From contig NC_092646.1 of assembly GCF_039555335.1 (NCBI RefSeq), positions 29,899,680 to 29,963,679 of the forward strand: a DNA stretch of 64,000 nt. The letters run 5' to 3'. Positions within the stretch are counted from its first letter, which is position 1, and the number at the start of each line of letters is the position of its first letter. A model generated the notes under the pieces. It made no database searches, was not told where the DNA came from, and worked only from the letters and a program-made list of their open reading frames with translations. Positions 1 through 64,000 of the stretch are shown in pieces. The DNA is from Amphiura filiformis (Eukaryota > Echinodermata > Ophiuroidea > Amphilepidida > Amphiuridae). Position numbers and translations under genes: made by a program.

Positions 1-978
1 TGGATCGTTTTCATGGCATTTCTCAATTATTACATAAACACTGTACCTTTGTCTTTCAAACAACACATTTAAAAATTATATCACACATATGATTACGTAA
101 CAGCATTAGCATAAAATCAATGGTCTAGAGTCACCTGGCGAAATTGAGTCGTTTTTGTTAAGGGAATTAAGAGGCCGAAATGAGGTATTGTTGTATTTTC
201 TATATTTTCTCGGGAATTAAAGAATGGAGAATGCTGCCTTTTGGAACAGTAATAGAACACAAAGTACCAGTTCCTGAAACCATGTTTGTTGGGCTGTAAA
301 GGTTTTAGTTTATTTAAAATGCGTGGTCAAATATGTCTTATTTTAAAAAAAAACAAGGCTTTTCTTTCTTTAAAAATCTTGATATTGCCAAAATAGCAAA
401 CGTGGAAATTTAATTTTTTTGCCAGTTCTGTTGACTAATCTCCAAACATTTAAACGGGAGTCTCCTAGAAAATATTTGAATCCGTGATTAAAATATAACT
501 GTTATTCTAGCATTGTTATATTTAGACAAAAAGTAGTGGTATAAAGAGAGAGTAATTGATGTAATAATTGATGTAATTTGTAATAACTGCTTTTTCATAT
601 TCGCCATTTTTGCAGAATAATTTCGCTTCCATTCAAGCCCTAAAGTTGTTGAAGTTTCCAGACGTCCTACTTCTATCAAAGTTTAATGGCAAGTCTCATA
701 TTTTACAAAATGCAAACTGAGGACCTAGTGTTTATTCCTGCCCAAAACTAGCCATATGCATCTTGTACTTTTGCTGTTCTCGGACATTGTAAACACGTGT
801 TTTTTCTGTTATTTAAAAGGCCCGCCTTTTTGCCTGATTTGGCAGTGTCCCTAGACTATTGATTTTATGCTAATGCTGTTACGTAATCATGCGTATGATA
901 TATTTTTTACATGTGTTGTTTGAAAGACAAAGGTACAGTGTTTATGTAATCATTGAGAAATGCCATGAAAACAATCCA
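1..978. mobile_element. Inverted-repeat DNA element (MITE-like), possibly cut by the window edge
   Basis: The first ~133 bases return as a reverse complement at ~848-978; for example GATTACGTAACAGCATTAGC near 91 pairs with the matching stretch near 870-890. The arms are close to identical and enclose ~700 bp of AT-rich DNA with no recognisable protein. The left arm starts at or before base 1, so the true left end and any target-site duplication cannot be read. Long terminal repeats with no coding core indicate a non-autonomous DNA transposon; the superfamily is unassigned. Confidence 0.75.
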
Positions 979-1094
979 CAAATGACGTCACAAGTCAACT
1001 CTTAAAACATACTGACTGCCCCTCGTATATGTATTATATCCACCGATACCGCAGCTAAAAGCTTATATAATTATTGCACAGCTCCTTGCTGTAT

Positions 1095-1660
1095 ACAGGG
1101 TGCCCCCCCCCAAAAAAAACCACAGAACCCTCATTGTGCCCTCCTTTATGCCTATTTATGAAAAGGTGATCAAATATAATTTGGTATTTAAAGATCCCTT
1201 TAATCGTTAGCTTTAATAAACCAAAACAATTATTTCAATCGTCTCACAACTTTTGAAGATATGCCCTTTTAAAGAAATTACCCGTTTTTCACTCTGTCCA
1301 CGTGATGAGCCATGCTGTGGAATGGCCTGCAAGATCACCAGACCTCACACCGAGGACCGAGGACCACCATCTAACCTCCAAGATCTTCGCAACCATAAGG
1401 CCTACTGCTGCATTCGCAAGTATCTGGCGCACAAGGATAGCCATTTTCAATCTTTGAAGTAGTCAAACCTCCTCAGTGGACAGAGTAAAAATCGGGTACA
1501 TTTCTTTAAAAGAGCATATCTTCAAAAGTTTTAAGCCGTTTGGAATATTTTTTTCGGTTTATTAAAGCTAATGATTAAAGGTTTCTTTAAATACCAAAAT
1601 ATTTTTGATCGGCATTTCTAAAATTGGAGAAAAAGAGGGCGCAATTAGGGGACACCCTGT
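1095..1660. mobile_element. Decayed Tc/mariner-like element with ACAGGGTG ends
   Basis: The ends read ACAGGGTG... and ...ACACCCTGT, and ~160 bp inside each end pair as inverted repeats (1140-1275 against 1500-1640). The core keeps a plus-strand remnant beginning at 1317 that reads VEWPARSPDLTP, a typical block just upstream of the last catalytic acid in Tc/mariner-type DDE transposases. The rest of the transposase is missing or frameshifted. The remnant is open only from 1317 to the stop near 1460. Confidence 0.65.
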
Positions 1661-1734
1661 TTGTGCAAGATTGTAACTATTACATTTTATGGGTTTATGA
1701 GGCTTGGGTAAACTGACATAAATTGAGAAAGAGG

Positions 1735-1812
1735 ACTTTAATAGCGGCAATTGAACCCCAGGCCTCACAATTACCGGCGGTATATGATAGTTTCACAACT
1801 GAGCCACCTGAG
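1735..1812 (-). repeat. tRNA-like sequence (SINE head), minus strand
   Basis: Read on the minus strand, this ~75-nt block has a pol III A-box-like GTGGCTCAGTTG (1795-1806) and a B-box-like GGGGTTCAA (1751-1759) at tRNA-like spacing. The intervening arms do not fold into a clean cloverleaf by eye, so a SINE head or tRNA pseudogene is likelier than a working tRNA. It abuts the preceding inverted-repeat element. Confidence 0.5.
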
Positions 1813-3494
1813 TTTACACCTGGTACTCGGGTAACTGATCTCAACCAGTCATGGTGCCTACTCTCACTGTTTCTGAGCTGCGAATTATACCTGATATATT
1901 ATTTAATTAAACAATATTTTTGTTTAATTAAATAATATATAATTAGATATTACTAAATTAAATTTTATGACTGTTATTATTACGTGAAATCAATTTTGTT
2001 TAAAGTTTTAAATTGTTCATGGTGATTTTGCATAAAAATTCACGTTGGAGATTATGAAATTTAAAAGTTGCAGTTATTCATGTATTTGTATTGGTTTGAA
2101 TTCAGCGCAAAGACAATTGCGGGTTTTACACGCCACAGTGCTTGCGTAATAACCATCGATCGCTGTAAAATGGAACTTTCAAATTTAGGTGTGTTTGTGT
2201 TAGTCCTTTGCCTAACACGTTAAGGTTAGCAACCATTTTAAATTGTTGCGATTTGTAGTATCAGAATATCTTTCGCATGTTAGTGTGCTTTGGCAAACAT
2301 TGCATTGCTCAATTCATTGCGAACGTGCCGGGCGAACGCGTTGAAGGATTCAAATATAACAGATATACTTTTGTAGGTCCTGTGGTTCTTGAGTTATGTT
2401 GTAAAAGGGACTGAAACAACATCACTTTTGTAAAACGTACATAACTCATTAACAACAATAAATCAAGCAAGTTTTCAAAGTACATGTACATGATTTGTAG
2501 AATTAACTTTTGCAAAACATCAAAGTGTTAATTTTCAATTCAATTTTCGATTTGTTTGGGTTCCTTCGACCAACAATACCTAGTCTACCCTTAAGTACAC
2601 GTTTAGCCCCGTCATAATTTTTTCGCACTTGCCGCATTGACACAACAAGCAGCATGACGTATCAGCCAAGGGCTTGATTGTGTCGATTTGTTTGCAATGC
2701 CATGCGTCGCGCCGCAGTATTGAACCTTGTCTCGGTCCGCTGCACATCGATTTTCTCATCTAGCCGGTGTGCTCCTATCTAGTCCCAGGGAGGGCGCACT
2801 TTAAAATTGTGGTCTTTACACTTCAGTGGTTTAAAACAAAACACAGCAAGTTTTGAGGTCATCATAATGTTCAGTGTCGATAATAATGTGTCCTATGCAT
2901 GAGAAAATCGTGCTTGAAATTATCTATATGTTCCATTGAAAACTGTGTTATAGAGAATTAGTGGTACTGAACCGTAAGGGTATATCACAGTTAGAGCATA
3001 TCATAATCTATCATACAGCGTGCGTTTTGAAAATCACTAGTAATTAAACGCTGGTAGCGTTCTCACAATCGCTACCAGACGTGGTTTGCGACGTAGCGAC
3101 AAATTTGCCAACAAAGTTCAAGCCAAGGTTGTGACTTGATGCAGCTAGGGCATGCTAGCGATACGCGACGGAAGTTCAACAGTCAGTAAAGTAGTTCAAC
3201 ATGATCTTAATTTAACGCCCACGCTTTTCGAACCGATTGAAATAAGCTAAACTAGTGTCTCAAAGGGAGACCAAGGGGAAATTCCCGCCTGTATCCCACA
3301 TAGATTCACCGTCATACACCTCAATAGAAGTATTCAAGTAGAAAGCATTGAATATGACCTCAATTTAATAAATTGTTTTACACAAAATGTTGGAATAAAT
3401 GTAAAACATTTTGTAGTCAGTCGTATCCTGTTAGATATGCCTTTATATTTGTAGCCTTAAATGTTATTATTCTCATTTCGTTATGGACGCATTA
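1813..3494. other. Non-coding stretch, no gene recognised
   Basis: This is AT-rich DNA with stops in all frames. The only structure seen is a short hairpin at about 3052-3084 (TGGTAGCG / CGCTACCA). No conserved protein, RNA gene or terminal repeat was recognised. Confidence 0.6.
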
Positions 3495-3960
3495 TGAAGG
3501 CATCTTACGTCTACATCTACTTCAATATCATCAACATCTTTCAGCTCATTCATCTCCAACTATTCTCTAATAGTCCGGTGGCAGAGCAAGGTTAGATGGT
3601 TTTGCCAGTTAAAGTAGTTTTCTTTGCTGATTATTACTCTTTCAGTGGTACAAAATAAGATTTTGGGGGATGTAAAATGGCAACCCTTGGGCAATTAGAA
3701 ATATTCAAGATGGCCGCTATGGATACTAAAATTAAGCTCGGTTATTCACTATCGGTACCATAATAAATGATAACTTAAAGTATTTTGTGTAAATTATTTT
3801 CCTTTTGGATGCTTTAAATATAAACTATATACAGTTTTAAACATGACAATCTCGCAATTCAAAATGGCCGCTGTTAAACGTCATAAGCAAAAACCATTAG
3901 TTTCAAGGTAAAGTTCTTTTGCCAGATTTTGTTTCTTACAATAATTAAATGTACACCCTA
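3495..3960. repeat. Scrambled, partly inverted copy of the 6.0-7.5 kb repeat family
   Basis: Bases 3505-3560 carry the 60-bp unit found at 7143-7505 in the same orientation. Bases ~3585-3760 match the reverse complement of ~6960-7140, including GATGGTTTTGCCAGTTAAAG and AAGATGGCCGC. The order and orientation differ from the other locus, so this copy has been rearranged. Confidence 0.65.
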
Positions 3961-5300
3961 GAATTAAGCAGATCCAGTTTGACATTTTACTTCCTTACAA
4001 TCGCATAAAAATTCCAAGATGGCCACCACCGAAATGAAAGGTAGAAATATAACACTTTTTGGAAGACTTTTTGCAGGGAGTGTATTGAGTGACAGCTCGG
4101 GGTTAACAGCTTTCCGTTTGGTGATATTTGAACTGATATCTGTATCTGCCCAACTTGTACCAATCCTTCCTGAGCTGAGCGCCTTCAATTCCTTGACGAC
4201 TAATATCAACAGCGCCTGCAACTGTAGCCGAAATTCTTGGAAGTGTAGGACCGATCATTATAGCAACATGAAAAGAGGTAGTCGAACAGATGGTTTATAA
4301 TCATCTTTGAATCTCTGAGTAAGACACCCAATGCCACTTGAAGATTCATTGCTTGCTTTTGCACAGGACTTTGTTGTAAAGCTGACAAGGACTTCTTCAA
4401 CTTCGGCGAGGAAATTGTAGCATGTCAGATACTGATTATGCAGCCAAATCCTCGTCGATAGGAATATTGTAGTGTGACTTTACAATGCGAATGTCTTTGC
4501 ACTCTCGTACTATCTGTTTGGCTACTCTTTGGATGCTACTGCCTATAACAGTTTCATTATAACTTCACATTTCACGTGCGTTAAAGTTACAACGGAATAC
4601 GATAATACTAGAATAACTTTTGTGATAAAAGAACTTGAAGCTCTTCGGCAAAGTTTGTTTGGAGTTTTTCATTGAGTCACCTACGATCAGCACGAGTTAA
4701 TGTGATTTCCAAATGTGTGCAGCATTCCTGATACAATTCAGCAGGTTTCCAAATGCGGCTCTTATCACCAGATAGACATCTACAGCATATTTAGGAATTC
4801 ATCAGTTGCATCTTCTTCAGATGCTGCAACATCACAGCGTGTATTGCTTTTGTCACTAAAAACAGTAAAATAATAAAGTTTCTTTGCTGGTTTTATTTCC
4901 TCTTTATCCTGGAACACTCACTGAATTGAAACACAATCATCTGTTCTTCCTTCAGGCACAGGATCTCTGTGATGCATAATTCCCTCACAGAGAAGATCAC
5001 TCACAGAGATTTCTAAACTTTCTCTGATTTCATTTGCCTAGCTTTCACCACGATCGCGCATTTTGCTATCAGATACTCAAATTTTGGCATAACGTTCATG
5101 TGTAGATATGTACATAATGCAAGCTTCCATCTGTCTGGATGCTTTGAATCTTTTGGAGTTTACACACTTCCCCACATTAGTATTCCTGGATGTCAAAGTG
5201 GGGGAAGATCAACGTAGTCGTTTGGCGGACTGGGTAGAGCTATCTTCTTCATAATTGCCAATATTAGTTTTGCGTGATCATTTTTCAGGCTGACATAAGC
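3961..5300 (-). other. Decayed coding-like region, unidentified
   Basis: Several short minus-strand open segments follow one another (about 4400-4206, 4221-3964 and broken pieces towards 5260) and look like one protein interrupted by frameshifts and stops. I recognise no domain. The composition is slightly less AT-rich than the surroundings. A transposon-derived protein relic is the simplest reading, but this is inference. Confidence 0.25.
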
Positions 5301-6026
5301 TGACATACAAATCATACTCATAATCTTGCTTGCATTGATGATTGTTTGTTCAGAGAGCAACGATGAGCATTACATTCGTTCCCGTATCGGTAATGAGAAG
5401 ATAAATTGAAACAAATACATACTGTTTCAATTTTTTTTAAATGACTGAAAAAAATATGCTGTCTTTTTTCTGCGCACGTTGGAATGTTTTCTCGCTGTAT
5501 AATATAGGCCAGTTTGTCATTTTCAAAACTCAACCTTAGTCCATACAAATGTGGGCTATTACTCAAATTACTCGCTTGGAACAGTAATCATTATATCTTC
5601 ACACTCCTTGAAAGTGTATTTTTAAAGAGTGTCATACAATTATAGCTATAATTCTCAGGTATTTGTGTTAAAGAACATATTTCATGATGACAATATATAC
5701 ACATGTAATGATTTTAATTCAATCTAATTGATGTATTCTATTGTTAAAATGGTCTGAAAGACAGGTAAAACTGTATGCAAATGGTTAAGAATAATTCAAT
5801 TAAATAACAAGAAACGTATGAGTATGATATGTTATGCAAACCATTCAATATGTTGAGAAAAGACAGTGACCTATTATGAGCATACATTACACAACTCACG
5901 GGACGCCATCATGCAATTTGGGATCACTGAAGCGTGTCAATTCATAATCTACGTGCATATATTACATATTGAGCCCACACTACCATTATTGCGCACTAAA
6001 TACGCTATAATTATTTGTTTTGTTAC
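5301..6026. other. Non-coding stretch, nothing recognised
   Basis: AT-rich sequence without a convincing reading frame, terminal repeat or RNA gene. It leads directly into the 189-bp tandem array. Confidence 0.55.
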
Positions 6027-7130
6027 CAAAAAAAAATCATTTGAATGCTATTTAAGAGTTTCGTGTCGGCCATTTTGAATATCTCGGATTGCCCAAGGGT
6101 GACAATTTTACACCCCCTAGAATCTTATTCTACACCACTCAAAGATCATTTATCAGCAAAAAACTAACTTTAACTGCCCAAAACACTATAATTATTTGGT
6201 ATGATACCATTTGTCAATAAAACACCATTTGAATGCTATTTCAGAGTTACTAATCGGCCATTTTGAATATCTCGGATTGCCCAAGGGTGACAATTTTACA
6301 CCCCCTAGAATCTTATTCTACACCACTCAAAGATCATTTATCAGCAAAAGAACTAACTTTAACTGCCCAAAACACTATAATTATTTGGTATGATACCATT
6401 TGTCACTAAAACACCATTTGAATGCTATTTCAGAGTTACGAATCGGCCATTTTGAATATCTCGGATTGCCCAAGGGTGACAATTTTACTTCCCCTAGAAT
6501 CTTATTTTACACCACTCAAAGATCATTTATCAGCAAAAAAACTAACTTTAACTGCCCAAAACACTATAATTATTTGGTATGATACCATTTGTCACTAAAA
6601 CACCATTTGAATGCTATTTCAGAGTTACGAATCGGCCATTTTGAATATCTCGGATTGCCCAAGGGTGACAATTTTACTTCCCCTAGAATCTTATTTTACA
6701 CCACTCAAAGATCATTTATCAGCAAAAAAACTAACTTTAACTGCCCAAAACACTATAATTATTTGGTATGATACCATTTGTCACTAAAACACCACTTGAA
6801 TGCTATTTCAGAGTTACAAATCGGCCATTTTGAATATCCGGATTTGCCTAAGGGTGACAATTTTACACCCCCTAGAATCTTATTCTACACCACTCAAAGA
6901 TCATTTATCAGCAAAAAAATAAACTTTAACTGCCCAGAACAGTATTTGGTATGATACCTTTTGTCACTAAAACACCATTTGAATGTTATTTCAGAGATAC
7001 GTGGCGGCCATCTTGGATATCTCGGATTGCCCAAGGGTGACGATTTTACATCCCACGGAATCTTTTTCTACACCACTCAAAGATCAATAACCAGCAAAAA
7101 AACAAACTTTAACTGGCAAAACCATCTAAC
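6027..7130 (+). repeat. 189-bp tandem repeat array, about six copies
   Basis: A unit of 189 bp (one copy is shortened to ~183 bp) repeats from ~6034. Landmarks are CGGCCATTTTGAATATC, GATTGCCCAAGGGTGAC and TATTTGGTATGATACC. Copies starting near 6211, 6400 and 6589 are almost identical; the first and the last two are more diverged, as expected for unequal exchange acting on the array middle. Because 189 is a multiple of three, each middle copy carries the same 60-codon open frame; I regard this as periodicity rather than coding. Confidence 0.9.
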
Positions 7131-7142
7131 CCCCAAAATATG

Positions 7143-7579
7143 GTGTTTGCAGCCGGACTATAAGCATCGACTTCAATGCCATCAACATCCTCTAGCTCAT
7201 TATCCTCACCAAACCATTCCCCTTCATCTACTTCAATACCATCAACATCTTCCAGCCTATTGTCATCAGCGAACTAATATACCATAACCATCTTGTAGCG
7301 CATTGTCTCCACCAAATCATTCCCTCTGCTTCTACTTCTATTTCAATACAATTAACATCTTCCAGCTCATTGTCATCATCGAACATTCCTTTCCATCTAC
7401 TTCAATACCACTACCGTCTTTCAGGTCATTATCATCAAACCATTTCCCTGCATCTATTTTCAATACCATCATCATCTTCCCGCTCATTTGGGTCATCACT
7501 GAACTAATATAGACGAATCCAATTTCACGCATTCCTACACCTCAATGGCAGCCATTAGCTGGGTCTCCGTCGGCTCCAT
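7143..7579 (-). pseudogene. Decayed reading frame with an acidic 20-residue repeat
   Basis: On the minus strand a 60-bp unit repeats about six times. In its best-kept copies it encodes NELEDVDGIEVDEGEWFGED, a 20-residue acidic repeat. A possible start at 7579 reads MEPTETQLMAAIEV before a stop. Frameshifts and stops separate the copies, so no protein is made as it stands. A related unit occurs at 3505-3560. The origin may be a transposon or repeat protein; no family was recognised. Confidence 0.4.
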
Positions 7580-7840
7580 CTCACCTAAAATATGAAATGA
7601 TGCGGCATTGGAGTATAAACTGCATTCTATCACCCGTGTTACACGTAGACAAAAGAATGATGACAGTTTACAACACAAAATAATCTAACATCGATTTTTA
7701 AGCGACTTTAATCCACCCAATTGGGCACTCACAACACCAGTTTGGTGTTGCGGGGACCCAAATATGGCCGACCAAATCCTGACCATGACTTGGCTCGTTG
7801 GATTCGTCTATTAGTCCAAGACATGCAGCGAGTGCAGGAA
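7580..7840. repeat. Dispersed repeat shared with 36455-36505
   Basis: Bases ~7760-7800 (landmark ACTTGGCTCG...GGATTCGTCTATT) match 36455-36510 closely in the same orientation. The rest of this interval has no recognisable gene. Confidence 0.5.
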
Positions 7841-7941
7841 AACCGTGAGTTCAAGTCTGTTTGGATTCTGAAAACTATCGGATTCTGTGCTTTTTAGAAG
7901 CACTGATGCTCATCGTTTTTGCGGTGATCATTGGCATTTTG
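7841..7941 (+). pseudogene. Degenerate copy of the putative transmembrane exon at 9007-9093
   Basis: The stretch ending at ~7941 reads EALMLIVFAVIIGIL and is followed at once by a GTAAGTGATAA donor, closely matching EVLVLVAFAVTIGIV and its donor about 1.15 kb downstream. Upstream the frame is closed by stops and appears shifted by one base relative to the better copy. This suggests a tandem exon or segment duplication with loss of this copy. Confidence 0.45.
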
Positions 7942-8078
7942 GTAAGTGATAACAACAACAAAATTATTGGATTTATAGTTCTACCCCATAATCCCATTTA
8001 CGTATAAGGATACCTTATAAATACCGTACACAACTATAAACACGCTCGATGTCCTCATTAAGTCACCTGCCGGAGAGG

Positions 8079-8463
8079 CAGAGGATGATTTAAGGAAGCC
8101 TCATCATGCACTGCAAACGTGTTATCACTAGAATTTCAACTGCCACTTTACTTTTCAAATCCCATTGGATTCTGTGCAAAAGATGTTGTTTAAGAATTGT
8201 GCGTGTGTCATTATTACTTGGTCGATTTCAGAACAAAAGTGATGTATGCATAAAGGATAATTCACACCTTCTGTATGTAACATAAAATGGGAAATCGACT
8301 AGCATTTTGAATGCGTTTTTATAGTAAATATATCAGTCCAAATTCAAATTTAACCATGCCCGTCAATGCAATATGCGAGCAGTGGTATCATGTTCACTCA
8401 CACAGCTGTGCTTACCGCAAGTCAACACAGTGGCGTGGTGGGAAGTGCTTAAATCATCCTCTG
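8079..8463. mobile_element. hAT-like non-autonomous element with flanking target duplication
   Basis: The ends are inverted copies of CAGAGGATGATTTAAG, with weaker pairing for another ~20 bp. The identical 9 bp CCGGAGAGG lies directly outside both ends (8070-8078 and 8464-8472). CAG-type termini plus an 8-9-bp target duplication fit hAT; a Mutator-type 9-bp duplication is the alternative. The 385-bp body has no transposase. Confidence 0.75.
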
Positions 8464-8844
8464 CCGGAGAGGCTACACTAGAATTTCTTCAAAGAATTCT
8501 GGAGTACAATACATTCACCTGCTACGCCTGGACCATGCTGCGGTATTCCTAACAGGTGGTATTGTTCCCCATGCACTTCTGGAGGCAGTTACGACTTCTC
8601 GTGCAAGGTTCCTATTTAGTAAAGTGTATCAAGATTACATGTCATGTGATTTAGCCCAATTTCACTGGTGCATCATGGAAAGGCATAATTTTCTACTGTG
8701 ACCGTGAGTTTAATTTTTGACATTCTTTTGGTATCGGTTGTGGCAACTTTATTCCGGTCGGGAATTTCCCTTTAACCGTGAATAACCATGCTAGATATAA
8801 ATCTCTATTCTTCGTGTTCAGGCGACGGTAAATTGGAAGTTCTT

Positions 8845-8903
8845 TACGGTCGGTTGAATAGCGCATATCAGTCATATCGGTTGAATAGCGCATATCAGTC
8901 ATA
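8845..8903 (+). repeat. Two-copy 27-bp tandem repeat
   Basis: The unit GGTTGAATAGCGCATATCAG plus seven more bases occurs twice head to tail, directly before the putative transmembrane exon. Confidence 0.8.
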
Positions 8904-9006
8904 TCCATAAAAATTTGTGAAACGATCGTTTGCATTGAGATTCCTGGTGAAGGCGAACACAAAGGCTGATCCTCTGTACACAAAAAGTTTAGGGCAACCT
9001 CCAAAT

Positions 9007-9093
9007 ATGACGGGATGTGAAAAAACTCTCGGAGTGTGTGCTGTTGTAGAAGTGCTGGTTCTCGTCGCTTTTGCGGTGACCATAGGCATTGTG
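9007..9093 (+). CDS. Putative first exon: short head plus transmembrane anchor, with splice donor
   Basis: An ATG at 9007 in a fair context (A at -3) opens 29 codons: a short head MTGCEKTLG followed by a hydrophobic run CAVVEVLVLVAFAVTIGIV that would make a signal anchor. It ends exactly at a consensus donor GTAAGT (9094) in phase 0. The frame is open from 8911, so the true start could lie further upstream or in another exon. The next plus-strand exon with a matching phase-0 acceptor is 16294, and type II anchored proteins with a C-terminal C4-like domain are plausible, so I tentatively attach it to that gene. The ~7.2-kb intron this implies contains the large fold-back element. The assignment is inference. 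Confidence 0.4.
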
Positions 9094-9369
9094 GTAAGTG
9101 ATAATACTAAAAACATAACATAAATCATAGGCTCCCTACGCTGTGAGTTAACCCAGGGCCAGGGCAGCGGAAAATAATTTCCTTTCTGGGAACGTGAATA
9201 GTCGGGCTCTCATTCACGCGCGGATGGGAAATAGTGTTCACTTTATGTTTGATACGGTTTCTAGACTGAAATTTTGCGTAGAACACGCTCCCGTAGTCCA
9301 CTTTAATTAAAAATGTGCCCAAAGTGCTTTTTCCTGGGGGTGCCCCTACAATGGGGGTCAAAATTACTA

Positions 9370-10180
9370 AAAATGTATTCTAAGGCCAATGGTGGTAATG
9401 TTGGTGTCTAAATATATGTTTATGGACATGAGAAAGTCATTTAGACAGTTTACGAAATCCAAAACGGCTTCCTTATGTTCCAAAATTCAAAATGGCGGCC
9501 AAAATGGTGAATTTTAACCAAACTTATTTGAACGGCTATTTCAGGCCGATGGTGGTGATTTGAGTGTCTATGAATATGTCTGTGGACATGAAAAAGTTAT
9601 TTACATAGTTTATCAAAATCCAAAATGGCTGCCTTATACAAAAATATTCAAAATGGCCGCCAAAATGCCGAAAATTATTTGCACGGCGCTCTCGGCTCGA
9701 TGGTCGTGATTTGGGTGTAGGTATATGTTTGCGGACATGAAACAGTCATTTATATTGTTTATAAAAATCCAAAATGGCTGCCCTATGCCCAAAAATTCAA
9801 AATGGCGGTCAAAATGTAGAATATTAGTCTATATCATTTGAACGGCATTCTCAGGCCGATGGTGGTGATTTTGGTGTCCAGTTATATGTTTGTGGACATG
9901 ACAAAGTCATTCAGCTAGTTTACAAAATCCAAAAAAGTTGCTCTATGGTCCAAAATTCAAAATTGCGGCTAAAATAGTGAATTTTAGTAGAATTTACATG
10001 AAAGATATTCTTAGGCCGATGGTAGTGATATTGGTGTCTAGGTATATGTTTCTGACATATAGGCCCCTATAGTGAACATGACCAAGTTATGTAGATGATG
10101 AAATCTTAAATGGCTGCCCTATGCTAAAAAATTCAAGTGGTGGTCAAAATTGCAAATTTTATATTGATTTTACATAATTA
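9370..10180 (+). repeat. ~160-bp tandem repeats in the left fold-back arm
   Basis: About five copies are spaced ~155-165 bp, marked by (G/A)GGCCGATGGTGGTGAT-like boxes near 9385, 9546, 9693, 9856 and 10017, each followed by GTGTCTA..ATATGT and a GGACATGA box. Confidence 0.8.
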
Positions 10181-11218
10181 TCATATAGACACCCCAGCTC
10201 TTGGGGCTTAATTTTTGTTTTAAAAACTAAGGTCGCCGTGTCACATTATAATCACTTGTAATTGGTACATAGATGCCCAAATTATTCAAAATGGCGCCAT
10301 TAACCAAATAATCACATTTGATGTCCATTGATCTAATATGATTTTAAAAGGTGGCCAACTGTTGTATATCCCGTAAAAGGTAAACGATTTATATCTTTAA
10401 ACCAGGGCATATGGAAAGGTTTCTATACAAAACGATTCTCTTATAAACCATCATGCGCACAGTTTCCACCTCGATATACATGAGCACACATTTTCCTCCA
10501 AGAGCTTCCAAGCAGAGAACAAGCAGTGAATGTCTCCACCACAGTCTTTAATTACACTACACGGTTGAGTGCATAGCAATGTGAGAGCTGTGGAGCTTCT
10601 AGTTGAAAAATGGGCCTCTTTGATCAGAATTTGTTTTATATCAAACGAAAGCTAACACTTCCCCCTAAAAACACTTTTAGTCACTAGGTCAACAGATAAC
10701 GCAATTCAATGTTTAGCAAGGCGAATGTAGTAAATCTGTTAAAAACTACCTATACAAGCACATTTTTTTGACCAAAATGTACCGGTAGGTTTTAAAAGTC
10801 AAAACCTCAAGTGTTCCTTACAATATTTGTCAAATTTTATGCCATTAAGTGAAAAAGCACACTTATATTGTCATACACTAGAGTCACTAGAATGATCAAT
10901 GGCCAATTCTCTTTAAATTGCAAATCTTGTGCAAAAAGTTACTATTTTCGCCTGTACGGTTGTAAATTCAATGAACTATGACTTTGCTAAATGAGCGCTT
11001 ACAAATTGATATGTATTTGAAGATCTTGGCGGCCATAATATGAAACATAATAATCATTATAACGCAATTAAGGAAAGTGATTAACCCTAGAACTACGTAG
11101 GGGGTTGTACCACCCCTAAGGTTTTTCATCCGCCATAAAAAAAAAAACACCCGTATTTAACGCCCAAACAACTTAAACTAATCGTCGTACTCTCTTTTAA
11201 GTGATACAATTTTTACCC

Positions 11219-12222
11219 AAGCACCTTACCCGGGGGTAATTGACCATAGGGGAGGGGAGTGAGTCCCACCATAGGTTTCTACAGTAAAATCAATGATTTT
11301 AATTTCATTATTGTATAAGTATTCCAAGATAATTCACTTTTTACTTGTTAGTTAGGTTGAAATAGACATTTTCTTTTATATTTAGGAGACAATTCTGTGA
11401 AAATCGCATGTTCGTAGAATTTTTGGAAGAAGATCAATTTTGCTTATGCTTTTGTAAATAACCAGAATTAAATACATGAATACAAAACCCACCCAAGTCT
11501 ATCGAAAGTGATTTTGAGGAAAACTAAAAAACAAATGTGTATCATATATGCCGGGTATAGGCCATGTTGGATTTCACATGCTAATAGACCCACGTAGAGG
11601 GTTGATTTGGGTTCAACTTTTATACATATTATAGGCCTATGTACATGATGTATGAGCAACAATTTTCCATGCTGAACTCAATTTGCCAAAGTATGGACTT
11701 GGGTGGGTTGTGCATTCATATATTCAATTTTGCAAGGATGTGCTCACATTATGACGTCATGTGGGGAATGTTTGTACTTCTTTTGGTATCACTGGATAGC
11801 TATACATTGGTACCAAATGAATTTAGGGTGTTGCAACCCCCGTCCCCTAATTTTCAATTACAAACGTCATATGTTATATTTGGTACCAACGTATAGCTAT
11901 ATGTCTCCTCTCTCCAGTGATTCCAAAAAAAGTTCACATTCATCGATATGACGTCATAATGTGAGCACACCCTTGTAAAATTTGTAAATTTTGGCTATCT
12001 ACAAAAGTATAGGCAAAATAGATTTTCGGCCAAAAAAATCTACGTACATGCGATTTTCACCGAATTTTCTCATAAATAAAAAAGGAAATGACTATTTCAA
12101 CAAAAGTCAATATATCTTGGACTAATTTTACAAGAGTGAAATGAAAATCATGATGGGCCTGACCCCCACCCCCCATGGCCATCTTTGATGGTCGGTCCTA
12201 CCCCCGGGTAAGATGCTTAGGC
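11219..12222. repeat. Central nested inverted repeats of the fold-back element
   Basis: CACCTTACCCGGGGGTAA at ~11222 pairs with TACCCCCGGGTAAGATG at ~12200. Further in, CCACCCAAGTC (11492) pairs with GACTTGGGTGGG (~11697), and ATTATGACGTCAT (~11748) pairs with ATGACGTCATAAT (~11950). The spacing of these pairs shows separate smaller hairpins nested in the large one. Confidence 0.7.
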
Positions 12223-12799
12223 AAACATTAACACTAAAATGAGCGCAATGGAAATGATGGATGGATCTACGATTAGCTTAAGTCGTTTGGACGTAAATAC
12301 GCGTGTGTTTTTTTATGGCGGATGAAAAACCTTTGGGGTGGTACAACCCCCTACTTAGTTCTAGGGTTTATCATTTTACTTATTGCGTTATAATGATTAT
12401 TTAATATATGATATTTCATATTATGGCCGCCAAGGTCTTCAAATGCCCAGGTGTAGAGATAGAAATAGTTTACATTTTACGAGATATACAACATTTTTAA
12501 TCGTCTTTGGACTACCTTTTTAAATCATAATAGATCAAATGGACATCAAATGTGATCCTTAGAATGTTAGTTAGTATTAACATTTGGTTAATGACGCCAT
12601 TTTGAATATTTTGGGCATCTATGTTCCATTTATAAGTGATTATATTGTGACACGGCGACTTTAGATTTAAAACAAAAATTTAGTCCCAAGAGCTAGGGTG
12701 TCTATATGACAATTAGATAAAATCATCATAAAACTTGCAATTTGGGCCCCCCATTTGATGCTTTTAGCATAGGGCAGTCATTCTAGATTTCATCAACTA

Positions 12800-13510
12800 T
12801 CTAAATGACTTGGTCATGTACACTATAGGGGCCTATATATCACAAACATAAACCTAGACACCAATATCGCTACCATCAGCCTAAGGATATCTTTCAAGTA
12901 ATTTTTACTCAAATTCACTATTTTAGCCGCCATTTTGAATTTTGGACCATAGGGCAATTTTTTTGAATTTTGTAAACTAGCTAAATTACTTTGTCATGTC
13001 CCCAAACATATAACTGGACACCAAATCGCCACCATCGACCTGAGAATGCCGTTCAAATGATATAGACTAATATTCGACATTTTGACCGCCATTTTGAATT
13101 TTTGGGCATAGGGCAGCCACTTTGGATTTTTATAAACAATGTAAATGACTGTTTCATGTCCGCAAACATATACCTACACCCAAATCACGACCATCGGGCC
13201 GAGAGCGCCGTTCAAATAAGTTAGAATAATTTTCGGCATTTTGGCGGCCATTTTGAATTTTTTTTGTATAAGGCAGCCATTTTGGATTTTGATAAACTAT
13301 GTAAATAACTTTTGCATGTCCACAGACATATTCATAGACACTCAAATCACCACCATCGGCCTGAAAAAGCCGTTCACTAAGTTTGGCTAAAATTCACCAT
13401 TTTGGCCGCCATTTTGAATTTTGGAACATAAGGAAGCCATTTTGGATTTCGTAAACTGTCTAAATGACTTTCTCATGTCCATAAACATATATTTAGACAC
13501 CAAAATTACC
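12800..13510 (-). repeat. ~160-bp tandem repeats in the right fold-back arm
   Basis: These are the reverse-complement counterparts of the left-arm repeats, marked by ACCATCGGCCTGA-type boxes near 13030, 13190 and 13350 and GCCATTTTGAATTTT boxes. Unit spacing matches the left arm. Confidence 0.8.
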
Positions 13511-13680
13511 ATCATTGACCCCCATTGTAGGGGCACCCCCCGGAAAAAGCACTTTGGGCACATTTTTAATTAAAGTGGACTACGGGAGCGTGTTCTACGC
13601 AAAATTTCAGTCTAGAAACCGTATCAAACAAAAAGTGAACACTATTTCCCATCCGCGCGTGAATGAGAGCCCGACTAGAA

Positions 13681-14900
13681 GTGCTGTTTGGAATATTTTC
13701 TGCCAGCACGGATTCGGAGCGAGTAAAAACGGGTGGGGTTCAGGGCCGAAGCCCCAGCGGGGGTCCAGACAGGGGTCGGCCGTTGTACGAAACTACGAAT
13801 TACAAGCAGGTTGCAAAAATTTATACCAAACATCTGAAAATTCAAATATGAAAAAAAAATCAGTCCATTTGAGAAAGTACTATACGGTGTAGTACGAAAC
13901 GTCATTGAGGTATGTTTAAGATCTTTATACCGAAATACTTTTGGATTTGTACACAAGAAAATTGGCAAATTATGGATAATCCTGATGAATTTATTTACGG
14001 AATTTAGGTCTACTTTTTGAGAAAATTAGCGCCATATAAAAAGGCCAAATTTTCCCGTGTGGCATCCGACTGCTAACCATGTTTTGACCTCGTCTGTTCA
14101 TGCGCACATAATCGTAAATATCACTCAAATTGTCGTGTTTTCATTTCAAATTTGTAGAGATCACATTCACAAGTTCTAGCAAACATAATTTTCAACACTA
14201 AAATTGCTAATATTGTACCAATTTTGCACAATTTTTATGCAAAGTTGAGACTATATAGCGGATTTAGTGGTATGAACCCTTGAAAAACAAGATGACAGAT
14301 AGACTCTACCGCATTACTTTCTGGGATCCCAGCGGTGTTGTCTGGTCTGGAGCTCTTGTTGACGCAGCAGCGTTAGAGACTACAGTGGATCGAGCCATAC
14401 AAAATTTAAAATCAACAAATTAAAAGACATCTGTTTATTTTCATATTATGTTTACAAATATTCCTCGCGTTCAATTTTATTGATCAGCTATGAACTATCC
14501 TCAAAAGCTCTCAAAATTCGCAGAAATATATTTTACAAGAGGTGGTTTTCACAGAATATTTTCAGATCTGAAGGAAAATGGTATTAAATGATTAGGATAT
14601 TAAACATATTTTACCGTCTTGGTTTTTTTTTCTGCGACTATGAATTTTTTTCTGGGAACGCCGGTACCACGATACCGGTGATTTCGTAGCCCTGCCTAGG
14701 GCGGTGGTCTTTATAGAGCGCTCCGCCAGGCCCACAAGTCGCTGATCAAGTTTACGGTGGCCAAATCATTCCAGGGATGCGCAAAAACAAACAATCAGGT
14801 AGACAAGATCAAATCCCTATAATCCGATGGGTAGACGGGGAAAATTAGCAGTAAGTTTCTTGTCCACAGAAATTCCAAGCTAGCTCAAGTTTTCCACAAA
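13681..14900. other. Non-coding stretch
   Basis: No gene recognised. There are short open frames around 13700-13970 on both strands without recognisable domains or splice borders. The GC content rises near 13720-13790 and 14690-14900. Confidence 0.5.
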
Positions 14901-14921
14901 TTGACCCGAGAAATTGACACT

Positions 14922-14992
14922 GCGGGAACTCGTACCGTCACGCATCAGAGTTGAGCGCCTTACCGATGGAGCCAACTCGGACTAAAATACAC
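14922..14992 (-). repeat. tRNA-like sequence (SINE head), minus strand
   Basis: On the minus strand the block starts GTCCGAGTTGGCTCCATCGG (A-box TGGCTCCATCGG), continues TAAGGCGC..., and has a B-box-like GGTACGAGTTC about 35 nt further on. Layout and length are tRNA-like, but the stems are imperfect, so a tRNA-derived SINE or tRNA pseudogene is likelier than a functional tRNA. Confidence 0.55.
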
Positions 14993-15174
14993 GAATTGCA
15001 GATGAATCATGAGCATGATTTGAGTAGCAACAAACTTTATTTTCAAGCCAGTATTAGACTTATCTCATCTACTTTATAAGGCGAGTCGAATGGCAAAAGC
15101 TATAGGTTTTTCAGCTTTAGACATTCATCTGAAAAACTGCAAGGTACTTCTTATTTACATTGATCTAATAGGAA

Positions 15175-15421
15175 ATATGTGACCGTACAGCACGAATGAG
15201 CCGTAAATGTCCTCAATTGTATTCTGAGTTACAGTGTAAAATGGGCATGAAGGTCATATTCATAGGTATTTCAATTTGGTGCTACGTGTATCTCATTAAA
15301 TGAGGTACACGTAGCACCCAATTGAGGTACCTATGAATACGACCTTCATGCCCATTTTACACTGTAACTCAGAATACAATTGAGGACATTTACGGCTCAT
15401 TCGTGCTGTACGGTCACATAT
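15175..15421. mobile_element. 247-bp near-perfect palindromic MITE
   Basis: ATATGTGACCGTACAGCACG at the left end is mirrored by its exact reverse complement at the right end, and the arms pair almost without mismatch to an axis near 15298. The sequence TGTGACCGGACACTACGAAT near 53720 resembles this terminus, suggesting other family members. There is no coding content. Confidence 0.85.
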
Positions 15422-15429
15422 GTCAAGGT

Positions 15430-16293
15430 AGCCAATGATCCCATTTATATTTCTATAGGTCTTGCGGTTCTTGAGTTAAGGCCAATTATTATCAAAACGA
15501 ACGTTATGGGCGTTTTTCCTCCTCCCAAGAACAATCATACACATAGGGCGGAACAGACATCCTGACAACAAGCCTAGGGATCTCCTTTATTGAATCCATA
15601 TAGTGCAATGGATTTCAGTTTACATGCACTACAATCGTGCAAATCATGTTAAAGTTGACATATTTGGCAGATGAATAGTAATGATAGCGCTAATTAATCT
15701 AGGCTATGGAGGCATTTTAACAGTACCCTCATTCTAGTAGAAAAAGGTCATTGAACTTTACACAGAGGGTCAAGTTCAAAACTTCTCAACTTACACCATC
15801 GTGATCTACTGGTAATAAGGATTCAGAAACAGTATGATATACGGTTATGGAGTTATGGGCAAAAGAGTAACATTGTGACGTCATATGTGCAACTTTGCCC
15901 CAGCTGAGGCGAAAATGAAATTTGCTCTGATAAAACTGGTCTCAAATTATTTGCCTTGCACGAAATCAGAAAAAGGATAGTTTTGACTATCTTGGGTGCA
16001 GGAGTTGGCATTTTTATTTTTGGCGATTTACAGATTTTTATTATTTTTGAAAAAAAAGAAGAGATTTTTAGATGGTTTCCAGCAGTGGTTCCCAGTGTTT
16101 TAGGTTCTATATTGCCACATAGTGCTGAATATGTGGCTTTTTTTCCCTGTGTAGGGTTTAGGGTTGGGGTATGGCAGTCTTGTAATGAGACTAGTAGAGT
16201 TGCACTCTATTCGGTAGTCGCTCCCGCGTTTATAATTTAACTACAGTCATAAGTCTTGGATTATTAACAGCTAAAATATACTTGACTTTGCAG
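15430..16293. other. Region upstream of the C4-like exon, nothing firm
   Basis: AT-rich sequence. One open frame (15956-16240, plus) is hydrophobic at first but has no start context, splice border or family resemblance that I can support. Confidence 0.45.
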
Positions 16294-16426
16294 ACCACAT
16301 CCACATCAGGTGACCCGGAGCCTGACAAGCAGTTAACAAACACACCCTCCACCATTTCATGTGGGATAACCTACATAAGGTGGGGACGCACAGGATGTCC
16401 AAACACGGCGGATCTGGTTTATAGTG
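16294..16426 (+). CDS. C4-like gene, internal exon (133 bp)
   Basis: The acceptor is ...GACTTTGCAG and the donor GTAAGTAGG. It is open in frame 0 for 44 codons plus one base. The N-terminal half is a Thr/Ser/Pro linker (TTSTSGDPEPDKQLTNTPST); the second half starts the conserved domain at CGITYIRWGR. Confidence 0.75.
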
Positions 16427-19400
16427 GTAAGTAGGATAGAACTGGCCCTATCACGGTGAGGTGGCCGCCCGGGCGGCTGTCCGAATTCGGTCGATTCACT
16501 ATACGATTCACTATACGATGCGCCTAGAGGGATGGGAGACCAAAATACGCAGTGCATCATGGGGAAAAGGTCGACATCCAAAGCCCGCGAAATACGAATA
16601 CAACACAGGAACATTATCATTATGTGAATGATATTACAAACAGCAATATACAATAATTATAGTAGATCCATTTTCTATCTATTAATCACACTGAATTCCT
16701 CGTGTAACTCTTTTCAATATTATCAGAGGAGGTCAAATATTGGACTGGCAAAACCAGCCGCTGGCGGCGCATCGTTATGTGAATCGGGAGAATATAGTGG
16801 ATTTGGTTTATAGCGGTAAGCAAGGATCTTGTCAATTATAGGTTAATAATACAAAATAATGCACGCGTACTGAGATGTTGATGCGTCTAATGCACGAGCC
16901 CCGACAAAATTGTCACTAAAATGTTGGAAAATGCAGGCAAAATTATAAATGTATCACCCTGCAAAAAAATGAACGCGTCCGAAAGCACTGCGCGTAGTAC
17001 GCAGAATGCGCGCCCGTGCAATACCGTATATACAGTTTGCATTATTCGCATTTTATAACGTTTGCCCTGATTGGTTCTCGCTATCGAAGAGTGTATGAAA
17101 CATAATTTATGCATGGTTCGCATTTTTCTAACGTTTACTCTGATTGGTTCTTGCTATATTTAATAGTGTATGAAACATGGATAGACAATAGTGGCCCTGC
17201 ATGTGACGTTAACCGCAATCATCTGATCATGGCCAAATGTTCAACACTGTTCAATAGAAGCATACCAATATCGCTATCACATACACACCCAATCAACTCC
17301 CCCCACACACACACACACACACCCACCCCCACCCCACCAGTTTATATAAAAGGTGCACCATACGTTGATACCAACAGTTTATTGAATAGACTGCATTACT
17401 ACCGGGGATGCTAGTTCGGATCCTTTATTTGAAGTCAATCGATCCATGCAGGACCTCCATACGTTTCGTAACGCATTAAATTAATTATTCCTTTGATGCC
17501 GATTTGATGCCGACAGGCTATTCGTAAACGTGACACCATTTGTTTCCAACAAAAGGCTTGAATTGGTTACTGACCTGACAGCATATTTAAAACGCTTTAC
17601 CCGGCAGACAACGGTCCTCCGGAAAGTATACCAAGCAACTGTTCGCCCCATACTAGACTACGGTTGTGTGGCCGTGGCCTTTGCACCCAAGACAACATAC
17701 GAACAACTCGAAAAACTACAGAATCAAGCTATTCATACCATCCTTGGTGTTCCACGCTGGTCTTGTATCTCAACATGCCAACTTGAAACAGACATCATGC
17801 ATCATGCCTCTCTAATTCCGGCATGAAGCACATCAAGCAATCTTCGCTGATAAGGTTCTCCGCAATCCAGAACATGCTATTCGCAAGCAACTTTCAAAGT
17901 CCTGAGAAGTCTTCACTGACAACACATGGGTGTACAAAACATCCGAGGCCTGGCACTTTCACAATAAGGACGAAAACTGAAACTGAGTATCGCAGATGCA
18001 GAACAATACACCAGCTCACCACCACTGGTCTACTATACTGATGGCTCAGTCAACGAAGACGGCACATGCGGATATGCTTTTGTAGTCCCCCACACTACAA
18101 AATCTTTCAGAGTATCCAATGGCTATTCCACGGTGCAAACTGAACTTGCAGCCATTCGGGAAGCAATCCGCGACGCCAGAAGCCAAACAGAAGCAAACAT
18201 CGTCATCCTCACAGACAGCCAAGGTGCCATTGACAACATTCGTAAGCCACATCGAGACAACATCAACCTGAACAAAAACATTCAAACAGATATACGACTC
18301 AGTAACAAGAACTTCATCATCAAGCAAGAGCCTCTCTCCACGACGTCTCGCATCAGAGATGGCAAGACCAAATACAGTCATCCCAGTCCACATCTGTACA
18401 CTGGAGATTCTCACTTCCAAATACATCAGGAGCCGCTGCAGCTCTTAAAACAGACTACCCAGACGAACACAGATCGCTATCAATACATTGAGAGTCTAGG
18501 CCAAGACCAACATGATAGTTACAGATAAAAACTACACTTGTGCCTACTGCAATCAAGATATTACATGTCAATGCATTTACAATCTCACCGAACGTCCCAG
18601 AACAAAGACTCTCCGACAGCTTCTTGAACATTTGAAACCTGAGCAACCTGTCACAGACAAACAATATTTAGCAATCAACATTCTTACCACACAGACAATA
18701 TTTTCTTACCCTAAGACAATACCAAGAACTAAAAGACTACACACTTTACAAACCGCGACCGCAGCAATAAAATTAATTAATTAAACATCCAAGCTACCCC
18801 AGCAATTAATTCGGCATATTAAAACTAGCAACCAGGGGTCAAGCAAACGCAATGACCCAGCTCCACAAGCGGAGCGAACCTAAAGAGGAAGAAGAAGACA
18901 GGCAATTGTCAATAAGAGATGAAAAGAAAGTAATGTTAAGCGCCCACTTGAGAAAGAAGTGGTACCATTGCTATCGCGTGAACTACTTGAGAAAGTGGTA
19001 TCATTGTCGTTACGTAAAAATTCAGGCTAGGCATAGCCTATAGAGCTAACAGAGCAATTTGCGGGCACAAGATAGTGCCAACGGGCAGCTGAAATATCCT
19101 GCGTGGATCGATATTATACACGGCAACGGTCCGCCAATCGATCTGTTATTTGAGAATTATTTTGCTATGCTCAAATATGGATATGCTTATTCTAAAATAA
19201 AACTCTTTAGTAATTTGTTTAAATTCTTGGTCATATAGACTCACCATGTATATGGCATAATGGCAATATTTACATAGTGCTCCGTGCATCAGCAACTCTG
19301 CCACTCCGTTCATACCGATTTGTTGTCATCATTGTTGAAAGTTTTCCACAATTTAACAACCTTTTTTCCAATCTCTTTAAAGGCGTCACTGGCGCTTCTA

Positions 19401-19867
19401 ATTTCGACCGTACAGTCGAAACGGGCAGTGGAGCAAATCTACTTTGTCTGCCAAACAACCCTGAATACGGACGTGTCGAAAAGGGAGAGCAGATAGAGAG
19501 AGCACGAATCTACTCCACGGAGTACGAATTATTCGGCACTAACCTTCATAACCACGAGGTTCCGTGCGCAGTATGCACTGTGCCACATCGAGGTAGGAAG
19601 CTTATGATTCCAGCTAGAGTCACCTGCCCTACGAACTGGACATCAGAGTATCGTGGATACCTGATGGCAGAAAGATCGGAATTCAACAAAGGAGAATACG
19701 TGTGTGTGGATGAGTTTGCTGAAGGACGCCATAGTGGCATCTCAGGCAATGAAGACGGTGGTCTCCTTGCTCGTGTTGAAGCCAGGTGTACTCCAGGAAA
19801 TCTCCCATGTTCGCCATCAACGTACGTCAATGGCGACGAACTAACATGTGTTGTTTGTAGTATTTAG
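16294..19867 (+). CDS. Short-chain collagen C4-like domain protein, exons 16294-16426 and 19383-19867 (5' end uncertain)
   Basis: Two exons join in frame to a C-terminal domain of ~205 residues seen in many marine invertebrate proteins annotated 'short-chain collagen C4-like', thought to be extracellular. Exon A reads ...CGITYIRWGRTGCPNTADLVYSG; exon B continues VTGASNF...GSGANLLCLP, ...HEVPCAVC, ...CPTNWTSEYRGYLMA, ...YVCVD..., and ends YVNGDELTCVVCSI. The family's ITYIRWGR opening, paired cysteines and closing CVVC are all present. No collagen Gly-X-Y repeats are seen here, so either another exon carries them or this member lacks them. Phase 1 at the junction (G|GC) is exact. The intron contains a LINE. 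A 5' exon is missing; 9007-9093 is a candidate. A poly(A) signal lies 263 bp past the stop. Function is unknown; secretion or surface display is inferred from the cysteines and family. Confidence 0.75.
16690..16815 (+). pseudogene. Possible decayed duplicate of the C4-like internal exon
   Basis: The last ~26 bases, encoding VDLVYSG, and the following GTAAGCA donor closely match the end of exon 16294-16426 and its donor. Upstream similarity is weak and the conserved CGITYIRWGR block is lost. It could be an old exon duplicate inside the intron; chance retention of a short similar block cannot be excluded. Confidence 0.35.
17036..17180 (+). repeat. Two-copy ~75-bp tandem duplication
   Basis: The blocks around 17036-17105 and 17106-17178 share TCGCATTTT, TAACGTTT, CTGATTGGTTCT and GTGTATGAAACAT in order. 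Confidence 0.75.
17305..17340 (+). repeat. (CA)n / CCCCA simple repeat
   Basis: A short run of CA dinucleotides flanked by CCCCAC-type tracts. Confidence 0.9.
17480..17606 (+). repeat. Dispersed repeat shared with 22040-22170, split by a LINE
   Basis: TCCTTTGATGCCGATT, GCTATTCGTAAACGTG and ACGCTTTAC landmarks also occur in order at 22040-22170. The match resumes after the LINE (ACAGGCAATT at ~18900 against ACAGGCGAGT at ~22167), so the LINE interrupts this repeat. Confidence 0.65.
17607..18905 (+). mobile_element. 5'-truncated non-LTR retrotransposon (LINE) with RNase H domain, inactive
   Basis: The 5' part encodes the end of a reverse transcriptase (TVRPILDYGCVAVAFAPK, then LQNQAIHTILGVPRW). 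After frameshifts comes an RNase H domain: YYTDGSVNEDGTCGYAF with the first Asp, QTELAAIREAI with the Glu, and VILTDSQGAI with the second Asp (about 18030-18250). A C-terminal cysteine segment (YTCAYCNQDITCQC, ~18533-18575) follows, and the copy ends in GGAAGAAGAAGA. This layout fits LINE clades that carry RNase H, such as I/R1-like. Several frameshifts and a missing 5' half make it dead. It lies inside the C4-like gene intron in the sense direction. Confidence 0.85.
18906..19382 (+). other. 3' part of the C4-like intron
   Basis: This holds repeat-derived sequence (GTGGTACCATTG and GTGGTATCATTG are shared with ~22230) and then the branch/polypyrimidine region CTTTTTTCCAATCTCTTTAAAG that ends in the acceptor used by the last C4-like exon. 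Confidence 0.6.
19383..19867 (+). CDS. C4-like gene, last exon (485 bp)
   Basis: It begins after CTCTTTAAAG with GC, completing the Gly codon left by exon 16294-16426, and is open for 160 codons to TAG at 19865. It carries most of the conserved domain, with cysteines in LLCLP, PCAVC, TCPTNW, YVCVD, ARCTP, LPCSP and the terminal TCVVC. There is no internal stop or frameshift, so this exon looks functional. Confidence 0.82.
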
Positions 19868-19869
19868 GC

Positions 19870-19957
19870 TTCTTGCCAGTGACTGAACATGGTGGAGGGG
19901 GAAACGGATTGACTCTTGCCAGTGACTGAACATGGTGGAGGGGGAAACGGGCCTGAT
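19870..19957 (+). repeat. Two-copy 44-bp tandem repeat in the 3' UTR
   Basis: CTTGCCAGTGACTGAACATG...GGAAACGG occurs twice with a 44-bp period just after the stop codon. Confidence 0.9.
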
Positions 19958-20129
19958 TGGGGAGGCAGAAGCCGGTTTTTGGCCAATTTCCTATGGAATA
20001 ACAGATTACAATGAACCGGGATCTATATACAAAGAAGTCAAGTTTTCTGTGCACAGTGGAAGTGGATGCTCCAACTGAAAAAGTCTCCGACTTTAGCGAA
20101 TCTGTTCTAAAAATTCTTCATCTGGTAAA

Positions 20130-20135
20130 AATAAA
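20130..20135 (+). terminator. Poly(A) signal AATAAA of the C4-like gene
   Basis: A canonical AATAAA, 263 bp after the stop and in the right orientation, is the first good candidate for the 3' end. Confidence 0.6.
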
Positions 20136-20260
20136 CCAATAAGGAATGTTTTGTTTAATTGTATTGTCTGGAATGTCGTTTTATTACTGGTGTAATATAT
20201 TAAGACATACATTTACCACACCCACTTCCTCTGTGCATGGATAACTAATACTAAAACATG

Positions 20261-20552
20261 TCGTCGGTCGCAACACATAGTGACGTAGAGTGATTTTCCA
20301 AATTTTCCGTTTCACATAGTGGCGTATAAGTTTAAAGCTACCTATTATCCTCTAATAGTTATTCCTTGTTAACTATTTAAGGTACAGTTTTATAGTTTGA
20401 ACCTTCAACTTCAATTTCAAATGAAATTGGGCCACAGAGAGATAACAGTGGAGGAGTATCAACTCTGTTACTAGTAGCATATCCTTCAAAAACGTCTTGC
20501 TCGGAAACGCATTTTGTCCTTCACGTACGCCACTATGTGTTGCGACCGACGA
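20261..20552. mobile_element. MITE with TCGTCGGTCGCAACACATAG ends
   Basis: The left TCGTCGGTCGCAACACATAG and the right reverse complement (CTATGTGTTGCGACCGACGA) are perfect 20-bp terminal repeats, continuing as (T)GACGTA / TACGCCA with mismatches. There is no coding content. Superfamily unassigned. Confidence 0.8.
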
Positions 20553-20586
20553 TGTGAAGTGCAGTGCACGAGCCACCAAGCGCGAG

Positions 20587-20925
20587 TATTCGCCGTAGAA
20601 TTAGTGATGTAACAGGGTTAATTACCATAGCGATAGATGAAAACAATTTTGGAATGTATTGCCCCGCACTAGACGTACGTTGTAACTCTGCATCGCACCA
20701 CTGATTATCAAAGAATTTTCACAAAAATTTCACATCAATGTACGTTTTACTTACATCTGTCTTCGAAAAGAGCGGTATTGTATTCAATCTATGATTGCAC
20801 ACATACACAGACATAACAGGAGATGATTGCTGCCTACCTATAGTGCAGGGCAATACATTCCAAAATTGTTTTAACTTATTGCTATGGTAATTAATCCTGT
20901 TACATCACCACTTTAACGCCGAATA
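20587..20925. mobile_element. MITE, TATTCGCCGT family, copy 1
   Basis: Terminal repeats run ~75 bp: TATTCGCCGT...GATGTAACAGGGTTAATTACCATAGC at left and the reverse complement at right. A second member with the same termini lies at 36506-36820. No protein. TA at the outer edge is consistent with a TA target site. Confidence 0.85.
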
Positions 20926-21035
20926 GTGACCATGGCATAAAGGCTTTGCATTAAAAAAATCACCCTTTACATTAATACGATGCAAAGGTTTGTAGTTATA
21001 GCCGTGGCTCATCTGTATGTGTGGGAGTTACTATG

Positions 21036-21393
21036 ATATCGTTATGAATTCGGCAGACGGCCGAATCCGGATTCGGATTTTGGTAAATTCATTTTTGGCA
21101 TGCAGTACTTTTGAATTAGAGAACAAGGGATCAATGCTTACCTATAGAGGGCGACATATCGATTTTTTAACGGTTGTCGTCTTTGACCGTACTGTGAGTC
21201 ACCGTTAGCTAACCCTGTATGCCGCCCTCTTTTGAATACTTATCATCTGATCTCCGTTAACAAATTGACATACTGCCCTCTATCATGTATCGCATTGATC
21301 CCTTATTCTCAAATTCAAAAGTAATGAATGCGTAAAATGAATTTACCAAAAGCCGAATCCGGATTCGGCCGTCTGCCGAATTCATAACGATAT
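21036..21393. mobile_element. MITE with ATATCGTTATGAATTCGGCA ends
   Basis: The left end ATATCGTTATGAATTCGGCA continues ...GACGGCCGAATCCGGATTCGG and is mirrored at 21345-21393. Arms pair for ~110 bp, including AAGGGATCAATG / CATTGATCCCTT. A second, inner inverted repeat lies in the loop. Confidence 0.85.
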
Positions 21394-21399
21394 GGTGAT

Positions 21400-21780
21400 G
21401 GCGCTTTTAAGGAATTGAAGCAATCCCTGGTTTACATACTGGGTGACTCTATACCAGAGGCGCTATCCGCATTAAAACGCATTACTGGGATGCGTTTTAA
21501 TGTGATCTCAACTTGTGTATGCAGACGGCATCGCGTCATGAGCGCCCTAAACACGCACACGTCATCACGCCATGAGCGCACTATACGCACACGTACTCTA
21601 ACGCATTTGCAAAAACGTGCTCAGTGCGCAATCATTTCCCAGATACGGATTCGAGTGCCGTGTAGACACTTTCTAAATTTTATTATGGGTGAGCATCATA
21701 TCCCGTGAGACTACATTGAACCGTTTTAATTCGGATCCAGCTCTCGTGTGAAGTCACCTAATGCTTTGTCAGTCAAGTTG
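21400..21780. other. Non-coding, with a small hairpin and a duplicated motif
   Basis: A perfect short hairpin GCATTAAAACGCATT / GATGCGTTTTAATG sits at ~21469-21502. CATGAGCGC..CACGCACACGT-type motifs are doubled at 21538-21600. No gene. Confidence 0.5.
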
Positions 21781-21784
21781 ACAA

Positions 21785-21965
21785 GTTACACTATGGACCA
21801 AAATGGCCTCATCCCAATGGCGTAGTTCAATAACCCCAATTAAACAACCATAGTACAAAATTTGACCTCAAGTTGCAGAGTATAAGTTTTTGCACCCAAA
21901 TTGTCAAAGGTCATTTAATGAATGTGCAAATGTATTGGGGTTCAATAACTGTGCCCTGATCCTAG
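21785..21965 (+). repeat. Dispersed repeat, inverted relative to 27140-27305
   Basis: GCCTCATCCCAATGGCGTAG, CAATTAAACAACCATAG, AAATTTGACCTCAAGTTGC and AAAGGTCAT blocks recur in the same order on the minus strand at 27140-27305. Confidence 0.8.
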
Positions 21966-22039
21966 TGTTAGCTCAATCGTATACCGGTACGAGCAAAGAG
22001 CTTTCAATAGTCGTAGAGTAGCAATAGATGATGTAATGC

Positions 22040-22260
22040 TTTGTTCCTTTGATGCCGATTAGAAATTGCGACATGCTATTCATAAAAGTGGTACCATTGT
22101 TTCAAACAAAGGGGTTCCGCCATTAAATTGGTCACTGATCCGGCATCATATTAACGCTTTACACAACAGGCGAGTATAAATAAAGTGACCACAATGCAGT
22201 CATGTGTAAGGGCAGTCATGTGTAAAGTGGTACCATTGTACTCACGTATCCCAAATGTGC
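22040..22260 (+). repeat. Uninterrupted copy of the repeat split by the LINE at 17607
   Basis: It matches 17480-17606 and then 18900-19020, so it represents the pre-insertion state. Confidence 0.6.
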
Positions 22261-22554
22261 GCTTGTGCGGGCCTGAAGTATATAAAGGAGGCTTAAGTTG
22301 TCGATATAATCTTTTTATCACCTACCTGACTTCAGGCGCTTTATTTAAATAAATTGAATGCTCCAGCTGATCGATTACACATCAGAATGTGAAGGCTGCC
22401 GGGTCCACATTTCTATAGTACTCTATAATGGTAATCGCTGCATATACATGTAAATATAAGTATAGGCCTATAAAGGGTTTTTTTTCAAATGTCCATTTAA
22501 TTTTATTTTAATATCGGCGTACCCAAAGGGGGTGGGGGAGGGGCAGCTTCTCCC

Positions 22555-22770
22555 TGTGAGAAGTATTGAGAGGGAATGAGGGAGGAAGAGGGTATAGGAG
22601 GGATATGGAGAATGAACAGGGAGAGTGAGAGAGGACAAAAAAGAAAGAAAGAGGGGGAAGAGAGAGAAGGAGAGCGAGGGAGTGATAAATTTAGTGTAGG
22701 CCTAGTAAAAAATAAGTACAGAGAAAGAAAAGAAAGGAAAATAAATGTAATAATAATTATTATAGAAACT
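22555..22770 (+). repeat. Purine-rich GA low-complexity tract
   Basis: About 200 bases are almost all A and G (GAGAGAGG, AAAGAAAG, GGGGGAAGAG). The open frame across it is compositional and not a gene. Confidence 0.8.
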
Positions 22771-22838
22771 TAACACATAACAGCACTACGCAGCCATTCG
22801 ATGACATCAATGCCATTGTGCGTTACGTAATTAAAGAG

Positions 22839-23182
22839 CCCAGTCCACAGAATTAAAACCAGAGAACCAGGACTCGACCGCCATCTTGATACAGGCATGG
22901 AGCAAAAATTGGGGGTATTCGGTTTCCCTCGGAATGCGCTCGAGGCATTCGTTGTCATGCAAGCGCGACATGGATGATGGGCGCATTTGAGAGACGCACT
23001 TGATGCGACCTACACGCGAGTACCAAGACGCTTCAGATGAGACGCAGAATTGTTTTCGTTCGTCTCCGCGCACCGTCGGCAAGGACCCGAATACCCCCAA
23101 TTTTCTCCCCATAGCTGACGGCGCGATTGTACGTGGCGGTATAGGGAGTCCCAGTTCTCCTTCTCTAATTCTGTGGCCCAGT
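22839..23182. mobile_element. MITE with CCACAGAATTA terminal repeats
   Basis: The left CCCAGTCCACAGAATTA and right TAATTCTGTGGCCCAG ends pair, followed by GAGAACCAGGACTC / GAGTCCCAGTTCTC and an inner AAATTGGGGGTATTCGG / CCGAATACCCCCAATTT. Pairing covers ~120 bp per arm. No transposase. Confidence 0.8.
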
Positions 23183-23417
23183 CAGATGTATTTCGCACCT
23201 GCCAAGCACAAGTCACCCAATTTCGAAACCTGGACGTTGAATGTACACTCTCATGAATATTGATTGGCAACATTTTCCAATATGTCAGCGCTCTAATAAG
23301 ACACAATAGAACAATGAACGTTGCAGCCCGATGGGTACGAGCTATTCTGTTCTCGTGGAAAATGAGTGTAAATTCATACATACACGCTATGTAACGGCGC
23401 GCGTGATTGGTCGAGAG

Positions 23418-23444
23418 CCGGGCATAAACAGCGTTTATGCCCGG
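23418..23444. repeat. Perfect short palindrome CCGGGCATAAAC
   Basis: CCGGGCATAAAC and its reverse complement flank three bases. The same GGGCATAAAC core is at the centre of the large palindrome at 23575-23685, so the two may be ends of related elements. Confidence 0.8.
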
Positions 23445-23574
23445 TGGCCCGGATGTGCGATCACGGGGTAGGGAAAACGAAGGAAATTTACGGTTTTTAA
23501 TGATGTTACTTGGCGTTTTTTGTTATTATTTTGATGAAATAAGAATCACAAAATGTTCTGGTAGTATGATGAAC

Positions 23575-23685
23575 GGGGTTCATTCATATATTTTCATGAC
23601 TAAACGGTTGTTTATGCCCTCGGGCCGCAAGCGGCCCCTCGGGCATAAACAACCGTTTAGTCATGAAAATATATGAATGAACCCC
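23575..23685. repeat. 111-bp perfect palindrome with a GC-rich tip
   Basis: GGGGTTCATTCATATATTTT...GTTTATGCCCTCGGG and its exact mirror meet at GCCGCAAGCGGC near 23630. Arms of ~49 bp show no mismatch by eye. A fold-back MITE or very recent inverted duplication is likely. Confidence 0.9.
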
Positions 23686-24076
23686 TAAGTCATTACATTA
23701 TAGTTGGTTATGGATACTAGAACTTTTTAATGCTTTCTCTCTATATATATAGGCATTTAATGTATATAGAAAGAGGGCTAGGAATTAAAAAATAATTTAG
23801 AAACAGTTTTAGGCACCTTTGTAGACCATTATTTCCCATTTTGTGGGATAGCCTTTTACGACGGGATTTCATAGCAATTAGTAAGTTTTTAACGGGCAAT
23901 CCCTGCCGTCTACAGTTGCTGAAAAATGCAGCATGACAGAAGACGAACGAAATGCCGAAAAATTCATCATGGCAGAGGACGAAAAGAATTTCGAAAGGTT
24001 TGCTATTTAATGAGCCGAGTAGACCAATGGCTAGTGCCAGTGCCTATATTGATTGACTAATTGTGCATCTACTTAA

Positions 24077-24731
24077 GGGCTGTGGTATGAACGTTTGGAC
24101 GGTATTTATTTTGGGACATTAGAGCACATCAGACATATCGAATCGCATTCTGAATACGAAGAATGTCATTCTGATATCAAATAATTTTGATTTTTGAAAT
24201 TCGCAATTTAATACACATTTTATGGCAAATCATTAAAATTGATATTTTTGATATTTAACAGTACTTGAAGTGAACTTTATAAATCTGATGATTTATACTT
24301 AAAGTGTATGTAGGTGGGATGAAAAGCCGACGATCAATTGAAAATTTTGACCTTTCGTATTGAAGATATGGATTTTTTCCCAAAACACCAAACAAAATTA
24401 GGTCTTTTTGGGAAAAAATCCATATTTTCAATGTGAAAGGTCAAAATTTTCAATTGACCGTCGGCTTTTCCTCGCTGCTACATACACTTTAAGAATATAT
24501 CATTAGATTTATATAATTCACTTCGAGGACTGTTATATATCAAAATTTGAAAAATATCAAATTTTTATAATTTGTCATAAAATTTGTATTATATTGTGAT
24601 TTTCAAAAATGAAAATTATTTGATATCAGAAAGACATGCTTCGTATTCAGAATGCAATTGATAGGTCTGAGGTACTCTCATGTCCCACAAAAAATACTGT
24701 CGAAACGCAATAAACGCTCATTTTGGATCCC
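24077..24731. mobile_element. TTAA-flanked long-TIR element, copy 1
   Basis: GGG... and ...CCC ends sit between two TTAA sites (24073-24076, 24732-24735). The arms, ~300 bp each, form an almost complete hairpin (CATCAGACATATCGAAT..., AATTGAAAATTTTGACCTTTC...). A second copy with the same borders is 32904-33564. The paralogous flank of methyltransferase copy B (35605-35640) has a single TTAA and no element, an empty site. TTAA targets suggest a piggyBac- or Kolobok-type transposase in trans. Confidence 0.88.
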
Positions 24732-24786
24732 TTAAGTCTGTCTAAATAAAGTATGCTTAGATGTAACTGCCTTGTTTTCAATGTAT

Positions 24787-24992
24787 CTATACCTCTGAAA
24801 TAATCTTGTTCGAGCTTTTTTTAAGAATATAAACATTTGCGTCATCACAATTGTACATGTAAATTGTCCGTTGTTTTATTACAGTTTCTAATACACCGGT
24901 CTCCAGACATTGCTGTAGCTTGGTCTCCAAAGCAGGTCCAAATTGTTTAAATCTGTACCAATGATCGCCGATATTGAAAGTTATGAGTCCTC
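24787..24992 (-). CDS. METTL27-like: METTL27-like copy A, exon 5 (last)
   Basis: Follows a TTATACAG acceptor; 206 bp, phase 1 entry. Encodes GLITFNIGDHWYRFKQFGP...ILKKSSNKIISEV and a stop. By eye 8 of 67 residues differ from the copy B exon. Confidence 0.85.
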
Positions 24993-27900
24993 CTGTATAA
25001 CGGTAAAACAAACACACAAACAATCAAATACACGCACTGCTATTAACAAAGTGCTCTCGCCAACATGATATCCTTAGGTGGAGGTATACGAATTGTGGAA
25101 ACGTGTCATGTGGCGATATTGTCAACGTTTATCCACAAAACGGATAACCCCTATAGTTAAGAAAATGATTTACAAGCAACTTGACTTATACTTTTTAGGT
25201 ACTTTATGTGTATTTACTTGTCTCCAAAACAATGTAAATTTCTTCAAGGCCGTGAGTGCCGTGTGAAAGCAGATGATAAAGAATAAATACAATTAAATAA
25301 GGATGAAGCTTTGGAGCAGGGGTATGATAAAGAGCGTGGCACAGTGGTGTAGGTACTCTTGAAACATACCGTAAAACCTCGTCTACAAGCATATAAAGTG
25401 TTTGAAGAAGCTAAATTAATACGAAACAGCCGTAAATATGCCAATACCATAGATTGGTCTTGCAACAGTACTTTGGTAATTTGGTTGCTCAAACTCCTTA
25501 ATGTTTTAAGTTTATCGATGGATGGCGCCTAGATTAATTTATCTTTCATCAAAAGCACTCTATATGCTTGTAAACGAGGTTTTACGGTAATTCAGTTCAA
25601 GGTACTCGCCGAAGACTTGGTACAGAGTTTTGTCGTGATCAGTTTCTGAGTCATGAGTCCTCAATAAAGTTGTTATCTTAAAAACAAAATGTGACAATCA
25701 TGACCTACCCTCCTCTGAGCTGTTCTAGATATGCAAACGAATCAAGCTCTTCCAGCAGTGGTCACTATAATATTTCACGATCATAGGGGATGGGCAGTCT
25801 CAGGACCTGTGGTGATTAGAAGGCTTCGAACATGGGTTTTTACCCCAGTCACTACACTGGACTTATGTCATATCACGAGGGCTTTGTTTAAGCGCTAAGT
25901 TTTGTTTTATGAAGAAATATGCCAATAATTACTTGGCAACATCCCGAGCCAATTAATAGATTTAATCACAGGCCTTCAGACTTTACTCTCTGAATGGTTT
26001 AAATACAATTGGGCAACGGCAAAGGCGTCAATCCGTTCGGAAATATGAGGGGGAACACATATTTTTGTAAAAGTGGATTTTGGCGCTAACTACTTGAAGA
26101 GGCCATTTGGCATTTGGTGCACATATATTTTGGTTATAGTAACACAGACTTCATGCTCAAAATGTGGTCTAGTAATTCCGTGCTTGCTCTAATCAAACAA
26201 CATTTGTTTGTGACTTTATAATTAAAGTTACCAAAATGGGTGTTGGGGGATTTGATATCGTGGCAGGTCACCCATCTCAAAAGTAGGTGGGCAGGTCTCC
26301 CTGTCCCTCCTCCCGCCGGGGCGTCAATCGCCGTCTTGAAAAGTGGTGGGCACACATTTTGGGATAAAATTGGAATTAACCGCGTGAGCGCAGCACGTCA
26401 CACTTGCGAGACGCAGGGGTGTCTGAGGGGGATGTGTCCCCTGAGAATTTAGATATTTTTCATTATGAAGCCCCAATTGAAGTCATTTGGTGCACACTAT
26501 TGTTGATTTTAGTATTATCACAGATCTCAAAATGTTGGTCTAATACAATTGCGTAACGCAGGGGTGTGTGCCGCCTCAGAAGAAAATGAAGCGCTGATTG
26601 AAGCCGTTTAGTGCACATTTTTACTTGTTACATTAACTCAGACCTAAAAGTATGGGGTATAATACTCTAAAGACTATGTGACTCATATGGGGGAGGGGAC
26701 ATTTGATATTGTGGTCCTTAGCTCCCCCTTTGAAACGTCCCACTGATCCTCTGCACCCTTACAATTGGGTAAATGAATCGTGATATTGATATACGTTTGG
26801 ACATGTTGGAGGGGACGTCAAGCTCTTGGTATGGTCCCATCGTGCATGTAGCTTTATACAGACAGTTTCGAAAAGAGTAGTGTAATAACCTTTAATAACC
26901 CGCCCATTTATATTGTCAGTTCAAATATGGCAGCATTAAGCCCAGTTTATTGGCACTTTGCTAGTTTGCTTGGCTAGTTTTCTAGTTAGCTCTATTTTAT
27001 CCAGAAAAGCCTCTTCAAAATATCGCTGCGCTGCTGGCTGAGAGCTGCATTGATTGGTCGGTGGAAGCTGGCTAAGTAGTACACCAACGGATATGCAGTG
27101 AAATCACGGAAGTGATATAGCACTAGGATCCACATCATGCTCATCTATCAGGGAACATTTTCTCTAACCCCAATACACATTCACTGCATGACCTTTGAAA
27201 ATGTGGGTACACAATCTCATACTCCGCAACTTAAGGTCAAATTTTGCTCTATGATTGTTTAATTGAGGTTATTGAACTATGGCATTGGGATGAGGCATTG
27301 GTATATGGAAAACTCGGCTGACCCAGGATCGGCAAAAGAGTACTTCTCATGAATTTATGAAAAGGTTTGGGGTTGGGTTGATACAAAATATCATAATTAC
27401 CATTAATTATCATTCGAACAGATAAGTATCCCTCATACGAATAACGAAATGATTTATTGGAATTGTGCATTTGTTTCTGGAATAGCCTGTCCTCACAAAA
27501 GGAAAGTCCTCAATTATTTGAGTTGTCATCAATTAATTATGTTTATATGCGGTATCATACTATAGAGCTAACAAAATTATACATAATTTTATGTTCACAT
27601 CAATTTGATTAGTTTTAATTGCTTTAAGGAGAGTCTTTCTTTTTGTGAGGTGTTTATTACTTCATATTTTTACCGGGTTTGACGATACGAATTATCTCAG
27701 GCAATGCGTCAACTTCAATATGACCTGCGTAGATACCCGCACCGCTGACAACGCAATCATAGTATCCTATTAATTATAACGGCAAACAACAATAATAAAA
27801 AAAAAACAGCAAAAAGAGCAGTATACATAACTGTGTGATAATAGTATGTGACATACTTGTAGTACCCGTACCCTTACTCTTGTCCGTACTCGAGTCCAAA

Positions 27901-30900
27901 TTTCCATACACCTACTAGTGTTATTTCACTCCAGCAAATTGAGTTCAATTCTATTCAAATTCAATTCTTTCTACACCTGGAGTCTTGCTATTCAATTCCA
28001 ATTCAATCCACCTTGCTTTAGAATTAATTCAATTCGATTCCAATTCAATTTTTAAATTTCAAAATCATTTCATTTCAATTCCAATCCAATGCAGTGAAAT
28101 TAACAGCTAATCAATTTCAATTCAATTTTGAGCATTCATTTCAATTCCAATTCATTTCCAATTCCAATACAGTTGCAGTTTGTGTTAATTGACCAAAGGC
28201 ACACTGCAAAAACTGTGTCTAGAGATTGAACACTTTTTTGTCCTTGATTTGTAAACACAAGTAAAATCTAAACACAAATGTCAAACTTTCAAAACATCAA
28301 GTGTTTAATATCTAAATACAAGGCATCAAATTACTAAACATGTTTAGCATTTAGACATGTTTACAAATCGAGGACAAGATGGTGTCTACAGAATGGTGTT
28401 TAATATCTAGACACTGTTTTTGTAGTGCATATGTTTTAAATTTCACTCCCAATTTTGTGTAACACTTGAGTCAGCAACACAAAGTCAAAATCAAGTACAC
28501 TACTTGTCACAAAAGCATTTCAACAGAAGATACTTTATAAATTGTTATGTTAACTCACTTTTCACATTCAAACAATGCGAGTGATCCTTGACCTCTGGGT
28601 CCTATTTTATGAAACTTTGCAACTTATTATTAGTTCTTAGTTGACTGACTTCCTAATATTTGTCTTAACTTCTTGTCCACCATGCACATTATTTTCTAAA
28701 CTTACATGTAAGGTGTGTGGTATGATGGATAATGGGACCCTGTCCCCACACTGAACCCCTGCTTGTCTCCTGCTCCTCCTAAGATTTTACACCCAAAATC
28801 CTTGTACATTTGAAAAAGTGCGAAAAAAGCTGTCAAAGATATATAAGCACTTTCTTTAATGGTTTTCTCACAATTTGTTCAAATGTACAATGACTTTTGA
28901 GCATAAAAATAGGAGCTTGAGAAAAATAGGGGCTTTATGATTAGTGCCAAAAGTTTGAGATCTTTGGCAAGTTGGATCTCATTAGTATATGGTGCCATCT
29001 ATTGATGCTAAATTTTTAATGTGTGTCTCTTGTGTGAATAGATGTGGAAGTGTATCAGAATTCAGAACGGGGGGAGGGCACTTTTTACAGGTGGAATGAT
29101 CTAGAATCACAGACATCTGCTTGTGAATTGAAATGCTGAATTGAAATCAAAGCTGAATTTCATTTCAATTCCACTTCATTCTTCATCACTCAACATGATT
29201 TCAATTCCAATCCAATTCAATTCTTCATTGCTCACAATGATTTCAATTCCAATCCAATTCAATTCATGCCCAAGGCCACTCATTTCGATTCCGATTCAAT
29301 TCCAATGCATTGAAATGAAAATTGCCCAAAATACATTTCAATTCAATTCGATTTTAATGCATTGAATTAAGATTAACACCTACCCGTACCTGTATACCCA
29401 ATGGCCTCGGACCCGTACCCGTACTCACACGGTTGTACTCGTACCCGTACGTACCCGTATGTCCCGTAATCGTGCCCTATTTTGCCTTCGGACCGTTCTC
29501 ATGGACTGGTACCCGTAACCATGTAACCATACTCACGGCCTGGGACCCGTATCCGTATTCATGAGTATAATTATTTGAATTCCTGTTGTGTCTCGTGTGT
29601 CTCAACTTACCTGTCGGAATAGATGTTGTTTTTTCCTTACTTATCAGCTCTCTGTACAGTTTGCCATAGATACCGCTTGGTTGCATTTTGATCATGTCCT
29701 CTACGGGCTCGAGACCGTCGATATTCTCAAAACCAAGTTTCTTCATCTGAAAACATAAATCCACGTAGGCTATGCGTTTTGACTCGGCTAGTTTCAATCT
29801 GACCGGAAGCCAGGCTGCACAATTGTCCTCGCTTTCAGTTTTCAGGCTACACAATCGTTCCCGCTGTCAGTTTTCCGCTTCCCTAATTTCGGCCTGATTG
29901 CAGTTAGACGAGCCAAAACGCCATCAAAGGCTGGAAGGGGTCAATTATATAAAGAAAACTCTATTATTATTTTTTTACTTGCTAAATTTGTGGTGAACAA
30001 TACTCACACATGCATAAATAATTTAATACTAGCTTGTCCATCTCTGGTCCCATTATGAGGTCAGCGGATTTCTGCACTGCGCACAGAACACACACAAAAA
30101 GATTTGCACCATCTTTGCATAAACACTTACCTCGAACCCTAGGAGTCCAGATCCAGCCGCAATATCAATCATTTGACATTTTTTGTCTGAGACAAATGTT
30201 GATATAATATTGGCAAATGCACGAAGACCAACAGTATATGGACTTATATACGGATACGGATGTTTGAACTGGAGAAGAAAATATTTGTTATAAGAATGAA
30301 AATGTGTTGTTATAGTGACAAAACACTGACCCTGTTTAATTCTATTTTGTATTTAAAGTACGCGTACGGTTATGTTTATATTAATAATCTTACATTTACC
30401 CTATTGTTGATGGCTTACCGTAAAACCTCGTCTACAAGCATATAGTGTGTTTTTGATGATAGCTAAATTGAAACGAGACAGCCGTAAATATGCCAATACA
30501 ATAGATTGCTCTTATAATAATACTTGTTTGTATATGTTTGTATCAGTAATTAATTTGCTTAAACTCCATAATATTATAATTTAGTTGATGGAGGGCGCCT
30601 GGATTAATTTAGCTTTCATCAAAAGCACTCTATATGCTTATAGACGAGGTTTTACGGTATTCAATGATCTCATCGAATGTGTAAAAACAATTGTGTATAA
30701 TTTGCCTAAAGGTGGAGGATAAGTCATTACAATTCTCATTAGATATTTTTGAAATCAAATATTTGCCACAAACGAGGAAAACGGCAGTATTGACAAAGTT
30801 GAAGCCCCGTTCAAGTACATGTAGCTTGGCTGGCAGTATCATATAGTAGCGCAATGTCGTCTGCGAAGTCAATATCAATTATATTCAGATGACCAACGCG

Positions 30901-32778
30901 TGGGCTTTTCCTTGATTTCATTGTGAAGCCTAATCTCTCATCTCTGCCGTCTATTGCAATTCTGAGGCAATATTCTATTACGATGAAGAACAGATATGGT
31001 GCCAGAGTATCACCTTGTAGCACACCTGCTAAAGTTTCAAATTCATCTGTGTCACCATCTTGGGTCATTGCTTTAGCCTCTGAGTCTGTACCCTGGTAGG
31101 TGTCGTCAATAAGCATTCACAATGATATCTGGGATGCCATAAGCTTTCAAGATCTTTATTATTTTGCCTCTGCGAACTGTATCCAAAGCTTTTTTGAAAC
31201 CGGTAAATGTTACCACTACATAGATGTTCTTTTCTTCAATGCCCTCAATGATCCTTCTCAAAACAAGAATCTGCTCAGTCGTGAATCTTTCTTTCTGTAA
31301 AACCATATTGATTATGTCTGAGCTTATCATCAAGGTGTTGTCTGATCCTATTCAAGTGCATCACATTGAATGTTTTGGCGACTATTGATCTTCGGCTGAT
31401 TCCACAGTAGTGGGCTGTTAGACTGAGATCACCGCTCTGGGTACTGGAATTAGGTTCAAGATGGACCACAGGTTAGTTTTCTGTCGGTTTAGTAGTACTT
31501 AATTGCAGAAAACAAGTATGATTACGTCAATATTTGATTCCATGATCTCCTCTGGTGGAATACCATTTTGACCATAACTCTTGCCTTCCTTAATAGCCCT
31601 TTTAGCTTTCTGGTATTCCTCCATGTCAAAAGCATTTGTTCTGATGAGTAGTTCATGAAATGGATATCTTCCTTTATCACTTGTGGTGGATTACCTAGTA
31701 GGTTCTGCCATTTCTTCAGTCCTTCTGCTTTGGTGTTATCCTTTAGTCTTCCACTCCTTGTCTTTCCACTTACATCATTGAAGACACTCCATGCTATTTG
31801 TGTCTGTTGATCTGGTTGACCTCTTCATATTCCTTGAACTTGAAAAGGGCCTTGCACAATTTCTAAATAAGTATCTTTGGTATTCTCGTTGACGTGTCTC
31901 TTGTTATCAATACATTTCGAGCAGGTACAGATTTTGTATCGCCTTCATTTAATTAAATATTTCAATCGGTCAATTAACGAAAGCATTCGCAGGCGCATTG
32001 TGAAATATCCAGCCCATATGACATTATGAGCAAGTAAGTACAGAGTAACTTCCATGTATAGATTGATAAAAAAAAACAGACGGGCGGTGTACCAAGTGCC
32101 AAGGTCGATCTGTTAAAAGTGAGGGTCAATCGTTCCATGAAGTTGAGTGCGACAGACGATAATGATATGCCCACTATGCGCCTTTCAGTAAAATCATGGC
32201 ATCTCTCGTAGACGCGGAGGCCCGCAACGCGCGATATGACATTCGGCTCTCATATCAATATGCGAGAATCCATATTGCATACAATCACGAGGACTTTGCC
32301 GGTTTACTTTTTAGCGCGCTGTCTGTACCTCTCAATCTATGCTTCCATGTATCCAACACCAACCGCGCTTTGGGTATGACAACCACGTAGCACTACACGT
32401 CCACCTCTTACCCAAACCCGAATACTATCACTGTCAAACCCAGATAAGTAAGCAGACATTCACATACATAATATATTTCTCTTTTCCCGGCGGCGGCGTT
32501 GTTTATCGTCTGATTCCTTTTGCGCTTTCCCTCTCAATCATATCAGGATATTGTTTCATATCCCAAACCCGAATACTATCACTGTCAAACCCAGATAAAA
32601 TAAGCAGACATTCACCTACATAATACGTTTCTCTTTCCCCGGCGGCGCTGTTCATCGTCTGATTTCTTTCCCTCTCAATCATATCAAGATATTGTTTCAT
32701 ATCCTGATTAGCAAAGTAATCGGCTTCTTCTTTCGTGAGCACAAACTTAAGACTCTGAATCGTAGAATAGGCTGACAT
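24787..32778 (-). CDS. METTL27-like: METTL27-like SAM-dependent methyltransferase, copy A (5 exons, 243 aa)
   Basis: Exons on the minus strand: 32778-32620, 30268-30131, 29746-29611, 27766-27674 and 24992-24787; phases 0, 0, 1, 1 join exactly. The predicted 243 residues are close to the usual METTL27 length. Exon 2 ends in the SAM-binding glycine motif DIAAGSGLLGFE (residues 88-99). Exon 3 gives the acidic motif II region KKLGFENIDGLEP and the DMIKMQ stretch. Exon 4 has YDCVVSGAGIYAGHIEVDALPEIIRIVKPG, and exon 5 opens GLITFNI, together the usual post-motif strands of this family. Substrate is unknown even for the family; a soluble class I methyltransferase fold is expected. All splice borders are GT/AG, although the exon 1 donor (GTAGGT) is weaker than its paralogue's and the exon 4 donor is GTAAAA. 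No frameshift or internal stop was seen. Copy B lies upstream on the same strand. Confidence 0.85.
25078..25366. other. Intron 4 of copy A, non-coding part
   Basis: No feature recognised between exon 5 and the MITE at 25367. Confidence 0.5.
25367..25589. mobile_element. TACCGTAAAACC MITE, copy 1
   Basis: The ends TACCGTAAAACCTCGTCTAC and GTAAACGAGGTTTTACGGTA are inverted repeats, with GCATATA / TATATGC just inside. Three further members lie at 30416, 48065 and 49384. TA at both outer edges fits a Tc1/mariner-type target. Confidence 0.88.
25600..26090. other. Non-coding intronic sequence
   Basis: Nothing recognised. Confidence 0.5.
26091..26680 (+). repeat. Three degenerate copies of a repeat with a TTGGTGCACA box
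   Basis: TTGGTGCACATAT (26117), TTTGGTGCACACT (~26487) and TTTAGTGCACATT (~26607) are each followed by a TTGTTA/TTATAGTA..ACAGA-type stretch and AAAATGTGG or AAGTATGG. Old and unevenly spaced. Confidence 0.5.
26681..27139. other. Non-coding intronic sequence
   Basis: No gene, terminal repeat or RNA recognised; TAGTTTGCTTGGCTAGTTTT near 26960 is a short internal repeat. Confidence 0.5.
27140..27305 (-). repeat. Dispersed repeat, inverted copy of 21785-21965
   Basis: It carries the same landmark blocks as the plus-strand copy, in reverse complement, with scattered substitutions. Confidence 0.8.
27674..27766 (-). CDS. METTL27-like: METTL27-like copy A, exon 4 (93 bp)
   Basis: Acceptor ATTAATAG and donor GTAAAAAT, phase 1 to phase 1. 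Encodes YYDCVVSGAGIYAGHI...IIRIVKPG, the strand after the SAM motifs in this family. The adjacent intron, 27455-27673, is homologous to 36825-37053 beside copy B. Confidence 0.85.
27860..27905 (+). repeat. Short CCGTAC-type repeat
   Basis: GTACCCGTACCC and GTCCGTACTCG motifs; similar to the longer tract at 29377-29560. Confidence 0.6.
27940..28190 (+). repeat. CAATTC low-complexity tract 1
   Basis: Degenerate repeats of TTCAATTCCAATTCAA fill the stretch. A similar tract is at 29140-29370. Confidence 0.8.
28202..28427. mobile_element. 226-bp MITE with CACTGCAAAAAC ends
   Basis: CACTGCAAAAACTGTGTCTAGA-type left end pairs with TCTAGACACTGTTTTTGTAGTG on the right; TCCTTGATTTGTAAACA pairs with TGTTTACAAATCGAGGA inside. 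The internal arms also pair around AAACATG. No coding content. Confidence 0.82.
28430..29139. other. Non-coding intronic sequence
   Basis: No feature recognised; lies between the two CAATTC tracts in intron 3. Confidence 0.5.
29140..29370 (+). repeat. CAATTC low-complexity tract 2
   Basis: ATTTCAATTCCAATCCAATTC-type units repeat several times. The open frame across it is compositional. Confidence 0.8.
29377..29560 (+). repeat. CCGTAC / CCCGTA degenerate tandem tract
   Basis: Units such as TACCCGTACC, GACCCGTACCCGTACTC and GTACGTACCCGTATG recur. Located in intron 3 just downstream (minus) of exon 3. Confidence 0.8.
29611..29746 (-). CDS. METTL27-like: METTL27-like copy A, exon 3 (136 bp)
   Basis: Acceptor TTATGTTTTCAG, donor GTAAGTTGAG. 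Encodes MKKLGFENIDGLEPVEDMIK...TSIPTG; nine of 46 residues differ from copy B by eye. Its intact donor is the reference for the altered donor in copy B. Confidence 0.87.
30131..30268 (-). CDS. METTL27-like: METTL27-like copy A, exon 2 (138 bp)
   Basis: Acceptor TTTCTTCTCCAG, donor GTAAGTG, both phase 0. Encodes FKHPYPYISPYTVGLRAF... and the SAM motif DIAAGSGLLGFE. It is four codons shorter near its start than the copy B exon. Confidence 0.87.
30416..30659. mobile_element. TACCGTAAAACC MITE, copy 2 (intron 1 of copy A)
   Basis: Same terminal repeats and internal CGTAAATATGCCAATAC landmark as the other three members. Confidence 0.88.
30800..31920 (-). mobile_element. Decayed LINE reverse transcriptase fragment, minus strand
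   Basis: Minus-strand pieces read, in order, KTFNVMHLNRIRQHLDDKL, then NQYGFTERK, then VTFTGFKKALDTVRRGKI, then GVLQGDTLAPYLFFIVIEY and DIDFADDIALLYDTAS. The last is the (F/Y)ADD catalytic motif of reverse transcriptases. Frameshifts separate the pieces and both ends are missing. It sits in intron 1 of copy A in the sense direction of that gene. The clade is RTE/CR1/L2-like at best. Confidence 0.8.
31930..32410. other. Intron 1 of copy A, non-coding part
   Basis: No gene recognised in this stretch. Confidence 0.45.
32411..32712 (-). repeat. 151-bp tandem duplication of the exon 1 / intron 1 border
   Basis: The block starting CCCAAACCCGAATACTATC at 32411 recurs at 32562. The duplicated segment covers the 3' part of exon 1, its donor and the start of the intron. 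The intronic copy has an in-frame stop (CGATAAACAA) and a GTATGT donor, so it would break the reading frame if spliced in. Confidence 0.85.
32620..32778 (-). CDS. METTL27-like: METTL27-like copy A, exon 1 (start)
   Basis: ATG at 32778 opens MSAYSTIQSLKFVLTKEEADYFANQDMKQYLDM...ERETYY, 53 codons, ending at donor GTAGGTGA. Copy B has the same start, length and phase, which supports this ATG. The region upstream (32779-32870) is homologous to 47297-47335. Confidence 0.85.
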
Positions 32779-32903
32779 GACGGGTGAAGTTATTGCTGCG
32801 TTCTGTTCAATTGAAACCTATGTCACACAATTAAAAAAATATACGGTTGTGTCACTACTATACTACTACTAGCCAAAAACAAATCTCGATTCCAATGGTT
32901 TAA

Positions 32904-33564
32904 GGGATGGGGTATGAACGTAGGGACAGTATTTATTGTGGGACATTAGAGCACTTCAGACATATCGAATTGCATTCTGAATACGAAGAATGTCGTTCTG
33001 ATATCAAATAATATTGATTTTTTGAAATTCGCAATGTAATACACATTTTATGGCAAATGATTAAAAATTGATATTTTTGATATTTGACAGTACTCGAAGT
33101 AAACTTCATAAATCTGATGATTTATACTTAAAGTATATGTAGGTGGAATGAAAAGCCGAAGATCAATTGAAAATTTTGACCTTTCGTATTGAAGATATGG
33201 ATTGTTTTCCCCAAAACACAAAATAAATAGGTCTTTTTAGGAAAAAAATTCATATCTTCAATGTGAAAGGTCAAAATTTTCAATTGATCGTCGGCTTTTC
33301 CTCCCAGCTACATACACTTTAAGAATATATCATTAGATTTATAAAATTTACTTCGAGGACTGTAATATATCAAAAATGTGAAAAATATCAAATTTTAATA
33401 ATTTGTCATAAAATTTGTATTATATCGTGAATTTCAAAAAATGAAAATTATTTGATATCATAAGGACATTCTTCGTATTCAAGATGTAATTCGATATGTC
33501 TGATGTGCTCTCATGTCCCACAAAAAATACTGTCGAAACACTCAAAACGCTCATTCCAGATCCC
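32904..33564. mobile_element. TTAA-flanked long-TIR element, copy 2
   Basis: Same GGG/CCC ends between TTAA (32900-32903, 33565-33568) and same ~300-bp arms as 24077-24731. It interrupts the likely promoter region upstream of copy A; the paralogous flank of copy B lacks it. Confidence 0.88.
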
Positions 33565-33599
33565 TTAAGTCAGTGACCGGAAGTCAATGACCGGAAGTC

Positions 33600-33890
33600 A
33601 ATAACACGCATTAAACAATAATTGTTCAAACGTTGACCTATAAAACTTGTGGAGTATGAGTCTTTGTACCAGAGACCATACACTATATACCATACAATCA
33701 TAAAGGGATTGTTCGTATTACAGGGCCTTCGCACAGTTGGTCAATATGTCAAACTAAGTGACATGTGCTATTGGTCACTTGATAATGACCGCAGTAGCAT
33801 TGACGTTGTGCAATCAGTCGTACCTGTTTGGTGAGAGCCGCCAATCTTTGGCCCATAGCAATTTTTGTTCAATTAATTGCATGGTCACCG
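33600..33890 (-). promoter_or_regulatory. Upstream flank of copy A conserved with copy B
   Basis: CGCAGTAGCATTGACGTTGTGCA and CATAGCAA(G/T)TTTT-type blocks (about 33785-33875) match 47530-47620 upstream of copy B. Conservation shows the duplication reached past exon 1 and may include the promoter. No TATA box or start site could be fixed. Confidence 0.35.
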
Positions 33891-35170
33891 AGCATGAATA
33901 GTTTTAAATAAATTGCTAGATTTGTGGACACGTTTAAGCGTTTGTGCTGGTGTATTGACAGGATTTATAGTATGTATGCTAAAGAAGGACCAGTTTATAT
34001 TTTTCATAATAATATTCATTCAGAAAAGGAGATATTTAATGAAAAAGAAAATCGCCAAAAGTGCAGCAAATGCTCGAATACAAAGAATAATCATACGCGT
34101 TTGTATGCACCATTTTGGGAATTGCCGCACCTGGTTAAAGTCGATCATTTCGTTCTGTAAATAGCTTAATACTAAATAGTTTACTAGCGGGCAATGGGTG
34201 TAATTTTTGTTTGCTTTTGTGTTGTTTTATGGAAACGCTCACATGAATTCTGGTTTTTTTTTCGGCATTATTGCTCGTGACTAATATTTGTAGCTAACCT
34301 TTGGCGACAGAGATTTTGGGTTAAGACGAATCGATATTAAAAACGTCACAAACTAATGAGATTGGATAAAAATTCGCAAAATTCGTAAGTAATTCCAGTA
34401 TTTTATTCATAATTCACCTCTCTCATCACCTTGCATGAGACTTGAGCCATCTGACAACTTTATTTAAATAAAATATGTATGCAATAATGTAATCATCTGG
34501 AGAAACATTACCTGACAATAAGGTAAAATAATATATAGTACTATGTCAATATCCATATAAATGTTCCCCACAAGTCGCAACAAGATATTCCTGAAAAAAA
34601 TTGGTGTCAGTTCCAATGTACAATGTAATTATTATTTGAATGTAATGTTTAAGATAGAATTGCATGAGAAGTTTTGCACTGCAGCACTGACAGGAACATT
34701 TAGTGGTAGTTCAGTTATCATTAAATAATTATACACTTACATGTTTTGGCGCAATAAAAAAAAAATGCAAATGAGGTAGCTAATTTGCATATTTTGCGCC
34801 AAAAATTGCATCACGTCTTAGGGCAGTCACTTACCACCACCCTACTAAGTAACACCCCAATACCCCTTACCAGCTCCGAGAAACTAACCTGGAAGCCAAA
34901 GGCATTTAAAAGCAACAATACAAATGTATAAGACCCCATAATAGCATAAGGCAATTTATAAGTCATTTTAAATGATTTTAAATGTGACGCTGAAACAAAG
35001 AATTATATTAATTAAATCACCTAATTTATAATTAATAAAGGACAAAGAAAGATAAAAGCAAAAGTATGCTTCATTTAGTTAAACAATAGTAACATCACTG
35101 TTGTCGTGTACAAAAAATAACTCTATACGACAATGCAAATCAGGATCAAGTGGACTAAGTGCACAGGGAA
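33891..35170. other. Spacer between the two methyltransferase genes, part 1
   Basis: No gene supported. A hairpin TTTTGGCGCAA / TTGCGCCAAAA lies at ~34745-34806. The plus-strand open frame near 33924-34160 has no domain or splice support. Confidence 0.5.
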
Positions 35171-35179
35171 ATGTTGATT

Positions 35180-35340
35180 TCTCAGCGGATGGAACAGCCT
35201 TTTTTTTCAGAGGGAGTATGTAAATTAAATGGAACAGCTATTTTGGGGCCATTATTTCAGAGGGAGTATGTAAATTAAATGGAACAGCCAAAATGCCAAT
35301 GGGTATGTAATTTAACTAGAACAGCCTTAAATTAATATCG
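35180..35340 (+). repeat. ~64-bp tandem repeat, about 2.5 copies
   Basis: CAGAGGGAGTATGTAAATTA followed by AATGGAACAGC recurs at ~35209 and ~35264, with a partial third copy. Confidence 0.8.
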
Positions 35341-35401
35341 ATATTAATATTGACGTCACAGATTCGATTTGTCACGTGATCGTCAAACCTGTAGTAGAAG
35401 G

Positions 35402-35428
35402 TGTCAGTTCTGCAGGAACTGACACAAA
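35402..35428. repeat. Perfect short palindrome TGTCAGTTC.GAACTGACA
   Basis: GTGTCAGTTCTGCAGGAACTGACAC: two 11-bp arms around a TGC(A) tip, centred on a PstI-like CTGCAG. Confidence 0.8.
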
Positions 35429-35589
35429 AAATTGGAATGTGCATGTGACCCTATGTATAGCCTCAAAGTGGAATTGGTATTGGAATTGGTAAACTTGTCA
35501 TCTCAGTTCAAGGACCTAAAAGCTGTCAAGGCGTTCTCCTCAGCAAATGTTAAAATATGGCTTTCACCTCTAAATGGACAACGGCTATA

Positions 35590-35675
35590 TTGATTGACTA
35601 ATTGTGCGTCTATTAAAGTATAATACGTATATCTAAATAAAATAGGCTTACACAACTGTCTTGTTTTCAATGTAT
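35590..35675 (-). other. 3' flank of copy B, homologous to the copy A flank, empty TTAA site
   Basis: ATATTGATTGACTAATTGTGC and TCTAAATAAA blocks match the two sides of the TTAA element at 24077-24731. Here they are separated only by a single TTAA (35613-35616) and a few bases. Confidence 0.8.
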
Positions 35676-35881
35676 CTATACCTCTGAAATAATCTTGTTC
35701 GAGCTTTTTTTAAGAATATAAACAGTTGCGTCAGCACAATTGTACATGTAAATTGTACGTTGTTTTATTACAGTTTCTAATACACCGGTCTCAAGACATT
35801 GCTGTAGCTTGGTCTCCAAGGCGGGTCCAAATAGTTTCAGTCTGTACCAATAATCGCCGATATTCAAGGCTATGACGCCTC
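35676..35881 (-). CDS. METTL27-like: METTL27-like copy B, exon 5 (last)
   Basis: Acceptor TTTATACAG, 206 bp. Encodes GVIALNIGDYWYRLKLFGP...SNKIISEV and a stop. Confidence 0.85.
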
Positions 35882-38800
35882 CTGTATAAACACATACAAT
35901 CAAAAACACATGGGTTAATATATCATAGTCTACATTACCAGTCGCTATCCACTGTCCTCAAAAAGAAACTTATTTTGACAACAACCGGAGCAAGTTTTCA
36001 AATTTTAGCCCTGTAAAGGCCAAACCTTGACCTTTGACCTTTTTGCTTATAACTTGAGAACAGTATATCACAGATAGGTCAAACTATACTTTTTCTGGAT
36101 CCTTGTGACCAGGGGAACACGATGGCATGTTGGTTGGTTTATAACTCAATTTGAACAACTTTGAATTTTTTTCCCTGTATAAAGTTCGATGACCTTTATG
36201 TCGACCATATTGGACAAAATATTTTTGGCTCTCCCCTAGAATTGTTTACCAGACTGAATGCTACATCTGAGCCAAATTTCACACTTTTCACACAAATTTA
36301 ACAATGGTTTCACCATTCTGCAGCACTATACATATGATGTGCAGTAAATATTCATATATTCTTTTATACATGGATGCTTCAATTTTGACACAAAAAATAT
36401 TTCATTGAAAACCCTCTCACTCGGCTATTTAAAAAAAAAGGTAACCACGCTTCCCTAGTAATGGCCAAATGAATTCTGACCATCACTTGGCTCGATGGAT
36501 TCGTCTATTCGCTGTCGAAGTTACGTAATAATCGCTTAACTACCATAGCAACAGATGAATACAATTTTTGAATAGATAGCCCTGCACTACAAGCAGGTTG
36601 CACTCATCATGTGTATGTCAGCAATCATAGATTGAATACAATACCGCTCATTTCAAAGATACTAATCTTACAGGTGCGAGTGATCAGCATTTCTTTGACA
36701 TTATGTTTCAATGCATAGGTATCGCGCGAACGTTGTAGTGCAGAGCGATCAATTCAAAATTTGTATTCATCTATTGCTATGGTAGTTAATCCTGTTACAT
36801 CATCACTTCGACAGCGAATAGGAATTGTGCATTTGTTTCGTTTCTGGAATATCCCATTCTTAAATACAAACCTCACAAAAGGAAAGTCCTCCATTATTAG
36901 AGTTTAATAATTATTTTTACCACTGAACACAAGTATGATTATAATTAGGTGGTATCATACTACAGCGGAAGGTTCTACAGTTCACATCAATTTTATTAAT
37001 TTCAATTAGTGTGGACTTTCTTTTTGCGAAGTGTTTATTACTTCATATTTTACCGGGTTTGACGATACGAATGATATCTGGTAATGCGTCAGCTTCAATA
37101 TGACCTGCGCAGATGCCTGCACCGACGACAGCACAATCATAGCTTCCTATATTAATATAACGACAAATGAAAACAAAACAAAACATAAAAAAAGAGCAGT
37201 ACAGGTGAATTGTCAAGGTATTTTATGCTTGAAAGAATCGTCGTTGATGGGATCATCGGACTTGAACGGATCTTGGAAGAAATAGAAAACATTTCACTTA
37301 TGTTCATTAATCATATTCATGCATATTCATATAATCATGTTCCTTGTTGTGCATTGTCAGTATTGAAAATTGAAATAAGTCTAGAATGAACAAAATGGCC
37401 GTGGTCATAGCGGTGTACCGCGGTGGTATATCATATCTTACAGTACTGTAGCCCGGCTCACCCGACGTTGCCCCTACGAACTCTCACCCTCCTGGTATAG
37501 TGAGGGGTGCAACTGCCTGCCCTATTCACTTTATTTGTCATGGATATTGCTTATTAAGACCACCTATGCGAAAGATAATTTTACTGGCCCTCTGTCGGCG
37601 ATACAAAGGTCAAAAGATCATACAGAGGTCAAAATTCAAATTTCATCTCTTCAAAATAATGTTCTAGAAAAGTTCACCAAATTATTCCTCTTGCCATAAG
37701 AATCCAGAAAAGCATTTTTTTTTTCTGTTATAAGCAAAAAATGTCGAAGGTCTCAAATATATCTCCACAGGGGTCACAACTTGAAAAATGCTAATAGGTC
37801 TGTCACACTACACCGAATAGGTCTTCCGTACAGGAAACGGATGGCATTTTAGTAAATCCGTTGTTGTTCGTCAATGATCGTTTTATGTTCTTTTTATGTC
37901 CTGCTATCATCCGCCAAATGCGTTTCGTGTTAGGTGATGTTCGTTCAGTCCGTCGGCAAGTTTGTGCATGCACAAAACTTGAAACGGAGTGTACCGAATA
38001 CACATGTTCGGTATTTATCCGATGTGTGTTCGTATGGTGCTGCATATTGCCGGAGTTTGTTCGCCCTCCTTTCGTTCATGTTCGTTCTTTGTTCGTTGCA
38101 CTCGGCCCGTGTTCGTTGCAAATACGTTCCTGTGAGGCCTTCACCACCGGATAGCATATTTTTGCATTCGGTGATGTACGTTGACCCAGACCGTGTTAGT
38201 GTCACACTACACCGGATCGGTCTTCCGTATAAGAAACGGATGGTATTTTAGCAAATCCGTTAGTGTTCGTCAATGTTCGTTTTATGTTCTTCATATGTCC
38301 TGTTATTATCCGCCAAATGCGTTTCGTGTTAGGTGATGTTTGTTTAGTCCGTCGACAATACGTTTCAAGTTTTGTGCATGCACAAAACTTGAAACGGAGT
38401 GTGCCGAATACACATGTTCGGAAGTTGTCCGATGTGTGTTCGTACTGTTCTGTATATAAACCCTGGGTTTGTTCGTTATTCTTTCGTTTATATACCGCGG
38501 GTGTTTGCAAGGTTTCGCAGGCGCTTGTGCCGGATGTAGGCCTATGGCGAACATGTGCATCGATCATGGGGGAGGGACTTTCTGAAGGGTGTGTGACGCA
38601 ATATCATATTTCCCCCAGTACTTTAGTGACTAACAAGTAGAAAAAAGGGGGAAAGGAGAGAAAAAAAGAACAGAAAGTGAGAAAAATTGAAGAGAGAAGA
38701 GAAGAGAAAAAGTTGCATGTAAGTAGTATTGAGGGAGGGGCACTTTCTGAAGGGTAGAGGACGCAATATCAAATTCCTACCAGTTTTAGTGATTGACAAG

Positions 38801-41800
38801 AAAGAAAAAGGAAGAGGAAACATGGAAAAGGTTAAATTGTATACGTTATTGAGTAGGCCCAGGATAGTAGTACTAGTAAGCCTAAGTATAGGCCTGTGAT
38901 TATTTAGACAGTGCTTAAATGTGGTTCCTTGGCCCAAAAGCCTGTGAAAATTACTGCCGGCCAGTCCATATGCAGGGCCCGTGATATTTTGTCACCAAAG
39001 TCAGTATTTAAGACGGACTTATAGGTGTATTCCTGACTTTAACATATCAATCCATGCATGCTTTACCTGAAATTACGAGTCTGAAGTCTTATATATCTAA
39101 GTGTCAGTGGATCAGTGTAACATTTTAAATTTTGCAAATTCAAAATGATGCACTAAAAACAATTTTCCATTTTTAAAACTAAATTTATACACAATAGGCC
39201 TAGGCCTAATAATGTAAATAGGCCCTACAGTCCCCATGCAAATGGCTTCAATTGGACAAGTCTTCCTTTTTGCTTCTGCTATGGACATCCACGTGTTATT
39301 TTTAAAACAATTGTTTATATTATACAATAATGGTGAAAACTTTTTAATGGCTTCAATAAGGCTTTCGTTTCACCAATTTGCGGCTGTTTCAAACTAAAAT
39401 AGTACCCAATAATAGTGCTAAAATTGATCCAAAAATGACAAATGGCGTCAATTGGGCCTTCATTGTCCAAAGGTTTCTCACTTCTATTGCCCCCGGACGC
39501 TGGTTGCCCTGATATATCAGATTTGTAGACATTTGGTACATATTAGCCAATATTTGACCATTTTCGCCAAAATTTACCCCCTTAAAAGTTGTCTTTCCCC
39601 ACTTTGTTCACCCTCTGAAAAAGTGCTTGCTACGTCACTGCCTCTAAGGGGTCAAAAACCGTCTCAAACACCCTCTCCTCCCCCACTTTTCTGATAGGGT
39701 GGACGTCCCTGTTGGTGCCACATGCGACGGATTCGCCGGTCATTTGTCGGACGTTGAACGATTGAATATAAAACGCCTGCAGGATTATTAGCGGCCACAA
39801 CGCATAGAGAGACGAACGGGAATCGGACCCCAAATCCGGACATTTGTCGGACGTTGACCCCAAATCCGGTCATTTGTCGGACGTTGAACGATCGAAAATA
39901 AGACGCCTGCAGGATTATTAGCGGCCACAACGCATAGAGAAACGAACGGGAATCGGACCCCCAAACCCGGTCAATTGTCGGACGGTGAACGATCGGATAT
40001 AAGACGCCTGCAGGATTAGTAGCGGCCACAACGCATAGAGCGACGAACGGGAATCGGACCCAAAATCCCACCGAATCTTCTGCCGGACTGGTGATTTTTC
40101 CACCGAATAAAATATTTTTGTATTCGGTGATGTACGTTGATCCAGTCCGTCGTAGTGTGACAGACCTATAAAGAAAATAGTTTACCATAACCAGGATGTT
40201 TCCTAAACGAAGTAACATGGTCAAAGCCCAATGAATCATATTATAGACCTTGACATATTTGCGATGTTCATGACGAAACACACAGAATTGTATTTCCATT
40301 ATGATCAATTTTAACTATTTTAATGTATGTATGTCGTAGGCCACTCTCAAAATAAGTAAGTAATACACAGGTCCCAAGTTCAAATTCTGGATGGGTAGTG
40401 GATTTTTCCCATTTCTTAATATATATATTTGATAAGGAGAAGTAAGATGAGGTTTTACTCTATTTTACTCTGTCCATAATCAAATTAAATTTGATTACGA
40501 AACATCCCTAAAAGAGCCCTTATTATGGCCAAAATAATCTCATTTTTATTCACATAATTGAACTTTTAGGTACATTCTATAAGCCTTTGCGGGTAGACCT
40601 GAGATGTCGTCGTTTGACGTCAAGCCGATGTGCACATCGCTCACACGGTTGTTTGATAGCCTTTTGATGGGATCATTTATTAGTTTTTCAAACAAAACAT
40701 CATGTACAACCAAATTTTAGGCTTAAACAGCTAAATGTGATATCATGCTAATGTATATAGATGCTTTTGAGTCATTCTCAACTTTAATTTCCCCTCTTTT
40801 ACAAAATTATTCACTTTTATAGCATTTTTATAGCTTTTTCGTATATAAAATGTTTCTATTAATGACAAAATTGGTGGCGCTATTTAGTTACTGGAAATTA
40901 CTGTTTCACGCTTTTAATACAAATAATTCCTTTTATTGTTTGATAAAATATGTTTATAAAATGTCTTTGTTGTTTGTTTCACCTATTCCAGCTGTTTTAA
41001 TAGCAGTATTAATCACCTACCCCTTGCAAATAAAGAAATAAAAGAAACTTTTTGTTGCCTAGGTTTTATGTTTTGTAAAGCGCCCAGAGGCTATTTGCGT
41101 TGGGCGCTATATGAAATATCTCTTTATTATTATTATTATTATTATTGTTAAATATGATTTAGGATAAATAGCGCCATCTATAGTTTGCATTTAGTTAATA
41201 ATGAAGCCAATTCTATATACGTCAAACAACTGTGCTCAGCGAATATCGTTTCTGCGCATTTCAAAGTACACAGTAACAATCAGGTGGTGTATGACGTGCA
41301 TTCCCTAAATTCAGTAAATTTTCATCGTCAACCGTGTAATTGAATGGGATTATTTTGAAATTTTAAAACGCTTGAAATATCACAAACAAATAGGCCTATG
41401 TTGATAAATAATATAAATACAAGCTAAAACCGTTGGGGTTCGATAATGAACCCCACAAAACTAACCGAGTATATGGAAAATGCCATACGGCCGGGCGGTT
41501 TCACGAGTTGCCGGCTCGATCATGTCATCCGCCGCCTGGTAACAATGTGCGTATCGACGTGACGACATCACAAGTCTACCCGCAAAAGGCAATTCATAAT
41601 AACCACCGACCTCAAGTTATGGAACATGACGTTTCATACCTAAGTCAATTAAAGGTCATTCCAAGAACACATGAATATATTGGAGTTAAAGAACTTTGAA
41701 TTGAAAGATGAGTCTGTTTGAATTCCTGTAGTGTGTCTCAACTTCCCAGCAAACACAAAAACGTTTTTAAAACGTTTTAAATAAGTTATATTTTGGGTTT

Positions 41801-44800
41801 TGGTTTAGGTAAAAACGTTTTAAAAACATTAAAATGTCGGGTTATATAAAGGTCATGAAATCGTTTTAAAACGTTTTGTATGAAAACACACTACAACAAT
41901 ATTTTTAAAATGTTTTCGAAATGTCATTGTTAACTATTTTTGCAAACATTTTAGGCCAAATATTTTGTCAACACTTAAATAACATTGTGTTAAAATATTT
42001 GCACCCAGCAAACACAGAAATGTTCTTAAAATGTTTTTACAAAACGTTTTAATAACATTTAAATGTCGGGTTATATAAAGGTCGTGAAAACATTTTAAAA
42101 ACGTTATTGTAAATATTTCGGGCAAACATTTTTTGCAAAATATTTTTTAACCCCCAAAATAACATTCTGTTTAAAATGATTTGTACCAAGTTTTCAAAAA
42201 TGTTTTGGAATGTTATTAAAACGTTTTTATACCCTTTATATAACCCGACATTTAAATGTTTTCTGTACAACATTTGTGTTTGCTGTGCAGTAAATTACCA
42301 AGACATGTTATTTAATGTTATGAAAACGTTTTATACCATTAATGTACCCTTTATACAACCCGACATTTAAACGTTTTCTGACAACCTTTTATAGCCTTTT
42401 GCGAATGATGTCGAAAACGTTTTGTGTTTGCTGGGTTACCTGTCGGAATAGATGTTGGATTGTCCTTACTTATCAGCTCTCTGTACATTTTGCCATATGT
42501 ACCGCTTATTTGCATATTGATCATGTTCTCTAAGGGCTCAAGACCGTCGATGTTCTCAAAACCAAGCTTCTTCATCTGAAAATATAAATCCACATAGGCT
42601 ATTTTTATTAGGTTTGTGGTGAGCAAAATACATATACACGCATTTTATAAATAAATAGTATTCTTAAACAGTTGAGAAAGTTCCTGCAATCTTATTGGTT
42701 CTTAGCAGTGTGATATGAAATGATAGGGAGATTGCGATTTCCAAAAGTAGTATCGAACGCCCGTGCAATCTATTCAAAGTTACGTTACAGGAGAGTGGTT
42801 TTGATTAGATTGCACGGGCGTTCAATAGACATTTTTCCATCTTTCCCATCATGCACTATTCCAGGGGGGTACGGGTGTCGCAAAACGCATCATCTCCCGG
42901 GGGTGTACAGAGTTCTGTTCATTACATTCTGGAATACCGACATTTCGGCTGGTGCCGTCATCGGAAAAAGGAATCGCATAATGGCGCCGATGACTCGTAC
43001 CTATCCGGGGCAAAAAACATCATTTCTATGCGTTATTGACATGGGATCGTCAGGAAAAAAGTTTCCTGTTGTTGAAACCTAACTTTGTATACTATTATTA
43101 TCTTATATATAGATGTTCTACATTGCTCTATAACTGTATCACTCGTATATTTATCAATTACGTAATTAGTACCATCGATGGTCGTTACAAAAATCCATTT
43201 ATATGGAATCAGTATGCCCATATTAAGACAAAATAATTGCCAAGACCATCGGGTGCACACGATTTATGAGGTTGGTGGACTACGTCATACCCCCTGGAAT
43301 AGTGCATGATGGGAAAGAGGGGGAAAGGTCAATACGTACGCGCTATTTGAACCAATCGGAGGTGCATAGCAACAACGGAACTGACCGATTCTAAGCCCTA
43401 GGATTTGATTTGATTAAAATTTGGTATAGGCCTACTTATGATAAATATTTTTTATTTGTAAGTGTTTAAGAATGAGAATAAAGGTATTGTTTTTAGCCGC
43501 TGTCGTGCATCGTCTCATGCTGTACCACGAATATTTAATACTGCACAGTGGACCTCAGTGGTACCATGCTTCCTACAAAGACAAATCGAGGGTTGAGAGC
43601 CAGAAAGCCGAAACTTACAATTAACTGCGCCTACAAAATGAGCATGAAGTCGCCAGGGCACTATAGAATATACAGTCCATTAATCATGACAAAATTAAAT
43701 ATATAGAAAACAAAAGACATTGTAGAGGCAATATAGACTTTTGAAGACCAAAGGAAGGGGTCAACTTTATGCTCTTATGAGAGCTGGTCATAGTGAGTTA
43801 CGGCTTTCTGGCTCTGAACCCTCCAAATGCAAAAGTTTGTGGTGATTTGCTTAGATTTTAATACTACCTTGTCTGGACAAGCGGTACCATTTAATGGTTT
43901 CAGCGGATTTCTGCACCGCAACACAAAAAGATTTGCACCTTCTTTGCATAAACACTTACCTCGAACCCTAGGAGTCCAGATCCAGCCGCAATATCAATTA
44001 TTTGACATTTTTTGTCCGAGACAAATGTTGATATAATATTGGCAAATGCACGAACTCCAACAGTATATGGACTTATATACGGACAACACGGATGTTCGTC
44101 ATGTTCGTACTGAAAAAGAACAGATTTGTTGCAAGAGTGAAAATTTTTTTATTGTAGTATAACGAAAAAAACACCAATTAACACTGTTTAATTCTATATT
44201 GTCACCTAATTTAATATAAGTTACGACATTGGTTGTGATTATTTTTTATCATTTCACATTTCGTCGCCAGAGTGCTACACTATCGTAAGTGACATTTTGG
44301 GCAAAAATGAGATTTTGACGAATTATGGAAGGCCATTTAAAAACGCACATTTAAAACCAGGTTTTAAGTTTCAAAATTGCTTAATTATTTTTTAGTTAAT
44401 AAAATAAAATATCGTAAGTGCAATGCAATTTTAATTAATGCATGCAAGACTATCGTATGTGCCACTTACGATAGTCTTGCACGCTAATTTTGTTTTTCAT
44501 TTGCTGCAATACCATCGTATGTGCCACATACGCTACTTTATTGGGCCTAAACAGCAAAATCACGGAATGCTACACCATCGTAAGTGCAAAACAGTCTCTA
44601 ACACATCACTGGCTGTGACGTTGAAGGCTGTATGCGTTGTCACCATGCTGGATAAGTTCATAGCTCCCCTAACTGGTAATAGAGACGATAAATCCGGTGT
44701 TTTTAGTTTTAGATTCAGTAATAAATCTTGAGAGATAACATTACGGCAAAAGGTGTCTTGCTATTGTAAATATTATGTGCCAAAATAAATTAACACTTGT

Positions 44801-47296
44801 TAAGAAACATAAAATGACAAAATATTGGATATTTGAGCCGATATTACGCATATCCTAATTTAGCAATGCATGCTACAGTATACAAATACAACATGTTTTG
44901 AGGGGAAGTAGTCAAAACTACTGGTCCCTCGGTGTTGGATGATTTGACTACTTCCCGACGCGTAAGCGGAGGGAAGTAGTCAAATCATCCAACCACCGAG
45001 GACCAGTAGTTTTGACTACTTTCCCGAAATAAAACATGTTGTATTTGTTTTACTATACCTCATAAATATTTTCACTATCACGGTAAAATCGTAAACAAAA
45101 GTCAAAACACACACCAGTCAACGTGCATGCCGGCATGGTAAATAAGCTTAATATTTTGGCTTACCTGATTTTATTGGAGGATTTCTGTTCAATCAATCTA
45201 CATTTTGACCTATATTATTCGAATTTTCTTTTTAACATTCCATAAATAACAATTTGTTTCATAAAACGTCAAATTCGTGTGTTATTTTCCATCGGTATCT
45301 CGGGAAAATAACTGCAGCAGACGCCATTTTCACGATAAACGCATCTGCAGAATCGCCGTTGTGTAGCATAACGATACGTCAAAAGGAACGGTGACGCGCG
45401 GGGTCGATACACCGTGTGGTAGTAGGGTGCGGGAGTTCTTCCTACTTCCCCGCGTGCGCGTAATTGCACAGGCGCGGGGAAGTAGTCAAAATACCGTACT
45501 CGGACGCTGGCGTTATTAACCAATAAGATGTCTGGATTACCTAATAAATATTTATGAGGTATAGTAATATCGTATGTGGCACATACGATAGTGTTGCACT
45601 CTACACTTATTTCTGTTTGAGTGCAACACTATCGTATGTGGCACATACGATAGTGTTGCACTCTACACTTATTTCTATTTGAGTGTAACACTATCGTATG
45701 TGGCACTTACGACATCTAAATCAGTAAATAATTCATCGATTTATTAACTTTAACACCATTTATACAGTTTATATTATTAAAATCAAATTGCTTTACATTC
45801 CCATGTAATTTTATGGCTACTTAGAAACAAACGGCTACGCTAAACACAAAAATGCTCCTCCTGTAAAACTGTCCAAACTGCACTTACGATAGTGTAGCAC
45901 TCTGCCGACGATTTACCTTATATGGCATGTAGAACTGTATTCATTTTAAAGCAAAGTTGAACATTGATGGTGCTATTTATCTTAAATATTGTTGCTTGTT
46001 TACATCTTACTATAAATTGGCTAATGTTGTGTGTATATGGGTATGTATGTGTGTTAAAGGCTCCGTCAGTTTTGATTCGAGCCTCGCCAAATTCACACGG
46101 AAGATCAAGAAAAATATGAGGAGTGCTTAAAGGTACCTTTATTCGGAGGTCAAAGGTCAATTTTTTAAACTTGGTACGATTGGGTTTAAACTTGGTGAGT
46201 GGAATCCTTGATATGAGGGGAATGGGGAGGTCAAAGGTCAAAGGTCAAATTTGAAACTTTGACCCATTGGCCTTAATCTTGATCAAATTCATACGGGAGA
46301 TCGAGAAAAATAAGAGGAGTGTTCTAAGCGACATTCAGATGAAATCGGTGGTCGGAGGTCAAATGTCAAATTTGGTCAAAAACTTGGTCTTGGCCTTAAA
46401 CTTGCCCAAATTCATACGGGAGATCCAGAAAATACGAGAAGTGTTATAAACTACATTTGGTTGTAATCGAAGGTCAAAGGTCAAATTGTAAACTTTGTCC
46501 GATTGGGCTTAAACTTGGTGAGTGGAATCATTCGAGGTCAAATGTCATAATGGGGACAAATGTCAAAGTGTGTCAGATTCAGCATAAACTTTGTAAACTA
46601 ATTATAGCAAATTTAAATTTAAATCAATACCAAATGTTTATGAGTACGGGCATATGGTGCTTAATAATTACATTCTACAGATGTTATCAATCAAATTCAG
46701 ACCTATTTTCGTTCTGTTAACCCTATGAGAACTACCTGCCGATTGGCCAAAATGAATATTGTGTCCAATTTTGAACCAATCAAGGAGGGTGTTAATAAGA
46801 TCATCTGCAAATGCAAGTTTGACCACAAATAGTTAAAGCCTGGTCATTATTGGCAATTGAAATGAGCGTTTCAAGTTATCAACCAATCAGAAATGCTGTT
46901 AGATGACCAGTAGTGTCCAGGGTGTTAATACCTAAAATGTCTGTTAATTTTGCCAGTAAAGTAATCTTTCCTTTTTCCGGAACTTCATGCCTGCTTTATT
47001 CCGTTAATATGCTACCTGATTAATTGATTTAAAATAAATAATAGATTGCTCTGATCCTCAAGAGAGCACTCCACTTCCACCTCTTACTCGAATACTATCA
47101 CTGTCAAACCCAGATAAGTAAGCTGACATGCACTTACATGATACGTTTCTCTTTCCTCGGCGAGATCTTTCCAATTCAGATTTCTGTGCCTTTCAACCAT
47201 ATCAAGATATTGTTTCATATCATGATTAGCAAAGTAATCGGCTTCTTCTTTCGTGAGCACAAACTTACGACTCTGAATCGTAGAATATGCTGACAT
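35676..47296 (-). CDS. METTL27-like: METTL27-like SAM-dependent methyltransferase, copy B (5 exons, 247 aa)
   Basis: Exons on the minus strand: 47296-47138, 44109-43960, 42575-42440, 37146-37054 and 35881-35676. Phases are the same as copy A (0, 0, 1, 1), giving 247 residues. The SAM motif DIAAGSGLLGFE ends exon 2 (residues 92-103), with KKLGFENIDGLEPLENMI in exon 3, YDCAVVGAGICAGHI in exon 4 and GVIALNIGDYWYR in exon 5. The gene is 11.6 kb because introns 1-3 have gained several DNA elements. One insertion begins four bases inside intron 3, changing the exon 3 donor from GTAAGT to GTAACC; splicing there may be weakened. The coding frame itself is intact. The copies differ by scattered replacements and a four-codon length difference in exon 2. 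Confidence 0.83.
35930..36450. other. Intron 4 of copy B, non-coding part
   Basis: No gene. A few TGACCTTTGACC motifs near 36025; nothing else recognised. Confidence 0.5.
36455..36505 (+). repeat. Dispersed repeat shared with 7760-7800
   Basis: TCACTTGGCTCGATGGATTC and neighbours match; the block runs into the MITE that starts at 36506. Confidence 0.6.
36506..36820. mobile_element. MITE, TATTCGC family, copy 2
   Basis: TATTCGCTGTCGAAGT and ACTTCGACAGCGAATA ends, with TTAACTACCATAGCA and the mirrored GCTATGGTAGTTAATCCTG inside; same family as 20587-20925. Confidence 0.85.
37054..37146 (-). CDS. METTL27-like: METTL27-like copy B, exon 4 (93 bp)
   Basis: Acceptor TTAATATAG, donor GTAAAATA. 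Encodes SYDCAVVGAGICAGHIEADA...IIRIVKPG. Confidence 0.85.
37150..37790. other. Intron 3 of copy B, non-coding
   Basis: No gene recognised. A short plus-strand open frame at 37100-37285 overlaps exon 4 antisense and has no support. Confidence 0.5.
38565..38815 (+). repeat. Two-copy ~170-bp duplication
   Basis: GGGACTTTCTGAAGGGT..GACGCAATATCA at ~38573 recurs at ~38738, with following AGTGA(C/T)T(A/G)ACAAG in both. Confidence 0.75.
38816..39715. other. Non-coding interior of the composite element
   Basis: No gene recognised. Confidence 0.4.
39738..40075 (-). repeat. ~125-bp tandem repeats, about three copies
   Basis: GTCATTTGTCGGACGTTGAA, GACGCCTGCAGGATTA, GCGGCCACAACGCATAGAG and GGGAATCGGACC recur in order near 39740, 39865 and 39965. 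Open frames across it are by-products of the periodicity. Confidence 0.85.
40170..40643. other. Non-coding intronic sequence
   Basis: Nothing recognised. Confidence 0.5.
40644..41234. mobile_element. Chapaev-like (CMC) non-autonomous element, copy 1
   Basis: Ends CACGGTTGTTTGA and TCAAACAACTGTG are inverted repeats, flanked by the 4-bp duplication CTCA on both sides (40640-40643, 41235-41238). The second copy (52314-52766) has the same ends and a 4-bp AGCA duplication. CAC termini with 4-bp target sites fit Chapaev in the CMC group. This copy is ~140 bp longer because it contains a GCGCTATATGAAA...(TTA)n insert at ~41070-41150. Confidence 0.82.
41070..41150 (+). repeat. SINE/LINE-like 3' tail with (ATT)n
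   Basis: AAGCGCCCAGAGGC...GGGCGCTATATGAAA followed by about eight ATT units, a common 3' end of marine invertebrate retroposons. It is missing from the sister Chapaev-like copy, so it was added secondarily. Confidence 0.6.
41239..41744. other. Intron 3 of copy B, homologous to copy A at its end
   Basis: TTTGAATTCCTGT(A/T)GTGTGTCTCAACTT at the right edge matches 29570-29608 beside exon 3 of copy A. The rest is unrecognised. Confidence 0.5.
41745..42435. mobile_element. CCCAGCAAACAC element inserted at the exon 3 donor of copy B
   Basis: CCCAGCAAACACAAAAACG and CGTTTTGTGTTTGCTGGG ends are inverted repeats; the body is built of AACGTTTT, CCCGACATTTAAA and mirrored GTCGGGTTATATAAAGG motifs. TT flanks both sides (41743-41744, 42436-42437). 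Copy A has the uninterrupted site CAACTTACCTG (29605-29614 region), proving insertion after duplication, with a 2-bp duplication. Internal copies of the end sequence near 42003 suggest a compound structure. Confidence 0.88.
42440..42575 (-). CDS. METTL27-like: METTL27-like copy B, exon 3 (136 bp)
   Basis: Acceptor TATATTTTCAG; encodes MKKLGFENIDGLEPLENMIN...TSIPTG. Donor reads GTAACC because the mobile element starts at intron base 5. Confidence 0.83.
42748..42824. repeat. Short inverted repeat GAACGCCCGTGCAATCT
   Basis: GAACGCCCGTGCAATCT (42748) and AGATTGCACGGGCGTTC (~42808) are exact 17-bp reverse complements. Confidence 0.85.
42831..43327. mobile_element. MITE with TTTCCCATCATGCACTATTC ends
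   Basis: TCTTTCCCATCATGCACTAT...CCAGGGGG on the left pairs with CCCCCTGGAATAGTGCATGATGGGAAAGA on the right (~40 bp). Located in intron 2 of copy B. Confidence 0.85.
43588..43823. mobile_element. MITE with GAGGGTTGAGAGCCAGAAAG ends
   Basis: Left GAGGGTTGAGAGCCAGAAAG and right CTTTCTGGCTCTGAACCCTC pair with one mismatch. 236 bp, non-coding. Confidence 0.82.
43960..44109 (-). CDS. METTL27-like: METTL27-like copy B, exon 2 (150 bp)
   Basis: Acceptor TTCTTTTTCAG, donor GTAAGTG, phase 0. Encodes YEHDEHPCCPYISPYTVGVR... and DIAAGSGLLGFE; four codons longer than in copy A. Confidence 0.87.
44873..45568. mobile_element. Nested insertion: fold-back with GGGAAGTAGTCAAA motifs
   Basis: A ~170-bp hairpin at 44879-45052 (ACAACATGTTTT...GGGAAGTAGTCAAAACTACTGGTCC... 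and mirror) is followed by a segment bounded by ACTATACCTCATAAATATT (45051) and its reverse complement AATATTTATGAGGTATAGT (45547-45567). GGGAAGTAGTCAAA appears five times in both orientations, including 45478. Extent of the individual insertions is uncertain. Confidence 0.65.
45575..45720. repeat. Array of CTATCGTATGTGGCACATACGATAG palindromes
   Basis: Three to four copies, spaced ~74 bp, with GTTGCACTCTACACTTATTTCT in between. Confidence 0.88.
46050..46560 (+). repeat. ~120-bp tandem repeats carrying GAGGTCAAAGGTCA
   Basis: Units with GGGAGATC(G/C)AGAAAA, GGAGTG, a GGAGGTCAAAGGTCAA box and TTGGGCTTAAACTTGG recur four to five times (46146, 46231, 46350, 46470, 46530). The box contains a DR1 arrangement (AGGTCA-A-AGGTCA). 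Confidence 0.85.
46561..47080. other. Intron 1 of copy B, non-coding
   Basis: Nothing recognised. Confidence 0.5.
47138..47296 (-). CDS. METTL27-like: METTL27-like copy B, exon 1 (start)
   Basis: ATG at 47296; encodes MSAYSTIQSRKFVLTKEEAD...ERETYH, 53 codons, to donor GTAAGTGC. Start and length agree with copy A. Confidence 0.85.
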
Positions 47297-47640
47297 GATG
47301 AGTGAAGTTATTGCTGCGTTCTGTTCAAGCTTTGATATTAATTTGTGGAGAATGAGATTTTACCCAAGATAATTTTAATTTTAATTATCTTGGGTTCTAT
47401 GCATGACCTTTTAAAAAAGGTCATGCATAGAAGCATATTGGGTTCAGAGTACTATGTCTTTGCATATGAGATTGTTGAGATTTTTATTTAACATGTTTAC
47501 TCTGAAAGGTAAAGTTTTTGTTCACTTGATATGATCGCAGTAGCATTGACGTTGTGCAGTCGTATGATTGCTGCATGCTTGGTCACCCTTGAATGTAAAC
47601 CGTTGACTCATAGCAAGTTTTATTCAATTTTTTTTTTAAA
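47297..47640 (-). promoter_or_regulatory. Upstream flank of copy B conserved with copy A
   Basis: TGAGTGAAGTTATTGCTGCG (next to the start codon) and CGCAGTAGCATTGACGTTGTG (~47527) match the copy A flank. Likely includes 5' UTR and promoter; no core promoter motif fixed. Confidence 0.35.
47354..47432. repeat. Two adjacent perfect hairpins upstream of copy B
   Basis: ACCCAAGATAATTTTAATT / AATTATCTTGGGT is directly followed by CTATGCATGACCTTTT / AAAAGGTCATGCATAG. Both are mismatch-free; they separate blocks conserved with the copy A flank, so they look inserted. Confidence 0.85.
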
Positions 47641-48064
47641 TTAACAAAGTAGTGAAGCAAAAATAATCAAATCACGACCTACATGTAGAAACAGAATCGC
47701 CGGGTGTACTAGTGTAGTGAAACTTGCTATGGCAGCACTGCAATTATTAAGAAGGGGTGAGGGATATGAAATCGGGAGGGGAGAACAATACAACGTGCCT
47801 AAATATTGGCATTTTTTGTAGCTGGAGGGAGGGCAATGCATCTTGAATGCCCCCGTACACCTATCTTTTTTTACTAATGGGGCCCTACTATAAATTCACA
47901 GAAGGTAGCCATCAGTATCAGTGTATAAGTTCACTACACTTTATTTTGCTATTCAGGTACAAACTCTCAAGGTCATCTATACATGCATAATCTCATATTT
48001 AATTTCATTTAGTGGACATATTTCAGTCTTGAATTTCAGTAATTGCAATGCAACAGAACGTATA
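47641..48064. other. Non-coding stretch
   Basis: Nothing recognised. Confidence 0.5.
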
Positions 48065-48293
48065 TACCGTAAAACCCCGTCTACAAGCATATATAGTGTT
48101 TTTTATAAAAGCTTAATTAATTCGAAGCAAGCGTTAATATACATGTACCAATACAATAGATCGGTCTTAAAATAATACTTGTTTGTATATGCTTGGATCC
48201 GTAATTTATTTGCTCAAACTCCATAATGGCGACTGGATTAATGTAGCTTTCATCAGAAGCACACTATATGCTTGTAGACGGGGTTTTACGGTA
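48065..48293. mobile_element. TACCGTAAAACC MITE, copy 3
   Basis: Terminal repeats TACCGTAAAACCCCGTCTAC / GTAGACGGGGTTTTACGGTA; same family as 25367, 30416 and 49384. Confidence 0.88.
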
Positions 48294-48307
48294 TAGCGTC
48301 AGCAATC

Positions 48308-48469
48308 ATGTCAGCTTATTCCACAATTCAGAGTCGGAATGCTCACGAAAGAAGAAGCCAGTTACTTCGCGTCACAAAGTAATAATTTATGAAACAATAT
48401 ATTGATGGACTTGAAAAGGATAGAAAACAGTTGACAAATTGTGTCGCTGTGGAAAGTGAAACATATCAT
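48308..48469 (+). pseudogene. Broken, inverted copy of METTL27-like exon 1
   Basis: ATG at 48308 opens MSAYSTIQSR; after a small deletion the frame shifts and reads LTKEEASYFAS..., then a stop, then pieces equivalent to YIDGLEKDR and ESETYH. The donor position has GGATAA instead of GTAAGT. No other exons follow on this strand within the window. Confidence 0.8.
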
Positions 48470-48474
48470 GGATA

Positions 48475-49380
48475 ATAGGGGCAACCTGCTTGCTTGGAGG
48501 CCTCTGTATGTGTTTATATTGTGTTTTTGTATTCGCGCGTTGTAGTGCTTAGCATGCTTAGTGGGTGCGTATACTCTTAAACTACAGAGTCATCTCTGAA
48601 TGACCCCGGTTGTCAAAATTTTTGTGGTCAGAAAGTGTAAAATGAAATATTTTGCGGTCATAATTTTGACACCATTTTTTTTGTTCATTTTTAGTCGGTG
48701 CATGTTGACCCCGTCGTTTACAGAGTATATGAGTGTGAGTGGATAATCATGATGGGGTGACTGTGCGGTAGGCGTGTGTGACAGAGTGTCCAAGAACACA
48801 GATTAAAGAAATGTAGATTACAGGTGAGAGCTTGCATTACAGTGTTTGGCATAGGGTAAGTGTAGGTAATTGGAGACCGTAGGAATAAGAGACCATTAAG
48901 CTAAAACCAGACCTCACTAGCACTGGCTGCTGTAATGTTGCTGTAGTGCCATCTATAGTTTGTAACATTTGCAATGCATCGGAGCTAGAGGTCGTCATTT
49001 ATTGGAGAGAACTTTCTGATAATGTACCAAGGGACGAAATTGTCATCCTAGAGTTCTGCTCTGATGTAAAAACACATTTTTTAAAGGAATGTTGGGGTGT
49101 GTTCACCTAATGAAGGGGTGGTCTGTAAAGGCAGTTTTAATAGGAAGTTATAGAAGTGGGCTAGCACTAGTGTTCCAGAGGGGTTATTCAATTTTTTTCA
49201 TATGTTACTAGTATAAAATAAAATGTCCACCTGAAACATAGGTGTACTATGGCCTAAAAAGGCGTTCAGCATGACTCCTGTTACCAACTGTCAACATTTA
49301 ACAACCAATTGCCTCAGGCAAAGGTCACTTCCTGGAAAGCTGGACTGAACAAGGTCATCTAATGAATCCCCATCTAGATC
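48475..49380. other. Non-coding stretch
   Basis: Nothing recognised. Confidence 0.5.
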
Positions 49381-49383
49381 ATA

Positions 49384-49627
49384 TACCGTAAAACCTCGTC
49401 TTCAAGCATATAGAGTGCTTTTGGTGAAAGCTAAATTAATTAAGGCGCTATCCATCGACAAAATTATAACATTACGGAGTTTGAGCAAATAAATTACCGA
49501 TACAAGCATATACAAACAAGTATTATTGTAAGACCAATCTATTGTATTGGCATATTTACGGCTGTTTCGTATTAATTTAGCTTTCATCGTTAACACCATA
49601 AATGCTTGTAGACGAGGTTTTACGGTA
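49384..49627. mobile_element. TACCGTAAAACC MITE, copy 4
   Basis: Same ends and inner landmark as the other members; its interior is in the opposite orientation to copies 1-3 (CGTAAATATGCC appears as its reverse complement at ~49548). Confidence 0.88.
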
Positions 49628-49770
49628 TCGCTCTTAGCTGTATGACGTCATCTCAGGGACCTGAAAAGAATTATTTCGGAGCTAAATATTCGCCGAAAAT
49701 GCAGCATGATAGATGTTATGGCACTAAAATGACCCAGGCCAAAATCACCTGCTACAAACACACTGCTTCA

Positions 49771-51050
49771 TGATGCAGTCATGTCTACAGTAGAATTCAC
49801 CTCGACCTTTGCAGGACTTAAACCCCATTAAAAGCTATTAAACCAAGATAACACTCATTGAAACAGCTCAACTGATTAAATCGGATCTTCTCTGGCTGTG
49901 CACATGTGTCTGTTTTATATGTGCGATATAGCAATGAGCTGCTATAATACAGCTTCAGTTGGGTAACCGATTATAAAGGAAACGCAAGGAAACAATGGTA
50001 GTGGACCTTTGTTCACGAAATGAGACAATGGCCTGCTTTTTGTTAACCAGCATTCTTGAAAATGAGCAACATAATGATTGTTGACTTAACACGGTTAAGA
50101 AATAATTTCTTCATATTTTTGGTGTTATCTGTCGTTTACATATCCTTCCTAAAACACAAAAGTGCGACCCTTTGTCAATCACCTACAGTACCCAATTTCG
50201 GCATACTATATAAGAAACTCATCATGATGATTGCCAGAGAATAGTTTAAATGTAGCTTGTACCGTGGCATCCTTCAGAATATTTTCGGTCAAATCTCCAT
50301 TCAATTAACACGGGGAGTTGGCTAGCTATGCCTTGCCCTCACTCATATTTTACAAAAGTGCGACTATTTCTGAACATCTAACCTAGCTTTTTTTTTTTTG
50401 AAGAGATTCATCAGGATTACAAATATTCAGATTACAAAGTTTTCATAGTATAATTCCAAGAAAAAAACTCACTTTTTTTCCATACAGTTTCGGCAATCCA
50501 CTCTGTTGCCTTTCTCAATGGTGTCTGCCAATAGATCCTTTGTTGGATGGTATGACGTCATCAGAAGATGATGACGCCCTCAGGGAGTCCATCTGGATCC
50601 GGAGGAAGTCACAACCAAGTATGACAGAAAGTCTAATGAACGGCGACGAGGGGGCCTACCAACTGAGTCACGTCTACGACCAATTGATCCTGAGGGCGTC
50701 ATCATCTTCTGATGACGTCATACCATCCAACAAAGGATCTATTGGCAGACACCATTGAGAAAGGCAACAGAGTGGATTGCCGAAACTGTATGGAAAAAAG
50801 TGAGTTTTTTTCTTGGAATTATACTATGAAAACTTTGTAATCTAACCTAGCTGTAATTTTAGGTCATGTTAGAGAAATATATTTGCTAGAAGTTTGGAGA
50901 ATAAGTTAAATATTGGCTGGTTATTTTTCACACAGTGATGTTAACTAGGCAAGTGCCCATTCTTCCAACATACATCATTTGTAGAGGTCACGCGTCAATG
51001 GTGAGAGCACTGTGTATTGTGTATAGGAAAACGGACAGTAACTGCAGTAT
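49771..51050 (+). repeat. Direct duplicate unit, copy 1 (interrupted by a retroposon)
   Basis: It matches 51278-52070 closely: GATGCAGTCATGTCTACAGT at the start and CGGACAGTAACTGCAGTATG at the end. A small frame MSNIMIVDLTR...FFIFLVLSVVYISFLKHKS is shared by both copies; no evidence that it is a gene. The hairpin retroposon at 50388-50841 interrupts this copy. Confidence 0.85.
50388..50841 (-). mobile_element. Poly(A)-tailed hairpin retroposon with long inverted repeat
   Basis: CTAACCTAGC flanks both sides (50378-50387, 50842-50851), a 10-12-bp target duplication. The left edge is twelve Ts, a poly(A) tail on the minus strand, so it entered by reverse transcription. Inside, ~155 bp at each end are perfect inverted repeats (GATTACAAAGTTTTCATAG...GATGACGCCCTCAGG and mirror) around a ~100-bp loop. 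Copy 2 of the surrounding unit has the empty site. A Penelope-like or SINE-type origin is possible; no protein recognised. Confidence 0.85.
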
Positions 51051-51277
51051 GTATTATCACTACTCCAAGAAATTAGAGGAACAAACCTGTATTTCATGTT
51101 TTCATCAAAGATAAAACTTAAATACATTGAAAAATTGGTTCAACTTCATTGCAGACAAATTCCATTGTTTGCTAGACATAATGACTAATAAATTGTGTTT
51201 CTCCAATCAGCTGGTCCTCAGAGTATCGGAGTGTCCAATTGTCAAATTTTGGCGTTATTTTTGCTTACAAAAGGTCA

Positions 51278-52070
51278 TGATGCAGTCATGTCTACAGTAG
51301 AATTCATCTCGACCTTTTGCAGGACTTAACCCCATTAAAAGCTATTAAACCAAGATAACACTCATTGAAACAGCTCAACTGATTAAATCGGATCTTCTCT
51401 GGCTGTGCACATGTGACTGTTTTCATGTGCGATATCGCAATAAAGTTTGTATTATAGCTTCAGTTGGGTAACCGATTATAAAGGAAACGAAAGGAAACAA
51501 TGGTATGTGTACTTTTGTTCACGAAATGAGACAATGGCGTGCTTTTTGTAAACCAGCATTCTTGAAAATGAGCAACATAATGATTGTTGACTTAACACGG
51601 TTTGGAAATAATTTCTTCATATTTTTGGTGTTATCTGTCGTTTACATATCCTTCCTAAAACACAAAAGTACGACCCTCTCCAAACACCTAAATTAGCTAA
51701 AAATTTAGGACATGTTACAAAACTATATTGTCTAGAATTTTAGAAGAGTACTTTTAATATTGGCCGGTTATTTTTCACACAGCGACGTTAACTAGGCAAT
51801 GTACTATTACCTATAACATTAACTAAAACACCAAAGTACGAATATTTCCAAACATCTAAATAACATAAAAAGCGAAAACACGTTAAAAAACTATATTTTC
51901 TAGAACTTTAGAAGAGTACTTTTAATATTGGCCGGTTATTTTTAACACAGCGACGTTAACTAGTCATATCCCCATACTTTTAACGTAGGGCTATTTGTAG
52001 AGGTCACGCGTCAATGGGAAAGAGCACTGTGTATTGTGTATAGGAAAACGGACAGTAACTGCAGTATGTT
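51278..52070 (+). repeat. Direct duplicate unit, copy 2
   Basis: Second copy of the 49771-51050 unit; lies between the Tc1 end and its transposase. It contains its own ~175-bp internal duplication (51660-51800 against 51830-51960; AGAAGAGTACTTTTAATATT in both). Confidence 0.8.
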
Positions 52071-52313
52071 CTCCAAACTTAAACAGTTTTGAAATCAAAA
52101 TCTCCACAAATCATTCTTAAATGGTGCCTAGTAATGGGTATGACCTCCTCGGGCTGCTATACACTCTTCACAACGTCGAGGCTCTGCATCAGGGTGCGGA
52201 GAGAGTCCTGAGGAATGTTCATCCACTCTTCAATCAGAGCATCTCTTAGTGACTGGACATTGTCTGGAACTTGTTGCCGTTGTCTTACCCGTCTATCAAG
52301 CATGTCCCAAGCA

Positions 52314-52766
52314 CACTGTTGTTTGATGTGATCATTTATTAATTTTTCTAACAAAACATTATAATGTTCAATTCTAGACTTGAATAATACCAATAAGTAT
52401 CACACTAATAAACTGTGCAATTTTTAACATATATTTTTGTTTCTATATCAAATTATTCATCTTTTTCTGCTTTTTTGTGGTAATTTTATTCTATAAACCG
52501 TACCTTTGTGTGAGAATTGAGGGCGCTGTTTACATATATTTTAAATTTGAATTAGCCAAATAATATGAATTGTACTTTACGTTTCATGATAAAAAGTTTT
52601 TTGAAAATTCCCTTGTCATTTGTTAGTCTGTTTGCTGATGTTCTAATACTATTTTACAAGTATCTACCCCTTGTAAAGATGCAAACAAAATTTTAGATAA
52701 ATAGTGCCACCATTGTTCAATTTTTCTTAAAAATGACTCAGTATTACATGCCATCAAACAACCGTG
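52314..52766. mobile_element. Chapaev-like element, copy 2, inside the Tc1 transposase
   Basis: CACTGTTGTTTGATG / CATCAAACAACCGTG ends with AGCA on both sides (52310-52313, 52767-52770). It splits the transposase frame between NPIEHA and WDMLDRR; removing it and one AGCA restores that codon order. Confidence 0.88.
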
Positions 52767-53697
52767 AGCATGTTCTATTGGATTCAGGTCAGGTGACCTT
52801 GCAGGCCAGTCCAGAGTCTCAATTCCCTCATTGTCCAGGAAGTTCATCACAACACGAGCGATATGTGGACGGGCGTTATCCTGCATAAGAATTAAATGTT
52901 GACCAATTGCACGAGCAATGAGGACAACAACAGGTCTCAGTACCTCATCTCTTTATCTTACACCCGTCAGTGAGCCGCTGTCTATCACAATAAGGTCCGT
53001 ACGTCCGTTCAAAAAGATCCCTGCCCAGACCATGACATACCCACCTCCAAAATGATCAACTTCAACAATGTTACAGTTAGCATATCGTTCTCCTTGACGT
53101 CTCCTTACTATATATACCCTCTTCATGCAAACGACTCCTTGCTGTTTCATTGCTCATACGCACAACAGCCCCTCTGCGGAAGTCCATATTTATGGATCTT
53201 GCTGTACTCTGGCGGTTCCGACGAGCAAGCAACTGGAGATAATGGTCTTGCCGGGGGGTTGTGATACGTCTGCGGCCTTGACACTGGGGGATACTCCAAG
53301 CTGCTCAGCTGCATAACGCTGTGTGTGACCTTCTTCAAGCATCTGGACAACCCTAGCAACCTCAACCTCGGTCAATTCGCCATTAACAACATCCCACATG
53401 CTCAGAAGACTGAGCGGTACCAGTAGAAATTGGATTAACATGCTGCAATGAAGAAATCTGAGAAAAGCTTATGGAGTCTGCTTTACACAAAATCAGTGCT
53501 TTGAGTGAACACATGGATGTCCAAGGCCGTAAGTCCTTGAAGACATGAATGATTTCACATTTGACTGTCCAGTATCGCTAAGATTACAATAGGCTACACC
53601 TGGTATACAAATGACATGTCCTTGATGCTTTCTGTTGATGCAATACCCAGTTAAAGTTATTACATAACCTTGTTCCTCTAATTTCTTGGAGTAGTGT

Positions 53698-54095
53698 ATA
53701 TATAAAAACGTTTGATTATTTGTGACCGGACACTACGAATCAGCCTCAAAGTCGGCCCGGTCAATTTTGTTTTATTTCGTGTTTAAAAATATATATCATA
53801 AGCTTTAAAATGGTATATCATTTGACTTCAAACGATATCCAAAAGCGGGGTTGTGGTTTGTTGAACTCTGTTCCTTCCACAAAATGGTACCTTTTGCGGT
53901 TCTACATATGTCTCCTTTTCGATATTGCTGGTAATAAATATCATACAGTCATAATTGGCGGTCATTTCAAATCATCCCCAAGTCAACGAGGTTCAGGAAT
54001 GTCCTCTCATTGTTAATTGTTGGTTATACATACTTAGACAAAATACAATGCTTTGTAACCCACCACTTGAACAGGATTTAGCCAAAGCAAACAAA
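53698..54095. other. Non-coding stretch with a trace of the 15175 MITE end
   Basis: TGTGACCGGACACTACGAAT near 53722 resembles the terminus of the palindromic MITE at 15175, but no mirrored partner was found nearby. Confidence 0.4.
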
Positions 54096-54099
54096 AACT

Positions 54100-54169
54100 G
54101 TGTTCACACGGTCGGACTTAAGTCGCTTATTACCGGTAATAACTCACTTATGTCCGACCGTGTGAACAC
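54100..54169. repeat. Near-perfect 70-bp palindrome around TTATTACCGGTAATAA
   Basis: GTGTTCACACGGTCGGACTTA and TATGTCCGACCGTGTGAACAC flank a perfect TTATTACCGGTAATAA core; the core recurs just downstream (TTATTACCGGTAATTA, ~54181). Confidence 0.88.
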
Positions 54170-54409
54170 GACTACATACAGTTATTACCGGTAATTATTT
54201 TGTCTTGGCTTATGTCCGATGCAATTTAAATTTTCTGCTAATCCCTCAGCGCGTCTACATTAGACGGCAATAGCGCTAGATCCGACGTTCCGTCAAGCTT
54301 ATAACCGGTCACAGCTAACCGGAAATGATCCGTGACAAGCTGGAATCGTGTCGAAACCTTTGATCCAAATCGCGCGAAATGTGATTTTGTAAGAGAGTTT
54401 GTCGGAAGC

Positions 54410-54452
54410 CCTAACCCTAACCCAAACCCTATAACCCTAACCCAAACCCGTT
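54410..54452 (+). repeat. Short interstitial telomere-like tract
   Basis: CCCTAACCCTAACCC, then CCTATAACCCTAACCC: a few units of the TTAGGG-type repeat on the complementary strand. Confidence 0.75.
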
Positions 54453-54708
54453 CCGGCAAATAGGTCAACTCTCTACTTGTAAACAACGAGAAATCGCTAC
54501 AAATGACTTCGCCAATTTGTTTCGTTTTCATGCTTTTGCGGCAATATTTCGTAGCGAATGGCGATGTAGATGAAATAACACCTTTGCTGCCCTTGGATTA
54601 TAATGATAATGCAGCTCTTCTCCACTAGAAGAGGCACCGAGAAGCCGGTTTTGGTTATACATTCTTCACGCACCAAGGTGAAAGGTCTCAGTTATCTCCT
54701 ACTGCACT

Positions 54709-54775
54709 TGTGGCCGAGTGGATAAGGCGCCCGACTCATGCTGTCGTTTCATCTTTTCTGTTTCGGGAGGTCTAT
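54709..54775 (+). repeat. tRNA-like 5' half (SINE fragment or tRNA relic)
   Basis: GTGGCCGAGTGGATAAGGCG is a good A-box/D-arm match to tRNAs, continuing CCCGACTCATGC. No good B-box follows at the right distance, so a full tRNA is not supported. Confidence 0.45.
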
Positions 54776-54779
54776 TGTT

Positions 54780-55295
54780 CAGAAACGAAAACGCAAGGGA
54801 TTAAGTAGGATGGTGTGTAAGTTGACTTCATTGTTACGTTTGGGGCATCATGCTTCTCATTTGAAGAGGTAATAGGTGCTGTCAATCACACTTATGTATG
54901 TCAATAAAGGTTGGATAAGTCAATTATATACAACACTGGCGTCTCAAGTGGGCAATCTTACTCATGTCAGTTATTTAACTAGGCAGGATAGGCCTACATC
55001 AGGTCCGAACGCAAATTTGGTGTCATTATGGTCCATATTACTATGGCATTTAAAAAAAGGACCCATGCCTCTTCTCCTCTCGCTTTCTTCTCTTTCTAGT
55101 CTGTCTGTCCCTCCCTCTCCCCAACTCTCACCTGTGCCATCTTTTGAATTATGTGGATATCTGAATTATATTGGATGTTGTATTTCCTTTACCCTTCTCC
55201 CCCTCTCACTGTTTTAGCAGTAGGCCTATGATCAACGTGGAAAAATAAAAATAAACGGAATAAACTCCTCCCTGCTCTGCTCGCCCCCTCTCTTC
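54780..55295. other. Non-coding stretch
   Basis: CT-rich in its second half; the open frame at 54876-55217 has no domain or splice support. Confidence 0.5.
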
Positions 55296-55299
55296 TCTC

Positions 55300-55373
55300 G
55301 ATCTCCTCTCCTCTCCTCTCCTCTCCTCTCCTCTCCTCTCCTCTCCTCTCCTCTCCTCTCCTCTCCTCTCCTC
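55300..55373 (+). repeat. (CTCCT)n pentanucleotide microsatellite
   Basis: About 14 near-perfect CTCCT/TCTCC units, flanked by CT-rich sequence. Confidence 0.95.
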
Positions 55374-57747
55374 CACCAGATCATCTCCTCGTCTCATCAT
55401 CCCCACTCTCTCAAATGATATACATTTAAAATAGATTTGAGTCTGGCAATTTTGCCTGAAGCAATTATCAGATTACCAATTCCAATGAAAGAAATCCTAT
55501 TAGTAGGCATATCACATCAAAAATAAGCGCAGCAGAAACACGTTATTTAATGTTTCTACATGAATGAGCTTTATTAAAGCATCAAAAATCAAAAAACGGA
55601 ATTGAAATCGGTCAATGCATTGTGATGTAGTGTCAATTTAAAGATGCTCGTAAATGGAATAAAAACCTCCCACAAAATGGCTGCAATGACAAAATTGGCA
55701 CATTCCGAGATTTTGACGGTTTATTTGGACGCTTGCTTGAAAAAGCAGCGTTAATTCAAGTATCACAGGTTAAATGCCTATCTTTCCTGACTTCGTTAAA
55801 GAAAACAAAATTAAAAAATTTATCATTGAATAATTATAATAAATTAACCAAATGTACTATTTTAGCAATTTCGGCCAATCTGCAGACAAATTAAAGCTGA
55901 AAAAATGACTATGTTCAGCTAATTAATATGCAAAATTGATGCCAGTGGAAAACCGTACACGATATCAGGGTGCGGGTTTTTTTGCACACATATGTATACG
56001 AAGTTCTTTCAATTGATAACAAAAAATACACAAAAAGTAATTAATTATGCAAATTAGCTAATTACAGCTAATTATGTATTCATGATATTATTATGTAAAT
56101 TAGGCATGAGTAATTTTGGTGTTTTTAATATTTAATGAAAGTCTATTCATTCACCATAAATTTGTCAAGTATGAACCTGTTATGATGTTGAATAAAGAAA
56201 CAGCAGTTAATTACTTTAAAATAATACAAAAAATACAAAGTTTGACATTTTGATGGTGTCTGGAATAGAATTTTCTTTATTACTGTCAACATGATATGTG
56301 TCACCATTACTCAAAGCCAAATCCGAAAGTAAAAATAAAAATTCATTTGCAATGAGACTTAAAATTAACATTTTGTTATCTGGATTAACGTAGGAGGGCA
56401 AATGGTAAAAGGAAGTGCCGTTTCACTCTAGCGCGTATACAAAACTAGTATGGCCTTGGACACACACAATGGCTTAAAGCTATTGTGGTTTGGAAAACTA
56501 CTCCCTATGGAATATCTTTGATAATATTATGTTTTAACTAGTGTTCCTCAAGTGCTTCATTCAATGTAGACGGAAATAATTTACATGCTAAGAAAGATTA
56601 GTATTTTAGCTAAATGGTGGTAGATCAGACTATTTCAATAGGCCTATATTTACTGATTTATGAGCGATCGTCAAAAATCCATTAAACAGGCAGTAATTCT
56701 TGAACCAAGCAAAATTTAATTTTGTCGGATTCAATGGTAGCTTCAGAAAGGTTTCATATACCATATATTAAAATTTCAAACAATTGGGATAAATGGAACA
56801 TACTAAGGAAATTCATTTTTGACATTGATGTTTTCCAAAAATCAGCCAACTTTGATGCGCGCGCTTTTTAATTCACTGTTATGCTTGCATGCACAGTGTG
56901 GCAGAACTATTGCGCAGCCACTGTGACATACCTACTATTAGATTCACTTCAACGCACTTCTCTGGTGTTGCATATTAGCAAGTTTTAAGGTGTATTTGGG
57001 ACGAAAATAATTCCCCGTTTAATCGCTACATAATCATAATATGACCGATTTTTGCGCGATTGCACGAACAAGTATACGTAATTCTTGGCAACACTGATTA
57101 CTATTGATTAATTTATATTAATCATGTTAATGTATATTTCTACGCTGGGCTATTTTCACGATCTACTCCCGCCTAGGTTGGAGTACCTATACACCCAACG
57201 CAAGTCAATTGAAGCCGTACAATTTATCGCGAATTTACGACCGTTCTTTTGTCTAGATTAGCATCAACCCTCTCATCTCACTTTTTTTCATGTCAGAAAT
57301 TAACATAACTCCCGAAACCGATTTTTCTGTAGTCAACAAAAGACTAGAATGCAAGGATTGTTCACACGTACCATGCTAACACTTCAAAATAACAATGAGA
57401 TCCGAAACCGAAACCGGAAACAGATAGATACTGCACGATTTAGGGACCAAAAAAAAATCGGACCTGTTTTTAAAAATATCACGCAAATTTCCTCACTTTT
57501 CTAAAGTAGGGAAAAGAAACATTATTAGTGGACAGATTTGGGGTTAAACAAGCATCATCAAGAAAGGCAGATAGAAAATCCAAGATGTCAAGACATCAAA
57601 GAAATCAAACAAAGTTAAGACATCTCGAGAAAAAGACGAAAACGTCAATTTCAATTCTTTCCGACGCGACACTCCCGCTACGTAAGGTACCAAAAGTGGA
57701 AGGCTAAGAAGCTGAAGAAAGACCTCCTGAGATAATAAGGGTACACA
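55374..57747. other. AT-rich non-coding stretch before the satellite
   Basis: No gene, inverted repeat or RNA recognised. The minus-strand open frame at 57544-57756 is hydrophobic but without family resemblance. Confidence 0.5.
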
Positions 57748-60700
57748 ATTTTTCAATACAATACATAAGAAATTCTGAATTCATCAAAGTGATGAAAACG
57801 ATCCTAACAAATTTCCTAACTTTTCAATGGAATACAAAAGAAATAGACAATTCAATAGAATACATAAGAAATTCTGAATTTAGCAAAGTGATGAAAACGA
57901 TCCTCACAAATGTCCTAACTTTTCAATAGATTACAAAAGAAATAGACAATTCAATAGAATACATAAGATATTCTGAATTTAGCAAACTGATAAAAATGAT
58001 CCTCACAAATTTCCTAACTTTTCAAAAGAATACAAAAGAAATAGACAATTCAATAGAATACATAAGAAATCCTGAATTTAGCAAAGTGATGAAAACGATC
58101 CTCACAAATTTCCTAACTTTTCAATAGAATACAAAAGAAATAGACAATTCAATAGAATACATAAGAAATCCTGAATTTAGCAAAGTGATGAAAACGATCC
58201 TCACAAATATCCTAACTTTTCAATAGAATACAAAAGAAATAGACAATTCAATAGAATACATAAGAAATCCTGAATTTATTAAAGTGATGAAAACAATCCT
58301 CACAAATTTCCTAACTTTTCAATGGAATACAAAAGAAATAGACAATTCAATAGAATACGTAAGAAATCTTGAATTTAGCAAATTGATGAAAACGATCCTC
58401 ACAAATTTCCTAACTTTTCAATAGAAAACCAAAGAAATAGACAATTCAATAGAATACGTAAGAAATTCTGAATTTATCAAAGTGATGAAAACGATCCTCA
58501 CAAATTTCCTAACTTTTCAATAGAATACAAAAGAAATAGACAATTCAATAGAATACAAAAGAAATAGACAATTCAATAGAATACATAAGAAATAGACAAC
58601 TCAATAGAATACATAAGAAATTCTGAATTTATCAAAGTGATGAAAACGAACCTCACAAATTTCCTAACTTTTAAATAAAATACAAAAGAAATAGACAATT
58701 CAATAGAATACAAAAGAAATAGACAATTCAATAGAATACATAAGAAATCCTGAATTTAGCAAAGTGATGAAAACGATCCTCACAAATTTCCTAATTTTTC
58801 AATAGAATACAAAAGAAATAGACAATTCAATAGAATACAAAAGAAATAGACAATTCAATAGAATACATAAGAAATCCTGAATTTAGCAAAGTGATGAAAA
58901 CGATCCTCACAAATTTCCTAACTTTTCAATAGAATACAAAAGAAATAGACAATTCAATAGAATACAAAAGAAATAGACAATTCAATAGAATACATAAGAA
59001 ATCTTGAATTTAGCAAAGTGATGAAAACGATCCTCACAAATTTCCTAACTTTTCAATAGAATACAAAAGAAATATACAATTCAATAGAATACATAAGAAA
59101 TCCTGAATTTAGCAAAGTGATGAAAACGATCCTCACAAATTTCCTAACTTTTCAATAGAATACAAAAGAAATAGACAATTCAATAGAATACATAAGAAAT
59201 AGACAATTCAATAGAATACATAAGAAATAGACAATTCAATAAAATACATAAGAAATTCTGAATTTAGCAAAGTGATGAAAACGATCCTCACAAATTTCCT
59301 AACTTTTCAATAGAATACAAAAGAAATAGACAATTCAATAGAATACATAAGAAATCCTGAATTTAGCTAAGTGATGAAAACGATCCTCACAAATTTCCTA
59401 ACTTTTCAATAGAATACAAAAGAAATAGACAATTCAATAGAATACATAAGAAATCCTGAATTTGGCAAAGTGATGAAAACGATCCTCACAAATTTCCTAA
59501 CTTTTCAAAAGAATACAAAAGAAATAGACAATTCAATAGAATACATAAGAAATCCTGAATTTAGCAAAGTGATGAAAACGATCCTCACAAATTTCCTAAC
59601 TTTTCAATAGAATACAAAAGAAATAGACAATTCAATAGAATACATAAGAAATCCTGAATTTAGCAAAGTGATGAAAACGATCCTCACAAATATCCTAACT
59701 TTTCAATAGAATACAAAAGAAATAGACAATTCAATAGAATACATAAGAAATCCTGAATTTAGCAAAGTGATGAAAACAATCCTCACAAATTTCCTAACTT
59801 TTCAATGGAATACAAAAGAAATAGACAATTCAATAGAATACGTAAGAAATCTTGAATTTAGCAAATTGATGAAAACGATCCTCACAAATTTCCTAACTTT
59901 TCAATAGAAAACCAAAGAAATAGACAATTCAATAGAATACGTAAGAAATTCTGAATTTATCAAAGTGATGAAAACGATCCTCACAAATTTCCTAACTTTT
60001 CAATAGAATACAAAAGAAATAGACAATTCAATAGAATACAAAAGAAATAGACAATTCAATAGAATACATAAGAAATAGACAACTCAATAGAATACATAAG
60101 AAATTCTGAATTTATCAAAGTGATGAAAACGATCCTCACAAATTTCCTAATTTTTCAATAAAATACAAAAGAAATAGACAATTCAATAGAATACAAAAGA
60201 AATAGACAATTCAATAGAATACATAAGAAATCCTGAATTTAGCAAAGTGATGAAAACGATCCTCACAAATTTCCTAATTTTTCAATAGAATACAAAAGAA
60301 ATAGACAATTCAATAGAATACAAAAGAAATAGACAATTCAATAGAATACATAAGAAATCCTGAATTTAGCAAAGTGATGAAAACGATCCTCACAAATTTC
60401 CTAACTTTTCAATAGAATACAAAAGAAATAGACAATTCAATAGAATACAAAAGAAATAGACAATTCAATAGAATACATAAGAAATCTTGAATTTAGCAAA
60501 GTGATGAAAACGATCCTCACAAATTTCCTAACTTTTCAATAGAATACAAAAGAAATAGACAATTCAATAGACTACATAAGAAATCCTGAATTTAGCAAAG
60601 TGATGAAAACGATCCTCACAAATTTCCTAACTTTTCAATAGAATACAAAAGAAATATACAATTCAATAGAATACATAAGAAATCCTGAATTTAGCAAAGT

Positions 60701-63700
60701 GATGAAAACGATCCTCACAAATTTCCTAACTTTTCAATAGAATACAAAAGAAATAGACAATTCAATAGAATACATAAGAAATAGACAATTCAATAGAATA
60801 CATAAGAAATAGACAATTCAATAAAATACATAAGAAATTCTGAATTTAGCAAAGTGATGAAAACGATCCTCACAAATTTCCTAACTTTTCAATAGAATAC
60901 AAAAGAAATAGACAATTCAATAGAATACATAAGAAATCCTGAATTTAGCTAAGTGATGAAAACGATCCTCACAAATTTCCTAACTTTTCAATAGAATACA
61001 AAAGAAATAGACAATTCAATAGAATACATAAGAAATCCTGAATTTAGCAAAGTGATGAAAACGATCCTCACAAATTTCCTAATTTTTCAATGGAATACAA
61101 AAGAAATAGACAATTCAATAGAATACATAAGAAATCCTGAATTTAGCAAAGTGATGAAAACGATCCTCACAAATTTCCTAACTTTTCAATAGAATACAAA
61201 AGAAATAGACAATTCAATAGAATACAAAAGAAATAGACAATTCAATAGAATACAAAAGAAATAGACAATTCAATAGAATACAAAAGAAATAGACAATTCA
61301 ATAGAATACATAAGAAATCCTGAATTTAGCAAAGTGATGAAAACGATCCTCACAAATTTCCTAACTTTTCAATAGAATACAAAAGAAATAGACAATTCAA
61401 TAGAATACAAAAGAAATAGACAATTCAATAGAATACATAAGAAATAGACAATTCAATAGAATACATAAGAAATTCTTAATTTAGCAAAGTGATGAAAACG
61501 ATCCTCACAAATTTCCTAACTTTTCAATAGAATACAAAAGAAATAGACAATTCAATAGAATACAAAAGAAATAGATAATTCAATGGAATACAAAAGAAAT
61601 ATACAATTCAATAGAATACAAAAGAAATAGACAATTCAATAGAATACATAAGAAATCCTGAATTTAGCAAAGTGATGAAAACGATCCTCACAAATTTCCT
61701 AACTTTTCAATAGAATACAAAAGAAATAGACAATTCAATAGAATACATAAGAAATCCTGAATTTGGCAAAGTGATGAAAACGATCCTCACAAATTTCCTA
61801 ATTTTTCAATAGAATACAAAAGAAATAGACAATTCAATAGAGTACATAAGAAATACTGAATTTTGCAAAGTGATGAAACCGTTCCTCACAAATTTCCTAA
61901 CTTTTCAATAGAGTACAAAAGAAATAGACAATTCAATAGAATACATAAGAAATAGACAATTCAATAGAATACATAAGAAATAGACAATTCAATAAAATAC
62001 ATAAGAAATTCTGAATTTAGCAAAGTGATGAAAACGATCCTCACAAATTTCCTAACTTTTCTATAGAATACAAAAGAAATAGACAATTCAATAGAATACA
62101 TAAGAAATATTGAATTTAGCAAAGTGATGAAAACGATCCTCACAAATTTCCTAACTTTTCAATAGAATACAAAAGAAATAGACAATTCAATAGAATACAT
62201 AAGAAATAGACAATTCAATAGAATACAAAAGAAATAGACAATTCAATAGAATACATAAGAAATTCTGAATTTATCAAAGTGATGAAAACGATCCTCACAA
62301 ATTTCCTAACTTTTCAATAGAATACAAAAGAAATAGACAATTCAATAGAATACATAAGAAATACTGAATTTTGCAAAGTGATGAAACCGATCCTCACAAA
62401 TTTCCTAACTATTTAATGGAATACAAAAGAAATAGACAATTCAATAGAATACACAGCATTAATACTGAATTTAGCAAAGTGATGAAAACGATCCTCACAA
62501 ATTTCCTAACTTTTCAATAGAATACAAAAGAAATAGACAATTCAATAGAATACAAAAGAAATAGACAATTCAATAGAATACAAAAGAAATAGACAATTCA
62601 ATAGAATACATAAGAAATCCTGAATTTAGCAAAGTGATGAAAACGATCCTCACAAATTTCCTAACTTTTCAATAGAATACAAAAGAAATAGACAATTCAA
62701 TAGAATACAAAAGAAATAGACAATTCAATAGAATACATAAGAAATAGACAATTCAATAGAATACATAGGAAATTCTTAATTTAGCAAAGTGATGAAAACG
62801 ATCCTCACAAATTTCCTAACTTTTCAATAGAATACAAAAGAAATAGACAATTCAATAGAATACAAAAGAAATAGACAATTCCTTATAATACAAAAGAAAC
62901 AGACAATTCAATAGAATACATAAGAAATAGACAATTCAATAGAATACATAAGAAATTCTGAATTTATCAAAGTGATGAAAACGATCCTCACAAATTTCCT
63001 AACTTTTCAATAGAATACAAAAGATATAGACAATTCAATAGAATACATAAGAAATCTTGAATTTAGCAAAGTGATGAAAACGATCCTCACAAATTTCCTA
63101 ACTTTTCAATAGAATACAAAAGAAATAGACAATTCAATAGAATACATAAGAAATCCTGAATTTAGCAAAGTGATGAAAACGATCCTCACAAATTTCCTAA
63201 CTTTTCAATAGAATACAAAAGAAATAGACAATTCAATAGTATACATAAGAAATCCTGAATTTAGCAAAGTGATGAAAACGATCCTCACAAATTTCCTAAT
63301 GTTTCAATAGAATACAAAAGAAATAGACAATTCAATAGAATACATAAGAAATACTGAATTTTGCAAAGTGATGAAACCGATCCTCACAAATTTCCTAACT
63401 TTTCAATGGAATACAAAAGAAATAGACAATTCAATAGAATACACAAGAAATACTGAATTTAGCAAAGTGATGAAAACGATCCTCACAAATTTCTTAAGTT
63501 TTCAATAGAATACAAAAGAAATAGACAATTCAATAGAATACAAAAGAAATAGACAATTTAATAGAATACAAAAGAAATAGACAATTCAATAGAATACACA
63601 AGAAATACTGAATTTAGCAAAGTGATGAAAACGATCCTCACAAATTTCTTAAGTTTTCAATAGAATACAAAAGAAATAGACAATTCAATAGAATACAAAA

Positions 63701-64000
63701 GAAATAGACAATTTAATAGAATACAAAAGAAATAGACAATTCAATAGAATACATAAGAAATACTGAATTTAGCAAAGTGATGAAAACGATCCTCACAAAT
63801 TTTCTAACTTTTCAATAGAATACAAAAGAAATAGACAATTCAATAGAATACAAAAGAAATAGACAATTCAATAGAATACATAAGAAATAGACAATTCAAT
63901 AGAATACATAAGAAATTCTTAATTTAGCAAAGTGATGAAAACGATCCTCACAAATTTCCTAACTTTTCTATAGAATACAAAAGAAATAGACAATTCAATA
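57748..64000 (+). repeat. 99-bp satellite array with 28-bp sub-repeats and 1483-bp higher-order period
   Basis: The core GTGATGAAAACGATCCTCAC recurs every 99 bp (57791, 57890, 57989, 58088 and on). Between cores a 28-bp unit (AGAATACAAAAGAAATAGAC plus AATTCAAT) is present one to five times. Rare variants such as ATAGAAAACC (58421, 59904) repeat 1483 bp apart, showing multi-monomer blocks copied as units. It continues to the last base, so the true length is unknown. Confidence 0.97.

Follow-up and report, generated by a model that had tools for sequence, protein, structure and literature searches.

Tandem duplication of a divergent METTL27-type methyltransferase gene in Amphiura filiformis

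METTL27 (WBSCR27), whose mouse form has been solved as 7qcb and 7qcc, is an orphan enzyme. According to passages of PMC9240639, the substrate site of the mouse protein is built from helices 1 to 3, which enclose the cofactor; the methionine moiety of SAH has Y41 and W37 as neighbours, and W37 has been proposed as a substrate contact. The same passages describe knock-out, interaction and NMR searches for the substrate as negative and leave a small molecule possible, and a table in PMC13410288 lists the substrate as unknown, in agreement with the first-pass annotation of the locus described here, which had called it obscure. The gene is mentioned in molluscs and fishes in passages of PMC12652611, PMC4938671, PMC11241946, PMC7115899 and PMC12121912. 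The first-pass annotation gave METTL27 as usually described as single-copy; the open-access literature passages contained no METTL27 copy counts for invertebrates. A second close system is bacterial. The Shinella protein WP_064332971.1 (L001), a single open frame on a plasmid annotated as a class I methyltransferase and nothing more specific, scores 61.6 bits against copy A of the gene pair described below, similar to mouse METTL27 (64.3 bits); it has the core in common with the pair but, unlike the pair, keeps the N-terminal Y-x-x-W-A-x-x-Y-D. Bud23/WBSCR22 is more distant, with 12% identity, and is absent from the sequence matches up to E 1 for both copies (21 for A and 15 for B).

The window, i.e., the whole stretch of 64,000 nucleotides that was analysed, contains two five-exon METTL27-like genes on the minus strand. 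Since both lie on the same strand with copy B upstream of copy A, the arrangement is head to tail. Copy A runs from an ATG at 32778 to the end of its stop codon at 24787 and codes for 243 aa; copy B runs from an ATG at 47296 to a stop ending at 35676 and codes for 247 aa. The tandem, five-exon duplication proposed in the first-pass annotation is thus present, and its outer coordinates are the stop end of A and the ATG of B, although an initiator ATG may instead sit in an unseen upstream exon. The exons are as follows.

32620..32778, minus strand: copy A exon 1, with the ATG, 159 nt; donor GTAGGT
30131..30268, minus strand: copy A exon 2, with SAM motif I, DIAAGSG
29611..29746, minus strand: copy A exon 3
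27674..27766, minus strand: copy A exon 4
24787..24992, minus strand: copy A exon 5, including the stop
47138..47296, minus strand: copy B exon 1, with the ATG, 159 nt; donor GTAAGT
43960..44109, minus strand: copy B exon 2, which exceeds exon 2 of A by 12 nt
42440..42575, minus strand: copy B exon 3
37054..37146, minus strand: copy B exon 4
35676..35881, minus strand: copy B exon 5, including the stop

The coding exons measure 159, 138 (A) or 150 (B), 136, 93 and 206 nt, the longer exon 2 of copy B adding four residues. All eight introns are GT-AG, with phases 0, 0, 1 and 1 in both copies, every splice site is preserved and both reading frames are open; motif I (DIAAGSG) and the acidic position E112 are the same in A and B. 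The retention of each exon, phase and SAM motif and the intact frames reported earlier therefore stand, as do the replacement counts of eight in exon 5 (68 codons with the split one) and nine in exon 3 (45 whole codons). The two proteins are identical at 202 of 247 alignment columns (82%; BLAST E 1e-152), and the exon blocks share ~71–91% DNA identity, far above chance.

Several comparisons place the core of these proteins closest to METTL27. First, a PDB sequence search returns METTL27 (7qcb) at the top for A and B, with E values of 3e-12 and 5e-12 and next matches at 3.5e-4 and 2.6e-3, so that no different methyltransferase family heads either list. Second, Foldseek with a predicted model of copy A ranks 7qcb first in the PDB (E 1.4e-11). 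The model, in which 91 of 243 residues reach pLDDT 90 or more and the lid is of low confidence, matches 1,204 PDB chains with E no higher than 0.001, and the best 50 of these 1,204 are mostly SAM methyltransferases; an earlier model from a two-sequence input was discarded as unusable (pLDDT 37.8). VIA-align ranked other families first, and METTL27/7qcb is absent among the 50 matches listed. Third, the pair and mouse METTL27 have in common motif I, GFxxxxG, AxP[ED]xxRxxKPGG and Y50xxP53. The fold of copy A is predicted to be Rossmann-like, and such a core with the motif I pattern D/E-x-G/A-x-G-x-G marks a class I SAM-dependent methyltransferase. Pfam is less specific: Methyltransf_11 is the sole model above its cut-off, for copy A only (22.2 bits vs a cut-off of 21.2), and no Pfam model passes for copy B, whereas mouse METTL27 scores 57.5 bits with Methyltransf_11 and 60.5 bits with Methyltransf_25.

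Among proteins with solved structures, METTL27 is therefore the closest family by sequence and by fold, and to that extent the METTL27-like identity given in the first-pass annotation holds. It does not extend to METTL27 proper. Mouse METTL27 matches copy A at 27% identity (64 bits) and copy B at 26% (62 bits) over the core only, the N-terminus of ~60 residues in the pair being dissimilar, and it resembles a bacterial relative (38% identity, 101 bits) more than it does A or B; 10 of 16 plasmid-derived bacterial proteins outscore copy A against it. In a tree of 18 rows (L008 excluded), in which mouse is the only other animal row and is flagged as long, and A is flagged for composition, the pair is weakly placed, has a branch length of 2.81 and joins the bacterial L001 at 88/85, not mouse. 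The nearness of the bacterial proteins to mouse and the very long branch of the pair make METTL27 orthology no more than tentative; with the missing N-terminal segment described below, they are the reason for calling the pair METTL27-type and not METTL27. The window yielded no adjacent single-copy gene by which linkage to the Williams-Beuren neighbours could be judged. Scans of prokaryote genomes confirmed no relatives, nor did two initial scans of viral contigs out of three, and these are weak tests because each used just two short peptide patterns, taken in the first scan of either kind from the divergent N-terminus. The third viral-contig scan, from a seed alignment led by the bacterial L001, gave 32 loci.

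The most distinctive difference from METTL27 is in the N-terminal lid. Both copies are without the YxxWAxxYD segment (YDxWAxxYDxD in METTL27, containing W37 and Y41), which is deleted or unalignable, and no W stands at the place of mouse W37; Y50xxP53 is retained. The place of Y41 in the pair is ambiguous between two alignments; in one of them the aromatic may come from a run of YYF or YHY. An overlooked exon carrying the segment was not found in intron 1, where A and B share the exon edges, the exon 1 tail in its repeated form and two further matches, both weak: a 23-base DNA match (E 0.058) and a 21-residue tblastx match (E 0.004, 33% identical), at unlike places in the two introns. The comparison alignment comprises 17 other METTL27-type proteins, namely mouse and 16 from plasmids. 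Position W37 is W in 11 of these 17, including nine of the 10 that outscore copy A against mouse METTL27, and Y41 is aromatic in all 17. The absence of this tryptophan from both copies favours a reading of the pair as METTL27-derived pseudoenzymes or binders of another ligand, in which the SAM core is kept and the catalytic lid lost. This reading is nonetheless unlikely. Motif I and the acidic E112 position have not changed between the copies, W37 is variable elsewhere (missing in six of the 17 proteins and in 12 of 19 viral-contig sequences, with W in the other seven, including L017-L020, the four that rank highest against the bacterial query among those used), the Y41 aromatic may still be supplied by the YYF or YHY run, and the lid is modelled at low confidence.

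Since the core is kept, SAM binding and methyl transfer may be expected of both copies, which would presumably also be expressed. SAM would be held by motif I (DIAAGSG), by the acidic E112 just past the second strand and by the KPGG turn, and the methyl group would be passed to a substrate that is probably small. The substrate-site helices of mouse METTL27 would be replaced in the pair by the dissimilar N-terminus, which exon 1 and the first part of exon 2 encode. As METTL27 has no assigned substrate, a pair that keeps the core and both replaces and varies the lid would lend itself to comparisons aimed at the part that selects the substrate. The first-pass finding stands in its essentials and describes an event of an ordinary kind; the missing lid is the part worth following.

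Comparison of the two spans shows how far the duplication can be traced outside the exons.

33771..33874 beside A with 47518..47629 beside B: 5' flank match, 72%, 104–112 bp
24044..24077 beside A with 35585..35618 beside B: 3' flank match, 34 bp, broken in A by a foldback element
24073..24741: TTAA-flanked foldback element, ~670 bp, in the 3' flank of A; the corresponding site beside B is empty

The first-pass annotation stated that the introns and both flanks align. For the introns this is true of the exon-proximal edges and not of the remainder: introns 1 to 4 are 2351, 384, 1844 and 2681 bases long in A and 3028, 1384, 5293 and 1172 in B, and the alignable bases in A amount to ~261 of 2351, 147 of 384, 77 of 1844 and 235 of 2681, the totals for introns 3 and 4 including weak matches of 20–21 bases. 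For the flanks it is true of the short stretches above and of some 30–55 bases adjoining exons 1 and 5, and not beyond them. With insertions counted, the stretch over which the copies correspond today extends for 9.8 kb in A and 12.0 kb in B, and the spans have changed independently in intron content and in the foldback element. A further candidate 3'-flank match, 21815-21896 with 33585-33670, was set aside as a dispersed repeat, since 21806-21960 has another match, in inverted orientation, at 27147-27296. All four introns are kept in both copies, so the duplication was genomic, as claimed earlier, and a retroposed copy, which should lack introns, is rejected. Gene conversion is unsupported by the sole measure used, the longest identical run of 32 residues, which was reached in 1,405 of 20,000 shuffles. 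The region is repeat-rich; Rfam gives nothing at gathering scores within the window.

The divergence of the copies bears on whether they are two genes at all. By the NG86 method dS is 0.170 and dN 0.092, and noncoding K in the intron edges and flanks is 0.14–0.19, matching dS. An assembly artefact, in which two alleles or haplotypes were joined end to end, is favoured by the abundance of repeats, but both rates exceed what heterozygosity usually reaches. With intron lengths and contents that differ and a foldback element beside A that is missing beside B, joined alleles are very improbable. Tandem gene duplicates of such age are common, and several METTL27-like genes occur in many marine invertebrates. 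Most probably, the locus represents a tandem duplication of an ordinary sort within a divergent METTL27-type branch, with both copies kept as protein-coding genes. On this reading, a segment with one five-exon METTL27-type class I (Rossmann-fold) SAM methyltransferase gene was copied in tandem, head to tail, and both copies have since been retained as coding while mobile elements and indels rewrote most of the intron sequence.

Additional fragments of exon 1 are present at the locus.

48308..48469, plus strand: third, inverted and broken exon 1 beside B (tblastn E 2e-5; blastn E 3e-19 vs A exon 1)
49652..49723, plus strand: possible exon 2 relic of the third copy, weak (E 0.13–0.18; only order and strand fit)
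32411..32562, minus strand: within intron 1 of A, an incomplete tandem repeat of the tail and donor edge of exon 1

The third exon 1, absent from the first-pass annotation, has a 5-base gap relative to A and B and two stops in frame from its own ATG. Together with the repeated exon 1 tail, it indicates that exon 1, at least, was copied at this locus into more than two versions, and that one of them has decayed.

Such decay favours a rival in which one copy only is functional and the other is a young pseudogene, its frame surviving by chance or recently released from constraint. Substitution rates also leave room for this. The NG86 omega is 0.54 (bootstrap 0.33–0.95), and a pairwise codon model, in which the A and B lineages are inseparable, gives 0.55 over all codons (LRT p 0.034), the expectation for one constrained and one nearly free lineage; codons 39-58, in exons 1 and 2, are nearly unconstrained (dN 0.45). 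Without these codons omega is 0.40 (p 0.003), and for residues 59-243 it is 0.41 (p 0.006). The rates of indels argue the other way. Noncoding alignments contain 24 to 39 indels in 800 to 819 aligned bases, vs one to six in the coding sequence, according to gap costs. In neutral simulations, with each copy evolving at half the noncoding rates and any indel that is not a multiple of three scored as loss, no open frame survived (0 of 5,000 runs) for either copy, whichever of the three gap settings was applied, and substitutions alone spared frame and ATG in only 3–7%. A copy free since the duplication would thus not have kept its frame, and both copies retain all their splice sites. The simulations and the omega below 1 support selection on both copies since the duplication, as the first-pass annotation had suggested and as its proposed synonymous against non-synonymous comparison bears out. 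This concerns past constraint, and one copy could have lost its function recently; overall, a single functional copy is improbable, and retention of both is the preferred reading. Under one of the three gap settings the exon 1 alignment contains small, mutually cancelling indels; in this exon the frame may therefore have been lost and later restored.

The replacements between the copies are unevenly spread. A larger scenario, about as doubtful as the pseudoenzyme reading, would have a METTL27-type animal branch give up the ancient N-terminal lid, which mouse has in common with its closer bacterial relatives, and acquire a new one in its place, and, after duplication, a core near fixed, the lid changing fastest and the pair diversifying in substrate. 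The replacements are densest in residues 39-58, which straddle the junction of exons 1 and 2 at the site of the absent METTL27 lid. A linker under relaxed constraint, indels that compensate one another or a diversifying lid would each produce such a pattern. Local positive selection in these codons is not claimed (p 0.053), the limits being post hoc and the count possibly inflated by compensating indels. Among 243 aligned residues there are 41 replacements, 12 of them within these 20 residues and 29 across the remaining 223 (Fisher p 5e-6, for limits set after viewing the alignment), and a 20-residue stretch equally dense anywhere in the alignment arose in 12 of 20,000 shuffles.

The METTL27-like gene A is bracketed by two copies of a foldback element, one on either side, which share 91% identity with each other. 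A short hairpin element with the termini CCGTAAAACC-CGTCTACAAGCATATA occurs four times: its copies include two within the introns of gene A and one that immediately adjoins the broken third exon 1. The copies of both elements, and two open frames found elsewhere in the window, are as follows:

24073-24741, foldback element, ~670 bp, TTAA-flanked
32900-33574, foldback element, second copy, likewise TTAA-flanked
25366-25589, short hairpin element
30416-30660, short hairpin element
48064-48295, short hairpin element
49384-49628, short hairpin element
17968-18525, + strand, open frame in which Pfam recognizes an RNase H domain (E 1.8e-9)
19223-19864, + strand, open frame of 214 codons

The RNase H frame is probably a portion of a retroelement. 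The 214-codon frame matched nothing in Pfam above the cut-off, and is reminiscent of exons known from marine invertebrates that encode short-chain collagen C4-like sequence.

METTL27-type enzymes also occur on viral contigs: in four of them (L017-L020), the best matches to the bacterial query among those used, the YxxWxxxYD segment is present, and they share 31-34% identity with that query across most of its length. Because a CDP-diacylglycerol-serine O-phosphatidyltransferase gene adjoins three loci matched by mouse METTL27 (L005, L009 and L013), and because METTL27 matches the phosphatidylethanolamine N-methyltransferase 8ys9 in PDB (E 6e-10), there are hints of a lipid methyltransferase cousin.

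The window also contains a 189-bp tandem repeat of 5.8 copies (6031-7122) and a long single tandem array (57752-64000), built on a 28-bp unit with higher-order periods of 99, 127 and 155 bp, that continues past the window end.
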